From Aeoliella mucimassa (GTDB lineage: Bacteria; Planctomycetota; Planctomycetia; Pirellulales; Lacipirellulaceae), in assembly GCF_007748035.1 (NCBI RefSeq), contig NZ_CP036278.1, forward strand, positions 4,154,001-4,218,000: 64,000 nt of DNA, read 5' to 3'. Below are positions 1 through 64,000 of this stretch, piece after piece. The number at the start of each line of letters is the position of its first letter. Within the stretch, counting starts at the first letter, position 1. The position numbers and the translations under genes were made by a program. The notes beneath the pieces are model-generated. The model was given only the letters and a program-made list of their open reading frames with translations. It was not told the DNA's origin and did not search any database.

Positions 1-84
1 CAGCGGCAGCCGCTCGCCGGGGGGTACGTACGCGTAGTAGTACCGCGAAAGGGGTTCGTCCTGGAGTTTGTAACGCTGCAGCAT
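1..84 (-). CDS. 5' end of an unidentified minus-strand gene (partial)
   Basis: The first 84 bases, read on the minus strand, give an open frame starting with ATG at 84-82 (MLQRYKLQDEPLSRYYYAYV...) that runs off the window edge. Third codon positions are mostly G or C, as in neighbouring genes. It would be divergent from the methyltransferase gene starting at 132. The fragment is too short to name a family. The tyrosine-rich YYYAYVPPGE stretch resembles the start of some alpha/beta-hydrolase esterases, but that is only an impression. No good Shine-Dalgarno sequence is visible. Confidence 0.4.
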   Translation of the reverse strand, partial: MLQRYKLQDEPLSRYYYAYVPPGERLPL

Positions 85-131
85 GGCGAGTGGGGACCGG
101 TCCGTAACATTCGTGAGCCTTACAGAGTATT

Positions 132-2540
132 ATGGCGTGTACCTTCGGCCACGACGAGGCTCAACCTTCCCCCCTGCCCTCCATCCCCCAACTACCTGCG
201 AGCGCTACGATTTACGAACTGATTGCCACCACCGCTTTTGGCCTGGAGAAACTCGTGGTTCGCGAGCTCGAAAAGTTGGGCTACGCCCCGCGGGTGCTAC
301 GGCCGGGGCGCGTGGCGTTTTCCGGCGACGAGTCGGCCATCTGCCGGGCGAATCTGTGGCTGCGGACCGCCGAGCGGGTGGTGATTGCCATCGGCTCGTT
401 CCAGGCCGACGACTTCGGGCTATTGTTCGATGGTACCAACTCGCTCGAGTGGGAACGCTGGATCCCGGCCGACGGGGCGTTTCCCGTGCGAGGTCGCTCG
501 CATAAGTCGCAGCTATCGAGCGTGCCGGCGTGTCAGAAAATCGTGAACAAAGCGGTCGCCGAGCGACTGCTGCAGGCCCATCACGTTGCGGCGCTCCCCG
601 AGACCGGCGCGAGCTACGCAATTGAGGTCGAGCTATTCGAGAACACCGCGACGCTGCTGCTCGATACCTCCGGCTTAGGTCTCCATAAACGCGGCTATCG
701 TACCAGCGTGGCCGAGGGTCAGTTGCGCGAGACATTGGCCGCGGCCATGGTATCGCTGAGCGTCTGGAATCGCGACCGGCCGATGATCGATCCCTTCTGC
801 GGCACTGGCACCATTGCCATCGAGGCCGCCCTGCAGGGTCGCAACTCGGCCCCCGGGATCGATCGTGAGTTCGCCGCCGAGGCTTGGCCGGCCGTCGGGG
901 CCGACCGCTGGCATACTGCTCGCGAGGAGGCCCGCGACCTGTGGGGGCCGCCGCTCGAGCAGCGGATCGTCGCAACAGACCTCAATCCCAAATCGCTGGA
1001 ACTGGCTCGCCATCACGCGGAGCGGGCGGGCGTGGTCGGCGACATTCACTTTCAACAGCGCGATTTTTACGAACTCACCAGCAGCCGCCAGTACGGGTGT
1101 TTGATCTGCAATCCCCCGTACGGCATCCGCATCGGCGACGAGCGTGAATCGATCGAGCTGCACAAGAAAATTCCGATCGTGCTTCGCCGGTTGCCGACTT
1201 GGTCGCACTACTTGCTGACCGCCCGACAAGACTTCGAACGCCTGATTGGCCAGACCGCCACTCGGCGTCGCAAGCTCTACAACGGTCGCATCGAGTGCAC
1301 GTTCTACCAGTTCCTCGGCCCACGACCTCCGCGCCGCGACGCCGAGGGTAAAGTGATCAAGACACCGAGCGTTGCGCCAACCGATGAGCACTCGCCCGAA
1401 CAGCAAGCTCCCGCTGAGCAAACGCCCGACGAACAACGAGGCGACCAATCGAGTCACAAGCAAACAGCCGCGCAGCAACCACCCCAGAAGCAGTTAAGCG
1501 ACACGCCCAAGCCCGCGCGCACCAAACGCGAACAACCGGCCCCTGTATTTGGTGGACTTAAAGAGGAAGCACAGCGGCAAGCGATCGAGTTTGCGAATCG
1601 GTTATCGAAACGCGCGCGGCATCTTCGCCGCTGGCCGACTCGGCGGGGCATCACTTGCTTTCGGCTGTACGAACGCGACGTGCCCGACGTGCCGCTGATC
1701 GTCGATCGTTACGAAGACGCGTTGGTGATCGCCGAGTACGTCCGCCCCCACGAACGCACCGCCGCCGAACACGCCGACTGGCTCGATCTGATGGTCACCA
1801 CCGCGGCGAAGACTTTAGAGGTCGACCCCAAGCGGGTGTTTACCAAGTTCCGTCAGACGCAAAGCGGCGCGTCGCAGTACGATAAGTTTGGCAGCGACCA
1901 TCAAATAATGATCGCTCACGAAGGAGGGCTGGAGTTCGAGCTAAACCTCTCCGACTACCTCGATACCGGGCTGTTCCTCGACCACCGCCAGACCCGCAGC
2001 ATGGTCCGCGACGAAGCGGCCGGCAAGCGGTTCCTGAATCTGTTTGCCTACACCGGGTCGTTCACCGTGTACGCGGCGGCCGGCGGGGCGGTGAGCACCA
2101 CCACGGTCGACCTGTCGCCGAGTTACATCGAATGGGCGGAGCGAAATCTCAAGCGTAACGGATTCGGTGGTCCTCAGCATCAGTTCCTGGTAGCCGACTC
2201 GCGAGAGTGGGTGCACGCGTTGCCGAGCGAGCCGATGTTCGACCTAGCCGTGGTCGATCCACCGACCTTCAGCAATACCAAGCGGACCGGTGCCGACCGG
2301 CAGGAAATCGACGACTGGGACGTGCAGCATCACTACGCGGAACTGCTCGAAGCACTGGCCGAGCGGATGTCGCCCGAGGGAGTGGTCTATTTCAGCAACA
2401 ATTTCCGCCGGTTCAAGTTCGACGAAAATGAACTGCCCAGCTACCAGACGCGGGAAATCTCGAAACAAACCGTGCCGGAAGACTTCCGCAACCAGCGAAT
2501 TCACCGCTGCTGGCGGCTAGTTCGCAAGGCAGGTGGCTAA
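132..2540 (+). CDS. rlmL: Bifunctional 23S rRNA (guanine-N2/N7) methyltransferase, RlmKL type
   Basis: Product of 802 aa. The N-terminal half has a THUMP-like region (about residues 20-190) followed by an RlmL-type SAM methyltransferase with DPFCGTGTIAIEAA near residue 220 and the catalytic NPPYG motif near residue 326. The C-terminal half (about 480-802) is an RlmK-type methyltransferase with FLNLFAYTGSF and VVDPPTFSNTK. In the known family this pair makes m2G2445 and m7G2069 in 23S rRNA, using SAM in the cytoplasm. The halves are joined by a low-complexity linker (about 410-470) rich in Gln, Pro and Glu, which makes the protein about 100 residues longer than the E. coli enzyme (702 aa). The start is the first ATG of the frame; no strong Shine-Dalgarno sequence is visible. 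It is divergent from the fragment at 1-84. Confidence 0.93.
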   Translation: MACTFGHDEAQPSPLPSIPQLPASATIYELIATTAFGLEKLVVRELEKLGYAPRVLRPGRVAFSGDESAICRANLWLRTAERVVIAIGSFQADDFGLLFDGTNSLEWERWIPADGAFPVRGRSHKSQLSSVPACQKIVNKAVAERLLQAHHVAALPETGASYAIEVELFENTATLLLDTSGLGLHKRGYRTSVAEGQLRETLAAAMVSLSVWNRDRPMIDPFCGTGTIAIEAALQGRNSAPGIDREFAAEAWPAVGADRWHTAREEARDLWGPPLEQRIVATDLNPKSLELARHHAERAGVVGDIHFQQRDFYELTSSRQYGCLICNPPYGIRIGDERESIELHKKIPIVLRRLPTWSHYLLTARQDFERLIGQTATRRRKLYNGRIECTFYQFLGPRPPRRDAEGKVIKTPSVAPTDEHSPEQQAPAEQTPDEQRGDQSSHKQTAAQQPPQKQLSDTPKPARTKREQPAPVFGGLKEEAQRQAIEFANRLSKRARHLRRWPTRRGITCFRLYERDVPDVPLIVDRYEDALVIAEYVRPHERTAAEHADWLDLMVTTAAKTLEVDPKRVFTKFRQTQSGASQYDKFGSDHQIMIAHEGGLEFELNLSDYLDTGLFLDHRQTRSMVRDEAAGKRFLNLFAYTGSFTVYAAAGGAVSTTTVDLSPSYIEWAERNLKRNGFGGPQHQFLVADSREWVHALPSEPMFDLAVVDPPTFSNTKRTGADRQEIDDWDVQHHYAELLEALAERMSPEGVVYFSNNFRRFKFDENELPSYQTREISKQTVPEDFRNQRIHRCWRLVRKAGG

Positions 2541-2634
2541 CACCCGCGAGGCAAAAAGGGATACAATAATCAGTGCGAACAGTTAAGTAGAGGTCCTCTC
2601 CCACCAGGCGTCTATTACGCATCAGACGATTGAC

Positions 2635-3498
2635 ATGAAGTCTCTCACCGCCCTGCTGGCCATGGCGCTGAACTTTGCCACGGCTATCCTTGCCGACGAG
2701 CCCACTGCCACGGAGCAGAACACGCGTTCTGCGCTCACACGCGAATTACAACGTCGCTGGGATGTCGATCAGCAGGCTCGCAAGGCACTGCTCGATTGGG
2801 AGCAAACCAACGGGCGCCCCTACGACGACAAGCCAGCCGAAGGGGACTCGTCGAAGAACCGGTTGCAGGAGTGGCTGAAGACCACCCCGCTGGAATATCA
2901 GCGACTTGCCGAGCGACTCAAGCAGGTCGACGCCGACAACACCGCCTGGCTGCGGAAACTGGTTGATACCCAAGGCTGGCCAACGATAAGCCAAGTGGGC
3001 CAGCAAGGCTCCGAGGCGGCCTGGCTGCTGGTGCAGCATGCGGATCGGTCGCCGGAGTTTCAGCTCAAGTGCCTGACGCTCATGAACGAGCTACCTCAAC
3101 ACGAAGTCTCGCAGCAGAACGTCGCCTACCTGACCGATCGCGTGCTCGTGGCTCAAGGCAAACCACAGAAGTTTGGTACGCAGCTCCATGTCGAAGCGGG
3201 AGAGTTAGTGCTTCGCCCTACGCAGGACGAGGCGACGCTCGACGAGCGCCGCGCTGCGATTGGTTTGCAACCGGTGGCCGATTACTTGCAGATGGCCCGT
3301 CAGATGTATGGCTACTCGGCAGACGAAGTCGCTGAGAGCAACACCGCACCACCCACAGAGTCGAGCAAGACCGCTGGAGGTATTACGACTTGCAGCAGGT
3401 ACGCGGTTCGACGCAAATGCCGAACGCGATGGAAACAGTGCCTTGGACTCCGCACGCATTGTCGCCGCAGCTCTCAACAAAACTGCAAGCTGTATTAA
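2635..3498 (+). CDS. DUF6624-like secreted protein, probably frameshifted near the C-terminus
   Basis: The 287-aa frame opens with a signal peptide ending around residue 20 (LADE). The central part matches my recollection of the DUF6624 pattern: W..I..VG..GS.AAWLLVQHAD, then YLTDRVLVAQGKPQKFGTQ. No enzymatic role is known to me. After about residue 240 the in-frame translation becomes Cys- and Arg-rich and unlike the rest. The other frame, open from 3336 to a stop near 3537, has high GC at third codon positions and a natural composition (WRYYDLQQVRGST, then MPNAMETVPWTPHALSPQL). A frameshift, or a sequencing error, between 3336 and 3360 is likely, so the true C-terminus is probably near 3537. 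The gene faces the NAD synthetase gene convergently. Confidence 0.6.
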   Translation: MKSLTALLAMALNFATAILADEPTATEQNTRSALTRELQRRWDVDQQARKALLDWEQTNGRPYDDKPAEGDSSKNRLQEWLKTTPLEYQRLAERLKQVDADNTAWLRKLVDTQGWPTISQVGQQGSEAAWLLVQHADRSPEFQLKCLTLMNELPQHEVSQQNVAYLTDRVLVAQGKPQKFGTQLHVEAGELVLRPTQDEATLDERRAAIGLQPVADYLQMARQMYGYSADEVAESNTAPPTESSKTAGGITTCSRYAVRRKCRTRWKQCLGLRTHCRRSSQQNCKLY

Positions 3499-3582
3499 CG
3501 TCGCGTACACGTCCTGGTAGGAGTAGCGTCCGCTAAAAGCGCAATGTGGCAACCACTCGCCGGGACGACTCTTACGAGTGCT

Positions 3583-5607
3583 TTAGATACCTAGCTGCTC
3601 TTTCAACTCGGCTAGCTCTTCGGCAAAGCCGCTGTTGAGAATTGGGAACCGGCACCAGCTCTTCGGGTCGAGCGACTCGTCGTCGACGTGGAAGCTAGGA
3701 GCGTATCGCTCGCGTTTCCATTGATTGCGACACCACAGCTCGAAGAACCGAACCACCCATCGCCCCACCTGCGTGGCCTCGACCTCGGGGTACTGGGCTT
3801 GGATCACCGCGTACACGTCGGCCGGAAGTTGCTTGTCGCGAATCGCCGCCCGCTCGATTGCATCGAGCACCGGGTAAGGCATCAGGTCGGCTTCGTCGGT
3901 CTGGTGCTCTTCGTTCGGGCGGAGTTCGGCGGTTGGTTCCTGGGCGGTGATCACGGCCAACTCGGGCACCGGCTGTAAGTCTTCCGAACCAACGGTCTCG
4001 AGCCATCGCAACCACTTGCGAATAAACTGCTTATCGATGCCTGCGATCGGCGAAAGCCCACCGCAGGTGTCGCCGTCCATGGTCGCGTAGCCGGCGGCTG
4101 CTTCGCTGCGATTACTGGTCGCCAGCAAAATGGCTCCCCGCAGGTTCGCCAACAACCAGACGCCCGGCCCCCGCGTGCGGGCCTGGATGTTCTGCAGTGC
4201 GATGTCGTCGGTTTCCCACTCCAGCTCGCGATTCACGGCCTTCGACACCAGATCGATGTACCCCTGATTCTGAGCGTCGACGTCCCACTCGAAGTAATCG
4301 GCCCCCACGGCGTTGGCCACCGTCTTCGCAGCATTACGCGTGGTATCCGACGAGTTCCGCGTGGGTTGATACACGCAGGCCAGCAGTGCACCGGTAAACG
4401 TTTTGGCCACCTCGATGGGATCTTCGGTGTCGAGCGACTCGAGTGCTGCCTTGAGTCGCGGGAAGCTCCCCAAGCGATCGACAAACTCGGCGGGTGACAT
4501 CTCCTTGAGCGCCCGCTGAATCATCAGGTTCACGAGAACCGCGACCGCACTCGAATCGGCACCACCGCTGAGCGAAACCACGAAGCCCTGGGCCCGACTC
4601 TTCCGCAGGTAGTCGAACAGCGCGAGTGGCACCGCCCGGCTGAACTCTTCGAACTTGGAATGCTGGCCGATTTCCCACGGTTCGGGATCCGACACGTTGT
4701 CGACCAGGCTCGGTCCGGCGTCTTGCCAGTCCATCGGCAGGAACTGCAGCGACTCGCCGGCTCGTTCGACGCGAGTGCGAGCGTCGAACGCCTGCCCACG
4801 GGCCAGTCGATTGCGATGAATATCGAAGTCGGCGACGGTCAGCTCGATGTCGGAGTAGCTGAACAACCGGCCGCGGGCGACCATTTTGCCACCGCTGGCC
4901 ATGAGCACGCCGCCGTCGTAGATGCTGCGTCCCGACTCGTTGCCAAGCAGGTTGCAATACACAAACGTGACGCCGAACGCCCGCGAGCCTTCGAGCACCA
5001 GTCGCTCGCGAGTCGCTTGTTTGCCAAAGGCAAAGTGGCTACCGCTGGGGTTTAGAATGATATCGGCTCCGCGTCGCGCCAGGCGTCCGCCTGGTCGTTC
5101 GGAGATCCAGGCGTCGCGGCAGATCTCGAAACCGATGCGGACTCCGCCGATGTCGAACAACAGGTCACCGACGGGCACCAACCGGCCGTCGAGTTCCATC
5201 TGACCGACGACTCCGGCTGGCCATTGGCGGAACCACCGCGGCTCGTAATGAATGCCGTCGCTGGCCATGAACTGCTTGCAGACGATGCCGGCCAGTTCGC
5301 CGTCGACCATCAACGCTTCGGCGTTGTACAGGCTCGACTCGTAAAACAACGGCAACCCTACTGCGACTGCCATGCCGCGGGTGTGCGGCAGCAAGCTGCT
5401 GAGCCCTTCGAGGGCCGCCTGCTGCACGCCGACCGAGAAGAACATGTCCTCACAGCCATATCCCGTGACGGCCAACTCGGGCAGACAGAGGATGCGTGCC
5501 CCTGCCACGCGGGCTTCTTCGATGGCCGAGATCAACCGGCGGCGATTGCCGCTCCAGTCCATCGGAGTTTGATTCACACTGGCAGCGGCGATGCGTAGAT
5601 TGAACAC
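3583..5607 (-). CDS. nadE: Glutamine-dependent NAD(+) synthetase
   Basis: Last step of NAD synthesis: ATP-dependent amidation of nicotinate adenine dinucleotide, with ammonia from glutamine. The N-terminal nitrilase-fold glutaminase domain (about 1-270) shows the catalytic Glu (CLPELAVTGYGCEDMF), a Lys (VCKQFMASDG) and the nucleophile Cys (GFEICRDAW). The C-terminal synthetase domain carries the ATP-pyrophosphatase loop SGGADSSAVAV. I chose the GTG at 5607 (VFNLRIAAASVNQTP), giving 674 aa, because family members begin just before this beta-strand. The longer frame from 5700 adds an Arg-rich tail that would overlap cinA. It lies 47 bases downstream of cinA on the same strand, so the two may be co-transcribed, which fits a shared link to pyridine nucleotide metabolism. 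Confidence 0.93.
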   Translation of the reverse strand: MFNLRIAAASVNQTPMDWSGNRRRLISAIEEARVAGARILCLPELAVTGYGCEDMFFSVGVQQAALEGLSSLLPHTRGMAVAVGLPLFYESSLYNAEALMVDGELAGIVCKQFMASDGIHYEPRWFRQWPAGVVGQMELDGRLVPVGDLLFDIGGVRIGFEICRDAWISERPGGRLARRGADIILNPSGSHFAFGKQATRERLVLEGSRAFGVTFVYCNLLGNESGRSIYDGGVLMASGGKMVARGRLFSYSDIELTVADFDIHRNRLARGQAFDARTRVERAGESLQFLPMDWQDAGPSLVDNVSDPEPWEIGQHSKFEEFSRAVPLALFDYLRKSRAQGFVVSLSGGADSSAVAVLVNLMIQRALKEMSPAEFVDRLGSFPRLKAALESLDTEDPIEVAKTFTGALLACVYQPTRNSSDTTRNAAKTVANAVGADYFEWDVDAQNQGYIDLVSKAVNRELEWETDDIALQNIQARTRGPGVWLLANLRGAILLATSNRSEAAAGYATMDGDTCGGLSPIAGIDKQFIRKWLRWLETVGSEDLQPVPELAVITAQEPTAELRPNEEHQTDEADLMPYPVLDAIERAAIRDKQLPADVYAVIQAQYPEVEATQVGRWVVRFFELWCRNQWKRERYAPSFHVDDESLDPKSWCRFPILNSGFAEELAELKEQLGI

Positions 5608-5654
5608 GGTGGGTAGACCGATCGGTGGATGGGGGAAAACACGGACGACACGAT

Positions 5655-6821
5655 CTACGCGTCGCCGATAATCGCTCTTCGTAACAGATTGAGGGCACAC
5701 TTGGCAATGCGTGGGCCGACCACGGCCGGGTGCCCGCCTAGTTTAAAATCCTCAGTCACCACGCGTCGCTCGTCGGCCACCGCGACGGTCACCTGTTCGG
5801 TTGCCATCGGCGGGCCAATGGCCAACCCGTAGGTGCTGCCGAGTCGCTCGCGGACGTCGCTGGCAGCCTGAGCTACGTCGCTCATTGTCCAGGACAGCTG
5901 CCCGCCAGTAAACGTTCGCTCGGCCAACTCGTCCTCAGCCATCCACGAGGCCACCAGGCCCCGTGTAAAGCACTCATCAGTCGCTAGAGTCGCGTTGTTT
6001 TCGGCCAATAACTGCTGCGTCGCGTGGTGAAGATCGATTTCGCCTTCGCCGAACACGTACTTGCCTACTGCGTCGTAAATTTGCTGGGCGGTCGGCTCCA
6101 TGGCCGCCAGGCACGAGGCCTCGTCGGGCCCGCTGGCGGTGATTCGCAGCGTGAGCGTCGCTCCGCTGGCGGTGATGCCGACTCGCGGCTCGCGGCCCCG
6201 AGCAATCAGATCGGGCAGCATCGATTCGAGCTGGCTCTCGCCTGGCCCGAAGATTTTGATCGCCCGATGGCGGATCACGCGGGGCTCGCCGATCAGGCTC
6301 AGCACGGCCGGGGCAACCGTGGCGGTATACATTTCATGCATCTCGGCCGGCACGCCAGGCAACGCGAATAGGTGGCAGCTTCCCCCTGCGGCTTTCGTCG
6401 CCTGGGCGTGAATGCCAGGGGCGGTGCCATTGGGGTTAAAGATACTGGCCGCACCTTGAGGAAAGTCGGCCTGCCGCTCGTTACGCTCGGGCATCTGGCG
6501 GCCCCGCTTGGTAAACAAGCTACAAATGTGCTCCAGCGACTCCTCATCGCGCACCAACGGCACCCTCAATGCGGCGGCTATGGCATCGCGAGTAAGGTCG
6601 TCGGCCGTGGGACCAAGCCCCCCGGTGCAGACGACCACGTCGGCCCGCTCGATGGCCGCCTGAAACACATCGATGTTGGCCGCCAGGTCGTCGCCGACGG
6701 TGGTGTGGAACATCACCTCAAGGCCGATGTCGGTGAGTTGCTTGCTAATCCACTGAGTATTGGTATCGAGTCGCTCGCCGCTGGTCAGCTCGTCGCCAAT
6801 GGCAATCACTTCGGCACGCAT
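5655..6821 (-). CDS. cinA: CinA-family protein with a degenerate PncC-like C-terminal domain
   Basis: Starts at the ATG at 6821 (MRAEVIAIGDELTSGERLD), 388 aa; an upstream extension would run towards the oxidoreductase gene and lacks conservation. The N-terminal MoaB/MogA-like CinA domain (about 1-170) has the typical GDELTSG and VVCTGGLGPTADDLTRDA motifs and is associated in the family with pyrophosphatase activity on NMN- or ADP-ribose-type substrates. The C-terminal domain is in the position of the PncC NMN deamidase, but the usual AESCTGG active-site segment reads TDECFTRGLV, so the catalytic Ser is missing and deamidase activity is doubtful. It sits just upstream of nadE on the same strand. 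Confidence 0.88.
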   Translation of the reverse strand: MRAEVIAIGDELTSGERLDTNTQWISKQLTDIGLEVMFHTTVGDDLAANIDVFQAAIERADVVVCTGGLGPTADDLTRDAIAAALRVPLVRDEESLEHICSLFTKRGRQMPERNERQADFPQGAASIFNPNGTAPGIHAQATKAAGGSCHLFALPGVPAEMHEMYTATVAPAVLSLIGEPRVIRHRAIKIFGPGESQLESMLPDLIARGREPRVGITASGATLTLRITASGPDEASCLAAMEPTAQQIYDAVGKYVFGEGEIDLHHATQQLLAENNATLATDECFTRGLVASWMAEDELAERTFTGGQLSWTMSDVAQAASDVRERLGSTYGLAIGPPMATEQVTVAVADERRVVTEDFKLGGHPAVVGPRIAKCALNLLRRAIIGDA

Positions 6822-6885
6822 GGTAATGTTCTCGCGCGGGAGGGGTAGCCAATCGGCTACGTGGACAACCAACAACAAGCACCGG

Positions 6886-8268
6886 TTACTCGCGCAAACA
6901 GTGCATGTTTGCCATGGAGATACCACTAATAATGGCCCCGACGATGCCGACAAACCCTTGATCGGTACCGCAAACGTAGAGATTATCGAGGTGGGTGGTG
7001 CCGTTTAGTTGCTTCTCCGGAGCACCATAGACGGCTCCGTTGTCGTGACCAGTAAAGCGAACAATCGTGCTCGGCGTGAACATGTCGGTATCGATCACTC
7101 GGCTGCGGAAATCGGGCACAAACCGCACGGCCGACTCGACAATGCGATCCCACCAGCGATGCTTCGCCAGGCGGTAGTCCGACTCTTCGAGCCCGAGCCA
7201 TTGATCCTGATCGGCGAGCACCGTAATCCGCATGGTGCCTTGATCGCCGAGTGGGCGGTCGTAGCCAAAGTTATCGGGCGAGCAAATCACCCCGCTTCGC
7301 AAGTCGCATGGCTGACCAGTCGGCTTGGTCCAATGGAACTGCGGCGAGTCGTTAAAGAACGTGATCGTTTGGTGATAGTCGAACGTTGCAGGAGGCACAT
7401 CGAGTGTCGCAATTGCTTCGCAGAAACTCAGCTGCCCACTCGCGCGGCTCGTTACCTGGCGGCCGTCGTCGCACAGTCGCATGGTCTCGCACCAGCCAGC
7501 CGAACTAAGCACCCTGCGAGCTTCGATCTGCTCGCCCCCTTCCAGCTCGACGCCGGCAACGTGGCCGCCGTCGGTCACGATGCGTTTGACCCCCGAGCGA
7601 AGCTTCAGCTCGCCGCCGAGGGCGCGATATTTCTTGACCAGCAGCTTGAGAATCAGCCGCACGCCCGCATAGGGTCGGCCGAGCCCTTCGAGAAAGATGC
7701 TGCGGAACATGATGCAGAACTGGCCCCAGTCCATGTCGTGCTCCCGCGCCGAACCGTAATACATAAGCGGGCAGAAGAGCATCTCGACCAGCATCGGCTC
7801 GGTAAGGTAGTAGCCAACCACTTCGCGGGCGGAGAGTTGCTGGTGCTCGTCGGTCAGGTCGTCGTAGTCGACGATCTGCTCCATCAGCTTCCGAAAGTTA
7901 TGCAGCTGGTCGGGAAACTGGCGGGCGACTTCCGACTCGAGCAACTCGGTGTCGTTCGAAAACGACAAGCGGGCCCCAGGGAACACCACCTGCGAACCAT
8001 TCTGCGGCGAGATGTTGAAGTCGTCCCACGAGAACCGCAACTGGCGCAACAATCGCGCGAGCGGGCCCTTCTTGGTGCCTTTGGGGGTGATGTTGGTTAG
8101 CGCGTGCAGACCAACATCGTAGTCGCGACCACGAAGGCGATAGAAGGAGTTAAGCCCCCCGATCGTGTAGTGACGCTCGAGGATGGCAACGCGCTGCCCA
8201 AAGTGGGCTAGACGAATGCCAGCCGCCAACCCGCTCATGCCCGCGCCGATAATCAGTGTGTCGTACAT
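6886..8268 (-). CDS. FAD/NAD(P)-binding oxidoreductase, CrtI/phytoene-desaturase-like
   Basis: 460 aa. An N-terminal dinucleotide-binding motif (LIIGAGMSGLAAGIRLA, then GxxVAILERHYTIGGLNS) and a C-terminal FAD-binding segment (NLYVCGTDQGFVGIVGAI) place it in the CrtI / all-trans-retinol saturase-like amine-oxidase superfamily. These enzymes desaturate, isomerise or reduce polyene or isoprenoid chains. It is the third gene of a minus-strand trio with an acyl carrier protein (8364-8624) and a ketoacyl synthase (8669-9913). That context suggests it acts on an ACP-bound or freshly released acyl or polyene chain rather than on a carotenoid, since no carotenoid synthase is nearby. The substrate is unknown. 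The start is the ATG directly before the binding motif. Confidence 0.83.
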   Translation of the reverse strand: MYDTLIIGAGMSGLAAGIRLAHFGQRVAILERHYTIGGLNSFYRLRGRDYDVGLHALTNITPKGTKKGPLARLLRQLRFSWDDFNISPQNGSQVVFPGARLSFSNDTELLESEVARQFPDQLHNFRKLMEQIVDYDDLTDEHQQLSAREVVGYYLTEPMLVEMLFCPLMYYGSAREHDMDWGQFCIMFRSIFLEGLGRPYAGVRLILKLLVKKYRALGGELKLRSGVKRIVTDGGHVAGVELEGGEQIEARRVLSSAGWCETMRLCDDGRQVTSRASGQLSFCEAIATLDVPPATFDYHQTITFFNDSPQFHWTKPTGQPCDLRSGVICSPDNFGYDRPLGDQGTMRITVLADQDQWLGLEESDYRLAKHRWWDRIVESAVRFVPDFRSRVIDTDMFTPSTIVRFTGHDNGAVYGAPEKQLNGTTHLDNLYVCGTDQGFVGIVGAIISGISMANMHCLRE

Positions 8269-8363
8269 GGGGAGAGGGATCGGGGGTCAGGAGTCGGGTA
8301 TCAGAGGTCAGGTGCCTGCGTTCGGGTGCTGGCCTGGAATCTCCGTCCGCTGGCCTCGCGCGG

Positions 8364-8624
8364 TTATACCTTCTCGATGTCCTTCATCAATGGTTCCAGG
8401 TACTCGACCGTGCTGTTCATGCTGGCCAAGTTCACGTAATCGTCTTCCGGAATCTGCACGCGATGGCGCTTCCGCAGTTCCATGACGATGTCGAGGAAGT
8501 CCATCGAGTCGAGTTCCATCTGCTCGCGAAAACTCTGCGAATCGTCGAGGTTCGACAGATCTTCATCCGGAGCAATATCGGCAAGGATGTCGAGCACTTC
8601 TTCGCGAATTTCTGCTTTGGTCAT
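8364..8624 (-). CDS. Acyl carrier protein
   Basis: 86 aa from the ATG at 8624 (MTKAEIREEVLDILADIAPD); the frame is open 12 codons further up but without family resemblance. The phosphopantetheine attachment site is Ser40 in MELDSMDFLD, followed by the expected helix (IVMELRKRHRVQIPEDDY). The protein is acidic and four-helical by pattern. It differs from a housekeeping AcpP (usual motif DSLDTVEL) in having DSMDFLDI, typical of specialised pathways. It lies between a ketoacyl synthase and a desaturase-like oxidoreductase, all on the minus strand with short spacers, so it probably serves as their dedicated carrier. Confidence 0.9.
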   Translation of the reverse strand: MTKAEIREEVLDILADIAPDEDLSNLDDSQSFREQMELDSMDFLDIVMELRKRHRVQIPEDDYVNLASMNSTVEYLEPLMKDIEKV

Positions 8625-8668
8625 TTTAGATCTATTTCCCTGTGAGGTGTACGATCGCACCGAACGCT

Positions 8669-9913
8669 TTACACTTTTTGGATGACGACCGCTGAGTTGA
8701 TGCCCAGCATGCCGAAGGAATTATTCACGATGACATTCACGCCGTCGGTCTCGCGGGGTTCGTTCAGCACGAGCCCGCTGAGTTCGCATTCCGGATCGAG
8801 ATTGTCTACGTTGATCGTAGGATGGACCACGCCATCGTCAAATGCTGGCAGATTGCCAGCGAGTTCCAACGAGCCAGCCGCACCCATGGCGTGGCCGATA
8901 AAGCTCTTGGTATTGTTGATCCAGGTGGTCTTCGACTCTCCGAATACGTCCCGCACCGCAGCACATTCCTGAATATCGCCGCTCGACGTAGCGGTCGCGT
9001 GCGTGCTGACCAGGTCGACGTCGTTGGCGGTCATTCCCGCTCGTCCCAGGGCCATCCGCATGCAACGAGCTTGCTGCTTGGGGTTGGGGAGCACAAAGTC
9101 GCTGGCGTCGCTGTTCATCGCGTAGCCGACCAGTTCGCCATAGATCTTCGCGCCGCGCTGCTTGGCGTCGGAGTAACGTTCGATCGTATATAAGCAGCCA
9201 CCTTCCGAAACGACGATGCCGTTGCGGTCGCGATCGAACGGCCGCGAGGCCTTGGTCGGGTCGCTGTGGGTCGCCAAGGCGCCCTGGCTGGCGAACCCAG
9301 CAAAGATACCAAACGTGTGGATGCTTTCGCTCACGCCGCCGCCGAGGGCGACGTCGCACTCGCCGAGCAACAACTGCTGGGCACCTTGAATCAATCCCGC
9401 GTTGCCAGCCGCACAAGCGGCGCCGATGGTGTAATGAGGTCCGATGATGCCCATGTTCAGGGTGATCTCACCGGCCGGATTGTTGGCCACCGTGCGGGGA
9501 TTGTGGTGGTGGGTCCAAACGCTGGTATCGTAGTCGTACTGCTTGATTTCGTAGATTTCGTTCTCGGTCTCGACGTTGCCATGTTCGGTAACGCCGACGT
9601 ACACCCCCACGCGCTCGCGGTTGAGGTTTTGCCAGTCGAGTCCCGAGTCGGCAATCGCCTCGTTCGCGCAGTAAATGCCGATGCTACCGGCGCGGGTGCC
9701 ACGACGAACCTCGCGGCGTTTCTGGTACTTCAGCTCGTCGAAGTCACAAACGCCAGCCAAGGTCTCGCCGACATATCGAATGTCGTACGGCTGCACACCG
9801 CTGCGGCCATGGAGTAGCGCATCGCGATACTCAGCCAGCGTGTTGCCGTTCGGCGAGGTCAGGCCGATGCCGGTGATGACGATTCGCTCGTTGTCGGTCG
9901 CGGGTCGGGTCAT
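8669..9913 (-). CDS. Beta-ketoacyl-ACP synthase (KAS II / FabF-like)
   Basis: 414 aa from the ATG at 9913 (MTRPATDNERIVITGIGLTSPNG). Condenses malonyl-ACP with an acyl primer in fatty-acid or polyketide-like synthesis. The thiolase-fold triad is complete: Cys near residue 166 (IGAACAAGNAGL), His near 303 (VSTHATATSSGD, versus the usual NAHGTST) and His near 341 (SFIGHAMGAAGSLE). The altered second motif marks it as a divergent subfamily, not a housekeeping FabF. It leads the trio with the ACP (45 bases downstream) and the CrtI-like oxidoreductase. An upstream 55-codon extension of the frame is low quality and would overlap the region before xylB, so it was excluded. Confidence 0.9.
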   Translation of the reverse strand: MTRPATDNERIVITGIGLTSPNGNTLAEYRDALLHGRSGVQPYDIRYVGETLAGVCDFDELKYQKRREVRRGTRAGSIGIYCANEAIADSGLDWQNLNRERVGVYVGVTEHGNVETENEIYEIKQYDYDTSVWTHHHNPRTVANNPAGEITLNMGIIGPHYTIGAACAAGNAGLIQGAQQLLLGECDVALGGGVSESIHTFGIFAGFASQGALATHSDPTKASRPFDRDRNGIVVSEGGCLYTIERYSDAKQRGAKIYGELVGYAMNSDASDFVLPNPKQQARCMRMALGRAGMTANDVDLVSTHATATSSGDIQECAAVRDVFGESKTTWINNTKSFIGHAMGAAGSLELAGNLPAFDDGVVHPTINVDNLDPECELSGLVLNEPRETDGVNVIVNNSFGMLGINSAVVIQKV

Positions 9914-10195
9914 ACGGCGGAGAATGGGGGTAGCAAGGGGAGAACGGTCGCGTGACGACGAATCTATGAAAATACCGCTTTTCGTGGGCGGTGACAAGAT
10001 TCCGCCCCCCTTCTGCAAGCCGCAAGAAACCCGCGAGCTGGCAACTCTTTTCTCGAGAGGGGGCCAAAATCGCGACAAGGGCCTCGCGGCTTGCGTTTCG
10101 CCGCGAAATGGGACTACAACAGGGCTCCAGAGACTTTTACGGCTGTTTCTTTCTCCTCCTCGCTCCCGGCTCTTGATCTCACAGGTTGGCTCAAA

Positions 10196-11722
10196 ATGGC
10201 GGTTTATCTAGGCGTAGACATCGGTACTTCGGGTACCAAGACCCTGGCAATCGACTCCACCGGCAAATTGCTCGGCCAGGCGAGCGCCAGTTACCCCTGC
10301 CAGCACCCCCACCCACTCTGGAGCGAGCAGGACCCCGAAGATTGGTGGCAAGCGACGGTAAAGACCATCCGCCAGGTGATTCGCCAGGCGAAGCTCAAAA
10401 AGCAGGACATCCGGGCGATCGGCCTGTCGGGACAGATGCACGGCTCGGTGTTTCTCGACAAGCAGAACCAGGTGGTCCGCCCCGCCTTGCTGTGGAACGA
10501 CCAACGCACGGCCGCCGAATGCGAGGAAATCGAAAAACGGGCCGGCGGGCGAAAAAAATTGGTCGGCATGGTCGCGAACCCCGCCCTTACAGGGTTCACC
10601 GCACCCAAGATTCTCTGGCTCCGCAACCATGAGCCGCGGAACTTCGAGCGGACCACGCGGGTGCTGCTGCCGAAAGACGAAATCCGCCGCCGGCTGACCG
10701 GAGAGTTCATCACCGAAGTCAGCGACGCCAGCGGCATGCTTTTGCTCGACGTGAAAAAGCGTACCTGGTCGAAAAAACTGCTCGATAAGCTCGAACTCGA
10801 CCGCTCGCTGCTGGCCGATGTCGTGGAATCGGAAGACGTTACAGGAAACCTGACACCTGAAACCGCAAAACTCCTTGGGCTCAGCACCGACTGCGTGGTG
10901 GTCGGCGGGGCCGGCGACTGTGCGGCCGGGGCCATCGGCAACGGTATCGTGAAGAGCGGCATCGTCTCGACTTCGCTCGGCACCTCCGGCGTGGTATTCG
11001 TGCACAGCGACACGCCGGATGTCGACCCCGAAGGTCGGCTGCATACGTTCTGCCATGCCGTGCGAGGCAAATGGCACATGATGGGAGTCACCCTCTCGGC
11101 GGCCGGATCGTTCGGCTGGTTTGCCGACGCCCTCTGCCAGAGCGAAGCGGCCTCGGCCAGCAAGAGCGGCAAGAACCTCTTTGCTGAACTCACTGCCGAA
11201 GCCGCCCAGGCGCCGGCCGGTTCCGATGGTTTGTACTTCTTGCCGTATCTATCGGGCGAACGTACCCCGCACGCCGACCCGCTCGCGCGGGGCGCCTTTG
11301 TCGGTCTTACCCTCTCGCACCAGCGCGGGCATCTCGTGCGGGCGCTGCTCGAAGGGGTCACTTACTCGCTCCGCGACTGCCTGGAGATCGTCGAGTCGCT
11401 CGGCGTGAAGACACGTCAGGTCCGCACTACCGGCGGCGGCGCAAAGAGCCCGTTCTGGCGACAGCTACAGGCCGACATGTTTGGCAAGCGAGTGTTCGCC
11501 ATGGCCAGCGACGAAGGTCCCGCGTTTGGGGTCGCGCTACTGGCAGCCGTGGGGGCCGGTGAATACAAGAACATCGTCGAGGCAACGAAAGCGACCGTGG
11601 ATACGACCGACGAAAGCAAACCAGCCTCGGCCGCACGTAAGATGTACGACCGAGGCTTCGAGATTTATCGTAGTTTGTATCCGTCGCTCAAGCAGGACTT
11701 CCACCGCATCGCCGAGCTGTAG
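10196..11722 (+). CDS. xylB: Xylulokinase
   Basis: 508 aa from the ATG at 10196. FGGY-family sugar kinase: the N-terminal ATPase-fold phosphate loop is LGVDIGTSGTKTLAID. The characteristic xylulokinase segment GLSGQMHGSVFLD follows near residue 80 and LLWNDQRTAAECEEI near 100. The C-terminal signature region is RTTGGGAKSPFWRQLQADMF with DEGPAFGVALLAA. It phosphorylates D-xylulose to xylulose 5-phosphate for entry into the pentose phosphate pathway. No xylose isomerase gene is adjacent. It is divergent from the ketoacyl-synthase trio; the roughly 280 bases between them are the only regulatory space for both. It may process pentoses released by the glycosidases encoded later in the window (inference). 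Confidence 0.92.
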   Translation: MAVYLGVDIGTSGTKTLAIDSTGKLLGQASASYPCQHPHPLWSEQDPEDWWQATVKTIRQVIRQAKLKKQDIRAIGLSGQMHGSVFLDKQNQVVRPALLWNDQRTAAECEEIEKRAGGRKKLVGMVANPALTGFTAPKILWLRNHEPRNFERTTRVLLPKDEIRRRLTGEFITEVSDASGMLLLDVKKRTWSKKLLDKLELDRSLLADVVESEDVTGNLTPETAKLLGLSTDCVVVGGAGDCAAGAIGNGIVKSGIVSTSLGTSGVVFVHSDTPDVDPEGRLHTFCHAVRGKWHMMGVTLSAAGSFGWFADALCQSEAASASKSGKNLFAELTAEAAQAPAGSDGLYFLPYLSGERTPHADPLARGAFVGLTLSHQRGHLVRALLEGVTYSLRDCLEIVESLGVKTRQVRTTGGGAKSPFWRQLQADMFGKRVFAMASDEGPAFGVALLAAVGAGEYKNIVEATKATVDTTDESKPASAARKMYDRGFEIYRSLYPSLKQDFHRIAEL

Positions 11723-11728
11723 CGATCG

Positions 11729-12067
11729 CTAATCGGTAGGCTGCTGAGTACTGGTTGGGCCAGTGGGCGACTGGGTGAGTTGCGAGAGCACTGGGGAGTC
11801 CAAATCGAGTTGCTTCGATGGGTTATAAAACTCCATCAAATCGGTATGCAGCTGAATCATACCGATGTACTGCGAACGGGCTTCGGTGCTGTCGAGCAAT
11901 AAGGCTTCCAGCTCACCGACATAAGTGTCGTCGAGCTCATCGTCGAGCAGGGTACTCACCAATTCATCGACCCGATCAAGTTTGGTGGCCAGTTCCTGAT
12001 CGCTCAAGGCTGGTTTCTGGTATCCAAATGGTTCTTTGTACGACACGTGTTCGCCTTTCAGGCACAT
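11729..12067 (-). CDS. Small protein resembling the N-terminal segment of FecR-type anti-sigma factors
   Basis: 112 aa. The segment LVSTLLDDELDDTYVGELEA followed by LLLDSTEARSQYIGMIQLHT has the layout of the helical N-terminal region of planctomycete FecR/anti-sigma proteins (short acidic helix, 'EARSQYIG', 'QLHTDLMEFY'). The transmembrane helix and FecR domain that normally follow are absent; the protein ends in a Ser/Thr/Pro/Gln-rich tail. No ECF sigma gene is adjacent. It could be a stand-alone sigma-binding peptide, a truncated remnant or an unrelated acidic helical protein. It ends convergently 6 bases from xylB. Confidence 0.55.
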   Translation of the reverse strand: MCLKGEHVSYKEPFGYQKPALSDQELATKLDRVDELVSTLLDDELDDTYVGELEALLLDSTEARSQYIGMIQLHTDLMEFYNPSKQLDLDSPVLSQLTQSPTGPTSTQQPTD

Positions 12068-12344
12068 CCGGCCCTCGAAGTAATAATCGCCTGCTACCGC
12101 GCTACTCCCTCAACCACGCTAGCATCGGGACCTAATGAGGTACGCCCAGTCAGCCCCAGTTGTTCTTCCGCTGTTCATCATTAAGACTAGCACACAAACA
12201 TGAGGTTCTGATTAAGCGGCCCCTTTAGCGGTTATCGACCATTTGACGCAAGACAGGATAGGAAACCTGCAAGCAGGAAATTGTCGGTTTTTGGGCCGGT
12301 GAGCCCGCAAATTCAAGGCAGAAACCCCGGAATAATCCCCCTCG

Positions 12345-13940
12345 ATGTCGACTACGCCCGCCGAAACCTCCCCCACCCCGCCGACACGCCCGCTTTGGTT
12401 CTGGGGCGAAATTGCCCTGATCGTGGCCATTTTTTACGTGTCGTCGGCCGCTCCCCCGCCCGGCGTGAACGAGCCTCACTACTTGTGTCGCCTGCGTCAC
12501 GCCCTCGAGCCGCAGTACTGCCCGAACGACCTGTTCCTGGAATCTCCCGATGCGCATTACACGTTCGTGCTGGCATTCGCCTGGATGACCCAAGTCATGT
12601 CGTTTACCGCTGCTGCCTGGGTGGGCCGGCTCGCCTGTTGGTTCGCCCTGTCGTGGGCCTGGCTGCGGTTGTCGTGGACCGTCGTTCCCCGCCCACTCTA
12701 CGCCTCGCTGGCAGCGGCCATCGTGATTACCGCGATTGCCGAAGGCAACTTCGCCGGCGAATGGCTGGTCGGCGGATTCGAAGCCAAGACCGTTGCTTAC
12801 GTGTTTGTGGTACTTGGCCTCCGCTGTTGGGTGCTCAACAAATGGAATTGGACCTGGGCCCACCTCGGCATCGCCAGCGCCTGGCACGCCCTCGTGGGTG
12901 GCTGGTCGGTACTGATCCTGCTGAAGCTCTGGGGAGCCATCTATCGATTCGAACAATCGTTCCGCGGCATGCTCCCCGGCTTGGCGATCGGCGGCATTGT
13001 CGCCCTGGCGGGAGTCGTCCCCGCACTCGCGCTCAGCATGGGAGCCTCCCCCGAGGTCCGCAACGAAGCGGCCGAGATCTACGTGTTCGAACGACTGCCG
13101 CACCACTTGGCTCCGCTCCATAAGAAGCCAGGGTGGATCACCGAACGAGCAGGCCGACACGCGGTGGTGGCAACACTGTTCGTTGCCATGCTGTTTGTGC
13201 GTCGCAAGGAACTCGGCGGCACCTGGCGGGCCTTGAAGGACGACCCCGCGGGACGCATCGCCCAGTACGCAGTAGGTGCTGCGGTGCTGGCGATGATCGG
13301 CATGGTGATTGAACTCGCACTCTGGAATCACCCTTCGGCTGCGGCAAGTTGGCTGCGTTACTATTGGTTCCGGTTGGTCGACGTCGCGGTGCCGATGGCA
13401 TTAGCACTACTGTGGATCGCCGAACTGCGGCTGTTACTCGAACGCAAAGACCGCTGGGCAACTCCTTTGCTGCTATCGACGATCCTGCTGGCCGGTTATC
13501 CGATTGCCGAACGCTATACCGATTTCCTCTACCATCCCATTGGTATCTCCGACCGCAAAGCCAGGGACTTCGACGACTGGATGGCCTGCTGCGAGTGGAT
13601 TGAAGCCAATACGCCGACCGATGCGATGTTCCTCACGCCCCGCGGTAACACCTCGTTCAAGTGGTACGCCAAGCGGGCGGAAGTGGTGACCTACAAGGAC
13701 GTTCCGCAAGATGCAGAACACCTGGTGGAATGGCGTCGTCGGTTATACGACGTGTTCAAACCCGACGGCGACCGTAGTCAGCCATGGATAAGCTGCTATG
13801 GTGAGTTAGGTGCTGATCGCGTCGACGAACTGGCTCAGGCCTACCAGGTCGACTACATTCTCACCGGACTCGACCCACCACTCCCCTACCCCATCGTCTT
13901 CATGACCGATACGTACGTGGTGTACCAACTCCATCCTTAA
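12345..13940 (+). CDS. Polytopic membrane protein of unknown function
   Basis: 531 aa, beginning with a short Pro/Thr-rich cytoplasmic tail, then about ten hydrophobic segments between residues 20 and 400 (for example FWGEIALIVAIFYVSSAAPP, LAAAIVITAIAEGNFAGEWL, MLPGLAIGGIVALAGVVPAL), and a soluble C-terminal domain of about 130 residues. Early charged motifs (NEPHYLCRLRH) and a large soluble tail after the membrane part recall GT-C/GT39-like glycosyltransferases or their planctomycete relatives, but I cannot see a convincing catalytic DxD. It stands alone between the anti-sigma-like gene and the HAD phosphatase. Confidence 0.75.
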   Translation: MSTTPAETSPTPPTRPLWFWGEIALIVAIFYVSSAAPPPGVNEPHYLCRLRHALEPQYCPNDLFLESPDAHYTFVLAFAWMTQVMSFTAAAWVGRLACWFALSWAWLRLSWTVVPRPLYASLAAAIVITAIAEGNFAGEWLVGGFEAKTVAYVFVVLGLRCWVLNKWNWTWAHLGIASAWHALVGGWSVLILLKLWGAIYRFEQSFRGMLPGLAIGGIVALAGVVPALALSMGASPEVRNEAAEIYVFERLPHHLAPLHKKPGWITERAGRHAVVATLFVAMLFVRRKELGGTWRALKDDPAGRIAQYAVGAAVLAMIGMVIELALWNHPSAAASWLRYYWFRLVDVAVPMALALLWIAELRLLLERKDRWATPLLLSTILLAGYPIAERYTDFLYHPIGISDRKARDFDDWMACCEWIEANTPTDAMFLTPRGNTSFKWYAKRAEVVTYKDVPQDAEHLVEWRRRLYDVFKPDGDRSQPWISCYGELGADRVDELAQAYQVDYILTGLDPPLPYPIVFMTDTYVVYQLHP

Positions 13941-14011
13941 CTTACGCCAGTCGCGGATACACGCGGTTTCCTCGGCGACATTCAGTTCCCTTCACCCCCA
14001 CGCTCAACTCC

Positions 14012-14692
14012 ATGCAAGCTCCTGCTCCTGATAGTCCGATTCGCGCTGTGGTGTTCGATCTGGATGGCCTGATGATTAACACCGAAGACGTCTATCAACT
14101 CGTCGGCACCGAACTGATGCGGCGTCGTGGGCTGACGTTCGACGACGACCTTCGCGGAGCCATGATGGGCCAACCCACCCTGGCCGCCCTGTCGGTGATG
14201 ATCGACTGGCACAAGCTAAAGGATAAAGTGGAAGACCTGGCCGTGGAGTCCGACCGCACGTTCTGGGAAATGGTGGAAGGCAACCTGACCACCATGCCCG
14301 GCCTGCACGAGCTGCTCGCGCTGATCGACGAACTCGGCCTGCGAAAGGCTATCGCCACCAGCGGCGCCCGCAAGTATGCCGAAGAGCTGCTGAGCCGGGT
14401 TGATCTGCATGAGCATTTTGAATTCCTCCTGACCTCCAACGACATCACGCACGGCAAGCCAAATCCTGAGATCTATTTGAAGGCGGCCGAGAAACTCGGC
14501 ATGCAACCGTGCGAGATTCTCGTGCTGGAAGATAGTCAAAACGGCTGTCGAGCCGGGGTGGATTCCGGCGCCTACGCGGTAGCGGTGCCGAGCCCCCACA
14601 GCGCTGGGCACGATTTCACCGGCGCCAAGTTTGTGGCCGACACGCTGGCCGACACGCGAATCCGTCGCGTGCTGGCAGGCGAGGCGGTTTAG
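14012..14692 (+). CDS. HAD-superfamily phosphatase/phosphoglucomutase-like
   Basis: 226 aa, subfamily IA. Motif I with the nucleophile Asp is VVFDLDGLMINTEDVY, motif II is IATSGAR near residue 115, motif III Lys is in HGKPNPEIYLKAAEKLG, and motif IV is VLEDSQNGCRAGVDSG. The helical cap between motifs I and II is of the beta-phosphoglucomutase/phosphoglycolate-phosphatase type. The likely role is dephosphorylation or mutation of a small sugar phosphate in the cytoplasm; the substrate cannot be told from the sequence. It is on the plus strand, about 70 bases after the membrane protein gene. Confidence 0.88.
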   Translation: MQAPAPDSPIRAVVFDLDGLMINTEDVYQLVGTELMRRRGLTFDDDLRGAMMGQPTLAALSVMIDWHKLKDKVEDLAVESDRTFWEMVEGNLTTMPGLHELLALIDELGLRKAIATSGARKYAEELLSRVDLHEHFEFLLTSNDITHGKPNPEIYLKAAEKLGMQPCEILVLEDSQNGCRAGVDSGAYAVAVPSPHSAGHDFTGAKFVADTLADTRIRRVLAGEAV

Positions 14693-14799
14693 GCAAGCAA
14701 AACCGCTATAATCTGACAAACCTGCAAAGTTCGCCAGGTAATCCGCCGATTGGGTACTACGTACGCTTACCCACTTCGATCGTACGTAGGATTAAACGG

Positions 14800-15045
14800 A
14801 TGAAACGCCTGGTCATTGCCACTGCACTGCTGCTTGCCACCAACCTGTTGTCTACTGGCTGCCGCAGTTGCCAGAGCTGCCACGATTACGACTCGCCGGT
14901 CGCGAATTGCTCGTGCAATCAATGCGGCAGTGGTCGGGCTGGCTCGGCGCTTTCGGGCGGCTACGCTGGTGAAATCATCTACGACTCGGCTCCTTACGTC
15001 GACGAGAGCTACGAGATGGAACCTCAAGAGGCTCCTGCTCAATAG
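14800..15045 (+). CDS. Small Cys-rich lipoprotein
   Basis: 81 aa. A lipoprotein signal peptide (MKRLVIATALLLATNLLSTG before Cys21) is followed by a short Cys-rich stretch (CRSCQSCHDYDSP, then CSCNQCGSG) and an acidic, Tyr-containing tail. The paired cysteines could bind metal or form disulfides; no CxxCH haem site is present. I do not recognise a family. It ends 9 bases from the convergent gene at 15055. Confidence 0.7.
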   Translation: MKRLVIATALLLATNLLSTGCRSCQSCHDYDSPVANCSCNQCGSGRAGSALSGGYAGEIIYDSAPYVDESYEMEPQEAPAQ

Positions 15046-15054
15046 CCAGCTGCC

Positions 15055-16179
15055 TTACGGCTGCTCGGCCGCTGGTTTGCTGCCGGTTTGCCGGTTGAAT
15101 AGCTCGGGATCGAACTCATCGCGCGGCTCGAATCGCTTGATGGTGGTTCCATACTGCACCTTGGGAGTCGGCACCTCGATGTCGGCTGCCGATGCCGCTT
15201 CTGCACCTTCAGCGTACGCTGCCGGGTCTTCCCAGAAGTGCTCCACCTTGGCGGGCGACGCCTCGGCAGTGGCTCCTGCAGCCGCAGTCGCTGGTGCTTC
15301 GTGCCCAGCGAGTTCCACGTTTCCCGATACCGCTGGAGCGGCCGGGTCCGGCTGATCTTCGGTACCAGTTGTCTTCTTCACCCACTCCACCAAGCGTTCC
15401 TGCGCCCGCTGGCGGGGGCCCGAGAACACCGGCCGCGGCAAACCACCATGCGGAACCGCGGGCTGCAACAACAGCGGGCTGTACTCGGGCGATCGCTCGT
15501 CGATCACCTGCAGCACCGCCTCGAGGTTGCGAAGCGTGCTCTCGCGGTTGGCCACGCCGTGCACTAAATCGCGATTCAGGCGAAACTCTCGCTGATCCTT
15601 GCTCGAATGGCACCCGCCCGACGCACAGCCATTCACCAGAATCGGCTGCACATGGCGAGCAAAGTCCTCCAGGGAACCTGGCGGCAATTCGGCAGCAATC
15701 GCTTCCAACCGGGCCAGCTCGGCAGCTCTCCGCTCGGCATTTTTGTTCGGGTTGGCCTCTGGCTGGGGAGCCACTTCCCGCGTCGCCGAGCTGGAGACGA
15801 CCTCGAGTCGCCGCTCAAGATAGGCAATTTGGGGATTTCTTGCGTCGATCGTTTTGGCGGTGTTCAGTTCGTTCCCCGCATCCACCCACATTTCTTGCTG
15901 CATACACCACGAAGCGAGGATAAGATGGTCGGTAACGCAGTTTTCGCGAACTTCGGCCCTCTTGGCTGCGTAAGCATCCTGGAGCGTTGCCGAAATTCGC
16001 TCGACATCCCTCGCAGCAAGGCGAAATTCGCTGGTGCTGGTGGTTACGTAGTAGCCATCGGCCAAGCGGTCGACCTGCCCCTCCAGTACGTTGCCATTGC
16101 GCAACACGACGACTTGAGTGGTTTGAGCCTGGGCCAGCGAGGCGAACAGAACGACGACGAGTGTGAGAAATACCTTCAT
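15055..16179 (-). CDS. Secreted protein with a cytochrome-c-like planctomycete domain and a CxxxxCH site
   Basis: 374 aa. A signal peptide (MKVFLTLVVVLFASLAQAQ) is followed by a small beta-rich domain (VVVLRNGNVLEGQVDRLADG, about 22-60), a helical stretch, and at about residues 170-270 a segment of the planctomycete cytochrome c type: VQPILVNGCASGGCHSSKD, then FRLNRDL and LLLQPAVPHGG. The expected haem site CxxCH is CASGGCH here (four residues between the cysteines), so haem binding is uncertain. The C-terminal 110 residues are Ala/Glu/Pro-rich and probably disordered. It acts outside the cytoplasm; the role is unknown. It is convergent with the small lipoprotein gene. Confidence 0.75.
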   Translation of the reverse strand: MKVFLTLVVVLFASLAQAQTTQVVVLRNGNVLEGQVDRLADGYYVTTSTSEFRLAARDVERISATLQDAYAAKRAEVRENCVTDHLILASWCMQQEMWVDAGNELNTAKTIDARNPQIAYLERRLEVVSSSATREVAPQPEANPNKNAERRAAELARLEAIAAELPPGSLEDFARHVQPILVNGCASGGCHSSKDQREFRLNRDLVHGVANRESTLRNLEAVLQVIDERSPEYSPLLLQPAVPHGGLPRPVFSGPRQRAQERLVEWVKKTTGTEDQPDPAAPAVSGNVELAGHEAPATAAAGATAEASPAKVEHFWEDPAAYAEGAEAASAADIEVPTPKVQYGTTIKRFEPRDEFDPELFNRQTGSKPAAEQP

Positions 16180-16298
16180 GAACCGGCGTTTAGCTGATTT
16201 TCGGCTTGGCCGTCAAGGTGAACCTCACCAACGGCCGACACCCTGGAGAAATAGCTCGGAAACACGTACATTGCTAGGTTGTCCTTAGGTAGCAGGCA

Positions 16299-16571
16299 AT
16301 GCCAGAACTTCGCGAAATTCACTTCTCCGGCCAGGTACAAGGCGTAGGCTTTCGCTACACCACCCAGTCGATTGCGAGTGGATTGGCCGTGACCGGCTTT
16401 GTGCGAAACCTGCCCGACGGACGAGTGCAATTGGTTGCCGAAGGAACCGCGAGCGAACTCGACCTGCTGGAACACCAACTGGCCGAACGCATGGAGCATC
16501 GCATTACCGACTCCAAGCGACAGATTCGCCCAGCGACGAATCAGTACCAAGGCTTTGAAATCCGCTATTGA
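16299..16571 (+). CDS. acyP: Acylphosphatase
   Basis: 90 aa, the normal length of the family. The signature is complete: [18 protein letters not shown] contains the phosphate-binding loop with catalytic Arg, and [17 protein letters not shown] supplies the conserved Asn. It hydrolyses acyl phosphates such as acetyl- or carbamoyl-phosphate. The start ATG lies just after an AGG-type ribosome-binding site. It opens a plus-strand run that continues through the permease and the later enzymes, though spacing suggests separate units. Confidence 0.95.
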
Positions 16572-16616
16572 TGGCGGTCCCATTTATCCACTCCCCAGAT
16601 AGTATCACGAACGGCA

Positions 16617-18104
16617 ATGACTCCGACGCTCGTCCTTCCGCTAGGTAATATTCAAGTCTGGCTTACTCCTGTCTGGATTCTTTCGCTCGGCATCACTGCC
16701 GCGGCGGTGGTACTGGCGATCGCTTATGCGATTATCATGGCCACCTGGCCGGCCGGTGCCCGGCGGGTACGCCAGGCCGCTGGCGATGGCATCCTCACTC
16801 CGCTGGCTTACGTGTTTGCCGCGTTCGCATTGCTTACCGCGCTGGCCGCTCCCTCGATGCCTTGGCGCGACGCGCTGCACTCCTTGCAACGGCTGCCCAC
16901 CAAGGGCGAGCACCCCTATCAGTTCACCGTCGAAGCAGGCGCGGAGGATCAAGAACTTCCCCTCGACATTTACGCCGACGAATTGCTGAGCTATGAGCTT
17001 CAAGCCGATGGCGACCTGCGACTCTCCACCGAAGCTGAGCGAGGTTATTTGACCCCCGAGTTCAAACTCAACGGCGACGAATCGTACGTTTGGAATCCAC
17101 AGAAGAAATACCCACGCATCCTGCAGGAGCACGTCGCCAAGCTGTACGCCACGAATCCTGGCGATACCCCAGTAACCATCGATCTCACCTTCGACACCGA
17201 CGTGGAGATGCGTGAGATCCATCACCTGCCGATCGCGTTCTTCTCGGTTATTGGGATTGTCGCGTTCTACTTCCTGCTCGAAGTAGTGTTGCCTGGCGTT
17301 TCGACTGTTGCCATCGGCACCGCGAAGGAAGCCATCTCGCAGCCGTTGTTCATGGTGCTCACCGTGTTGGGTGCGGTTGCCTTGGTCTTGTACATCGTGA
17401 TTCCGTATCACACCTTTGGCGAAGATGTAAAACTGCTGACCGACTCGGCCCTGACCACGATCATGGTGCTCGGTATCCTGTTCGCCTTGTGGACCGCCAG
17501 TACTACGGTGAGCGACGAAATCGAAGGCAAGACCGCGCTGACCATGCTTTCCAAACCGGTTAGCCGTCGCCAGTTTGTGATCGGCAAGTTCGTCGGCATC
17601 CTCTGGCCGTTGCTGGTGATGTTCGTGATCCTCGGTGCGGTGATGTTGGTCACGATCAGCATTAAGGTGGTCTACGATGCTCGCGAGTCGAGTTCGCCGA
17701 CCCCCGACTGGCAGCTCTGCTACGAAACCATGGTGTCCGCCATCCCCGGTTTGGTGCTGGCGTTTTTGCAGGCGGCCACGTTGGCCTCGATTTCGGTTGC
17801 CATCAGCACCCGACTGCCGATGCTGCCGAACCTGATCATCGTGGGAGCCATCTACGTGATCGGAAATTTGTTGCCTCAGATCGTGGCCTCCAGCGCGGGC
17901 GAGATTCCGTTTGTCGCCTTTACAGGTAAGCTGCTGGCAGTGGTTCTGCCGGTTTTGAATCATTTTAATATCCAGCCTGCGATTTCCGCGGGCCAGCCAG
18001 TGCCCTACGATTACCTGGGGTATGCTACCCTCTATTGCGGGCTCTACTGCGCGGCAACCATGTTTTTGGCCCTGTTGATGTTCGAAGATCGCGACCTCGC
18101 GTAA
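16617..18104 (+). CDS. ABC-2 type transporter permease
   Basis: 495 aa. Two N-terminal membrane helices, an extracytoplasmic domain of about 120 residues (about 90-200), then about eight helices. The segment SDEIEGKTALTMLSKPVSRR is the hallmark of ABC-2 permeases (ExG-T-LSKPVSR cytoplasmic loop), as in NosY- or gliding-type exporters. It would need an ATPase partner, but none lies in this window. The substrate is unknown. It follows acyP by 45 bases. Confidence 0.85.
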   Translation: MTPTLVLPLGNIQVWLTPVWILSLGITAAAVVLAIAYAIIMATWPAGARRVRQAAGDGILTPLAYVFAAFALLTALAAPSMPWRDALHSLQRLPTKGEHPYQFTVEAGAEDQELPLDIYADELLSYELQADGDLRLSTEAERGYLTPEFKLNGDESYVWNPQKKYPRILQEHVAKLYATNPGDTPVTIDLTFDTDVEMREIHHLPIAFFSVIGIVAFYFLLEVVLPGVSTVAIGTAKEAISQPLFMVLTVLGAVALVLYIVIPYHTFGEDVKLLTDSALTTIMVLGILFALWTASTTVSDEIEGKTALTMLSKPVSRRQFVIGKFVGILWPLLVMFVILGAVMLVTISIKVVYDARESSSPTPDWQLCYETMVSAIPGLVLAFLQAATLASISVAISTRLPMLPNLIIVGAIYVIGNLLPQIVASSAGEIPFVAFTGKLLAVVLPVLNHFNIQPAISAGQPVPYDYLGYATLYCGLYCAATMFLALLMFEDRDLA

Positions 18105-18179
18105 CGATCCGATTGCTTCGGCGGCCAGCGCACCCGAGTCCCGGTAAATGCCTACGATGCCGGAAAAGGTGGTTTGACG

Positions 18180-19412
18180 ATGCGCGAAGCTTTGGTGCTG
18201 ATTGCTTTGATTGCGGGAACGATGGCGTGCTCGTCTGCCGATGCGCAGATGCTGGCGGAAGATGCTGAGCGACTGGTCGTTACCCGCGACACTCCATTTG
18301 GCGAACTCAAACCAGGCAGCGATATCACCGAAGCCCTGCAATGGGCTTGCGACCAATACTCCAACAATCAGCTCCCACTCTCTATCCCATCGGGGCGTTG
18401 GAAGATCTCGAAGACCATTCGGCTCCCGGTAATGGCGGGCTTCGTGCTGCTTGGCGAAGGCATGCAGCATCCGAGCGAGATGCACATCAACTGGAAAGGC
18501 ACCGGCACCACGCTCCAATGGACCGGCGAAGCCGGCGGCGTGATGCTCGATTACTCGGCTTACCTCAGCACGATTGGCAATTTCACGCTGGTTGGCAAGT
18601 CGACCACTCGCGACTACTCGAAGCCTGGCAACCAGGCGAGCGTCGGCATCTTGATCAACAAGCGAGTCAAAGGGCTGGGGGTTGGCTCCGTGAAGTTTGC
18701 CCCCATGCTGATTGCCAACTGCGACACCGGCATTCAAAACGGCACCAGGAAGTTTGAAACAAACTGCGATAACCTCTTGTTTGAGTGGTTGGTCTTCAGC
18801 CAATGCAAAGTTGGTTTTCATGGAGTGAACAACCAAGGACTCGATATCATCTTTGAATACCTGAGTCTCTACGACAGGGTGGAAACGGGCATCCTTCTCC
18901 AAGGGGGTGGGCACCTGGTTGTTCAATCGGGGCTGACAACCTCCGAGGGAGTTTGGCTGAAAATCCCGGACACCAAGGGAGAAGGGGTTGGCAAAAACAA
19001 TGGCTATATTCGACTCTCCAATATTCAGATCGATGGCGAAGTGGGTCACGCGGTAACGATGATTGATTGCGAAGAACCTTATCGCATCCAGATCATTCTC
19101 GATGGCTGCCTTCGCGCGGGCGAATGGGTTTGGCCCGACGTGCCGCTTGCCAAGGTGTGCGGTGGCAACTTGCTTACCATTCGCAACTTCACCGGTTTCG
19201 CCGAAATCGTTGGCTCCAAAGGCCGAGATCGCACCCCGCTGGTGAGTCTCACCAATAGCCAACTGTGGGGCCACCGCTTCACCGGTGACCTGAAGGTGCG
19301 GGTGCGCGATTGCATGAGCAAAGAAGATGGCTGGTTCGACCTCGACTGGCCCGTGCCCTCTGAAGCGACTAACGAAACAGCCACCAACGAAGCCCCCGCG
19401 ACCTCGGATTGA
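18180..19412 (+). CDS. Secreted beta-helix protein (pectate-lyase-like fold)
   Basis: 410 aa from the ATG at 18180, which has AAAGGTGG 7-14 bases upstream; a TTG six bases earlier is too close to that site. Signal peptide about 1-22 (LIALIAGTMACSSADAQ). The body has the pattern of right-handed parallel beta-helices with an N-terminal pectate-lyase/P22-tailspike-like start: ITEALQWACDQYSNNQLPLS, then IPSGRWKISKTIRLP, then repeating short strands (GFVLLGEG, STIGNFTLVG, IIFEYLSLYDRV). It could bind or cleave a polysaccharide; no catalytic residues can be assigned with confidence. It follows the ABC permease and precedes the PfkB kinase by 9 bases. Confidence 0.7.
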   Translation: MREALVLIALIAGTMACSSADAQMLAEDAERLVVTRDTPFGELKPGSDITEALQWACDQYSNNQLPLSIPSGRWKISKTIRLPVMAGFVLLGEGMQHPSEMHINWKGTGTTLQWTGEAGGVMLDYSAYLSTIGNFTLVGKSTTRDYSKPGNQASVGILINKRVKGLGVGSVKFAPMLIANCDTGIQNGTRKFETNCDNLLFEWLVFSQCKVGFHGVNNQGLDIIFEYLSLYDRVETGILLQGGGHLVVQSGLTTSEGVWLKIPDTKGEGVGKNNGYIRLSNIQIDGEVGHAVTMIDCEEPYRIQIILDGCLRAGEWVWPDVPLAKVCGGNLLTIRNFTGFAEIVGSKGRDRTPLVSLTNSQLWGHRFTGDLKVRVRDCMSKEDGWFDLDWPVPSEATNETATNEAPATSD

Positions 19413-19421
19413 ACGACTCGA

Positions 19422-20387
19422 ATGGCGATGCATAAGACAACCGACGTGGTGGTGTGTGGTTCGTGTGTGGTCGATGTACTGATTCGTCCTGTTCCGCTCG
19501 ATCACCCCATTGGCGGAGGGCAACTGGTTCGCACCGAACCGATGCAACTCGCAACCGGCGGCATCGTATCAAACGCGGGAACCACGCTCGCCCGCCTGGG
19601 CGCCCAGGTCGCGGCATTCACTTACATGGGCGACGACGACTGGAACCACATGGTGCAGACCCGCTACGCAGCCGAGGGCATCGACACCTCGCGATTGCTG
19701 GTGCACCCCGATGCTCCTACGAGTACCACAGTGGTGCTCATCGACGAGGCTGGCGAGCGGACCTTTCTGCATGCGGTAGGTGCGCCGAAACTGCTCGACA
19801 AGCGGGCGTTCCTCAACAACCTCGATCTCTTTGCCAGCAGTCAGGCGATGCTGCTGGGTTACTTCTCGTTGCTGCCGAATCTGCAACACGACCTGCCCGA
19901 GGTTCTTGCGGCCATACAAGAGGTGAACTGCTTGACCGCGATGGATGCGGCGGGCACCGGCGGAACGCTCGACGACCTCCTTCCTTCGCTTCCCCACCTC
20001 GACGTGTACGTCCCCAGCTTCAAGGAAGCGAGCCATCAAACCGCCGAGACCGATCCGGAGCGAATCGTCGCTACCTATCGTCAGGCGGGAGCCACTGGTG
20101 TGGTCGGCGTAAAGCTCGGTAGCGAAGGTGCGTTGCTGTGCGACCGCGATGGCACGCTGCACGAAATCGCCCCCGTGACTCCCCCCGGACCGGTGGTCGA
20201 TACCACCGGCGCAGGCGACTGTTTCGTCGGTGGACTCTTGAATGGTTTGCTCCGCGACATGCCGCTGCCCGAAGCGGGACGGTTGGCCGCTGCCTGTGGT
20301 GCGCAATGCGTGACAGCGTTGGGGGCAACCACCGCGATTGGCGACTTTGCCACGACCGCCGAACTCGCTGGGCTGCCTGCGTACTAA
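19422..20387 (+). CDS. PfkB-family carbohydrate kinase
   Basis: 321 aa. Ribokinase fold: N-terminal substrate loop VVVCGSCVVDVLIRP and GGIVSNAGTTLARLGAQV, and the C-terminal ATP/catalytic signature VVDTTGAGDCFVGGLLNG with the catalytic Asp. The likely substrate is a sugar or nucleoside; it cannot be fixed from the sequence. The start ATG at 19422 lies 9 bases after the previous stop, so translation is probably coupled to the beta-helix gene. A second ATG at 19428 is possible. Confidence 0.9.
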   Translation: MAMHKTTDVVVCGSCVVDVLIRPVPLDHPIGGGQLVRTEPMQLATGGIVSNAGTTLARLGAQVAAFTYMGDDDWNHMVQTRYAAEGIDTSRLLVHPDAPTSTTVVLIDEAGERTFLHAVGAPKLLDKRAFLNNLDLFASSQAMLLGYFSLLPNLQHDLPEVLAAIQEVNCLTAMDAAGTGGTLDDLLPSLPHLDVYVPSFKEASHQTAETDPERIVATYRQAGATGVVGVKLGSEGALLCDRDGTLHEIAPVTPPGPVVDTTGAGDCFVGGLLNGLLRDMPLPEAGRLAAACGAQCVTALGATTAIGDFATTAELAGLPAY

Positions 20388-20444
20388 CGCAGAGATTTCG
20401 CGTTGCTCTATCACGGTACTCGTTGCGCCGCTATCTTCTAGACT

Positions 20445-21062
20445 ATGGCTGCTAATCAACCGACCCATCGCACGTTCCCCGCCTTGCACATCGAACTGCC
20501 CACTTGGGTACCCGCGATGCTGCCACCTGCGGAACATCGCTACGCGACGTTGGCCGATCGCATGCAGTTGGTCGTCGAACTGTCGCATCGCAACGTGCAA
20601 CATGGCGGTGGCCCGTTCGGGGCGGCCATCTTTGATGCGAAGGAGCAAACGTTGCTCGCGCCGGGTGTGAACATCGTGGTGCCGACGAAATGGTCGGGCG
20701 CGCATGCCGAGATGGTTGCGATGGCGATCGCCCATCAAATACTTGAGACGCATGATCTTGGTTCGATCGAGAACTCCGAATACGAACTGGTGACCAGCTG
20801 CGAGCCTTGCTCGATGTGCTACGGGGCGACTCCCTGGTCGGGGGTCAAACGACTGGTCTGCGCTGCCAGAGAGGAAGACGCCGAAGCGATCGGCTTCGAC
20901 GAAGGCCCCAAGCCAAGCGACTGGGTCGCTGGTTTGGAGTCGCGCGGCATCCAAGTGGTTCGCGACCTGATGCGCAACGACGCCAAGCGGGTGCTCCAGG
21001 GGTACGCAACCGGCGGGGGTACCATCTACAATGGCCGCAGCGGCGGGCGCTCGCCTCGGTAG
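20445..21062 (+). CDS. Cytidine/guanine-deaminase-like zinc hydrolase
   Basis: 205 aa. The zinc site of the CDA/tRNA-adenosine-deaminase superfamily is intact: HAEMVAMAIA (His ligand and catalytic Glu) and CEPCSMCYGA (two Cys ligands). HGGGPFGAAIFDAKEQTLL is the substrate-side loop. The wider C-terminal part after residue 130 resembles guanine deaminases more than TadA, but the substrate is inference. It lies about 57 bases after the PfkB kinase and 52 before the aminotransferase. Confidence 0.85.
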   Translation: MAANQPTHRTFPALHIELPTWVPAMLPPAEHRYATLADRMQLVVELSHRNVQHGGGPFGAAIFDAKEQTLLAPGVNIVVPTKWSGAHAEMVAMAIAHQILETHDLGSIENSEYELVTSCEPCSMCYGATPWSGVKRLVCAAREEDAEAIGFDEGPKPSDWVAGLESRGIQVVRDLMRNDAKRVLQGYATGGGTIYNGRSGGRSPR

Positions 21063-21113
21063 TGTCGGTCGATTCGTTTCGTTTGCTTGCTTCGCAATTC
21101 CCCAGGCTGTGAT

Positions 21114-22238
21114 ATGTCGACATTGCCCGCTCCGCTCGAACTCCCCACTCGCTTGCTCCATGGCCCGGGACCTTCGCCGGTTCCCGAGTCGGTGCTGGCC
21201 GCGCTCGCGAAGCCGACCATTGGGCATATGGATCCCGAGTTCATGCGGGTGATGAACGAAGTCCGCGAGATGCTGCAAGCGGTGTTCGAAACCGAAAACC
21301 AAATGACGCTGGCCTGTAGCGGCACCGGTTCGGCCGGCGCCGAAATGGTGGCTTTGAATCTCGTGGAGCCGGGCGATCGTTGTTTGGTGTGTGTGCATGG
21401 GGTATTTGGTGGCAGGTTTGCCGAAAAATGTCGTCGTGCAGGGGGTGAGGTCACCACGATCGAAGCCGAGTGGGGGCAAGCATTCGATCAAGCCGAAGTG
21501 ATCGCTCGCATCCACGAACTGCAACCGAAGCTGGTGATGATCGTGCATGCCGAGACCTCGACCGGCGTGCTGCAACCGATCGACCAACTCGCCGACGCCG
21601 CCCACCAGCACGACGCGTTGCTGGTAGTTGATTGCGTTACTTCGCTCGGCGGCTTGCCGGTGCGGGTTGACCATCATGGCATCGACGCAGCCTTCAGCGG
21701 CACGCAAAAGTGCCTCTCCTGCCCTCCCGGCTTGGCGCCGGTCACGCTGTCGGAGCGAGCGATGCACCGAGTGACGAACCGCAAGTCGCCGGTACGAAGC
21801 TGGTATCTCGATTTGTCGTTGGTCGGTAACTACTGGACCGGCTCGCGGGCTTATCATCATACGGCTCCGGTGAATATGAATTACGCTTTGCATGAATCAC
21901 TGCGACTAATCCTGGAAGAGGGTCTCGATGCTCGCTACGAGCGGCACCAATCGGCGCATCAGCTTTTGAAACAACAACTCGAACAGCGAGACTTTGCGTA
22001 CGCGTCCGATCCGGAGCACTCGCTGCCGATGCTCAACTTGATTCGCGTGCCCGAGGAAGTAGCCGACGAAGCGGCAGTTCGCCGACAGTTGCTCACAGAG
22101 CATGGCATCGAAATCGGCGGCGGGCTCGGCAAGTTTGCTGGCGTTTGCTGGCGCGTGGGTCTCATGGGGCATGGCGCCCGCGAGGCGAATGTCTCCGCGA
22201 TTGTCGAAGCACTCGATGCGGTGATGCCAGCAAACTAG
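21114..22238 (+). CDS. Class V aminotransferase, alanine--glyoxylate type
   Basis: 374 aa from the ATG at 21114 (MSTLPAPLELPTRLLHGPGP). PLP enzyme, fold type I. The start matches the serine--pyruvate / alanine--glyoxylate family (LLHGPGPSPVPESVLAALA, then GHMDPEF). The PLP Lys is in AFSGTQKCLSCPPGLAPV, and the Asp pairing with the pyridine N is in LLVVDCVTSLGG. The role is transfer of an amino group between small 2-oxo acids (glyoxylate, pyruvate). It is the last gene of the plus-strand run; the following 570 bases hold hairpins and a terminator. Confidence 0.92.
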   Translation: MSTLPAPLELPTRLLHGPGPSPVPESVLAALAKPTIGHMDPEFMRVMNEVREMLQAVFETENQMTLACSGTGSAGAEMVALNLVEPGDRCLVCVHGVFGGRFAEKCRRAGGEVTTIEAEWGQAFDQAEVIARIHELQPKLVMIVHAETSTGVLQPIDQLADAAHQHDALLVVDCVTSLGGLPVRVDHHGIDAAFSGTQKCLSCPPGLAPVTLSERAMHRVTNRKSPVRSWYLDLSLVGNYWTGSRAYHHTAPVNMNYALHESLRLILEEGLDARYERHQSAHQLLKQQLEQRDFAYASDPEHSLPMLNLIRVPEEVADEAAVRRQLLTEHGIEIGGGLGKFAGVCWRVGLMGHGAREANVSAIVEALDAVMPAN

Positions 22239-22292
22239 TTCGTCATAGGCATTCCCTCCAACCACCGCGCCAGCCGAATTGGCTGCCTGGCG

Positions 22293-22532
22293 TTTTGCCC
22301 CCAGTCGCATCGGGTGGGGGCAGCTCACTGCCGTAGTAACTCGTTACCCAACAACGGTTTACGATTTTGCCCCCACTTGCCAATTCGCGAAAACGATTCG
22401 TGGGGGCAAAACTCTCGGTCAGCCGGCTTTTGAGATTTACGTAACCTACTTGCATCACTGCACTTACGACAACCGCCGAGAACTGCCCTCGCGCGATTGT
22501 GCCCCCGCCCGATCGCGAGTGGGGGCAAAACC
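22293..22532. repeat. Three tandem palindromes with GCCCCC/GGGGGC arms
   Basis: Three stem-loops share the arms TTTTGCCCCC and GGGGGCAAAA or close variants: 22293-22323, 22364-22412 (arms TTTTGCCCCCAC and GTGGGGGCAAAA) and 22499-22532 (GCCCCCGC and GTGGGGGCAAAA). The loops differ in length and sequence (about 9, 25 and 11 bases), so the arms are what is conserved. They are spaced roughly 40-90 bases apart downstream of the aminotransferase. They may be a REP-like intergenic element or a processing/termination array; nothing in the window encodes an obvious partner. Confidence 0.6.
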
Positions 22533-22686
22533 GCGACGAACAGCACCGCGAAATCACCTCGACGATGCTCGCGCACGCGCAGCGCACTCGCCAAGTCAGC
22601 GGATGATGATCGTTTGTATCGTAGTTGTTTCGCTTGAGCATCCCCCTATTAGAACAAGCTGTAGCGCCGATTCAACAACTATTTTT

Positions 22687-22736
22687 GGCCACCCCCCATC
22701 CGAAGTAGTGACGCTGAGAGGCTCGATGGGGTGGCC
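22687..22736. terminator. Long inverted repeat between convergent genes
   Basis: GGCCACCCCCCATC pairs with GATGGGGTGGCC about 24 bases later. It lies between the plus-strand aminotransferase and the minus-strand GH127-like gene. A T-run precedes it on the plus strand, so it would serve the minus strand only weakly as a classical terminator; it may act as a bidirectional transcript barrier. Confidence 0.45.
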
Positions 22737-22750
22737 GAATCTAACAGCGC

Positions 22751-22790
22751 AAAAGGGGGTCTACGGCACCTACCTTTGCCGCAAACCCCC
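22751..22790 (-). terminator. Rho-independent terminator of the GH127-like gene
   Basis: On the minus strand, GGGGGTTTGCGGCA pairs with TGCCGTAGACCCCC (with a few mismatches) and is followed by TTTT. It lies 20-59 bases beyond the stop of the gene that ends at 22810. Confidence 0.65.
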
Positions 22791-22809
22791 GAAAGCATTC
22801 CACGAGTCA

Positions 22810-25800
22810 CTAGGAATGCTTCGCGCGTACCGCCAACAGGGCGATGCCGATGATGGTGAGTAGCACCGAGTGAGGCTCCGGCACGTGGCTCTGCTCGACA
22901 CTTGAAGTTGGTAACGCGCGGCCAAATTGATCGCGCCAGAGTTGGTAGTGCGAGTGATCGATCGCGCCGGTCAGCGTGCCAACGCTCGGCAGCGTGCCAG
23001 CGGGACTGCCAAGATGGTCGCGCCACACGGTGTAGTCGCCGAGGTTCACGACACCATCTCGATTGAAGTCGCCCGCCAGCCCGCTACCAACCGCGAGCAC
23101 CCCCGTGCTGAGTAAGGCCGAAGTATCCCAGGCCAGATCCGCGGATAACGGTGGAAGCGCCCAGTCGATTTCACTCACTTCGCCCACCGAAGTGTCGAAC
23201 GCAAGTACCTGCCAACTATCGCCGAAGCGAAACTCCAGGGAATCGATGCTGTCGCCCAGCGACACGTCGAGCATGACGTTATCGACCAGCGTGAGCGCGC
23301 CGGTGATCTCGAGCGTATCGCCCACGCCGGGCGATTGGAGTGTAAGCATTACCGTAGCGCCGCTGTCGAGGGTGAGGTCGCCAGCAATGCGGCCACTGCC
23401 CGTGAGTGTTGCGCCATCGGCGATGTGCGTATCACCACCCACTTCGCCACCACCCAGTAGCGATAGACGTTGACCGCTCGCAACGATAAACGCATCCGTC
23501 AGGCCCGAAGTATCGAGCGTTGCTCCCGAGGCGATGAAAATGCTCGACGACGAAGCGATCGAACCGTTGCCAACCAGCGAAAGGGTTCCGCTGGAAACAA
23601 TGGTTTGGCCCGTGTAGGTTTGCACTCCGCTCAGGGACTGACTCCCCGAACCGCGGATCTCGAGACTGCCCTGCCCGGAGATGGTGCCTTGAAACAGCGA
23701 TGCAGCCCCCTGCGGCGCGATGGTCAGGGTATTTCCTCCCGCCTGGCCCAACAGCACCTGACTACCAGGCTCGCCAGCGAGGGATCGGATGGTTTGATTC
23801 AGATTGTTCAGATCCAGCGTCGCGCCGGCCGCCACGACCACGTCGGTATCGCTGGGGAGCGAGCCGGTGCTGATTTCGCCTGGCAGGTCGGGGCTTTGGA
23901 TCGTGAAGCTCGTGAGCGGCACCGTGAACGCGCCGGACGCACTATTGGTATGCAACGAGAACACACCGAGGGTCAGATCACTCAGGCTGTTCAGTTCACT
24001 CAACTGCGAAGTGGGCGTGACATTCACTCCATTCACGGTAAGCGAAAACAGGCCGCCGATTCGGGCAAGCACCACTTCGAGTTCGCCGCCAGTCGCCGGG
24101 GCGCCGGCCGCGTTGTAGGCGAGGTTCGCGTCGTAGGGGGTTCCGCCCGCATTGTTCACTCCGAACGCCCCATGGTTGTCGATGGTCAGATAGCCGCCTC
24201 GGACCAATCGATTCGCGCTGTCGCCGACGAACACCCCATATTGGCGATAGTTCTGGGCGTCTGGCGAGTTCAGGAAGCTGGCGGTGATCGTAAAATCGGA
24301 GTCACCGCTCAGCCCAAGGTCGGAGAGGTTCACGCCAGGGGCTTCGATGTTCTGCAGATTGATGTCGCCATTGAAATCGGCCGGCCCGCCCGAGGTGATC
24401 TCGAGCACGCCCGCGTTTGTATCGAGTGCGAGCCGAGGATCGTTTGCCGCACTGGTGGTACCAGCAAGTCGCCGAGTGAATCCGGTACCCTGGCCATTCG
24501 CATCGTTGACAAGGCCACCTGCTTGGGTGAAATCGAGCGAGAACGCTCCCTGGCCGATACTGTTGGTGCCGAGCTGCAAGGTACCGGCTTCGACCACGGT
24601 TTGGCCTTGATAGGACTGCTCGCGAAGCACCGTGAGGGTGCCGGAACCTTGCTTCACCAAATTGCCTTCGCCTGAAATCGAGGTGGCGAGCGAAGTTTCG
24701 TCGCTACGGTTCAGTAATAGCGATGCGTTGTTCTCGAGCACCACGCTTCCCGTCCCCAGCGAACCGGTGGTGCCACCGTTGCCGATGGCCAGTTCGCCCT
24801 GCGACACCACCGTAGCCGAATGCGTGTTGGTGCCTAGCAACGTGACCCGCTGCGCGCCGGTCTTCACCAGTGTCGCGTCGCCGGAGATGTTGCCGCCGAT
24901 TACAATCGCCCCTTCGTGGGCGTCGATCGTATGCGTGCCGGACGTGAAGCGCAGATCGGCCTCGATGGTCTGAGTGTTCGTCGAGAGGTTCGTGATATTG
25001 CCGCTCAGTTGTAACCGGTTGCCAGCGAGCGTAAACGCGGCCGCATCGCTGAGGAACGAGAGGTGCTCGAACTCGGTATCGGCTGCGTAGTTGTTGTCGA
25101 CCGTGGTGGTCAGCGATCCAGCAAACGCCAGGCTATCGCCGGCCGTGGGGGCGAGGTCCCAGTTGGTGCCCTCCTGAAAGGTGTTCATTCCCCCGCCGCG
25201 CCAGGTGCGAGTTGCTTGGGGAGCGTTAAGTTGCCAATAGACCGAATACCGCTCGTGATGCGTTTCGTACATCGGTTTGAAGATGATGCCGGTCGCCTGA
25301 CCATCATCGTAGAGTTCGAAATGCAGCTCTTCTCCTTCGACCGGCACCAACCACGTTTCGGGATCGGCGTCGCTGGCGTCGATCGCTGGGACCGACGGAT
25401 CGGACACACCGCTGAAGTCCCAATCGTGGAGCGCCTGCTGGTCGCCCCCCGGCAACCCCGCGGTGCCAAGCTCGCCCGCCAAGAGCACCGCTCCGTAGTA
25501 CACGGATACCATATCGGGATCGTCGCGCGACCGTCGCAAATAAAGCCGCTTGTCGAAACTCACCTCGATTTCGTCGCCATCTTGCCACTCGCGATCGAGC
25601 GACAGATACTCCCCTCGATTTACCGGGCCTTCGTACGCCTGGCCGTTGATGGTGACCGTAACATCGCCAAACGCGTAGGAGGGAATCGCCACCTGCAAGT
25701 TCGCCTGCGTGAGCCCGTCGCTGCTCACCACCATGCGCATCGTCTCGTCGGCGGTAGTCGCATCGCCGTACTGCGTGAGCGTGATGCCTTTCTCTTGCCA

Positions 25801-27171
25801 GTCGACCTGGGCGGGCATGAACGAATTGACGAACAGCGAGTTCGCGTTCTTGAAAAACGCCATGGCCGCGTAGCGCGTGGGATTCTCCATGCCAGTTCCC
25901 GCACAGCACCAGAACGAACCATCGTGCACATGACCAGTGTGGTAGGTCTTAAAGTGACCAGGCTCCAGCGACATGAAATAAGTGGTTACCCCCTCGTGCG
26001 GATCGATCGAGGGGAGGATGTGATTGATCAAGGCGTTTTCGCTATAAGCGGCGTACTTGTACTCCGGCGATGCGGCGAAGAGTTGCTCGCTTAGCTTCAG
26101 CATGTTGTACACATTGCACGTTTCGGCGGTGTTCCAAGAGAGCAGCGCGCCGCCGGCGCCGGTCTCCTGCCCTGGCGTGCGGAAGTACTCGCCGTACGAA
26201 TTGCCACCCGTGGCGAACGTATGATCGCGAACCACGATGCTCCAGAAGTTCACCGCCGCGTCGGTGGCGTCCTGATCGCCGGCAATCTGGCCGTAGCGAG
26301 CCCACCCCACCGCTTGAGGAATGTGCGTGTTGGCGTGAATGCCATTCAGCACATCGTTGCCAGCGGCCAACTCGTTCATCAGCGAGCGATTGTTGAATAC
26401 GTCGGCTAGTTCCAGATAACTGGTCGCGCGGGGGTCACGGGCGTCGCTCGCTTTCACGGTCAAATCGGTCAGCAGTTCGTTCATCCCGCCGAACTCGCGC
26501 CCGGAGTTCACATGCGAAGTGACCATCTGGTTCACCACGTTCTGAGGCAAACCATCGACCCGATCGACAAAGTAGTCGCTCAATTCAAAGGCCACTTCGA
26601 GGGCTTGCTGATTGCCGGTGTAAGTGTGGGCGTCGTTAAGCCCCGCTAGCACCTTGTGAACCGTGTAGTACGGCACCCACGCATCGGGAAACGAGAGTTG
26701 ATTGTTCTCGAGCCGATCGAACAGCGTGCTGGGGAACGCCGACAAGTAGCCATTGTCGTTCATCGCGTCCTGCACCTCGGCCAGGCCGCTCACCACCTGA
26801 TCGACATGGTCGAGGTACGTTTGATTACCGGTGAGTGCCGCCATGCGCGAGGCAGCCGACAGATAGTGCCCGGTCGTGTGCCCACGGACGAAGCCGAACT
26901 CGTTGGCATCCCCCTCCCAACGCCCTTCGAGATCCAACGCCCCAGCAGGTTGAGGCAACCCCGCTTGCTGGCGAAACTCATACAGCAAGTCGTCGGGCGC
27001 GAAGAAACTGAGATAACCGGTCGGACCTTCCTGAAGGTCTTGCATCTGCTTGTAGTAGCTGCCATCAAGCAGTTGTACGGTGCCCGCCGCAAACGGGTCG
27101 ACCGACTGGGCAGCAACCACTTGCGAGAATCCGATCATCACAAGCAAGACGAGAGCGACACGCAAACGCAT
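22810..27171 (-). CDS. GH127-like glycoside hydrolase fused to beta-strand repeats, dockerin-like motif and PEP-CTERM
   Basis: 1,453 aa from the ATG at 27171. Signal peptide about 1-22 (VLLVMIGFSQVVAAQ). The catalytic module (about 25-620) matches DUF1680/GH127 beta-L-arabinofuranosidases: RGHTTGHYLSAASRMAALTG, YYTVHKVLAGLNDAH, ETCNVYNMLKLSEQLF near residue 350 and FWCCAGTGMENPTRY near 422, the conserved Glu and Cys region. Then come autotransporter-type beta-strand repeats (about 640-910: LVKTGAQRVTLLGTNTHSAT and similar), a jelly-roll-like stretch, more strand repeats (SGVQTYTGQTIVSSGTLSLV), a dockerin-like motif (GDFNRDGVVNLGDYTVWRDH) and a PEP-CTERM signal (VPEPHSVLLTIIG, hydrophobic helix, RAKHS). 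It is probably exported, held at the surface and active on arabinose-bearing glycans. Substrate linkage is inference. Confidence 0.85.
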   Translation of the reverse strand: MRLRVALVLLVMIGFSQVVAAQSVDPFAAGTVQLLDGSYYKQMQDLQEGPTGYLSFFAPDDLLYEFRQQAGLPQPAGALDLEGRWEGDANEFGFVRGHTTGHYLSAASRMAALTGNQTYLDHVDQVVSGLAEVQDAMNDNGYLSAFPSTLFDRLENNQLSFPDAWVPYYTVHKVLAGLNDAHTYTGNQQALEVAFELSDYFVDRVDGLPQNVVNQMVTSHVNSGREFGGMNELLTDLTVKASDARDPRATSYLELADVFNNRSLMNELAAGNDVLNGIHANTHIPQAVGWARYGQIAGDQDATDAAVNFWSIVVRDHTFATGGNSYGEYFRTPGQETGAGGALLSWNTAETCNVYNMLKLSEQLFAASPEYKYAAYSENALINHILPSIDPHEGVTTYFMSLEPGHFKTYHTGHVHDGSFWCCAGTGMENPTRYAAMAFFKNANSLFVNSFMPAQVDWQEKGITLTQYGDATTADETMRMVVSSDGLTQANLQVAIPSYAFGDVTVTINGQAYEGPVNRGEYLSLDREWQDGDEIEVSFDKRLYLRRSRDDPDMVSVYYGAVLLAGELGTAGLPGGDQQALHDWDFSGVSDPSVPAIDASDADPETWLVPVEGEELHFELYDDGQATGIIFKPMYETHHERYSVYWQLNAPQATRTWRGGGMNTFQEGTNWDLAPTAGDSLAFAGSLTTTVDNNYAADTEFEHLSFLSDAAAFTLAGNRLQLSGNITNLSTNTQTIEADLRFTSGTHTIDAHEGAIVIGGNISGDATLVKTGAQRVTLLGTNTHSATVVSQGELAIGNGGTTGSLGTGSVVLENNASLLLNRSDETSLATSISGEGNLVKQGSGTLTVLREQSYQGQTVVEAGTLQLGTNSIGQGAFSLDFTQAGGLVNDANGQGTGFTRRLAGTTSAANDPRLALDTNAGVLEITSGGPADFNGDINLQNIEAPGVNLSDLGLSGDSDFTITASFLNSPDAQNYRQYGVFVGDSANRLVRGGYLTIDNHGAFGVNNAGGTPYDANLAYNAAGAPATGGELEVVLARIGGLFSLTVNGVNVTPTSQLSELNSLSDLTLGVFSLHTNSASGAFTVPLTSFTIQSPDLPGEISTGSLPSDTDVVVAAGATLDLNNLNQTIRSLAGEPGSQVLLGQAGGNTLTIAPQGAASLFQGTISGQGSLEIRGSGSQSLSGVQTYTGQTIVSSGTLSLVGNGSIASSSSIFIASGATLDTSGLTDAFIVASGQRLSLLGGGEVGGDTHIADGATLTGSGRIAGDLTLDSGATVMLTLQSPGVGDTLEITGALTLVDNVMLDVSLGDSIDSLEFRFGDSWQVLAFDTSVGEVSEIDWALPPLSADLAWDTSALLSTGVLAVGSGLAGDFNRDGVVNLGDYTVWRDHLGSPAGTLPSVGTLTGAIDHSHYQLWRDQFGRALPTSSVEQSHVPEPHSVLLTIIGIALLAVRAKHS

Positions 27172-27248
27172 CGTGAGTGCCTGGTGCTGGGGTGATGGTT
27201 GATCGAGAAATAGCTCCAACAACGTTTACAACGAGGACGCAGTTCGAC

Positions 27249-27279
27249 AAAAGGGGCCCAGCCCAATGCGGGCCCCTTT
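27249..27279 (-). terminator. Rho-independent terminator of the small PEP-CTERM gene
   Basis: AAAGGGGCCC and GGGCCCCTTTT form a perfect stem of ten pairs with a 10-base loop. The T-run follows the stem on the minus strand, 55 bases after the stop at 27334. The matching A-run makes it potentially bidirectional. Confidence 0.75.
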
Positions 27280-27333
27280 CGGAGAGAGAGCGTTCGAACC
27301 ACACCGCTTCCAGTACTCGACTGGAGGGGGGCG

Positions 27334-28050
27334 TTACTTGCGCCGCCAGGCGAGCACCGCGATGCCGCCGAGTACGCACATCAGCACACTGGCTGGCTCG
27401 GGCACGATGCTCACGTTGTCGAGCATCGGCCACGCTTCGGTGGTACCGGGGATATAGCCATTGAAACGCAGGAACAACTCTTGCGTTCCAGCGCCCGCCA
27501 GGCTGAGGGTAGTCCTTTCGGTCACGACCAATCCGTCGACACCGGTGGAACTCAGGGTGTACGAAGCCGAGTCGAGCATGGTTACCCCGGTGGCTCCGCG
27601 GACGTCGCTGCCATCGCCGGGGGTAAAGCCGGTCGAACCATCGTAGGCATAAATACCAACGGTCATACCGAGTTCGCGACCACCGGGGTCGTCGTTCGGC
27701 GCGCCCCAGTCGAATTGGATATCGACACTGGCTGCTCCGTCGGCAGTGCCGAAGCTCTGATACAGATAGGAGCCATCGTTCACGTCGTTCGTCGGCGTGC
27801 CAAAGTCGTCGGACTCAAATGACGAGAACATGGCGACGTTAGTGCCATTGGGAGAGATCCAGTCGGCATTAGTCTGCCAGGCCCCTTCCCAGAAGTTGCC
27901 GGTGTTGTAGTCGGACCAGTCGGTGACGTTCTCCAGGTTTTCGCCGCCGCCGGTTTCGAAGTCACCATTAGTCACCACGAGCGCGGCCGACCCCACCGAC
28001 GCAGCGGCCAAGACCGCCACACAAGAGAATGCGAAGACCAGTTTTTTCAT
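27334..28050 (-). CDS. PEP-CTERM protein carrying a single NGDFE module
   Basis: 238 aa. Signal peptide (MKKLVFAFSCVAVLAAASVG), then one beta-sandwich-like module (about 25-212: VVTNGDFETGGGENLENVTD, GNFWEGAWQTN, FDWGAPNDDPGGRELGMTVG, FLRFNGYIPGTTEAWPMLDN) and a PEP-CTERM tail (VPEPASVLMCVLGG, then AWRRK). The module is clearly related to two copies inside the 1,677-aa protein at 29851-34884. By fold pattern it may be a carbohydrate- or surface-binding domain of the DUF642/HpiC1 type, but that is a guess. The ribosome-binding site GGAGAGC lies just before the ATG. Confidence 0.85.
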   Translation of the reverse strand: MKKLVFAFSCVAVLAAASVGSAALVVTNGDFETGGGENLENVTDWSDYNTGNFWEGAWQTNADWISPNGTNVAMFSSFESDDFGTPTNDVNDGSYLYQSFGTADGAASVDIQFDWGAPNDDPGGRELGMTVGIYAYDGSTGFTPGDGSDVRGATGVTMLDSASYTLSSTGVDGLVVTERTTLSLAGAGTQELFLRFNGYIPGTTEAWPMLDNVSIVPEPASVLMCVLGGIAVLAWRRK

Positions 28051-28381
28051 TAGAGCTCTCCGTTGTTAACCAGGATGCAACAAGACTCCGCCCACAATCG
28101 GCGGTGTACTACACAAAAGACAAGAAACTGAAGAGACCACTCCACCTTCCCCCATAGCAAAGGTTGGTGAGCGAGCCTCGAACACTAAGAACCAAGCGAA
28201 GCAATAAGGAGTTGAAACGAAAAGAATCCGTTGAACCGCCATGGTTCCAACGCTCTCAGCTTAACGAGAAAGCTGGCAACGCGTGAAAGCCGTTTTGGGA
28301 AAATCCATAGCCATTTTTGGAAACGTGTCGCCAAGCGACCGGCCGCCACCGAGTAGCGGGGGATCGCGATGTTGCTCTGAA
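28051..28381. other. Gene-free stretch, no clear element
   Basis: 331 bases between the PEP-CTERM gene and the regulator, both on the minus strand. It should hold the promoter of the PEP-CTERM gene near its start at 28050. I see no strong hairpin, no T-run terminator for the regulator and no plausible small gene. Confidence 0.5.
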
Positions 28382-29545
28382 TTAGGTGAGCTGGCGCCGA
28401 TAAGCGCCCGGCGTTTGGCCCATTTCGCGTTGGAAAAACCGCACCAGATGCGCATCGTCGGCGTAGCCCAACTTCCAGGCAATTTGACTGATGGAGAGAC
28501 TGGTGCTCTCCAGCAAACCAGCGACGTACTTCGCCCGCTCGCGATTGATTTCCTTGCGAATCGAGTGCCCCATTTTTGCCTTAAATCGGTTGTGGAGCGT
28601 ACGTTGCGACAACATGGTCGCTTTCACGACATCCGAAACTTGGATGATCTGCGACACGTGTTCGCGGATAAATTTCACCGCTTTCACCACTTCGATATCC
28701 TCTATCGCCAGACGGTCGGTGGATCGGCGCACTACCACCTGCAAAGCGGCAGCATTCACGGTGTTCGATTCAGGAGTGCGCCCACGTAGCAGGCACTCCA
28801 GTAGCTCGGCCGTTTCGTAGCCCGCCTTCTCGGTAGCAAACGGAATACTGGTAAGTGGTGGGCTATTCAGCTCACAGATTAACTCGTCGTTATCGGTGCC
28901 AATCAACGAGATTTCGTCGGGAATCGTGATGCCAGTTGAAAGGCACAGCTCCGAAAGCGCACGTGCCAGGTCGTCGTTGCCAACGAACACTCCGATCGGC
29001 TTGGGCAACTCGCGTAACCAGTGAATCATCCCGCGGTGCAACTGCGCCCGTTTCGAATCATCTGACCCCAGCGGCACGAGTCGTTGATGCACCGGATGCC
29101 CTTGGGCAACCAGGTAATCGCGATACGCTTCCAACCGTTGCTGCGACCATCGCACATCGGAGTAGCCCACGAAAGCGAAGTGGGTGAGCCCCTGCCCTAC
29201 CAGATGCTCGGCGGCAATCTCGCCGACCGCAGCATTATCGCACGTAATGTAAAAACGATCGGGATTTACAGGGCGAATCGGAATCACAATGGTCGGAATG
29301 CCAGAACGCACTAAGTGGTTCGACATCTCCGATTCATGCATGATTACTGCATCAGGGCGGTGCTTCAGCAGCGCCTGCAACGACGTATCGGCCAAGCCCG
29401 AAAAGCGTTGATAGTACGTGGCCGCAGGTCGCAAGAACTGCCATGAGCGATGCAAGTTCGCGTACCTTGCCAATCCACGCAACAGCCCCGCATCCCACCC
29501 CCGCGCACCATCTAGCAACAATGCTACTCGAGGTAACGAACGCAA
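28382..29545 (-). CDS. XylR-type transcriptional regulator (periplasmic-binding-like sensor plus AraC DNA-binding domain)
   Basis: 387 aa from a TTG at 29545 (LRSLPRVALLLDGARGWDAG), chosen because GGGAG lies 8 bases upstream and homologous proteins begin at this strand; the frame is open further upstream without similarity. Residues about 5-270 form a LacI/ribose-binding-like ligand domain (VGYSDVRWSQQRLEAYRDYL; PKPIGVFVGNDDLARALSEL; DEISLIGTDNDELICELNSP). The C-terminal 100 residues are AraC-type double helix-turn-helix (SDVVKATMLSQRTLHNRFKA; ISQIAWKLGYADDAHLVRFF). It is known in the family as a pentose-responsive activator. It lies divergent to the 1,677-aa adhesin-like gene and upstream of the PEP-CTERM gene, so either may be its target (inference). 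Confidence 0.88.
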   Translation of the reverse strand: MRSLPRVALLLDGARGWDAGLLRGLARYANLHRSWQFLRPAATYYQRFSGLADTSLQALLKHRPDAVIMHESEMSNHLVRSGIPTIVIPIRPVNPDRFYITCDNAAVGEIAAEHLVGQGLTHFAFVGYSDVRWSQQRLEAYRDYLVAQGHPVHQRLVPLGSDDSKRAQLHRGMIHWLRELPKPIGVFVGNDDLARALSELCLSTGITIPDEISLIGTDNDELICELNSPPLTSIPFATEKAGYETAELLECLLRGRTPESNTVNAAALQVVVRRSTDRLAIEDIEVVKAVKFIREHVSQIIQVSDVVKATMLSQRTLHNRFKAKMGHSIRKEINRERAKYVAGLLESTSLSISQIAWKLGYADDAHLVRFFQREMGQTPGAYRRQLT

Positions 29546-29850
29546 GATCGCGTCTCCCGAAAAGGTACCGCCAGAAATCCTCCCACTTCCAAAAATGATA
29601 ACTTTTTTTCTTAATATGGCATACAACCAAAACTGAATTTACATGAGAATATTTTGCGTTAACGAGACCAGCTTGTTCTTTTACCATGCTCTCTTCTTCA
29701 CCAGTCGAGAGTCACTTGTCCATTTACTTATTGATCGCGGGTCACTTCCCGCTACGGCGGACTCCTAAGGCAGCCACCACTGGGTTGCTGTCGCTTGTCG
29801 TATACCTGCTCCGCAGCAGTCGGCTTGGTTTAACTCGAGAGGTATCTTCC
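29546..29850. promoter_or_regulatory. Divergent intergenic region between regulator and adhesin-like gene
   Basis: 305 bases, markedly A/T-richer than the genes on either side (for example around 29590-29660), as expected for a shared divergent promoter region. GAGAGGT lies about 8 bases before the ATG at 29851. I cannot name specific operator sequences. Confidence 0.4.
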
Positions 29851-32800
29851 ATGCGTACTCGCGCAACAACGATTCGAGTGCTTCCGAACTTCACTTGGTT
29901 ATCTTTGGCTACCCTAGCGATGGCCTGTTTGCTGATACCGAACTCATCGGACGCACAGCTATCGATCACCAACGGCGACTTTGAAGCCGATGCCGCGCAA
30001 ACGGCCAACGTTTCTCAGTGGTACGACACCGTGACCACGAACACCGCGAACTGGTGGGAGTCGACCTGGGCGGGTCCGAACGTTTCGCCCAACGGCACCT
30101 CGGTGCTTGGGCTGAGCTGGTTGAACGCCACCCCAAACTGGGCGTACCAGAGCATCGGCACGAATCTCTCCGGGGCGAGCACGCTTGATTTTCAATTCGA
30201 CCTCGGATCGTTCACCGATGCGGGCGGGGATCGCGAAGTCGGCGTGACCATCGGCATCTACAAGTCGAATGGCACTTTTGTACCAGCCGACAACACCGAT
30301 ATCGATGGCGCTTCGGGCGTTACCTTGGTCGACAGCTTTACCTACCAGTCGGTATTGGCCGCTGGCGGCATCGAGACCGGCATCCAAAACACCTTTAGCC
30401 TCGCGGGGGTTGCAGCCTCGGACGAGCTTTTCCTGCGACTCATCAACGTCGCCGGCGGTACGGGGGATCCCTGGACCGCGGTCGACAACTTGCAGCTACT
30501 GCAGCCGAATACCTGGAATGTCGACGCCGATGGAATCTATAGCGTTGGTGCCAACTGGTACAGCAACAACGCTCCTGGAACGAACGAGCATGTAACGTTC
30601 GGCAATATTATCACCGCCAATCGCACGGTAACGCTCGACGCGAATACCACGGTCAGCAGCATGAGCTTCTCCAACGCTGGCGATGGCGACTATTACCTTA
30701 CTCCGCAAGCTTCCCAGACACTCACCATCACTTCCGGTAGCGTGAGCGCTTCAGGGCGTCACTGGATACAGGCCGAGATCGCTGGCTCCGCGGGCCTCAC
30801 TAAGACCGGCTCGGGCGAGCTGATTCTCGATGCGGCCAACTCGTACACAGGCAACACCACTATCAGCGGCGGTACGCTATCGGTGCTGAACAACAACGCG
30901 CTACCGACGGGTGGCAACGTTTCGATCGCCAGCGGGGCAACGCTCCTGTTGTCGGGTGGCGATGTCTTCTTTGGCGACAATGGCATGCAGAGCACCGGCT
31001 TCGACAGCACCCTCTCCGGCGTGCTCTCCGGGGGTGGCAATCTACTGCTCGGCGGTGGTGCGAATGTCACCCTCACCGGAGCCAACACCTTTACCGGTGG
31101 CGTGATCGTAATCGAGGCAAGCTCGCTCCAACTGGCGAGTTCCAGTCAATTGCAGTTTGCCATCAACAACAACGGCGCGGCCGCTGGCATCGGCCAGGGA
31201 GCAGGCGCTGGTAGCGGTGGCACGGTTGATCTCGACGGCACTTTCCGGCTCAACACCAGCAGTGTGACCGATCTCGCCGGACAATGGGCGCTCGTCGACG
31301 TCGCCAATCTCACCGAGACCTTCAACACCAACTTCAACGTGCAAGACACCGTCGCTGGCTCCTTTACCGAGGCGTCGGGCATTTGGACCAACGGCGACTG
31401 GGCGTTCAATGAATCCACCGGTTTGCTTTCGAAAGGCAGCTTGTGGGTGGTCGACGCCGATGGCACTTACAGCACGGGAAGCAACTGGAATAACGGAGCT
31501 GCTCCTGGAGCCGACGCGAACGTGATGTTCGGCAACGTGATCTCCGCCAACCGCACGGTAACCATCGACAACGGTGGTAACTCCGTCTCGATGAACTCGC
31601 TTACCTTCGACAACGAAGGAGGAGCAGGAGACTACTACCTTGCTGCGGATTCCACCGAGAGCATCGTCTTCTCCGGTACGACTGGCACCGACGGTGCAGC
31701 GGTGATCAACACCCCGCGGGGTCGCCATTGGATTCAAGCCGGCATCAGCGATTCGGCTGGCCAAGGCATCGAAAAGCTAGGACCAGGCGAGCTAATTCTC
31801 GACAAGGCCAACACCTTTACGGGTGATCTCCGCGTGGCCGACGGCCGCTTGTCGGTTACCGAACCAAATGCCATTCCCAGCGGTGCAAATGTCGCACTGG
31901 TTGCCACCTCGTCGAACATCCTGTTCGGCGGCGACCAAGGCTTCTTTGTGAATGCTGGCTCGGTCGGCGGTGGTTATGTCGGTGGCACCATCGATGGAAT
32001 CATCTCAGGCGAAGGTCAGGTCTACGTCGACCTGGGAGCCGATGTCACGTTCGCGGCGGCGAACACTTACACCGGTCCTACGAACTTCACGAACGCAGGA
32101 TCCACGCTGCGACTCACCAACACTTCCGCATTGCAAGCCAGTTCTGGCATCGCAGTAGGTGCCACCACTGGCAACACGTTGTCGTTGGCTTCGAACTCAG
32201 CCATCACCACTATGCCGCAGCTCGGCACCAACACCGGCTTCAACTTTACCATTGAAGCCTCGCGTGCAACTTCTGGCAGTGCGGTGAATCACACGATGGG
32301 CAACGCTCAGCTGGCCGGCGGCACCCTGAACTTCACCAAGGGAGCAAACGTCGCCAGCGGCACTCCCACGCTCACGATGCCGACCATCGAGCTCACTTCC
32401 GGCACCGCTGGTGCGGTGACCGTGCTTAATCCCACAGATGTGAACGTGGCCGTCGGCACCGCCCAGACGGTGACCAACGACGTCGCCCATACACTGGAAC
32501 TTAGCGGCACGTCCACCGGCAACACCATTGGGCTGGTGAGCAACGGTTTGACGCAACCACTCTCGGTGGTGAAGTCGGGCACCGGCACCTGGACGATGGA
32601 CAATTCCGTCGACCCGGCTAGCCTTTATACCGGCTCGACTACCGTTAGCGGAGGAACCTTGAAACTGCTGTCGGATGGCTCCAGCAATGGTGAATTGGTT
32701 AGCTCCACGATCCAAGTAAGAAGCGAGGCAACGCTCGACGTCACCTCGTGGCAGGACGACATCAACGGCACCGATGGCACCCACAACTACAACCTCGGCG

Positions 32801-34884
32801 TCGGCCAGGCACTCTCGGGCGGCGGCACCATCAATGCTGGTTCCGGCACTCTGGGCATTTATGACGATAACGTGATTACCCCGGGCGATGGCATCGGTAC
32901 CCTCAGCGTCACCGGTGGTGTACGAGCCGAATATTTCGACGGCGGTGGATCGCTCAACTTCCAGCTCGGCAGCGCTACCACGGTAGGTGCCGGGGTGAAC
33001 GACCTGCTCGATATTTCGGGTAACTTCACGATCGACACCAACGGGTCGACCAACGCCCTGGCGGTGAACCTTTCGGCGGTGAACAATCGCCTGGCAAATG
33101 GCAGTGCAGGCACTTACACATTGGTTGACGCAGGCACCGTGAGTCTGCAAAACGGCGCCAGCAGTGCGAGCTTCGCCGCCTCGGTGGTCGATCGCAAAGG
33201 CAACGAGGTCATCACTCGCCAATCGGCCGCAATCTCCGTTGGTTCCAGTGCGGTCAACTTGAATGTGACTGGCAGCGCTGTGAGTTCGACCTGGACCGGC
33301 GCCTCGGGTATTCGTAATTGGGATAAAGGCCTGACCGGCAACAACAACTGGTCGGGTAGCGACAACAAGTTCTACGACTTCGACAACGTTACTTTCGGCG
33401 CAACCGGACAAGGCGAGGTCAACGTGACCGGCACTGTCTCGCCTGACACGATGACCGTCAGCGGTGGAGCCACCTACAACTTTGTGGGTAGCAACATCAG
33501 CGCAGGCACAATCTCGATCACCGGCGCACACACCAACGTATCGTTCGAGAACACCGTCGGCGGCAACGTTACCGTGCAGTCGAGCGGCACCCTCACCGGG
33601 GCTGGCTTGTTGCAAGATTCGGTAACGGTTCGCACCAGTGGCGTCGTTCAGGTCGGCGATGATGGCATCGGAACTTCGGCCGGTACCCTCTCCATCACGA
33701 ATGGCAACTTCGAAAACGGCGGTGGTGCCAACATCGAAGACGTCACCGGATGGTTCGACTTGAATAACGGGAACTTCTGGGAAGGCACCTGGCAAAGCAA
33801 CGCCCAGACCACCAATGGCACGAACACAGCCATCTTCTCGTCGTTCGAAGCCGACGACTTCGGCAACCCCACTCCCGACCCGAACGACGGTGGCTACCTG
33901 TACCAACCGATCGGCACCGCTGGTGGACTCACTTCGCTCGACGTGAAGTTCGATTGGGGAGCCCCCACCGACGACCCCGGCGGACGCAACCTCGGCATGA
34001 CCGTTGGCGTCTACGCGTACAACGGTACCGGCACGTTCGTACCCGGCGACAATGCCGACGTACGTGGGGCCGATGGAGTCACCTTGCTCGACTCGGCTTC
34101 GTACCAAATTGCCTCCAGCACCGCTGGCGGTCAGGAACTCACCGATGTGCTCGCCTCGCTCGACCTGACCGGCGCTGGCAACCAACAATTGTTCCTGCGG
34201 TTCAACAACTACTTGCCTGGATCGACCGATGGTTGGCCCACGCTCGATAACGTCGGCCTGGTATTCCTGGGTGGTCCCCAAGTAATGACCATCGAAGGCG
34301 ACCTGTCGATCGAAGCCGATGGTATCGTCGAGTTCGACATCGCAGGCCCAGGCATCGGCGACCAGATCAGCGTCGGTGGCGACTTGACCATGGCCGACGG
34401 GGCAGTGCTCAAGGTCAACCTGAGCGGCGGCGTCCTGCCCACTTCGCTCGAAGCAGGCGACTCGTGGGATCTGTTCGACTTTGCGAGTGCCTCCGGCACG
34501 TTTGACATTGCCGACTTCATCCTTCCCACGGGACTCGACAGCAACCTGACCTGGGATACGTCGAACCTGCTGATCGATGGATCGCTCTCGGTGATCTCGG
34601 CCGCCTTGAGTGGCGACTTCAACAACGATGGCATCGTGAATCTCGCCGACTACACCATCTGGCGCGACAATCTGGGTGCCGACGAATCGGTGCTGCCACC
34701 GGGAACCGGCGATGGTTCGAGCATCGTCGACGCTGGCGACTACTCGCTGTGGAAGCTGAACTTCGGCAACACGGCGCCGGGTGCTTCGGCACAGCCGACC
34801 ACCGTGCCGGAACCAAGCACCATGGTGCTGGTCATCGGATTGACCATCGGCGGACTGGCAATCGCTCGTCGCCGCCGATCGTAG
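29851..34884 (+). CDS. Very large adhesin-like PEP-CTERM protein with beta-strand repeats and two NGDFE modules
   Basis: 1,677 aa from the ATG at 29851 (good GAGAGGT site; the frame is open 55 codons further but without signal-peptide features). Signal peptide about 1-35 ([18 protein letters not shown]). NGDFE-type module 1 about 38-225 ([20 protein letters not shown]); a long array of autotransporter-associated beta-strand repeats (about 230-1,270: [40 protein letters not shown] and others); NGDFE module 2 about 1,282-1,470 ([20 protein letters not shown]); dockerin-like pair ([20 protein letters not shown]); PEP-CTERM ([17 protein letters not shown], then ARRRRS). Likely an exported surface or matrix protein. 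The beta-strand repeats are normally found in passenger domains, yet no autotransporter barrel is present. Confidence 0.88.
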
Positions 34885-34905
34885 CCGGATAGTTACAACT
34901 GAATT

Positions 34906-34971
34906 GGGCAGCTTGAAGGGGGCCGGTGTCGCACGGGATGGCGACACCGCTCCCTTCAACATTTGCTGCCC
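34906..34971 (+). terminator. Large nested stem-loop after the adhesin-like gene
   Basis: GGGCAGC (34906) pairs with GCTGCCC (ending 34971), enclosing TTGAAGGG/CCCTTCAA and GGTGTCGC/GCGACACC. The nested stems form an almost continuous hairpin of about 25 pairs, 21 bases beyond the stop. No T-run follows, so it may stabilise the transcript end rather than act as a classical terminator. Confidence 0.6.
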
Positions 34972-35143
34972 ATCGGGCGACGGAAGAACGATAGACAAGC
35001 CAGCCTGATTGCCGATGTCGGCGTCACGACAGTAGGTAGAACGCAAGTCAGCGTTTGGCAGCCTTTCTGATCTTTCCTTCCCTGCTACTCCCTGATCCGC
35101 CCATTTCCGCAAGTCCCCGCAGGGAGCCAATCTCCCCACTCCA

Positions 35144-35396
35144 AGCGGGATAGTTTCCCAACACTCACGAATAGATTCCCAATTTTCCCATCGATGGGAA
35201 AATTGAATTAGCGCCCACTCTATGAAACCAGTGGTTTTCGCGCCCGAATAGATTCCCATTCCCAATAACGCATCGAGTGGGAATCTATTTTCGCGCTGGG
35301 AATCAATCGCAAGTCGTTTGTTAGCCATGAGTTGCATCAACACCTCCGCGATAGTCGCCCAAAATAGATTCCCACCCATGGGAAACTATTTTGGGA
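35144..35396 (-). repeat. Hairpin-rich dispersed element, copy B
   Basis: Nearly the same sequence as the element at 56730-56990, in opposite orientation. Read on the minus strand it has an outer palindrome (35358-35395, arms CCCAAAATAG and CTATTTTGGG), then GGAGG and ATG at 35337, a 12-bp stem (35247-35258 with 35278-35289, arms AATAGATTCCCA/TGGGAATCTATT) and a central palindrome (35181-35204, arms AATTTTCCCA/TGGGAAAATT). The motif GGGAATCTATT or its complement occurs four times. A reading frame (MQLMANKRLAIDSQRENRFP...) runs through it without a local stop. Confidence 0.8.
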
Positions 35397-35852
35397 GGAG
35401 ACACGATTGGGGATTTTGGATTGCGGAATGTCATCTTGAAGGAGCTTCCAGCGACTGAAAGATCTCAGCCCGCCACTTCACACGCATTACCAACGCGCAA
35501 GTTGTAGGATGCGGTCCAGGAGCGACAGCGACGCAGCCCCATCACCTGCATTACCAATTCGCGCAGCAGCGAACGCCCACGCAAACAACCCTTCGCAGCG
35601 TGTCGATTCTGTAATTCATTGGAACTCAAAAACTGCTAAACCATTTCACTCTCCAACAACGGACTACTGACTATAAACAACGGACCAAATGCACTGTTCA
35701 TTAGAACACTATCAGTGGCCAATTCCCAGCGAAATCTGGTGAGAATCCAAGCACCAAATTCACCCTCCGCTGGCGGAGGGTCGGGCTATCAGGCCCGGGG
35801 AGGTGGGAAGCGGAGAACGCGCCTTACTGTTTCAAATTCGGCATTTGGCTAG

Positions 35853-35916
35853 CACCGACAGCTGGGCGCACCACGCATTGCCACTCCGCAAAACACACCA
35901 CGCCCAGTTGTCGGTG
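35853..35916. repeat. Inverted repeat with 16-bp arms
   Basis: CACCGACAGCTGGGCG (35853-35868) and CGCCCAGTTGTCGGTG (35901-35916) pair with a single mismatch around a 32-base loop. It is isolated from any gene and resembles intergenic palindromic elements rather than a terminator. Confidence 0.6.
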
Positions 35917-36063
35917 GGCGAAGCCCAAGAGGCTACCCCATCCATGACGATCCGTGTTCATCCGTGGCTGGCATCGTTACCCAGCGTAGGTTTTTGGCTC
36001 GTGGAACTCGCCGAAAACCAACACTGGGCTGATAGACGATTCCCTTTCAGGGAAGAAAGTAGC

Positions 36064-36161
36064 ACGACTCTCCGAGTCGTTGGAATTTGGCATAGCTTTG
36101 CCTGAGGGAACGTTTGTCGATTGGCGAATCTCTCCCCAGGGCTTACGACACGGAGTGTCGT
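36064..36161. repeat. Pair of short palindromes in opposite orientation
   Basis: ACGACTCTCCGAGTCGT (36064-36080) and ACGACACGGAGTGTCGT (36145-36161) each form a 7-bp stem with a 3-base loop. The second is the reverse complement of the first with compensated base changes, and both sit beside a GCACGAC/GTCGTGC extension. Paired base changes in the arms suggest that the structure is maintained. Confidence 0.55.
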
Positions 36162-36518
36162 GCCACATAGGGACGAGTTGACACCACGCACTGTAGCCCA
36201 GGCCCTTGTGGCCTGATTCGGGGGCCGACTTTGAATCGATGCCGTCGATTGCTGTGCGGTCCTACGGCTTCGCCACGCAACCATTTAGCCCACTGCTGGT
36301 AACTGGGTGATGTGGCGGATCATCATCAAGCCGTTGCTACTGCCATCCGATCGCGAAAGGCAGTCCGCGACAAGCCAGCGCTGGCACCCAAAACATGTGT
36401 GGCTAACAGGTCGTGTCCGTCACAACTACGCACAATTATTTTAAGGCATTGCCCTGCCGGTAGGTCCGCTCCCAACACTGTAGCAGCGTAATTGCGGAAG
36501 AGTTGGGGCGGTCGCGGC

Positions 36519-36720
36519 CTACGAGGTCGATCCGCTGGTCTCTTGCAGTCGGTCCATGTCGAGGTACTTCCGCGTGCTCCACTTAGTGCCGGCCATGCGT
36601 CTGAGCCTGGCGGCCACCAGCATCAAGGCACTGTTGCCGTCCGGGAACGCACCCACCACGCGAGTTCGCCGACGGATCTCGATAACGTCCTGACCAGACA
36701 TACGTCGCGGAATCGTTCGT
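36519..36720 (-). pseudogene. C-terminal remnant of an IS256-family transposase
   Basis: On the minus strand, translation reads RRTIPRRMSGQDVIEIRRRT followed by RVVGAFPDGNSALMLVAARL and W..RKYLDMDRLQ. This matches the conserved tail of IS256/mutator-type transposases ('RTrvVGiFPn..SalrLv.a.l....eW..+rYl.m'). The catalytic DDE part is missing and only about 65 residues remain, so it is non-functional. No terminal inverted repeats could be recognised nearby. Confidence 0.75.
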
Positions 36721-36737
36721 CGTCGCAGAGCAAACAT

Positions 36738-36775
36738 AAAACAAGCCCAGGCGTCGCAAGTTCGACGCCTGGGCT
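36738..36775 (-). terminator. Rho-independent terminator of the 264-aa PEP-CTERM gene
   Basis: AGCCCAGGCGTCG and CGACGCCTGGGCT form a perfect 13-bp stem with a 6-base loop, followed on the minus strand by TTGTTTTATG. It starts 30 bases beyond the stop at 36805. Confidence 0.8.
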
Positions 36776-36804
36776 GCTTTGCAATCCCCCGCAATGCGGT
36801 GTAC

Positions 36805-37599
36805 TTATGCCTTACGCTGACGACCCCCAGCCGAAACCAATAGCGCCGTAGCAACAGCAAGCATCGCCAGGCTGGCGGGCTCCGGCACGGGAGACAACCC
36901 CACATCCTCTGCTGCGGTGGCGATCACCAGGTTATCGGCCTGGTTGGTGGTAGTGCCATCCGATCGGAAGTAGAGGAATCCCCACTCGGTATCGATCGGG
37001 CTGTCGGCGAGCGGTACCGTGATCGAATCGTTGGGCGATCCCAACCAGGTATTGTCGTCGAACCACAAACGGTAAGTAATGCTACCGGCCACGGTGGTAT
37101 CGATCTCGGTAATGAGCGTGTGCAGCTGATCGTCGAAGTCGACGCCGGAGTGCAGGATATGGTCAGGCACGCCGCCCACGGAGGTGGCCACTCCGTAATC
37201 GCCTAGACCATTCGGTCCACTTCCCCATGGGTTGCCGATAAACACGGCCTCCGCGTTGTCGGGTTCGTAGATGGTCGCCCCGCCCCACCAGGTACCGAGC
37301 GGCAGCGGATCGGGATTACCCGCGACACTTGTTTGCGTGTAGTCGAACGCCACAAACACCTTGCCGAGGGCAAACGGATCGATCGGGCTCGCAAAGTGCC
37401 GCCCGATGTCGCCAAAGGTAATCACTCCATCCGCAATGGTGCCACTGCCGGACCACTCGCTGTCGGCAACCCAGCCAACACCGCTTCCGGGGGATGGATC
37501 GGAAAAGTCGTCGGACACCAAGACTTCCGCCTGAACCGACGGCGTGAGAGCCATCCATCCAGCGAATAGCAAGGTGGTACTAAGTACGGTTCGAATCAT
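36805..37599 (-). CDS. PEP-CTERM sorting-domain protein
   Basis: 264 aa. Signal peptide about 1-24 (LLFAGWMALTPSVQAE), then a beta-rich domain with the pattern of LamG/concanavalin-like sandwiches (VLVSDDFSDPSPGSGVGWVA; LYFRSDGTTTNQADNLVIA), and a PEP-CTERM tail (PVPEPASLAMLAVATALLVS, then GGRQRKA). No catalytic motif is seen. Likely an exported, surface-retained binding protein. It is followed by a strong terminator. Confidence 0.82.
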   Translation of the reverse strand: MIRTVLSTTLLFAGWMALTPSVQAEVLVSDDFSDPSPGSGVGWVADSEWSGSGTIADGVITFGDIGRHFASPIDPFALGKVFVAFDYTQTSVAGNPDPLPLGTWWGGATIYEPDNAEAVFIGNPWGSGPNGLGDYGVATSVGGVPDHILHSGVDFDDQLHTLITEIDTTVAGSITYRLWFDDNTWLGSPNDSITVPLADSPIDTEWGFLYFRSDGTTTNQADNLVIATAAEDVGLSPVPEPASLAMLAVATALLVSAGGRQRKA

Positions 37600-37984
37600 T
37601 AGTCGCTACCTCCAAAGTTGCAAGAACTCAATAAAAGAAGACACCTCGGGTGACGTAGATCGTCGAGATACAGCACGCAGTTATCAGATTCCCCCGTTGG
37701 TTGCTCGTGGAATCGCTCGCAGACAAGTAAGAGCGATCCGCACCATGGTCGCAAGACAATACCCCTGCAATTGCCTTCGACCAGGTTGCGGAGACGTCGT
37801 CGGTTTCGATGCCCTCTTCGCTCCGTAGAGCCGGGGAACGAAACCACTCCACTCTTTCAACTCTAGTTGCGTACCGTGAACGACTCAATGCAACGCAGCG
37901 CATTAGGCTTATCTTTTTTCGCATCTAGATGCTTCGCGATGCACTTCAGCGCACCAGGAGCGATTCACGACACGCAACTCTCAA
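37600..37984. other. Gene-free stretch, no clear element
   Basis: 385 bases between the PEP-CTERM gene and the second XylR-type regulator, both on the minus strand. It must contain the promoter of the PEP-CTERM gene. I found no convincing hairpin terminator or small gene. Confidence 0.5.
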
Positions 37985-39166
37985 TTACACATTCACCGAA
38001 CGCCCACTCCGCAGCTCGCTAGGGGTGATGCCATAGTACTTGCGGAAGATGCGTGAGAGATAAGGTCCACTGGATAGGCCACACGTTTCGGCAATCGTAG
38101 CAATGCTGAGCGAGGTGGAGACAATCAGTTGGCGAGCCTTCTCGAGTCGCATCCGACGAATCTCTTCGGCCGGCGTTCGGCCGAGTTTATCGCGAAACTT
38201 CTGTTCGAGCGTGCGTCGCGAAACACGAGCCACTTTCACCAGGTCGCGTACTTCGACCCTGTCGGGCGGGCTTTCCCAAATCACTCGCACGCAGCTGGCC
38301 ACGGCCGGGTCGGAGATGTGGCGACTTTCAGTCGAGCGTCGCATGCAAACCCGTAGCGGTTTGACTCGCTGCACGGGTTGCTGCACATCGCGATCCGCCA
38401 GCCGCTGGTCGAGCATGCGACTCGCTTCATGACCGATGCGATGACTTGCCAGCTCGATGCTCGTAATCGGCGGCGATGCCGACTCGCACAACAAGTCGTC
38501 TTCGTCGCCCGAGAGAATGGCGACCTCTTCCGGAATCTCGTAGCCTCGCCAGGCGCAGATCTCCACTAACTGCCGGGCGGGGTAGGGATCGGCTGCAAAC
38601 ACGCCAACCGGTTTTGGCAGGCTATCAATCCACTCCCCTACGTTCTGGCGATCGTCGAGCCAGGTGCTTTGCCGATACCACTTGGTGTTCGTGTAGCAAC
38701 TGCACTGGAACCCTGCCTTACGTACCTCGCTGACGAACGCCTGCTCTCGCTCGATGTTATACCGCCCGATAGCTGGAGCATAGCTGGCAAAGTGCTGAAT
38801 CCGGCGACTCCTCAGGTGGTCGACCGCCATGGTGGCGCGCACCTCGTCGTCGGTCGCGACATGCCCCGCCCAACCTTCGTCGAGGTACATACCAGAAACA
38901 TTGATCGTCGGCACCTCGGCACTCTTCACATGCGCGACCATCGACTTGTCGCGCATCGAAACGATCGCACCATCGGGTTGCCATTGCGGAGGGATGCGCA
39001 AGCGACCTTGCGTATCGCGAGGGGCAATGAGCAATTGCCAGTTCTTGGCGTGAGAGTACTCGGAGACCGCCTGCACGATCCGCCGCCCCCACATGTCGTC
39101 GATATCTACCAATACGGCCACCAATCGACCTGGCGACGGCTCCGGCGGGTGCTCACTCTCACTCAT
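37985..39166 (-). CDS. XylR-type transcriptional regulator (periplasmic-binding-like sensor plus AraC domain)
   Basis: 393 aa from the ATG at 39166 (MSESEHPPEPSPGRLVAVLV). Residues about 15-280 are a sugar-binding-like sensor (VDIDDMWGRRIVQAVSEYSH; LPKPVGVFAADPYPARQLVE; PEEVAILSGDEDDLLCESAS; PPITSIELASHRIGHEASRM). The C-terminal AraC domain carries VRDLVKVARVSRRTLEQKF and SIATIAETCGLSSGPYLSRI. It is paralogous to the regulator at 28382-29545 but clearly diverged. It lies 72 bases downstream of the secreted nitrilase gene on the same strand and upstream of a PEP-CTERM gene. The effector is presumably a sugar, unproven. Confidence 0.88.
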   Translation of the reverse strand: MSESEHPPEPSPGRLVAVLVDIDDMWGRRIVQAVSEYSHAKNWQLLIAPRDTQGRLRIPPQWQPDGAIVSMRDKSMVAHVKSAEVPTINVSGMYLDEGWAGHVATDDEVRATMAVDHLRSRRIQHFASYAPAIGRYNIEREQAFVSEVRKAGFQCSCYTNTKWYRQSTWLDDRQNVGEWIDSLPKPVGVFAADPYPARQLVEICAWRGYEIPEEVAILSGDEDDLLCESASPPITSIELASHRIGHEASRMLDQRLADRDVQQPVQRVKPLRVCMRRSTESRHISDPAVASCVRVIWESPPDRVEVRDLVKVARVSRRTLEQKFRDKLGRTPAEEIRRMRLEKARQLIVSTSLSIATIAETCGLSSGPYLSRIFRKYYGITPSELRSGRSVNV

Positions 39167-39238
39167 CCTGGGTGCCTCATAGTTCCGTTGATCGCCAGCG
39201 TCGTGTTGCACAGGTGTCGTTGCCAGTAGTCGCGTAGA

Positions 39239-40138
39239 CTAGGGATCCACTTTCCGCATCAACTCAAAAGTAATCACTTGCGACTGGCGGTCGGCCAACA
39301 CCAACAGCGAGCGTCCTTCGGCATCGCAGCTGATGCTCTGACCACCATAGGTGTACCCTCGCCAAGGTCCATGGGCGATCTCGCCGACCGAGTTCACTCC
39401 GACCACTGGAGCCCCGATGGTTTTCGCCGCGTGCGATACGGTGCTCGCCAGCGCCCGACCATGTTGAGGCCAGTCAGCAGGCGGCGCTGCCCACCCGTAG
39501 GGAACCAGCACCAGATCAGGTTTTATTTTCTGCATGCGCTGCAAGCAGTCCGCGTCGAACGTATCGGCGCAAATCAACAGCCCGATCTTGCCAAATGGAG
39601 TGTCGACCACCTCCACCCGCTCACCGGCGGTGTAAGGAGGAGTCATCATCTCCTTCAGCACGTTCACCTTCCGATGCTTCAACAGCAACTTGCCATCGCG
39701 ATCGATCAACACTACCGAATCATAAAGCTTGGCACCCGACTTCTCCGCCAGCCCCAAACAGAGCATTAATTCATACTGCTGGGCTAACGCCTGCAAACGA
39801 CTGACGTCGTGCTCCAGCTCGGTGCCCGGTATCGGATGCGCGAGCTGGTGCGAGTTGGGATTCACCCATCCCAGTAGGCATGTTTCGGGAAAACAAGCCA
39901 TGTCGGCCGATTCTCGCTGGGCTTGTTTCAGACAGGCTTCTAACCGCTCGAAGTTACCCTCGCGGTCGTCGTCGACGCACGACAACTGACACATCGCCAC
40001 GCGCAACGCGGCCGGATGCTCAGACTGCTGGGTGGTCGCTGATTCGACCGATGGCTCCTCTTCTGCTTGAGCACGCTGAGCACTTCCCATGGATGCAAAG
40101 GTAAACAACAGCACGAATACGACACCTCGCCTAGCCAT
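39239..40138 (-). CDS. Secreted carbon-nitrogen hydrolase (nitrilase fold)
   Basis: 299 aa from the ATG at 40138; a TTG three codons upstream is less likely. The nitrilase triad is complete: Glu in MACFPETCLLGW, Lys in LLLKHRKVNVLK and Cys in IGLLICADTFDAD. Unlike most nitrilases it begins with a clear signal peptide (MARRGVVFVLLFTFASMGSA, cleavage near residue 25), so it should act outside the cytoplasm as an amidase or nitrilase on an unknown substrate. The next gene on the strand is a XylR-type regulator. Confidence 0.87.
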   Translation of the reverse strand: MARRGVVFVLLFTFASMGSAQRAQAEEEPSVESATTQQSEHPAALRVAMCQLSCVDDDREGNFERLEACLKQAQRESADMACFPETCLLGWVNPNSHQLAHPIPGTELEHDVSRLQALAQQYELMLCLGLAEKSGAKLYDSVVLIDRDGKLLLKHRKVNVLKEMMTPPYTAGERVEVVDTPFGKIGLLICADTFDADCLQRMQKIKPDLVLVPYGWAAPPADWPQHGRALASTVSHAAKTIGAPVVGVNSVGEIAHGPWRGYTYGGQSISCDAEGRSLLVLADRQSQVITFELMRKVDP

Positions 40139-40610
40139 CGGTTCCAACCTTGCGAACGAGAATAGCGATCACTGCTTGAATAACACAGCGCGCAGTAGTC
40201 AATCATGGTCTCCCAGGGGAAACCAACTCTCACGATTCCCAGCATAGATCCAGCAGTCCGGTGCGCAGATAGCTGAAAGCGCATAATCTGGGTAAATTCG
40301 CGCAAGGCCACCAATACCGCTAACTGACAACAATGGCTTGCGGTTAAGAGGCAGGACGCACTCGTTCACTCCAGGGCACATTATCGATTTCGCTCGATCA
40401 CCTCGCATGAAAACAATGTGCGCAACTTTCGTACGATTATGCGCACAAGGAACCGCATCGACTTTACGGTGGATATACTGAGTCTGCTTCGCACGTCGAG
40501 CATTCCCTTCGGTGCGTGCTCAAGGTCGTTACGCCCGCGTGAGTGACGACGCAACCTGTTATGGCAACCAGCTGTTCGCCTGTTTGCCTTGAGGCTGAAA
40601 GGCCCACTTC
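40139..40610. other. Divergent intergenic region with one inverted repeat
   Basis: 472 bases between the nitrilase (minus) and the PLP enzyme (plus). No gene is credible here. It holds TGTGCGCA/TGCGCACA at 40417-40447, a possible operator. The remainder shows no clear structure. Confidence 0.5.
40417..40447. promoter_or_regulatory. Possible operator: TGTGCGCA inverted repeat
   Basis: TGTGCGCA (40417-40424) and TGCGCACA (40440-40447) are perfect 8-bp arms separated by 15 bases, with half-sites about two helical turns apart. It lies 164 bases before the ATG of the PLP enzyme. The spacing suits a dimeric regulator, but no regulator can be assigned. Confidence 0.35.
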
Positions 40611-41744
40611 ATGCAACTGATGCTGTCAGCTCCCGGTACTAGCACTACGATCGACGGAAGATCGTATCTGTACTTTGGCGGCACCGGCTATCTCGGTTTG
40701 CAATGCCACCCGCAAGTGATCGAAGCCGCCTGCGAGGCGACGCGCAGGTGGGGAGTGGGTTCGGCCACGAATCGTGGGGGATGGGGCACGACACCGCCGG
40801 TACAAGAAGTCGAACACCGCGCGGCCCAGTTTTGGCAGTGCGACGACGCCTACTACTTTGCCTCGGGCTACTCGTGCAACCACATCCTGCTGTCGGCTAT
40901 TCACCGGTCGGTCGATATGTTGTTTGTCGACGAGTTTGCTCACTTCAGCATCGAAGATGCGTGCCGATTCTTCCGATTGCCGATAGTCCGCTTTCGACAT
41001 CGCGATGCCATGGCGCTAAGCGAATCGCTGGGCGAACATTTGCCTCCAGGGGCAGTTCCGCTGGTGTTCAGCGATGGTGTCTTCGCCTCGCGGGGTAGTC
41101 TGGCTCCCGTCCAACAGTATCTCGAAGTGTTGCAAGTGTACGACCACGCAGCATTGTGCCTCGACGATTGTCACGCGGTGGGGGTGCTGGGGACACGTGG
41201 TTGGGGAACCTACGAGCACTTTGGTCTCGATACCGCACAGGTGAATGACTTGCCACTTAGCAGCGCTGCTCCGCGACTTTTTGCTACCGGAACCTTGAGC
41301 AAGGCATTCGGTGGGCATGGTGGAATTGTTTACGGCTCCACGCGGTTCATTCACGCCGCGCGCGATGGCAGCGACTACTTCCGCGGCGCCAGCGCCCCAG
41401 CCACTCCAGCAGCGGCCGCCAGCGCGATGGGTCTGCAGCTAGTCACCGAGAATCCCGAGATCGTTTACCGATTACAACGCAACGCGAAGTACCTGAGAGC
41501 GGGCCTCCGCTCACTGGGGCTGGAAGTCGATTCATCGCCTGTCCCTTTCGTCGGCATCACTCTCGGGGATGGAGCAAACATGGCACGCCTGCAGCAGTCG
41601 CTCGCCAGTGATCAGATTCTCGTCGCCCATTCGCGATGCTACTCAGGATTGGATGCCGACGGGGCGCTGCGAATCGCCGTGTTTGCCACCCATACCACGG
41701 AAATGATCGATCAATTGCTCACCGCGCTGGCCAAGCACTTGTAA
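40611..41744 (+). CDS. PLP-dependent alpha-oxoamine-synthase-like enzyme (AONS/KBL family)
   Basis: 377 aa. Fold type I PLP enzyme of the 8-amino-7-oxononanoate synthase / 2-amino-3-ketobutyrate ligase family: YLYFGGTGYLGLQCHPQVIE, then GVGSATNRGGWGTTPPVQEV; LCLDDCHAVGVLGTRGWGTY with the Asp and His contacting PLP; and the Schiff-base Lys in TGTLSKAFGGHGGIVYG. The family joins an amino acid to an acyl-CoA with decarboxylation. The unusual 'GGWGTTP' in place of 'G.RL..G' suggests another substrate, so bioF is not assigned. It is followed after 52 bases by a DUF819 membrane protein, probably in one operon. Confidence 0.85.
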   Translation: MQLMLSAPGTSTTIDGRSYLYFGGTGYLGLQCHPQVIEAACEATRRWGVGSATNRGGWGTTPPVQEVEHRAAQFWQCDDAYYFASGYSCNHILLSAIHRSVDMLFVDEFAHFSIEDACRFFRLPIVRFRHRDAMALSESLGEHLPPGAVPLVFSDGVFASRGSLAPVQQYLEVLQVYDHAALCLDDCHAVGVLGTRGWGTYEHFGLDTAQVNDLPLSSAAPRLFATGTLSKAFGGHGGIVYGSTRFIHAARDGSDYFRGASAPATPAAAASAMGLQLVTENPEIVYRLQRNAKYLRAGLRSLGLEVDSSPVPFVGITLGDGANMARLQQSLASDQILVAHSRCYSGLDADGALRIAVFATHTTEMIDQLLTALAKHL

Positions 41745-41796
41745 AATCATAAATTGCCGACCATTCACGTTATCCACGGAAGCTCTTAAACCTACG

Positions 41797-42993
41797 ATGT
41801 TCAACACTCCCTTGATCCATCCCGATAACACCTGGGCGCTATGGGCCGTAATCGTCACTGGCACCGCGCTTGCGATTTGGCTCGAACAAACCTATCGCTG
41901 GGCGGCGAAGATCAGCGGTCCGTTTATCGCCTTGCTATTGGCGATGCTGCTCTCGAACACCGGAGTGATGCCAACCGAGGCCAAGGCTTATGGCGTTGTG
42001 TCGGATTACCTGGTACCGCTGGCGATTCCATTGCTGCTACTCCGCGCAAACGTGTTTCGCATCGCAAAAGAAACAGGACCCATGTTCATGGCGTTTCATC
42101 TAAGTGTGCTGGGCACGATGCTCGGGGCCGTGTTCGCCACGATGGTGCTTCACAATCAAGTCGAGCAGGTCAGCGAAACGGCTGGCATCATGACAGCCAG
42201 CTATACCGGCGGAGCGGTGAATTTTTTCGCCGTGCGGGAGGCGTTCACGTTAAGCGAAAACTTGGTAAGCCCGCTGCTGGTGGCCGACAACTTCATCATG
42301 GCCGGAGTATTCCTGCTGCTTCTGGCGATCGGCGGCAACGCAACCATGAAGCGCTGGTATGGCCTGAGCGAAGAAGCCACTAGCGACGACAGCAGCGATG
42401 GAACGTCGGCCAGCGTTCACTGGAAACCACAACCGATCAGTCTACTCGACTTGGCCAAATCGTTTGCCATTTCATTGTGTGTAGTGGCCGTCGCCAGCAC
42501 GCTGGGTGGGTGGATTCGTGGAACTTTTCCCGACTCGCTGCTAGGCACCGTGCTTGGCAACGACTTTGTGTTGATCACCTTCCTATCGGTGATCCTGGCC
42601 ACCCTGTTTCGGAGAAGCCTTGAGAAGATCAACGGAGCGAACGAACTCGGCACGTTGATGCTCTACATCTTTCTGTTCGCCATCGGATTGCCAGCCGATC
42701 TGTTAGCGGTGCTTGGCAACGTTCCGATGTTGTTTGTGTTCTGCCTGATCATCGCGGTGACCAACCTATTGGTCACGTTAATCCTGGGGCGGCTGCTGCA
42801 TCTCGACCTGCGAGAACTGTTGGTCTGCGTCAGCGCGACTCTCGGCGGCCCCCCGACTGCCGTAGCCATCGCGATCACCCAAGGCTGGAAGCACCTTATC
42901 GTCCCCGCAACGCTCGTGGGCATCTGGGGTTACGTGATCGGCACGTTCCTCGGTGTGTTTATCGGAGAAACGCTTCTGCGGGTGCTTGGCTAG
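41797..42993 (+). CDS. DUF819-family membrane protein
   Basis: 398 aa with about ten membrane helices. Typical DUF819/YjcL features: AAKISGPFIALLLAMLLSNT, DYLVPLAIPLLLLRANVFRI, ASYTGGAVNFFAVREAF and the C-terminal SATLGGPPTAVAIAITQGWK. Members look like ion- or acid-coupled transporters of the sodium/glutamate-symporter type, but their substrate is unknown. A soluble acidic loop lies near residues 185-205. It is co-oriented with the PLP enzyme upstream and convergent with the GH51-like gene. Confidence 0.88.
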   Translation: MFNTPLIHPDNTWALWAVIVTGTALAIWLEQTYRWAAKISGPFIALLLAMLLSNTGVMPTEAKAYGVVSDYLVPLAIPLLLLRANVFRIAKETGPMFMAFHLSVLGTMLGAVFATMVLHNQVEQVSETAGIMTASYTGGAVNFFAVREAFTLSENLVSPLLVADNFIMAGVFLLLLAIGGNATMKRWYGLSEEATSDDSSDGTSASVHWKPQPISLLDLAKSFAISLCVVAVASTLGGWIRGTFPDSLLGTVLGNDFVLITFLSVILATLFRRSLEKINGANELGTLMLYIFLFAIGLPADLLAVLGNVPMLFVFCLIIAVTNLLVTLILGRLLHLDLRELLVCVSATLGGPPTAVAIAITQGWKHLIVPATLVGIWGYVIGTFLGVFIGETLLRVLG

Positions 42994-43014
42994 CTTCTGC
43001 CTGCTAAACCAGTG

Positions 43015-45504
43015 TTACTTGGTTTTCAGCCGCAGTACGGTAAACGACCAAGCGGGGTACTCGCGAGTGAAGCGAGGTCCGCTAACTGTTTCGGTGCTTT
43101 CCGTGGGGGCCACCTGCTTGGGTTGGGCGATGGAGTTCTCGGCTTCAGGATCGTCGGAGGCCAAGGTAATGACCGTGCATTGATCGCTCGCGAGTTCGGC
43201 GCCCGATAGATCGATTTCTATCTCGCAAGGCTTGGCGGTTGGATTCACGACCTTCACGATGGTTTCCTGCGACTCGTTATCGTAGCTTCCCACCGCATAC
43301 AGCTGAGGGATCTCCGGCCCTGGCATCGCACAGGCGTGCACCATCTGGCCATCGAGATAGCAGGCCACCTTGCCGCCCGACATCTCGACGCGCACTTCGT
43401 ACCACTGCCCGTTGTCGATCCGCCCGTCGACTTCGTCGGCGACTACGGGAACATCCCAGTGAGTTGCCTGGCGGCTGAGGAGTTGGTGCTTTCCGCGGGC
43501 GTTGCCGAGGTTCCACTCGATCCGTGAACCTCCGTCAGTGTTGCGGAAGAGAATCATCGGGCCACCGCGCCCATCGAGCTTGCGAACCTCGAGCGTGAGA
43601 GTTCCCTCGGCCCATTGGTAATCGCCGATCATGGCTCTCGCGTAGCCCGACGGATTCGACTGACGAACCACTTCGGGGGCGACTAGCCAGCGACTCCCCA
43701 GCCCAACCTGCAACACCTCGTTGGCATCGATCTCTGGCTGCTCAAAGAGCACCTTCCCCTGACTCTCGTACTTAATGTTGCGATACTCGACGCTGGCGTC
43801 GACACTACCCACGCCGATCTTGCCACCGAATGGTTGCCGAGGGCGGGAGTCGCTCACTTCGGTCGGACGAGTTTGATCGCCGAGGTGGTGACTGAATAGC
43901 AACTGCGTGTAATAGGAGGGCGAGCCGTACGACTCGAGATTATCAAACCAGAGTAGATTCGGCCGCCATTGCCACGCCTGTTCGTGCCCCATCAGCGGGG
44001 CGTAGGCACTCATGTCGACGATGTCGCCATTGCGTTCGATACCGGTAAGAAACGCTGCCTCGGCCAAGGCACACCTGAGCGTATTGCGATTCAGCGGACT
44101 TACCAGCTGCACCGACTGCGAAGCGTACTCGCCCATGAACACCTTCGGCCCGCTGCGATCGTAGTTATCATAACGGGTCGCTTCGCGCATGAACCAATCG
44201 GGCGAGGCGTAGCAGTGCTCGTCGACGATCGGCACCTTCAGCTCTCTCAAGATCGGCCAGGCGTAGTCGAAACGCTCGCCGGCTGGAAATGGGCCTGAAG
44301 TGGAAATCAACTCGACCTCGGGATGGCGAGCTTCGAGCACCGTGGCAAACCGCCGATACCGCTCGAAATACTCGGGCCCCCACTGCTCGTTGCCAACTCC
44401 CAATAGCCTGAGATTGAATGGTTCGGGATGCCCCATCGCCGCGCGACGCCCACCCCACTCGCTGGTCACTGGACCGTTGGCGAACTCAATGAGATCAAGC
44501 GCGTCTTGAATGTATGGTTCAAGCTGGTCGAGCGGCACTAATTCACCAGAGTTGAACTGGCAAGCCATGCCGCAATTGATGATCGGCATCGGCTCGGCAC
44601 CAATGTCTTCGGCCAACTGAAAGTACTCAAAGAACCCGACGTCGAACGACTGGTAGTAATCCGGCGCAGGGCGATGGGCGAACTCGGTGTTCCAGCGATT
44701 CACGATGAGCCGCCGCTCATCGCGAGGACCAATGGTCGACTTCCACTGATAGCGATACTTCAGCTCGCTCCCCTCCACGATGCAACCACCGGGAAAGCGA
44801 AAGAACGCCGGCTTCATGTCGGCCAACAACTGAACCAGATCCTTCCGCAGGCCGTGCGGGTGGCCCTTCCAGGTATCGGTCGTGCAGAGCGACACCAAAT
44901 CGAGGTCGACCAACCCTTTATTGCGCATGAGCAATTGCAAGCTGGCGTTCGCATCGGTCTTCGAAGGGGTAAGCATCAACTCGATAGGTTGCCAGGCCGA
45001 ACCGCGGATGGCACACGTTTGCTCGGCAAGCACCTGGTCGTCGTCTCCAACCAGTCGGACGACGAGCGGGATTTCGGCTCCCGCGGTCGAGCGAGCTTGG
45101 GCGGTGAATCGATAGGTCTCACCCTGATGAAGCCCGATGCCGCGGTACCCGTTGTTCTCCACTCCACCGGTCTGCGACGAGTCGTCGGACGTGAGTCGCA
45201 AGAAGGTTGGATTCGCCGATTTGATGCCTGCATCGGTGCTGGCCTGCACCTCGACTCCTTCACCGACCCGCGTCCAGCCCAGCAGCGATTTGGGAATCTC
45301 CATCGAGCCATTGATCACCTGTTCGGCACTGAATCCCCCATCGGCACCGAAGTTGATGTCCTCGAAGAACACACCGACCAATTGCGGACTGATTTCGTGC
45401 CCCGCCGACTCGCAGTCGACCGTCACGGTGGCGTCGGCCGCCCAGGACGAAGTGGCCAAAAGTACCGAGAGAAATGCCCAATATCGCATCGCTAAGGACT
45501 GCAT
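43015..45504 (-). CDS. Secreted GH51-like alpha-L-arabinofuranosidase
   Basis: 829 aa from the ATG at 45504; an ATG at 45489 would give a tighter signal peptide (MRYWAFLSVLLATSSWAADA). An N-terminal beta domain (about 25-200) is followed by a GH51 TIM barrel (about 210-520) with FFRFPGGCIVEG, the acid/base Glu in LGVGNEQWGPEYFERY (near 371) and the nucleophile Glu in KVFMGEYASQS (near 459), then a C-terminal beta domain and a LamG-like segment (about 640-780). In the family it releases L-arabinose from arabinoxylan or arabinan. It fits with the GH127-like protein and the XylR-type regulators. It is convergent with the DUF819 gene. Confidence 0.9.
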   Translation of the reverse strand: MQSLAMRYWAFLSVLLATSSWAADATVTVDCESAGHEISPQLVGVFFEDINFGADGGFSAEQVINGSMEIPKSLLGWTRVGEGVEVQASTDAGIKSANPTFLRLTSDDSSQTGGVENNGYRGIGLHQGETYRFTAQARSTAGAEIPLVVRLVGDDDQVLAEQTCAIRGSAWQPIELMLTPSKTDANASLQLLMRNKGLVDLDLVSLCTTDTWKGHPHGLRKDLVQLLADMKPAFFRFPGGCIVEGSELKYRYQWKSTIGPRDERRLIVNRWNTEFAHRPAPDYYQSFDVGFFEYFQLAEDIGAEPMPIINCGMACQFNSGELVPLDQLEPYIQDALDLIEFANGPVTSEWGGRRAAMGHPEPFNLRLLGVGNEQWGPEYFERYRRFATVLEARHPEVELISTSGPFPAGERFDYAWPILRELKVPIVDEHCYASPDWFMREATRYDNYDRSGPKVFMGEYASQSVQLVSPLNRNTLRCALAEAAFLTGIERNGDIVDMSAYAPLMGHEQAWQWRPNLLWFDNLESYGSPSYYTQLLFSHHLGDQTRPTEVSDSRPRQPFGGKIGVGSVDASVEYRNIKYESQGKVLFEQPEIDANEVLQVGLGSRWLVAPEVVRQSNPSGYARAMIGDYQWAEGTLTLEVRKLDGRGGPMILFRNTDGGSRIEWNLGNARGKHQLLSRQATHWDVPVVADEVDGRIDNGQWYEVRVEMSGGKVACYLDGQMVHACAMPGPEIPQLYAVGSYDNESQETIVKVVNPTAKPCEIEIDLSGAELASDQCTVITLASDDPEAENSIAQPKQVAPTESTETVSGPRFTREYPAWSFTVLRLKTK

Positions 45505-45901
45505 GACAATTTGCACCAGAACAGGAGATGGAAGAGGATTTTCATTAATTTTAAATACATATCCAACCGTCGGTAGTGGTCAATCACACGCGATCTCACT
45601 TACCCCAGGCAAGCCATCTCAGTCGTTTTGCATAACGCTCTTCAGCATCCCCCCCCAGCGCCAAGGTTTTGAGGCATAGAAACCTACTGCAAATCGCTCA
45701 GCGAACAAGCGGTTGCGATGGCGATGGGCTACGCTTGCTATAGACACACCAGGAATACGCAGAGATCAGTAGAGTAGCAGCCCGCGATTTGGCTTGCATC
45801 AACAAACGAAGTGCTTTGCCCGGCAGCTCAATGCTAGTGCTTGGTCCCCCTGTTTAATTCGGCATCGATCTGGTGCAATAGGTTCCCCCAAAACCCATTC
45901 G
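45505..45901. other. Divergent intergenic region, no clear element
   Basis: 397 bases between the arabinofuranosidase (minus) and the CDF transporter (plus). Both promoters should lie here. The part next to the glycosidase is A/T-rich. I see no hairpin, repeat or convincing small gene. Confidence 0.5.
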
Positions 45902-46882
45902 ATGGCCATGAACTTTTGGCGTGTCACCTCTGTTGCCCCCGCATGCTTTGTGAATTCTCGTAGCTCCAACCACGCTGTGGATCCTTACCGCGAAGTCACG
46001 CGGGCTGCCCAAATTGGCCTGGCTGCTAATCTGGGTTTAGGCATCGTGAAACTCATAGGCGGCATCGTGGGACATTCGTTCGCCCTGGTGGCCGACTCGG
46101 TGAATTCGCTGGGAGACTCGATCAGCACCTTAGTAGTGCTCTACGCACTGAAAGTCGCTCAGCGCCCTCCCGACAAAGAACATCCCTACGGGCATAGCCG
46201 CGCGGAGGGCATTGCCGCTTCGAACGTGGCGCTGCTGGTGGTACTGTCGGCCGTGGTGGTTGGTTGGGAGGCGATTCGCCGCTTCGGTGTCGCCCACGAG
46301 TTGCCCCCCACTTGGACGTTGTGGATTGCTGGCTCGAACGTCGTGATCAAGGAAGCGTTGTACCACTACAAAATGCGAGTGGGCCGGCGAACTGGTTCGG
46401 CGGTGATGATGGCCAACGCGTGGGATCATCGCAGCGATGCCTTATGCGCCCTGGCGGTACTCATCGGCTTGGCCGCAATCTCCTTGGGAGGCAATCAGTA
46501 CATCTGGGCCGACGAAGTCGCGTCGTTGATTGTTGCGACTGCCATCATCTGGTCAGGTATTCAACTCTTTCGGCAAAGCGCTAGCGAGTTGATGGATGCC
46601 CAGGCCGCGGACGACCTGGTGCAATCCATTAGAGAATATGCCATCGCTCACCCCGAAGTCCAAGGTGTCGAAACGCTCTGGGTTCGCAAATCAGGCTTAG
46701 AGTTCTTTGCCGACATTCACTTGGAAGTCGATCGCAAGCTCACCATTGCCGAGGGACACACAATTGGGCATCGCGTGAAGGATCACTTGCTTCACGAGTT
46801 TCCGCAGTTGCGCGACGTGCTCGTGCACCTCGAACCGTTCCCTCGTGAAGAGCCACCCGCGACTACGGATGACGCTTCATAG
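45902..46882 (+). CDS. Cation diffusion facilitator (CDF) metal transporter
   Basis: 326 aa from the ATG at 45902; the frame is open 36 codons upstream but without membrane or family features. Six membrane helices (about 40-220) and a C-terminal cytoplasmic ferredoxin-like domain (about 225-310). Family motifs: ADSVNSLGDSISTLVVLYAL (helix 2), KEHPYGHSRAEGIAASNVAL, and NAWDHRSDALCALAVLIG (helix 5). The metal site would be Asn/Asp in helix 2 (N..GD) and Asp/Asp in helix 5 (DHRSD), not the Zn-type His/Asp pattern. The metal is therefore uncertain; Mn or Fe is possible. The role is export of a divalent metal from the cytoplasm. Confidence 0.88.
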   Translation: MAMNFWRVTSVAPACFVNSRSSNHAVDPYREVTRAAQIGLAANLGLGIVKLIGGIVGHSFALVADSVNSLGDSISTLVVLYALKVAQRPPDKEHPYGHSRAEGIAASNVALLVVLSAVVVGWEAIRRFGVAHELPPTWTLWIAGSNVVIKEALYHYKMRVGRRTGSAVMMANAWDHRSDALCALAVLIGLAAISLGGNQYIWADEVASLIVATAIIWSGIQLFRQSASELMDAQAADDLVQSIREYAIAHPEVQGVETLWVRKSGLEFFADIHLEVDRKLTIAEGHTIGHRVKDHLLHEFPQLRDVLVHLEPFPREEPPATTDDAS

Positions 46883-46896
46883 TGAGCATTGCGCGA

Positions 46897-49800
46897 CTAC
46901 ACCGCACGGCGGCGAGCGACGACCAATGCGGCCGTCGCTGCCACCAGCAGGAAGATGGAAGTAGGCTCTGGCACGGCCGCTCCCCCAACAGCGTCGAGAG
47001 AGGCTGCCCAGGTCGCACCAAAATTGCCCTTCCATACGTCGTAGTCGGCGACAGTTACGCCGTCGATGCCATCGCCATTGCCGTTGAGGGCGTCGTCGGT
47101 ATCGGCTCCGAGGTTGTCGCGCCAAACCGTGTAGTCGGCGATGCTCACGACGCCGTCGCCGTTGAAGTCGCCTTCGAGCGGCTGAAGTACAATCGCCAGC
47201 ATACCCTCGGTCAGCAACTCGCTATCGTCCCACACAAGGCCTAATTCCAACGCGGGGAGCATCAAGGTCGGCGAGCCGGAAATCGTGCCCGTAACATTCA
47301 ACAGATTAAACGTGTCGCCCGCCTGTCCCGAGAAGGTATCGAGTAGGTTGACTTCCAACGTACCATCCAAAATCAGATCACCAGTAACCGATAGACTGTC
47401 GTAACTCTCCAGACCATTCATGTCGAAAGCAAGCGTTGCGCCGAGTTGCAGATCGAAGTCTCCATCGACTGTCGCTCGGAAGTTCTGGATCCCATCGGTG
47501 GTGCTTACTGTAACATCGTCGACGGTCCACGCATCGTTGTGCGAGCCAAAACCAATCAGGCCCGTTCCACCGGTTTGCAACGCCGGGTTGGTGAGATTCA
47601 CGGTGTAGTTGCTGGTGCCATCGCTGGCGGTAAACGACACCTCACCTGCTGTGGCGTTGTGTACCAGCGTCACGTCCCACGGAACGTTATTGGCAAAGTT
47701 GCCCGTGGTGCCCGAGGGAACATTCGTCAGTGTTTGCGGAGTATCGTCCACCACTTGGATAATCGAGATTCCGTAACCTTGATTCACCTGGGCGTAGAAG
47801 TAGTTATCCTGATCGACGTAACCAAACACCACCGAAGCATCTGCGTATCCACCGCTCGGATCGCTCTGACCAATGGTCGCCGACACGATATCGACCGCAC
47901 CACTCGCATCAAGCGGTGAGATCGCCATGCTTCCATTGTGGGCGTTGCCGGTGTCCGGGAAGTCGGTATTCGCATTGGTTTGATTGAGCGAAACTGACGA
48001 GCTTACTCCATTCGCACCGCTCATCAGCTCGAAGACCGCGTCGTCGTTGCCGGTTTGCGTTGAAGTAGAAGAGCGGCCATCGATCAACTGCCAACCGCTC
48101 ATCGACGGGGTGTTGGTCACCGCGTTGCCGGTGAACACGACTCCGGTTGCCGGTGGGCCGAAGCCTTCAAAGTCTTCGCCGGTGACCGTGGGAGTGCTGA
48201 GCACGTAACCATCACCACCGATACGGATGGTAGAGCCCGACTTCGCGACGAGATCACCGCCGATGGTGATCACCTGTTTCTGCTCGTTACCAACTTCCAG
48301 GGTCGAACCGCTTTCGGCTGTGATCGATCCGTAGTTGCTATTTGCAATCGCCAGCGTGACCACACCGGTACCGCTGAGAACCACTAGAGCGGTGCCCTTA
48401 ATCGCCTCGCCGGTGATGGTGTAGTTTTTGGTGTTGTTGTTAAAATTGATTTCGCCCGCGTAGACTTCTTGAGCCACGACAACATCGGTTGTTCCGGTGG
48501 CCGAATCGTCGAACGTCACACGATCGAGGTTCATGAACCGGGTGGATCCGCCAGTCCAGTTCGGATCGGCGTTGATGTCCCAGTAGGCACTCGTGCTTCC
48601 TTTCCAAGTCAAGTTGGCCGCCGAACCACTTACCTGCAGATTCACGCTATCGGAATCGGTTGCCATGCTAAGTGCAAACCGGGTGTTGGTGATCAACTCG
48701 CCATCAGCATCGACCAACGTCGGCTCATAGCTAGCAGCCGTAGCCGATCCGTTGAGCGAACCAGCCGCGCGAATCAAGGTATAGGTACCGCTAGCCAAGG
48801 TGCCTTGGGGAGTGATCTGCACTGCGAAACGCCCGGAGCTTCCCAGGGCATCGTTCGCAGTCACGTTGCCCGAGACGTCAATCAGATCGTTCTCGCCATT
48901 GTCGACATCGTGCGAATCGCCAAGCTTGAATTTCAGCGCCCCGGTGGGGGTCGAGCTGTACGTGGTCATCGACAGGTTGCCCGCTACGTCGAGCGTCCCG
49001 ACCTTGTCGCCAGGGGCCAAAATGGCATCGTCGAAGTAGCCGAGATTACCAGTGACCTGCCCTGCCCCGCCGATCGTCTGACCAACCTGCATGTTGTAGA
49101 CGCCGAACGAGGAGACATCCATCGTCGCCGCCTCCGACACATGAATCACTGGGCTGGCGAGTTCGCCGATGTCGCCAGGGCCGGCGACTACTTTCAGTGT
49201 GCCCTCTTCCACCAGTGTGGAGCCGTACCAGAAGTGATCTACAGCGCTCGAAGGACTAGACAAAGTGAGCGTGCCGGTGCCGCGTTTGATGACGTTGATA
49301 TTGTTGTTCGCGTTCGTGTCGGCAATACCATCGGGCGACAGGGTTTGGTCTTCGTTGTTGATGAGGTCGACAAGTTCCCCCAGGTCATCGGCCGCACAGT
49401 CGGAAATGTACCCAGTGATGTTTGTGTTACCAGCACCCGAGAAAATGTAATTCCTCGTGCCTGCGGAATCGCTCGCGGTAAGCACGCCCCCGAGCTGGAG
49501 TGTTTGAGAAGCGACGGCCGATTCGATGGTAACGTCGCCAACATCGCGGATGTAAACGTTGCCATTCCAATTATTGTTGCCTTCGCTCAGCAGATGTGGC
49601 ACCTCGGCTTCTTCGTCTAAACGCGCATCAAACTGCAGAATCTCATCGGCCACGGTGATGTTATTCGTAAGTTTTAGCTGACCTATGTTGCGATCACCTG
49701 GTACGCCGACGTAGGTTCTTGATTCAAAGGTGCCTTGCGTCCCGAACACACCAGTATCGGAGACGACCATGACACCAGCGCTGATGCGATAGACGCCGTC

Positions 49801-51147
49801 GAAGTTCTTCGGCGAATCGAACACAATCACTTCATCCAATAGCGAGTTACTGAGCACAAAGGTGCCATCGCCGGTGATATCGTGATTAAAGGTGCCGGAG
49901 AATCCACCACCGAGTGGCTCACCTTCGTCGTCGAGGAAGCCTTGTGCGACAAACAGAGCGTCGGTTTCTATGTTGAGGTCGTCGTTAATCGAGTTGATAT
50001 TAGTCGCTCGCAAAATACCAGCTTGTACATTGGTAACACCCGTGTAGGTATTGTCGCCTCCCAGGTAGAGATCGCCGCCACCTACTTTATTCAGTCCACT
50101 TGTGCCAGCGATACTGGCGTTGATCGTCGCCTGACCTTCGATCGTCGCTGCTCCGGTAAGAGTAAGCGCGCTGAATCCATCGCTCTCGAGTACGTACTCA
50201 CCATTCGCGGCCTGGAACAGCAGGCCGCCGATCTCGGCATTCGTGTCGACCGTTACCACTCGCTCGTCGGTCACGACGTTTCCAAATAACGCCAGCACTC
50301 CACCGTCGGGTACGACTCCGCCCGACCAGTTTGCCGTGTCGCCATAGTTTCCATCGGCGTCGACCGCCCACTGGATGACCGAAGAAGTCGGCATCGCCAC
50401 GCCAGTGACGTCTTGATAAGCGGATGCACCGGTGCTGAATCGGAAAGCGTCGAGCGCACCAGGACCGGCACCGTAAACAGTGACCCCCATGTCGCTAATG
50501 CCATCGTCTCCGTCCCAGTTACGACCAAGATATGACTCGTCGGGTAGCAATGGATCAATCGCGGTGACGTCGGGATTGTACCACCAAGAGAGTATATCGG
50601 AGCCGCCTGGGTTGAGTTGCAAACGCCCCAGCATCAGGAACGGGCTTGCATCCATGGCATAATCGTTCGCTCCCCCACCAGGTTCGCGAAAGATCTCCAT
50701 CATCGAATCATCCAAGCCCCGCATGAGGAACCGCCCACCGTTGTCCATCGCATCGAACGTAAGACCTGTGCGTGCGGATACCGAACCATTCACACTGCCG
50801 ATGAACGAAAACCAAATGTCGGCATCGCTTGTGGTTGGTGCTGCCAATCCGCGGTAGGCACTCGCTGCTCCTCCTGCGTTTTCAATATGCTGAGCGGTAC
50901 CACTTTGCGAGATGGCATAGTTGGTGGAAGCCGGTGCAATTAGATTGCCTGCGACAACGTTGGTTTCTTCTGTGGTGGCATTGGTGAAGGTTGAGCCATC
51001 GGCCCAACCAGTTCCGCCCCCCTGCCCCGCGAGTACACCCGCTGTGACGTCGTTAAAATCGTGGGTCACTAGTTGTGCATGAGAATTTGATATTAGCGTT
51101 AGGCTTAAGATACAAAGAGCCGCCGTTAGCATCGCTTGCCGTAACAT
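46897..51147 (-). CDS. Large PEP-CTERM protein with autotransporter-type beta-strand repeats
   Basis: 1,416 aa. Signal peptide about 1-25 ([15 protein letters not shown]). An N-terminal lectin-like beta domain (about 26-260: [20 protein letters not shown]), beta-strand repeats (about 260-1,000: [36 protein letters not shown]), a second lectin-like domain (about 1,020-1,240), a dockerin-like pair ([20 protein letters not shown], then [14 protein letters not shown]) and a PEP-CTERM tail ([20 protein letters not shown], then ARRRAV). No catalytic residues are seen. It is likely exported and surface-bound. It is the last of three minus-strand genes with the protein at 51353 and the DUF1559 gene. 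Confidence 0.87.
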
Positions 51148-51352
51148 GGTTCAAGAATCCTCTAGAACAGTAGAAGTTAGAGAAGTAGTGCGATCGCAGA
51201 TAGAAAGTCGTAAGGCAACGAGCGTGATACTCGCTGACCAGTGCAGTTTAGGACGTTTGGAAGAGAGTTAAACATGAGATTAGGTGTTAAGAACCTAACG
51301 ACTTGAACTTACAGTTGCCAGCAGATTCGCGCAAAACAACTGAACAATTGCG

Positions 51353-54300
51353 TCACTCAGCAGCAACACGATGGCGGTTCTTCCATCGGATCATCGCTGG
51401 CAACACAACGGAGACGCTAGCCAACGCCACCGAAGTTGGTTCAGGTGTGGGAGTGGAGTTAGAACTTGTTTGACCACTGGGGTTCGTATCGCCAAAGTGG
51501 TCGCGCCAGATTTGGTAATCGCCGGCATCAATCACTCCGCTCCTGTCTCCATCGGCGCTACTGCCATGGCTAACTCGCATTCCTAACTTGTCCCTCCACA
51601 CGGTGTAGTCGGCCAGATTCACGATACCATCCCCGTTATAGTCCCCTGCCAAGGGGATAGAGACCGAGTAAGTAAACCACGCTGTCGCGTTTGTCGACGT
51701 ATTCGAAGAGATACGCACCCAGTGGGCGGAGTAACCATCGGCAAAACTGTGCACCAACGATTCCCCAGGCTGCACCGTGAGCGTGTCGTACACCGACCAT
51801 TCGTCGGTACCCAGAAAATCGACTTCGATCGTAAACTCCACAGCTGTCGCAGCGTCGTGCGACAGTTCCAACTGTTTCTGGTCATATCCTGCCATCAAGT
51901 ACGGATCGGAGGCCGCGTTCGCTTCGACCGCGGTATCCTTCCATGGTCCACCGACTCCGGCAGGAGCTCCGAACGACCAGAGATCGTCGACGTTGCCAAA
52001 CCAAAGAGCCACCTTTCCATCGTTCGACTGAACGCAGTGCCCCTCAGCAGCCGACTCGGCGGATACGCCGGAGAGTACCAGCATACCTCGCCAGGACATG
52101 AAGTCGAAAATATCGAGGTTGTGCGTCGTTATCGGCACCATGCGGCGGACTCCCCCTCCGGCGAACTCCTTCGGCACTTCGTAGATGGTGCCATGGGCGT
52201 TGAGCAGATTGCGTTCGGTCACCACCTCGCGCATTCCGCGTCGCCAACCGGAGGAAGTTTCGCTGTCGAATATATCGAGCCCCTTCGGTAGTCGGAAACG
52301 CTGCCCTTGATCAGTGAGGATGACCGAGGCCTCGTCGACTTCAAAATCCTGGGTAGTTGCCGCTTCGCTCCGCAGACTTGCTTCGTCCGCCGAGTCGACC
52401 GCCACCAATTCCAACGCAGCGGTCGTTGGGTTCAACTGTGCCTGATAGTATCCGGTGCCGACAATCTGCCCGCTGGCGTCCAATTGGTCGGCGGCAAACT
52501 CCAGTTTGAAGTCGCTGCCTGCCATCGATCGGAGCACTCCCTGCGACCGTGGTTCAGGAACCATCGGATCGGAGAGTCCCGCTGTCAGAGTGGGATTCAG
52601 TTGCCGGGCTGGATTCGCGACATGCAGATAAGCGGTTGCCGAATCGAGGGCTCGATCCGATTTCACTCGCATCCATTGGGCGTCAAGATTCTTTGGCATC
52701 AAGTAATAGCCATAGCTGCCTCGCTGGTCGCCGTTGCCTTCGACAGTCACCTGCTCCAGTGGCTGCCAAGCACCAGTGCCATTAGTGTCGACCTCGACCG
52801 TGAAGGTAACTGCCTCGTCGCTATGGTGCTGGAAGTGGACCACTCGATCGCGAAAGCCACTTATCAGAAACGCATCCGAGGTCTCGTCTGCTGCGACAGC
52901 GTCGTTTACCCAAACACCGCCGAATCCCTTGGGGGGACCGCCATACTGTTCGATTTCGGACTTATCGAGAAACAGGATATTCGAATTTGCCCGCGGCAAT
53001 ATATTGTTGCCCAGCTGAATGGAAGCATCGTTCGCTGCCAGAACGATTTGATCTCCATCCTCTACAAAGTCAACAATCATCTTATGATGCGATGCAATCG
53101 GCTTCACACCTGATGGGTTGGTAGCCGAAAACTCCTCGGGCACGAGGAACAGCATGCCATGATGACTCATGAGATAGCCAGCTTCGAGGCCGACGTCGCG
53201 GATGCGCGGCCACTCGGTGTACCATCCGTTGGGATGCCCATGCGTGTAACTGCTCTTGGGCATGCGAAACTTGGTCCACTCGCCAGTGGATGCATCGCGG
53301 GTGTTGATAAACATCGACTCGTCGTCCCAGCCGGTGGCCCAAATGGTGTCGGTACTGTCGGCCTGCATATCGACCGGCCCCCGCCGACTGGTAACTTCGG
53401 TGTACTGGGCCGAGTCGTCCACAATGGTCCAGGCGGCCAATTGCTCGGCATCCCCTTGGCCGTCCCACTCAACAAGACCGCCCTTGCTGGTGCTATCGCC
53501 ACCGTTGTTGGTAAAAAACAGTCGTCCTTGGCCGGTGTAGAGTCCCTTACCATGCACGCCAGGCAAGTTTTTCTGAATGCTGTTGCCGATGGAGTCGAAA
53601 TTGCCATCGACTCGCAACGTGGTGATCGCAGGCTGAGTCAAGTCGGTAAAGTCGACCTCGTAGAGTCCTTCTTCCATCGTCATGTAATACAACTTGTTCG
53701 GATCATACAGATGAGCGGCGGTGCCGGTGATTCGCCCCACCAAGTCCCCCGCTGCGAGATTAGTCGCTGGCAAGTAGCGAATGGTGTCGCTGGAATCAAT
53801 GTACGCCGCGCCTACGATGTCGATTCCCAAGGAAGAGGAATGGTACCGATTTGCGTCGGTATTGCCGGGGTAGTCGTGATAGGTGGTATGCTCAAGCGTC
53901 GAAAGATCCACCGAGTATAGTTCGTCGGTCCCACCGGCGGTAATGTGGGGGCCGTACGTCATGAACCACAGCTTGTCGTTTCGATTCACGAGCGCTGCAA
54001 CCGCGACCTCGTTGTGGGTGCTGGTTACCGCGGTGTGCGGATAGATGCCGCTATAGGCAACCGGCGAGGTTGGGGTGATGACAGTTGTGTTGTTAGCTAC
54101 CGCTCCTGGCGTGGCGATCACCGACACGTTGTCGATATCGAAACCCACTCCATCCCAGCGATCGTTCAGCGAAAGCGATCGGGCACCGCTGGCATCGGCG
54201 CTGTTTTGAAACACCTTCAGATCCGACAGTACCTGACTACCATCGAGCTGCACTCCCCACGAAGCGGCCCCGGCGACGCCCGACCCCCAGTTTGAACCAG

Positions 54301-54802
54301 TGAGCACAAGATTGTGCCAAACATCAGCTGTAATCGCCGGTAAGTCGAGCGATTGCCAACTACCGTTGTAGGCCTGCCAGGTGTCGTTCCAGTATCGCAG
54401 ATTTAGTGCCGAATCCGTGGGAGTCGGCGAATTGCTGCTACCGTTGACCATCAGATTGAACATGCGCCGGTTGGTCTGCAGTGGATCGATGCGAAAGTCC
54501 ATCGCGATGGTAAAATCGCTGGCTGCGGTTGCCTGGCGGTCCAGATTGAACAGGCTTAGCCCCAGGCCCGCCTCGCTGCCATCGCCGGTGACTCCCTGCA
54601 CTCTTGCGTAGTAATCCGAAGGCCCCGCCCCATCGGCAAGAGACGAAACGACTTCGGTGCCGGTGCCTTCGGTCGTCGCCCACTGACTCGCAAACTGCCC
54701 TGATTCGAACGTATCGTTCAGCACCACGACCTGGGCCATAGAATTCGCGCCACACCAAAATAGAGCGGCACATACTAACCATCGCAACATCGAACCAACC
54801 AT
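51353..54802 (-). CDS. Large PEP-CTERM protein with LamG-like and propeller-like regions
   Basis: 1,149 aa from the ATG at 54802; AAGGTGA lies 7 bases upstream and supports this start over the ATG at 54790. Signal peptide about 1-23 (CAALFWCGANSMAQ). LamG-like domain about 25-230 (VVLNDTFESGQFASQWATTE), then a long region of repeated strand pairs (DKLWFMTYGPHITAGGTDEL; GLYTGQGRLFFTNNGGDSTS; DDESMFINTRDASTGEWTKF; SYLMSHHGMLFLVPEEF-like blocks) that resembles a beta-propeller, a repeated SWRGMLVLSGV-type block near 900, a dockerin-like pair ([20 protein letters not shown]) and PEP-CTERM (PTPEPTSVALASVSVVLPAM). The function is unknown; probably binding or degradation of extracellular material. 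Confidence 0.83.
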   Translation of the reverse strand: MVGSMLRWLVCAALFWCGANSMAQVVVLNDTFESGQFASQWATTEGTGTEVVSSLADGAGPSDYYARVQGVTGDGSEAGLGLSLFNLDRQATAASDFTIAMDFRIDPLQTNRRMFNLMVNGSSNSPTPTDSALNLRYWNDTWQAYNGSWQSLDLPAITADVWHNLVLTGSNWGSGVAGAASWGVQLDGSQVLSDLKVFQNSADASGARSLSLNDRWDGVGFDIDNVSVIATPGAVANNTTVITPTSPVAYSGIYPHTAVTSTHNEVAVAALVNRNDKLWFMTYGPHITAGGTDELYSVDLSTLEHTTYHDYPGNTDANRYHSSSLGIDIVGAAYIDSSDTIRYLPATNLAAGDLVGRITGTAAHLYDPNKLYYMTMEEGLYEVDFTDLTQPAITTLRVDGNFDSIGNSIQKNLPGVHGKGLYTGQGRLFFTNNGGDSTSKGGLVEWDGQGDAEQLAAWTIVDDSAQYTEVTSRRGPVDMQADSTDTIWATGWDDESMFINTRDASTGEWTKFRMPKSSYTHGHPNGWYTEWPRIRDVGLEAGYLMSHHGMLFLVPEEFSATNPSGVKPIASHHKMIVDFVEDGDQIVLAANDASIQLGNNILPRANSNILFLDKSEIEQYGGPPKGFGGVWVNDAVAADETSDAFLISGFRDRVVHFQHHSDEAVTFTVEVDTNGTGAWQPLEQVTVEGNGDQRGSYGYYLMPKNLDAQWMRVKSDRALDSATAYLHVANPARQLNPTLTAGLSDPMVPEPRSQGVLRSMAGSDFKLEFAADQLDASGQIVGTGYYQAQLNPTTAALELVAVDSADEASLRSEAATTQDFEVDEASVILTDQGQRFRLPKGLDIFDSETSSGWRRGMREVVTERNLLNAHGTIYEVPKEFAGGGVRRMVPITTHNLDIFDFMSWRGMLVLSGVSAESAAEGHCVQSNDGKVALWFGNVDDLWSFGAPAGVGGPWKDTAVEANAASDPYLMAGYDQKQLELSHDAATAVEFTIEVDFLGTDEWSVYDTLTVQPGESLVHSFADGYSAHWVRISSNTSTNATAWFTYSVSIPLAGDYNGDGIVNLADYTVWRDKLGMRVSHGSSADGDRSGVIDAGDYQIWRDHFGDTNPSGQTSSNSTPTPEPTSVALASVSVVLPAMIRWKNRHRVAAE

Positions 54803-55017
54803 GAGAAGCTCACCTTAAGAAGCCAAAACGTTCTATACGTCCCCACAAGCATGGTAGGAATCAGGAGCCTTACCCCTCCTCGGGCATAGCAAGTACACAC
54901 CATCCACTGCACGGCAACGAGGCCGCTGTCTGGCTCCGTCGCGTTCACCATGGAACGCGACAGAGCGATTAGCAGTAGTGCTCGACCTACGTCAATCGCT
55001 GACGCTAGTCATGTGTG

Positions 55018-56067
55018 CTAACGCTGAGGTGGGGGTGGAGTCGAGGAACCATTGCAGGGGCGGTCGACCGTTGCGTCGATCACTCCCTGTTCGTCCACTT
55101 CCGACCCATTACGGGTTGCCAGGTTTCGCAACACCCCGAGATCGATCTCTTTCTCGATCAGCGATACACTTCCATCGGCATAAGCAAACTGGGCTCCACC
55201 TGGATGCTCGCTGCCGAAGAACAGGTCATTGAACAAAACCGTTTTGGGAGTGTCACCAGTTTCGTTGGCAACGTAATAACCAACGTCTTGCGGAGTGACG
55301 ATACCGTAGCGAATGTTTTTGGAACCGTGGCTACAAACCTTGGTGAACGCTCCCGGAGCCCCGCTGTAGAAGGCCCCATGGAAGTACGTACGAAGTTGGT
55401 ACGTACGTTCGCCCATGGCCAAGGTCTGGCTGGTGCCATCGGTGATTTCACGTATTTTTACGGTTCCGTAGGGGAAAAACACTCCGTCGGTGTAAACCTG
55501 ACCGCAGTGGCTATTCTCGAGCAACTGAGCAGTGGCTTTGGCTTGGCGGCTGCCATTTTTTTGTAAGCAGTAGCTGTTTCGTCCCGCCCCCATCACCCCG
55601 TAGTAGGTGGAAGTCGACTGCCCCTGGCTCCAGTCTTCGTAGGCTTCCTCGGTTCGGCTAGGACACCAAAACAGTGGAAGCTTGATGGCTGTCAACTGTT
55701 GCGACAGGTTCGAAAGGTGCCCTTCGGCATCCATCTCGTCGTCTACCAATTCGCCTAGCTGCGATTGCTCCACATAGGGTAGCAACTGCACATGCAGGCC
55801 AGAGCTTTGGTCTTCCGAGGTTCGCGCCAGCGTTGCGGATGTGGGAAACTCTCCCATCGCGGTGTGGTAGTTATGCGCTGCCAGCATCATGTTCTTAAGA
55901 TTGTTGCTGCACGTCATCCGACGAGCTGCTTCTCGGGCTGCCTGCACCGCCGGCAAGAGCAAGGCAACCAAGATTCCGATGATGGCGATAACCACCAACA
56001 ACTCAACCAACGTAAAGCCATTGAATGTCGACCTTGTCGACTTCCTTCCACCGAGAAAAGTCATCAT
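55018..56067 (-). CDS. DUF1559 pseudopilin-like protein
   Basis: 349 aa from the ATG at 56067, with GGGAG five bases upstream. N-terminal type IV pilin-like methylation/cleavage motif and helix (STFNGFTLVELLVVIAIIGI), followed by VALLLPAVQAAREAARRMTC and SNNLKNMMLAAHNYH, and the C-terminal DUF1559 tail (GSEHPGGAQFAYADGSVSLI; LRNLATRNGSEVD). This family is greatly expanded in planctomycetes and thought to be processed by prepilin peptidase and assembled outside the cell; its exact role is unknown. It may be the first gene of a minus-strand unit with the two large PEP-CTERM genes. Confidence 0.93.
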   Translation of the reverse strand: MMTFLGGRKSTRSTFNGFTLVELLVVIAIIGILVALLLPAVQAAREAARRMTCSNNLKNMMLAAHNYHTAMGEFPTSATLARTSEDQSSGLHVQLLPYVEQSQLGELVDDEMDAEGHLSNLSQQLTAIKLPLFWCPSRTEEAYEDWSQGQSTSTYYGVMGAGRNSYCLQKNGSRQAKATAQLLENSHCGQVYTDGVFFPYGTVKIREITDGTSQTLAMGERTYQLRTYFHGAFYSGAPGAFTKVCSHGSKNIRYGIVTPQDVGYYVANETGDTPKTVLFNDLFFGSEHPGGAQFAYADGSVSLIEKEIDLGVLRNLATRNGSEVDEQGVIDATVDRPCNGSSTPPPPQR

Positions 56068-56729
56068 GGAACTCCCAAGAAAAGAATGGGGATAACCTCG
56101 CACGCCCTCGACCGCGTGCGCGGCCTGCCGAGCCCCATCGCTAAGCTCCTAGCGATGGCCGAATCTTACCGCTTTGCGTTTTTCGAAGCCAGCGGATATT
56201 GCGAAAAAAACCTGCACTATCGCGACACGCTGGTGCGTTCCTACAAGAGCACAAAGTCTCCTTTGCGTCGCCGTTTCAAGACTCCCTAATCCGCACATTC
56301 CATCTTCACCTTCCACGGAGTTCGACAATCTTCCAACGGACACTATTCACAAAACAGATGCAGTTGCGTCGCTCGATAACCTACCTGAAACTCACCGCTT
56401 GAACGCGAGTAATGGTGATTGGTGGCAAGCCCTGTAAGCTGGGTAAAGGCCTGTCCTCCGACCGCAAGCTAACGGACGCCTGTTTTCTCTGATCGACTGT
56501 TTTTTGATGGAAAGTGGCCACCCATGGTGTTCTAATGGACATGTAACACAGTTTGTCGGCTGTCGGCTTATTGAGTGATAGGAGAACGCGTTAGGTAAGG
56601 CTTTACACTGGGACCGAACAACTAGCGACACGCTGGCGAATGAGTGCTTGCGTGGGCGTTGACTGCTGCGCGCACGCCTAACCGGTCGTGGGATAGCGTC
56701 CTCCCCAACTCCCAACTCCCAACTACCAA
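56068..56729. other. Gene-free stretch
   Basis: About 660 bases upstream of the DUF1559 gene, before the hairpin-rich element. Short frames on both strands have no family resemblance or ribosome-binding site. A CCCAACTCCCAACT-type short direct repeat lies at about 56704-56725. Nothing else recognisable. Confidence 0.5.
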
Positions 56730-56990
56730 CCAAAATAGATTCCCACCGATGGGAAACTATTTTGGGCACTTTCCTTGGAGGTGTTGATGCAACTTACTGC
56801 TGGCAAAAGACTTGCGATAAGTGCGCAGCGGGAAAATAGATTCCCACTCGATGCGTTTTGGGAAATGGGAATCTATTCGAGGCTGAAAACCACTGGTTTT
56901 GTAGCGTGCGTGCAGATTCAATTTTCCCATCGGTGGGAAAATTGGGAATCTATTCGTGAGCGGTGGGAATCTATTTCGCCCGTGGGACTC
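56730..56990 (+). repeat. Hairpin-rich dispersed element, copy A
   Basis: Second copy of the element at 35144-35396, in inverse orientation. It has an outer palindrome (56730-56766, arms CCAAAATAG and CTATTTTGG), GGAGGTGTTG before ATG at 56787, a perfect 12-bp stem (56835-56846 with 56866-56877), a 10-bp palindrome (56920-56929 with 56934-56943) and a direct repeat of GGGAATCTATT (56944-56954, 56963-56973). The two copies differ by scattered substitutions but not by any indel across the internal reading frame. Confidence 0.8.
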
Positions 56991-57008
56991 GTACGAGGAA
57001 GAAACTAG
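56787..57008 (+). CDS. Possible small protein inside the dispersed element
   Basis: 73 codons from the ATG at 56787, with GGAGG five bases before it: an ideal ribosome-binding site. The predicted peptide (MQLTAGKRLAISAQRENRFP, then LDAFWEMGIYSRLKTTGF and IQFSHRWENWESIRERWESI) is shared in frame with copy B (MQLMANKRLAIDSQRENRFP and so on). In copy B there is no local stop and the frame runs into the antisense of the adhesin gene. The internal palindromes alone could force this similarity, so coding status is uncertain. No known family is recognised. Confidence 0.3.
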   Translation: MQLTAGKRLAISAQRENRFPLDAFWEMGIYSRLKTTGFVACVQIQFSHRWENWESIRERWESISPVGLVRGRN

Positions 57009-57258
57009 TGACTTTGGGAAGAGCAGAGACTTGCTCATGAGTTTAACGTGAGCCTGCAACGAAGCAGAAAACGCCCCAACAGCGATTCAACATAGCTCCC
57101 CGCAGGAGGACGCAATAGTGCAGATTAATTGCGCGTTGTTGCCTTGTTTGAAGTTGCCATGGCTTCGTAAGATGACACCCACGAAGTTACCACCGAACTA
57201 TCGGCGAGAGCGACTTCCTTACCTTTTCTGTGGTGCCTATCTTTGGGGACCTAGGCGG

Positions 57259-57675
57259 ATGACATTCCGGACTACATTGTTTCTGATCGTTACCAGCACG
57301 CTATCTCTTGCTGGCTGTGGTGGATCCACCAACTACCCAGTGACTGGCACCGTGACTTGCGACGACAACGTGGTATCGACCGGGGCGGTGACCTTCGTCG
57401 GGCCCGACAACAAATCTCACGTCGCAGCGATCGACTCCAGCGGCAATTACTCGGTCAAGTTGGCCGAAGGCACCTATCAGGTAGGTATCGCTGCACCTCG
57501 CGAGCCACAAGCGACTGGGGCCGACGCGTTCAGCGCGACTCCGCTAGAGCCTTACGTGCCTGCTAGCTACAACGACCCTCGACTGTCGAACATTCAATAC
57601 ACAGTCGACGCAAGTAGCGACCACCGTTTCGACTTGCGTCTGCAATCCGAGAAGCAAGCCAGACGTCGCCGATAG
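57259..57675 (+). CDS. Small lipoprotein of the transthyretin/carboxypeptidase-regulatory-like type
   Basis: 138 aa from the ATG at 57259. Lipoprotein signal (LFLIVTSTLSLAGC) followed by a beta-sandwich domain typical of planctomycete lipoproteins: YPVTGTVTCDDNVVSTGAVT, FVGPDNKSHVAAIDSSGNYS and a C-terminal Arg-rich tail. A GTG at 57118 has an excellent AGGAGG site and the same frame, but it would bury the signal peptide 47 residues inside, so the internal ATG is preferred. Such lipoproteins often accompany DUF1559 genes; the role is unknown. The next gene, the GH9-like one, starts 32 bases later. Confidence 0.75.
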   Translation: MTFRTTLFLIVTSTLSLAGCGGSTNYPVTGTVTCDDNVVSTGAVTFVGPDNKSHVAAIDSSGNYSVKLAEGTYQVGIAAPREPQATGADAFSATPLEPYVPASYNDPRLSNIQYTVDASSDHRFDLRLQSEKQARRRR

Positions 57676-59238
57676 CACCAGACATAACACGGAGAGTTTT
57701 TTCCGATATGCACAGCACTTTTCAACTACTCGCTACCCTCACTTTGCTTTGGGCGCACGCGGCGTTTGCGTCAGCGGATAGCACGCTGTTGTTCGTCAAC
57801 CAGTGTGGCTACCAATCGGACTGGCCAAAACGATTTACCGCGATCCACGCCGAACCGGGCCAGGCGTTCGTGGTGCAGCAAGCTGACACTGGCGAGGTGT
57901 TGTACTCCGGGGCACTCGCGGACGGAGTGGGCGACTTCAGCGACTATCGCCCAAACAAGGCGACGACGTGCGTAATCCGCACGAACTCGAGTACCAGCGA
58001 TCCGTTCGTGGTTTCTCCCGATTGGGCGCAGGACGTTTGCTACCCAGCAGCCCTCCATTTTATGGTCGACACTCGTAGCGTGGTCGGCACGCACCCTTCG
58101 GCCTACGGCGGAGGCCCCTGGCGCGACAGCACTTACTACACGTTCGAGATGCCATCGCTGGTGCTGCTCTATCTGTCGAACCCCGACTACTTTCAGAATC
58201 TACCGATCGAGATCAACTACGCAAGAGACAAGCAAAAGGTGCTGGCCAGCGACTTTGAAATCGTTCGAGCCAACGGCGACGACGGCGCACTGGAAACGGC
58301 TCGACGTTACTACCAGGAAATCGATCCTCCCGTCGGCGACAACTGTCCGGATATCGTGCAACTGATGCACTGGGGCGTCGGTTGGTACCTGCTTAGTCCA
58401 GCGACAAAGGACCCGAGCAACGACCCGCTCCCGCGACAGATTCACCCCCAAACCGTGGAACAGTTTGCGTTCTTCCTCTATGCACTCCCCGAGATCGAAG
58501 GTTACTTTACCGATTCGTTTAAAAAGCAGGCACACGATTTTGCATTCGATCAGTGGGAATCCGTCGGACTGCTAGACGTGATCACCGACGTCGGCACCCT
58601 CAAAGGTCGGCACTGCCCGGGGCACTCGATCCAGCCCAACCTATTGATGCATGAGGTCGCGAAGCGAGAAGGCCGCGCGGATGCCAAACGATTCCTACAA
58701 GCGGCGGTCGAACAAGCTCATTGGGTGATCACCCACTTCGATGCTGCTGATCCTCGCGTCACCAAAGGCCAGCGAATGAGCGAACACAAGCTCATCATGG
58801 GATTGGTAACACTGCAAAAAGACTACCCCGAGTCGGCACCTGAAGCCCTGAACGATTGGCTCCGTCATTGGACCGATGTCGTCATCGCCCGCAGTGATAA
58901 CCTGTGGGACTTCCGCCGATACACCGACACCGAGTGGTCGATCCCTCGCAGCACTGGACAGCAACACTCGACGAGCGGAGCGGCTGGGTGGAATGAGCCT
59001 GGCAATCTAGCTGCGTTCCCAGGCATCTGCATGGCTGTTGCGGATCTGGATCCTGAATCGCAAAAGTCCGTTCGTCTTCGTCAGATCGGCATCGCCCAAC
59101 TCGACAACCTGTTCGGGCGCAATCCGCTGGCAGCTCATACGGCCGCGTTGGCTACTGATCCTGAAAAAGGTTTTGCCGGTGCCGAGCGAGGGTGGCCCAA
59201 GCACTTCCATAACGACACTTGTGCAAGGCTCGAACTAG

Positions 59239-59240
59239 TA
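59239..59240. repeat. TA target-site duplication, left copy
   Basis: TA directly before the left end of the IS630 element; the matching TA is at 60395-60396. IS630 elements insert at and duplicate TA. Confidence 0.8.
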
Positions 59241-59254
59241 CGTCGTCCCGGAAG

Positions 59255-60354
59255 TCATTTCCTATAGAGTTCAGGGAAGACGCGTTTGGCGTCTTTTCGA
59301 TGGAAGGTCCAATTGATTTTGATTTTCTTCCGATTGCGGTCGCGTGAACAGTGGGAGAGTTCGCTTTGAACCTTGTCGAGCGAAGCCAACCGACGTCCCA
59401 GGCATTGTCGCTGTATGGCCGAGATTTCGATCTCGGCCATGTTGAGCCAACTGGCATGCTTGGGGGTAAAATGCCACACAATCCGCTCCAGCATTGGCCG
59501 AGCCGCCTCCTCGCCAAAGGTTTCGATCAACGACTTCTCGTTGTGCGTGTTGAGGTTGTCCATCACCAGATGAACCCGCTCTGCGTCGGGATAGCGCTTC
59601 AAGAGGTCGCGGACGAACCGGGCGAAGTCGGCTCGCTTGCGGTGACGCTTGGCCTGAACGAATCGCTTGCCCGCCTTCGGCTCGACCGCCACGAACACGC
59701 TGCAGGTTCCGCAGCGGCGGTACTCGTAGTCCTGCTTCGCGATCTTGCCGGGTGCCGCGGGCTCGGGCGGCCGCGCGTCGTCGACCCTCTGATAGGGCTG
59801 CTCGTCGAGGCAGACGACCGGCTCGTTCGGGTCGAGCGGCTTCTCGTACTGCTCGAGGACGTCCTCCATCCGCTCACAGAACTCGTCGTTCAGCTTGGGC
59901 ACGCACCAAGTTTTTTTCGCCACGGCTTCAGGTCGTGTTCCTTGAGCCACAGCGAGACCTCCGTCACGCTGAGCGAATCGACGAAGCCTTCCTTCACCGC
60001 GTGCTCGCACAACAATTCCAGCGTCCAGCGAGCCCGTCCCTCGGGCGGCTCGCTGCACGCCAGGGCGATTACCTGTTGCTGCTGCCGCTTGGTGAACTCT
60101 GGGGGGCGGCCCGAGCGAGGCGCATCGTACACCGCCCGCTGGACGCCCTCTTCGCAGAACCGCTTTCGGACGGCTCGGACGTTGCGCGTCGTGCAGCCCA
60201 CATGCTCGGCGATCTCTTCGTCGGTGCATCCCGAGTCCGATTTCAATAATATCTGGCAGCGACGCACCACTTGCGCCGCGCGGGCGCCTGAGCGTGCTAG
60301 CTGCTCCAAACCTCCACGGGCCTGGTGGTCCAGGCAAACAATGTGCTTTTTCAT
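59255..60354 (-). CDS. IS630-family transposase, two frames joined by -1 frameshifting
   Basis: Frame A (60354-59890, 154 codons) starts MKKHIVCLDHQARGGLEQLA and has helix-turn-helix regions (TDEEIAEHVGCTTRNVRAVR; TLELLCEHAVKEGFVDSLSV). Frame B carries the DDE domain: first Asp in EPVVCLDEQPYQR, second in VHLVMDNLNTHN, Glu in ASWLNMAEIEISAIQ. The frames overlap at seven A residues (minus strand of 59911-59917) read as A AAA AAA in frame A, a canonical -1 slippery heptamer. The fused product is 366 aa, the usual family size, and both catalytic and DNA-binding halves look intact. The element is therefore potentially active. Confidence 0.87.
59911..59917 (-). promoter_or_regulatory. Slippery heptamer for programmed -1 frameshift
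   Basis: A7 tract on the minus strand, positioned as A AAA AAA in the upstream frame, exactly in the short overlap of the two transposase frames. In frame A reading continues KKLGACPS to a stop; after slipping it continues KKTWCVPKLND into the DDE domain. Confidence 0.75.
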
Positions 60355-60394
60355 TCCGCAGCATATAGCAGCGGAATGGATTTCAGGAAAGACG

Positions 60395-60396
60395 TA
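60395..60396. repeat. TA target-site duplication, right copy
   Basis: Directly after the right end of the IS630 element; matches TA at 59239-59240. Confidence 0.8.
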
Positions 60397-60581
60397 CTAG
60401 TACGTGGCGCCATCAGTTCGTCGGCTGCCAGCGAGCACTATCCTTACAACCCGACAGCTCCTTTCCGACACCCCGAAGGATGGACCGCCTTTAATTCCGC
60501 GCTGAATGTTGGGCTTGCCTATGCCATGGCTCCCGACCTTCTCGACTCAGCAGACCACTCCATCAACGACGCACGAGACTG

Positions 60582-62978
60582 ATGTTACTACGTGACGATA
60601 ATGCACATCGTGATCTACACTCCATCGATATCGAAGCTGATTTGGTAGTCGTCGGCGGTGGTCTGGCAGGTTGCTGCTGCGCGATCACTGCGGCCAGAGA
60701 GGGACTGCAGGTCGCTTTGGTTCAAGACCGCCCTGTGCTGGGAGGCAACGCATCAAGCGAGGTTCGACTCTGGACGCTGGGGGCCACTTCGCACATGGGC
60801 AACAACAACCGTTGGGCCCGCGAAGGTGGCGTGATCGATGAGATCCTGGTAGAGAATACCTACCGGAATCCTGAAGGCAACGCGGTGCTGCTTGATAGTC
60901 TTATTCTGGAGAAAGTCACAGCCGAGCCGAAACTACGTTTGCTGCTCAACACCTCGGTCTATGATCTTCACAAAGAGCAAGACAACACGATTTCTGCCGT
61001 GGTGGCCTTTTGTAGTCAGAATTCTACCCGCTATACGCTGCGGTCACGATTGTTTTGCGACGCCTCGGGCGATGGCATCGTTGGCTTCTTGTCGGGTGCT
61101 GCGTTTCGGATTGGCGCTGAAGCACGCTCGGAGTTCGGCGAACAACTCGCCCCCCTCAAGGAGCATCGAGAACTATTGGGGCACTCCCTCTACTTTTATA
61201 CGCGTGACACTGGCCAGCCGATTCAGTACGTTGCTCCCTCGTTCGCGTTAGAAGATATCACCCAGATCCCTCGCTATAAATCATTCAATTCATCGCACCA
61301 GGGTTGTCAACTCTGGTGGATTGAGCTGGGGGGTAGCCGCGACACGGTACACGAGTCGGAAGAGATCAAGTGGGATCTTTGGAAAATCGTATATGGCGTG
61401 TGGAACCACATCAAAAACTCTGGCCAGTTCCCTGAAGCGGAAACGCTTACCTTGGAGTGGGTGGGACTCATCCCAGGCAAACGTGAGAGTCGCCGATTCG
61501 AAGGGGACTACATGCTCACCCAGCAGGACATCGTAGAGCAGCGCCCGCACAACGACGCAGTAAGCTACGGCGGGTGGGCCATCGATTTGCACCCGGTCGA
61601 TTCGATCTTCAGCAAACAATCCCCCTGCACGCAGTGGCACTCCAAAGGTGTCTACGGCATTCCCTACCGTTGCATGTATAGTCGCAATATCGCTAATTTG
61701 TTTCTGGCCGGCCGGGTGATCAGCTCCTCACATATCGCGTTTGGTTCCACGCGAGTGATGGCCACCTGTGCTCACAACGCGCAGGCAGTCGGCATGGCGG
61801 CCGTACTCTGTCACAAACATCAGTTACAGCCTCGCGACGTCGGCAGTGCAGACCACATCCACGAGCTTCAGCAAGCGTTAGTGGCCAAAGGACAGTTTAT
61901 CCCACAAGTGGCAGGCGTTCACCCCGACGACCTTGCTAGGCGTGCAACCGTGACGACCAGCAGTGAGTTTCAGCTGACCGAGTTCCCACCATCGGGGGAA
62001 ACGGTTCCGCTCACCGATTCTCTGGCGTTGATGGTTCCCGTACGCGCTGGGCGGTGCCCTCAAATCACCATGCAAGTGGCCATTCCCTGCGATTGCGAGC
62101 TACAAGTGCAGCTTCGCACCTGCAGTCGATTGGCAAGTTTCACTCCCGATACTTTGGTTGAACAAAAGCAGGTCGCCCTCAACACAGGTCCAGCGAGCCA
62201 TCTAAACATTAAGCGATCCTCGGCAAGCACCTATGCGACGAATGGACCGTATCCTTCGGCGACCTCAGCGATGGAAACATCGACGGTTCCTCAGACTCAT
62301 CGATGGCATCAAGTCGCGATCGACTTCGAGCACCACTTTACTGACGATGGATATGCGTTCGTCTGCTTCATGGCGAACCCCGACGTTACCATTCAGCTAA
62401 GCAACCATCGCGTGTCGGGTTTATTGACACTCACCCAGCGAGGAGATCGCAAAGTTGCCCGCGGGGCGGTGCAGTCGCCTCCCGCGGACAGTGGTATCGA
62501 CACATTTGAGTTTTGGCTGCCGGAGCGTCGCCCAGGCGGCAAGAACATTGCTGCGAGATTCTCTCCACCCGTCTCCGGTTTTCAGGGAGTCAATCTGGTA
62601 AACGGCTGGAGTCGACCGACCACAGCCCCCAATTGCTGGACAGCTGCGTTGAGTGATCCCGCCCCCGTGGTGGAGTTGCAATGGGACGAGATTCAATCGA
62701 TCCAACGAATCGCGCTGTCGTTCGATACCGACTTCGACCACGCAATGGAAACCGTATTGATGGGGCATCCGGAACGGATCATGCCTTTATGCGTTCAGCG
62801 ATATCGAGTGTGGGAAATGCATGGCGAACTGCTGTGCGAGAAGCACGACAATCATCAAACCCGTAACGAAATCACTTTCGACAAGCCGATACGCACCGAT
62901 CGATTGCGTGTGGAAATCGATCACCCCAGCCCCCACGTACCCGCCAGTTTGTTTAGCATCAGCTGCTATGCGGAGTGA
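60582..62978 (+). CDS. FAD-dependent oxidoreductase with a C-terminal beta domain
   Basis: 798 aa. FAD_oxidored-type fold: dinucleotide loop ADLVVVGGGLAGCCCAITAA, then RPVLGGNASSEVRLWTLGA and FCDASGDGIVGFLSGAAFRI; C-terminal FAD contact NLFLAGRVISSSHIAFGSTR. The last 300 residues are beta-rich with a discoidin-like appearance and probably bind glycan. No signal peptide is present. The ATG overlaps the stop of the GH9-like gene as TGATG, so the two were translationally coupled before the IS came in. The IS carries minus-strand genes and may now block or alter expression. The likely role is in oxidation or processing of sugars from the polysaccharide pathway (inference). Confidence 0.85.
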   Translation: MLLRDDNAHRDLHSIDIEADLVVVGGGLAGCCCAITAAREGLQVALVQDRPVLGGNASSEVRLWTLGATSHMGNNNRWAREGGVIDEILVENTYRNPEGNAVLLDSLILEKVTAEPKLRLLLNTSVYDLHKEQDNTISAVVAFCSQNSTRYTLRSRLFCDASGDGIVGFLSGAAFRIGAEARSEFGEQLAPLKEHRELLGHSLYFYTRDTGQPIQYVAPSFALEDITQIPRYKSFNSSHQGCQLWWIELGGSRDTVHESEEIKWDLWKIVYGVWNHIKNSGQFPEAETLTLEWVGLIPGKRESRRFEGDYMLTQQDIVEQRPHNDAVSYGGWAIDLHPVDSIFSKQSPCTQWHSKGVYGIPYRCMYSRNIANLFLAGRVISSSHIAFGSTRVMATCAHNAQAVGMAAVLCHKHQLQPRDVGSADHIHELQQALVAKGQFIPQVAGVHPDDLARRATVTTSSEFQLTEFPPSGETVPLTDSLALMVPVRAGRCPQITMQVAIPCDCELQVQLRTCSRLASFTPDTLVEQKQVALNTGPASHLNIKRSSASTYATNGPYPSATSAMETSTVPQTHRWHQVAIDFEHHFTDDGYAFVCFMANPDVTIQLSNHRVSGLLTLTQRGDRKVARGAVQSPPADSGIDTFEFWLPERRPGGKNIAARFSPPVSGFQGVNLVNGWSRPTTAPNCWTAALSDPAPVVELQWDEIQSIQRIALSFDTDFDHAMETVLMGHPERIMPLCVQRYRVWEMHGELLCEKHDNHQTRNEITFDKPIRTDRLRVEIDHPSPHVPASLFSISCYAE

Positions 62979-62981
62979 GTC

Positions 62982-63111
62982 TCACTCCGAAAGCTCTTCT
63001 GCCGGATTTGCGGATACGATGATTTTTCGAATCACCCCCATCGTGAGCAGTCCGCAAACCGTACCAGCCGTGAGTAAGTAGCCAGATTGCTGAGAATTGA
63101 GAGTTGCCAAC
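62982..63111 (-). pseudogene. C-terminal tail of a membrane protein cut by the IS5-type element
   Basis: On the minus strand from the IS boundary (63111) to a TGA at 62982-62984 there is an open frame reading LNSQQSGYLLTAGTVCGLLT, then MGVIRKIIVSANPAEELSE. A hydrophobic helix followed by a basic and acidic tail is typical of the end of a transporter, for example an MFS permease. The rest must lie beyond the right end of the IS5 element, outside the window. The gene is convergent with the FAD oxidoreductase; the two stops are a few bases apart within a short palindrome (GAGTGAG/CTCACTC, 62973-62987). Confidence 0.5.
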
Positions 63112-63152
63112 GGCCTTGTTGAACAATTAGTCACAAACCTCCGTAAAAACTA

Positions 63153-63180
63153 ACGTGGAATGGAACCACGTACCTTTTTT
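63153..63180 (+). terminator. Hairpin with T-run inside the IS5 left end
   Basis: ACGTGG and CCACGT form a 6-bp stem with a 7-base loop, followed by ACC and TTTTTT, directly before the transposase gene. It would stop transcripts entering from outside, a known way for insertion sequences to limit their expression. Confidence 0.6.
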
Positions 63181-63193
63181 ACGGAGATCGAAC

Positions 63194-64000
63194 ATGGCTA
63201 CGAAAGAAAAACGAACCTACAAAGTCACGAACTGGAAGGAGTATAACAAGTCGCTCATCGAGCGTGGAAACATCACTATTTGGTTTAGCGACGAGGCGTT
63301 GGAGAACTGGGAACATCCTAACGACCAGACAAAAGTCGGTCGCCCTTTTGTCTTCAGCGATACGGCGATCGAGTGCTTGCTGACGATTCGCGAACTGCTG
63401 AAACTTCCCTATCGGCAGACTGAGGGATTCGGCCGCTCGCTGGTGGCGATGTTGGGCGTCGAGGCAGCGATTCCCAATTATTCTTCGCTCGCCAAGCGAG
63501 CCAGCAAGCTGAATGTTTCGCTCGATATCGCTAACAAGAGGGGCGACATCGATATCGTGGTGGATAGCACCGGCATGAAAGTGTTTGGCGAGGGCGAATG
63601 GAAGATGCGGACGCATGGCAAGTCGAAGCGGCGGACATGGCGGAAGCTGCATTTGTCGGTGAATCCTGACACCCGCGAGATTGTGGCGGAGATTTTGACC
63701 GAGAACAGTTGCCACGATGCCGATGCGGTTCCCGAAATGCTGGAGCAGGTGGAGCAGCCCGTAAAAAAGTTTCACGGCGACGGTAGTTACGACAAGTGGA
63801 AGGTTTATGAAGGGCTGGAATCCGAAGGCATTGAGCCGGTGATTCCGCCGCAGCACAACGCCAAGATCAAACAACATGGCAACTCTGCGGAGGAGCCTTT
63901 GCCCCGGGACGAGGCAATTCGTCAGATTCGACGCAAGGGGCGTAGGAGTTGGAAAGAGGAAGTGGGCTATCATCGTAGAAGCTTGGCGGAAACGACCATG
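63194..64000 (+). CDS. IS5-family transposase (3' end beyond the window)
   Basis: 269 codons are visible from ATG 63194 (MATKEKRTYKVTNWKEYNKS) and the frame is open to the window end. Strong resemblance to IS903-group transposases: W.EYN..L..RG.ITIWFS, IPNYSSLAKRASKLNVSLDI. The DDE domain has the first Asp in DIVVDSTGMKVFGEGEWKM and the second in KKFHGDGSYDKWKVYEGLE; the Glu should lie past the end. GGAG is present before the ATG (ACGGAGATCGAAC). The catalytic residues visible are intact, so the enzyme may be functional. Confidence 0.88.
   Translation, partial: MATKEKRTYKVTNWKEYNKSLIERGNITIWFSDEALENWEHPNDQTKVGRPFVFSDTAIECLLTIRELLKLPYRQTEGFGRSLVAMLGVEAAIPNYSSLAKRASKLNVSLDIANKRGDIDIVVDSTGMKVFGEGEWKMRTHGKSKRRTWRKLHLSVNPDTREIVAEILTENSCHDADAVPEMLEQVEQPVKKFHGDGSYDKWKVYEGLESEGIEPVIPPQHNAKIKQHGNSAEEPLPRDEAIRQIRRKGRRSWKEEVGYHRRSLAETTM

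Follow-up and report, generated by a model that had tools for sequence, protein, structure and literature searches.

The 64,000-nucleotide stretch of the Aeoliella mucimassa chromosome that was analyzed here (the window; positions 4154001 to 4218000 of a single 6,608,792-bp contig, with a G+C content of 58.4%) carries a hairpin-rich unit twice, which raises the question of what kind of sequence this unit represents. A preliminary description had offered a non-autonomous mobile element, a structured RNA, or a small-protein family as possible answers. Both copies were found where it had placed them, at 35144 to 35396 on the minus strand and at 56730 to 56990 on the plus strand, in opposite orientations. 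Aligned over 245 bp, their core units match at 83.7%, and 39 of the 225 core positions differ between them, two of these 39 being columns that are constrained across the family. The repeated motif is the 12-bp word TGGGAATCTATT, which, with up to one mismatch allowed, is present at 11 sites in the window, always within the two copies, against 0.13 occurrences expected from shuffled sequences. The stems are equally real, the 149-nt parts of both cores giving z scores of −4.9 and −6.0 as single-stranded DNA (DNA parameters) against dinucleotide shuffles; the GGAGG ahead of an ATG is present as well, and the shared frame aligns between the two copies with no indel. On balance, and with moderate confidence, the unit is best explained as part of a composite, interspersed DNA element that is non-coding, specific to this genome, and REPIN-like in its working, and that evolves as a recombining intragenomic population.

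The unit of about 255 bp is indeed a repeated element, as first described, but it is not the whole of it: it forms the 3′ core of a longer intergenic element of about 0.56 kb. Within the window, the minus-strand element extends from about 35735 down to 35151, and the plus-strand element from about 56500 to 56975. The minus-strand copy (locus L031) is composed of a 5′ end with a 5′ box at 35697 to 35735 (TTTCGCTGGGAATTGGCCAC... to ...TCTAATGAACA), identified by matches to the box pattern; a middle at 35397 to 35696, where homology to other copies, together with a heptad autocorrelation computed across all copies that carry a 5′ box, reveals mosaic modules with degenerate heptad tracts; a 225-bp core with five word sites at 35172 to 35396, delimited by the core alignment; and a tail at 35151 to 35171, in which the tail-word scan retrieved one further word, TGGGAAACTATC. 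The plus-strand copy shows, by the same evidence, a 5′ end and 5′ box at 56500 to 56541, a middle of mosaic modules with homology to other copies at 56542 to 56703, and a 225-bp core with five word sites at 56730 to 56954; between middle and core lies a heptad linker at 56704 to 56729, which Tandem Repeats Finder reports as about 3.9 copies of CCCAACT (array 56704 to 56730). Word searches place site 1 of this core at 56734 to 56745 on the minus strand and site 2 (TGGGAAACTATT) at 56750 to 56761 on the plus strand, the two forming the outer palindrome, whose arms are here in a flipped arrangement that is seen in 1 of 100 copies. Site 3 (56835 to 56846, minus strand) is followed by site 4 (56866 to 56877, plus strand), inverted relative to it, and site 5 (56943 to 56954, plus strand) marks the 3′ edge of the core. 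A tail word at 56964 to 56975 on the plus strand, 21 bp past site 5, was found both by the word search and by the tail-word scan.

Searches of the whole genome for further copies showed that the unit is dispersed. The core motif GGAGGTGTTGATGCAAC has 115 matches at up to two mismatches (control, 1), the 5′ box TGGCCAC-N5-GTGTTCTAATGGACA has 132 at up to three mismatches (reversed control, 0), and the exact word occurs 586 times over both strands (control, 0). The set studied here consists of 101 unique copies, 100 of them listed among the 115 core-motif matches and one found separately; 14 or 15 core-motif matches lie outside this set, at least one of which (L190) was examined later. A 37-bp match in a relative (L060) was excluded from all counts, L099, whose core ends at column 117, was removed before the alignment of 100 copies, and L094 was removed before the counts on 99. 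Twenty further regions outside the listed cores were picked because they contain a word or a 5′ box. Seven of them (L174, L175, L181, L184, L186, L187, and L190) are diverged members that align over at least 219 bp at 75 to 89%, and the other 13 gave partial matches, mostly at word palindromes.

Outside this genome the family was not encountered in the collections searched. BLAST with one core against another 58 genomes from the order, including three of the same genus, returned the single 37-bp match and nothing else; a profile built from 48 of the 101 cores had no match in the same 58 genomes among up to 38 candidates scored per genome under stricter filters; and the word itself occurs 0 to 4 times per genome in these relatives. 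A wider contig search returned nothing with a first pattern and, with a second, single palindromes in Peptoniphilus and Dyadobacter that were taken as unrelated. No match to the element was present in viral contigs or in plasmid and phage collections, and the family is undescribed in titles and abstract openings on planctomycete, heptamer, small dispersed, and REPIN-type repeats and on linkage equilibrium among interspersed repeats, drawn mostly from outside the subscription journals. The initial impression that no described family is recognizable thus holds for Rfam and for the plasmid and phage collections, although repeats of the REPIN/BIME type are the nearest kind.

Homology between copies stops sharply to the right of the core and is ragged on the left, where about a quarter of the copies are still similar to at least five others at position −500. 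In 90 of the 101 copies, a looser version of the 5′ box precedes the core by 220 to 462 bp (the match in L101 is doubtful, as homology there begins at −138), and the length from 20 bp ahead of this box to the end of the core ranges from 470 to 712 bp, with a median of 556 bp (90 copies). Alternative modules make up the middle of the element as a mosaic that includes degenerate heptad tracts; in the two tracts, the autocorrelation reaches 0.50 and 0.52 at lag 7 and 0.45 and 0.48 at lag 14, compared with about 0.25 in the flanks. Word sites 2, 3, and 4 are each exact in 96 of 100 copies and site 5 in 84, and site 1 is a variant that reads AATAGTTTCCCA in 63 copies and AATACTTTCCCA in 22. The spacer between sites 3 and 4 is free of indels in all 100 aligned copies, one deletion being located inside site 4. 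The tail contains up to four additional word-like sites, and 82 of its 84 spacings are 20 to 22 bp long, with one of 19 bp and one of 68 bp. The two ends of the element differ in sequence. Among 99 copies, the outer hairpin has a 4-base loop that reads CCCA in 40 and TGGG, the exact inversion, in another 40.

Variation is distributed very unevenly over the core. Among the 225 columns, 126 show deviations in no more than two of 99 copies, and another 63 are free to vary, with an average of 30% of copies deviating. Columns 1 to 225 of 100 cores contain three indels, an insertion of one base and deletions of one and of two bases, and six copies carry an extra base at the left edge of the core. 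At 125 constrained columns, 54 of 100 cores show no deviation and 32 show one. This proportion of copies without deviation exceeds what free decay would leave if the free columns are taken as a clock, which under conversion they are not cleanly; free decay is unlikely, since it would strike the constrained columns as well. The closest pair among 99 cores still differs at 13 of 225 positions, and because no two cores are closer than this, a recent burst can be rejected. The suggestion of a non-autonomous repeated element therefore stands as to kind, with 115 core-motif matches and no called host gene overlapping any of the 101 copies, but not as to recent expansion.

The free positions of the core are close to linkage equilibrium. 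Averaged over pairs of variable columns, the excess mutual information is 0.31 at a distance of 1 bp, drops to 0.011 by 13 to 25 bp, and lies at 0.0015 to 0.003 farther out. Some association persists among 231 pairs of chosen markers, of which 32 reach p<0.05 and 15 reach p<0.01; these include upstream modules paired with core columns. The mean nearest-neighbor distance of 19.27 (96 copies, L017, L093, and L098 being left out in addition to L060, L099, and L094) compares with 20.1, 19.4, 19.3, and 19.2 in block-shuffle nulls with 29, 17, 7, and 5 blocks, at 12 shuffles per setting. Pairwise distances vary more than in these nulls (46 against 31 to 39), which indicates that some kinship remains among the copies. 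The longest identical tract inside the core, 131 bp, is not clearly beyond the nulls (77 to 134 bp). Saturation on a star-like tree could also produce such near equilibrium.

Longer exact tracts appear when the upstream part of the element is included. Copies L014 and L104 are identical over 448 bp (−409 to +38), with fully different sequence outside the element and 27 differences across the remaining core and tail; L010 and L105 share 187 identical bp with divergence on either side, and L023 and L048 share 147. Where the flanks of two copies differ, an exact tract common to both is most readily interpreted as the product of ectopic gene conversion, a mechanism suggested here by sequence comparison. 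The tract in L014 and L104 may alternatively mark a new copy assembled from two parents; among the aligned copies no donor was found for the rest of either core, the nearest others presenting at least 15 differences. Far upstream of some cores there are further long exact tracts, for example, 712 bp in L066 and L103. Three members (L118, L189, and L191) apparently miss just the DNA between two like words, so that the words also act as deletion end points.

In the favored reading of a REPIN-like recombining population, the words, arranged as inverted pairs at fixed distances, would be the functional part of the element and would most likely be bound by a sequence-specific host protein. The copies, presumably multiplied by some copying step, would trade segments by ectopic gene conversion, as the exact shared tracts suggest, and conversion would shuffle the free positions to near linkage equilibrium. 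Selection would keep the words and their spacing, probably more for recognition and upkeep as an element than for a task of each copy. Among the loci examined, no transposase or binding protein tied to the words was found. Constraint alone does not separate mobility from host function.

REPINs are REP doublets mobilized by RAYTs and, in those parts of the published accounts that are drawn on here, are described as sequence populations inside one genome (PMC3116915, PMC8049555). The element resembles REPINs as these parts present them in being intergenic and dispersed, in its invariant inverted words, in the length-constrained, hairpin-forming spacer, and in forming an intragenomic population (PMC3116915, PMC8049555). 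It differs from them in its size of about 0.56 kb, in having at least five words in each copy along with heptad linkers and a 5′ box, and in the near linkage equilibrium of its free positions, with exact shared tracts. It is called REPIN-like in working, and not a REPIN, because no RAYT is tied to the words and two-sided changes of paired bases are not clearly beyond chance. Besides the nine IS200 copies, the genome has four Y1_Tnp transposase loci; three lack the word (at up to one mismatch) within 6.5 to 7 kb, and a copy of the element lies about 2 kb from the fourth. The GTAG/CGTC-tagged REPs and BIMEs are, in the portion of the source cited, palindromic intergenic repeats reported also in Planctomycetes (PMC3733652). 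The element contains a GTAG 3′ of the AAAACC/GGTTTT core stem in 64 of 99 copies, with mostly ATAG or GCAG in the others. This GTAG recalls the tagged REPs as that portion describes them (PMC3733652), yet it sits 3′ of a minor stem, away from the word stems, and the consensus has neither GTAG nor CGTC beside the latter. Unlike these repeats, the element reuses one word in several stems at fixed spacing.

A possible but tentative alternative is that each copy serves the host, its words binding a nucleoid or chromosome-organizing protein and being kept by purifying selection in place. The 54 cores without and 32 with one constrained-column deviation argue for it, given that even the closest pair is separated by at least 13 differences, as do the 100 listed positions, which are spaced a little more regularly than chance would give (coefficient of variation, 0.78), and the persistence of words and word pairs in strongly diverged members. 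The diverged regions were, however, mostly chosen for holding a word, which biases this comparison toward word retention. Absence from the three same-genus genomes searched speaks against a host role, and so does the tolerance of insertion sequences (ISs), 10 of the 101 copies being interrupted upstream of the core and one inside it. Neighbor orientation also shows no preference: right neighbors comprise 57 on the plus and 44 on the minus strand, and left neighbors 33 and 31, with 37 of 101 left uncalled by the home-made codon-usage caller from which the gene calls derive. Since no called host gene overlaps a copy and no orientation is clearly preferred, a leader or terminator role is disfavored.

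A related view, to which low confidence is likewise attached, holds that the family consists of more than 130 putative compound binding arrays that in-place selection keeps word-perfect, with conversion holding the copies near linkage equilibrium. If true, regulatory or architectural sites would here form a sexual population within one bacterial chromosome, in one species so far. The usual view of a bacterial repeat family is one of mobile-element copies in decay; here, about a hundred copies have words that are nearly perfect and share long exact tracts, and their cores display almost no genealogy. The cause of repeat conservation, be it mobility, host function, or conversion, thereby becomes testable in one genome.

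That the unit is a structured non-coding RNA expressed from each copy, as had been considered, is unlikely. The stems are strong, as the z scores above indicate, and the conserved GGAGGTG motifs might meet ribosomes or an anti-SD sequence. In the compensatory-change test on 48 cores, however, 27 of the 48 named pairs never vary and three pairs are changed on both sides versus 1.2 in shuffles, a number that 35 of 500 shuffles reach and that is thus not clearly above chance; RNAalifold, applied to both strands, returned stems made mostly of invariant columns. The stems are maintained by invariant arms, with no clear sign of compensatory change, and the reuse of one word in several of them suggests that the sequence is recognized rather than the fold. 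Rfam gave no match, either for the whole window at the gathering score or for L004, L016, and L031 at E values up to 1, and a scan of 56400 to 57150 for promoters of the sigma-70-like type alone gave no site. Two terminator-like predictions in the same interval fall on the outer palindrome, compared with 1.1 in shuffles. The absence of an orientation preference relative to called neighbors also counts against an expressed RNA.

Still less probable is a recently expanded MITE of a resident IS. Copies of IS200, IS110, and IS5 do sit within element copies: 11 of 101 copies are interrupted, five by an IS110-like, five by an IS5-like, and one by an IS200-like sequence, an assignment that rests on a scan of one protein of each kind, with the IS110-like protein of L077 classed by eye. 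The nine gene calls that overlap element copies are all IS transposases. The 10 IS110-like and IS5-like insertions lie upstream of the core, with the 5′ box located beyond the IS in at least six, and the IS200-like insertion lies inside the core. These ISs nevertheless carry their own ends and share exact tracts of more than 1 kb with one another; near-identical core pairs are absent among the 99 cores, and no autonomous version of the element was found among the copies examined. A reverse transcriptase as the motor was also rejected, the four such loci in the genome having no exact word, 5′ box, or core motif within 3.5 to 3.6 kb.

The small-protein family proposed at first for the shared frame (73 amino acids at 56787 to 57008 on the plus strand, with its ATG inside the core) is scarcely credible and the frame was judged not to be a gene, for although it has an SD-like motif, keeps its ATG in 97 of 100 copies, and is stop-free in 79, with 33 single-step stop changes against 87 expected under an even spread that disregards the invariant columns, it contains an in-frame stop in 21 copies (13 of which read ATG-TAA, with the stop at codon 2), shows no codon-position bias (diversity of 0.149, 0.139, and 0.134 at positions 1, 2, and 3) and no clear synonymous excess (423 synonymous changes against 374 expected and 1173 non-synonymous against 1168), and is matched by an antisense register equally open, with stops in 16 and none in 84 of 100 copies. 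In some copies the frame reaches 564 amino acids by running into flanking DNA. A minus-strand open reading frame of 1060 amino acids that begins in the copy at 35379 was taken as the shadow of a 1732-amino-acid plus-strand frame at 29686 to 34884.

The heptad linkers of the element have counterparts elsewhere. Cyanobacterial STRRs are intergenic heptameric repeats, and the small dispersed repeats of cyanobacteria that Elhai reportedly described in 2008, about 24 nt long, are said to lie among heptad tracts; the element shares the heptad tracts with the latter but is a long composite. The TAACTGA heptameric repeats form, in the part of the source referred to here, intergenic tracts with a 7-bp period (PMC4679880). 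The period is common to these, to STRRs, and to the element, in which degenerate heptads, of a type that varies from copy to copy, serve as linkers of a larger unit. Tracts that look like the linkers are also present across many genomes from the bacterial family, which hints at a further unexplained process.

All nine IS200-like copies (L117 to L122 and L169 to L171) are directly preceded by TCTATT or TCTTTT, and in five of the nine the insertion comes immediately after the element's word TGGGAATCTATT; this word is therefore a favoured insertion site of the IS200-like family. Insertions of the IS110 family also occur in element copies. Four of these (L021, L033, L034, and L089) have in common the right junction CTACT, located in a middle module; L077, the fifth such insertion, is paralogous to them and lies in the opposite orientation. 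The NCBIfam name of the family, obtained for the one protein of this kind that was scanned, describes it as RNA-guided, and the target RNA of these insertions may therefore match this module of the element.

Core columns 172 to 175 (e.g., window positions 56901 to 56904) read GTAG in 64 of 99 copies and otherwise mostly ATAG or GCAG. The position of this site directly 3' of the AAAACC/GGTTTT stem is reminiscent of GTAG-tagged REPs. The genome contains four reverse-transcriptase genes (L113 to L116), and neither the word nor the 5' box nor the core motif turned up in the stretches fetched around them.

Two element copies, L062 and L099, share exact upstream tracts of 330, 291, and 140 bp, and the core of L099 ends at column 117. 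The pair perhaps represents a larger duplication accompanied by loss of the right half. On the minus strand, an open frame of 1,060 amino acids (window 32197 to 35379) starts inside the element; it runs antisense to a plus frame of 1,732 amino acids (29686 to 34884) and is probably a shadow frame.

The heptad tracts are a "dialect" spread across the bacterial family. With at most 12 candidates scored per genome, the tracts of one element copy found matches in 20 of the 35 other same-family genomes and in none of the 23 genomes from other families of the order. Among the matches L199 to L205, L199 and L203 apparently adjoin ribosomal-protein genes, as judged by eye. One relative (G017) has its own palindromic repeat family, TAGCCGC...GCGGCTA (L146, L157, L161, and L162; 400 kb sampled), and heptad tracts are found inside these repeats.
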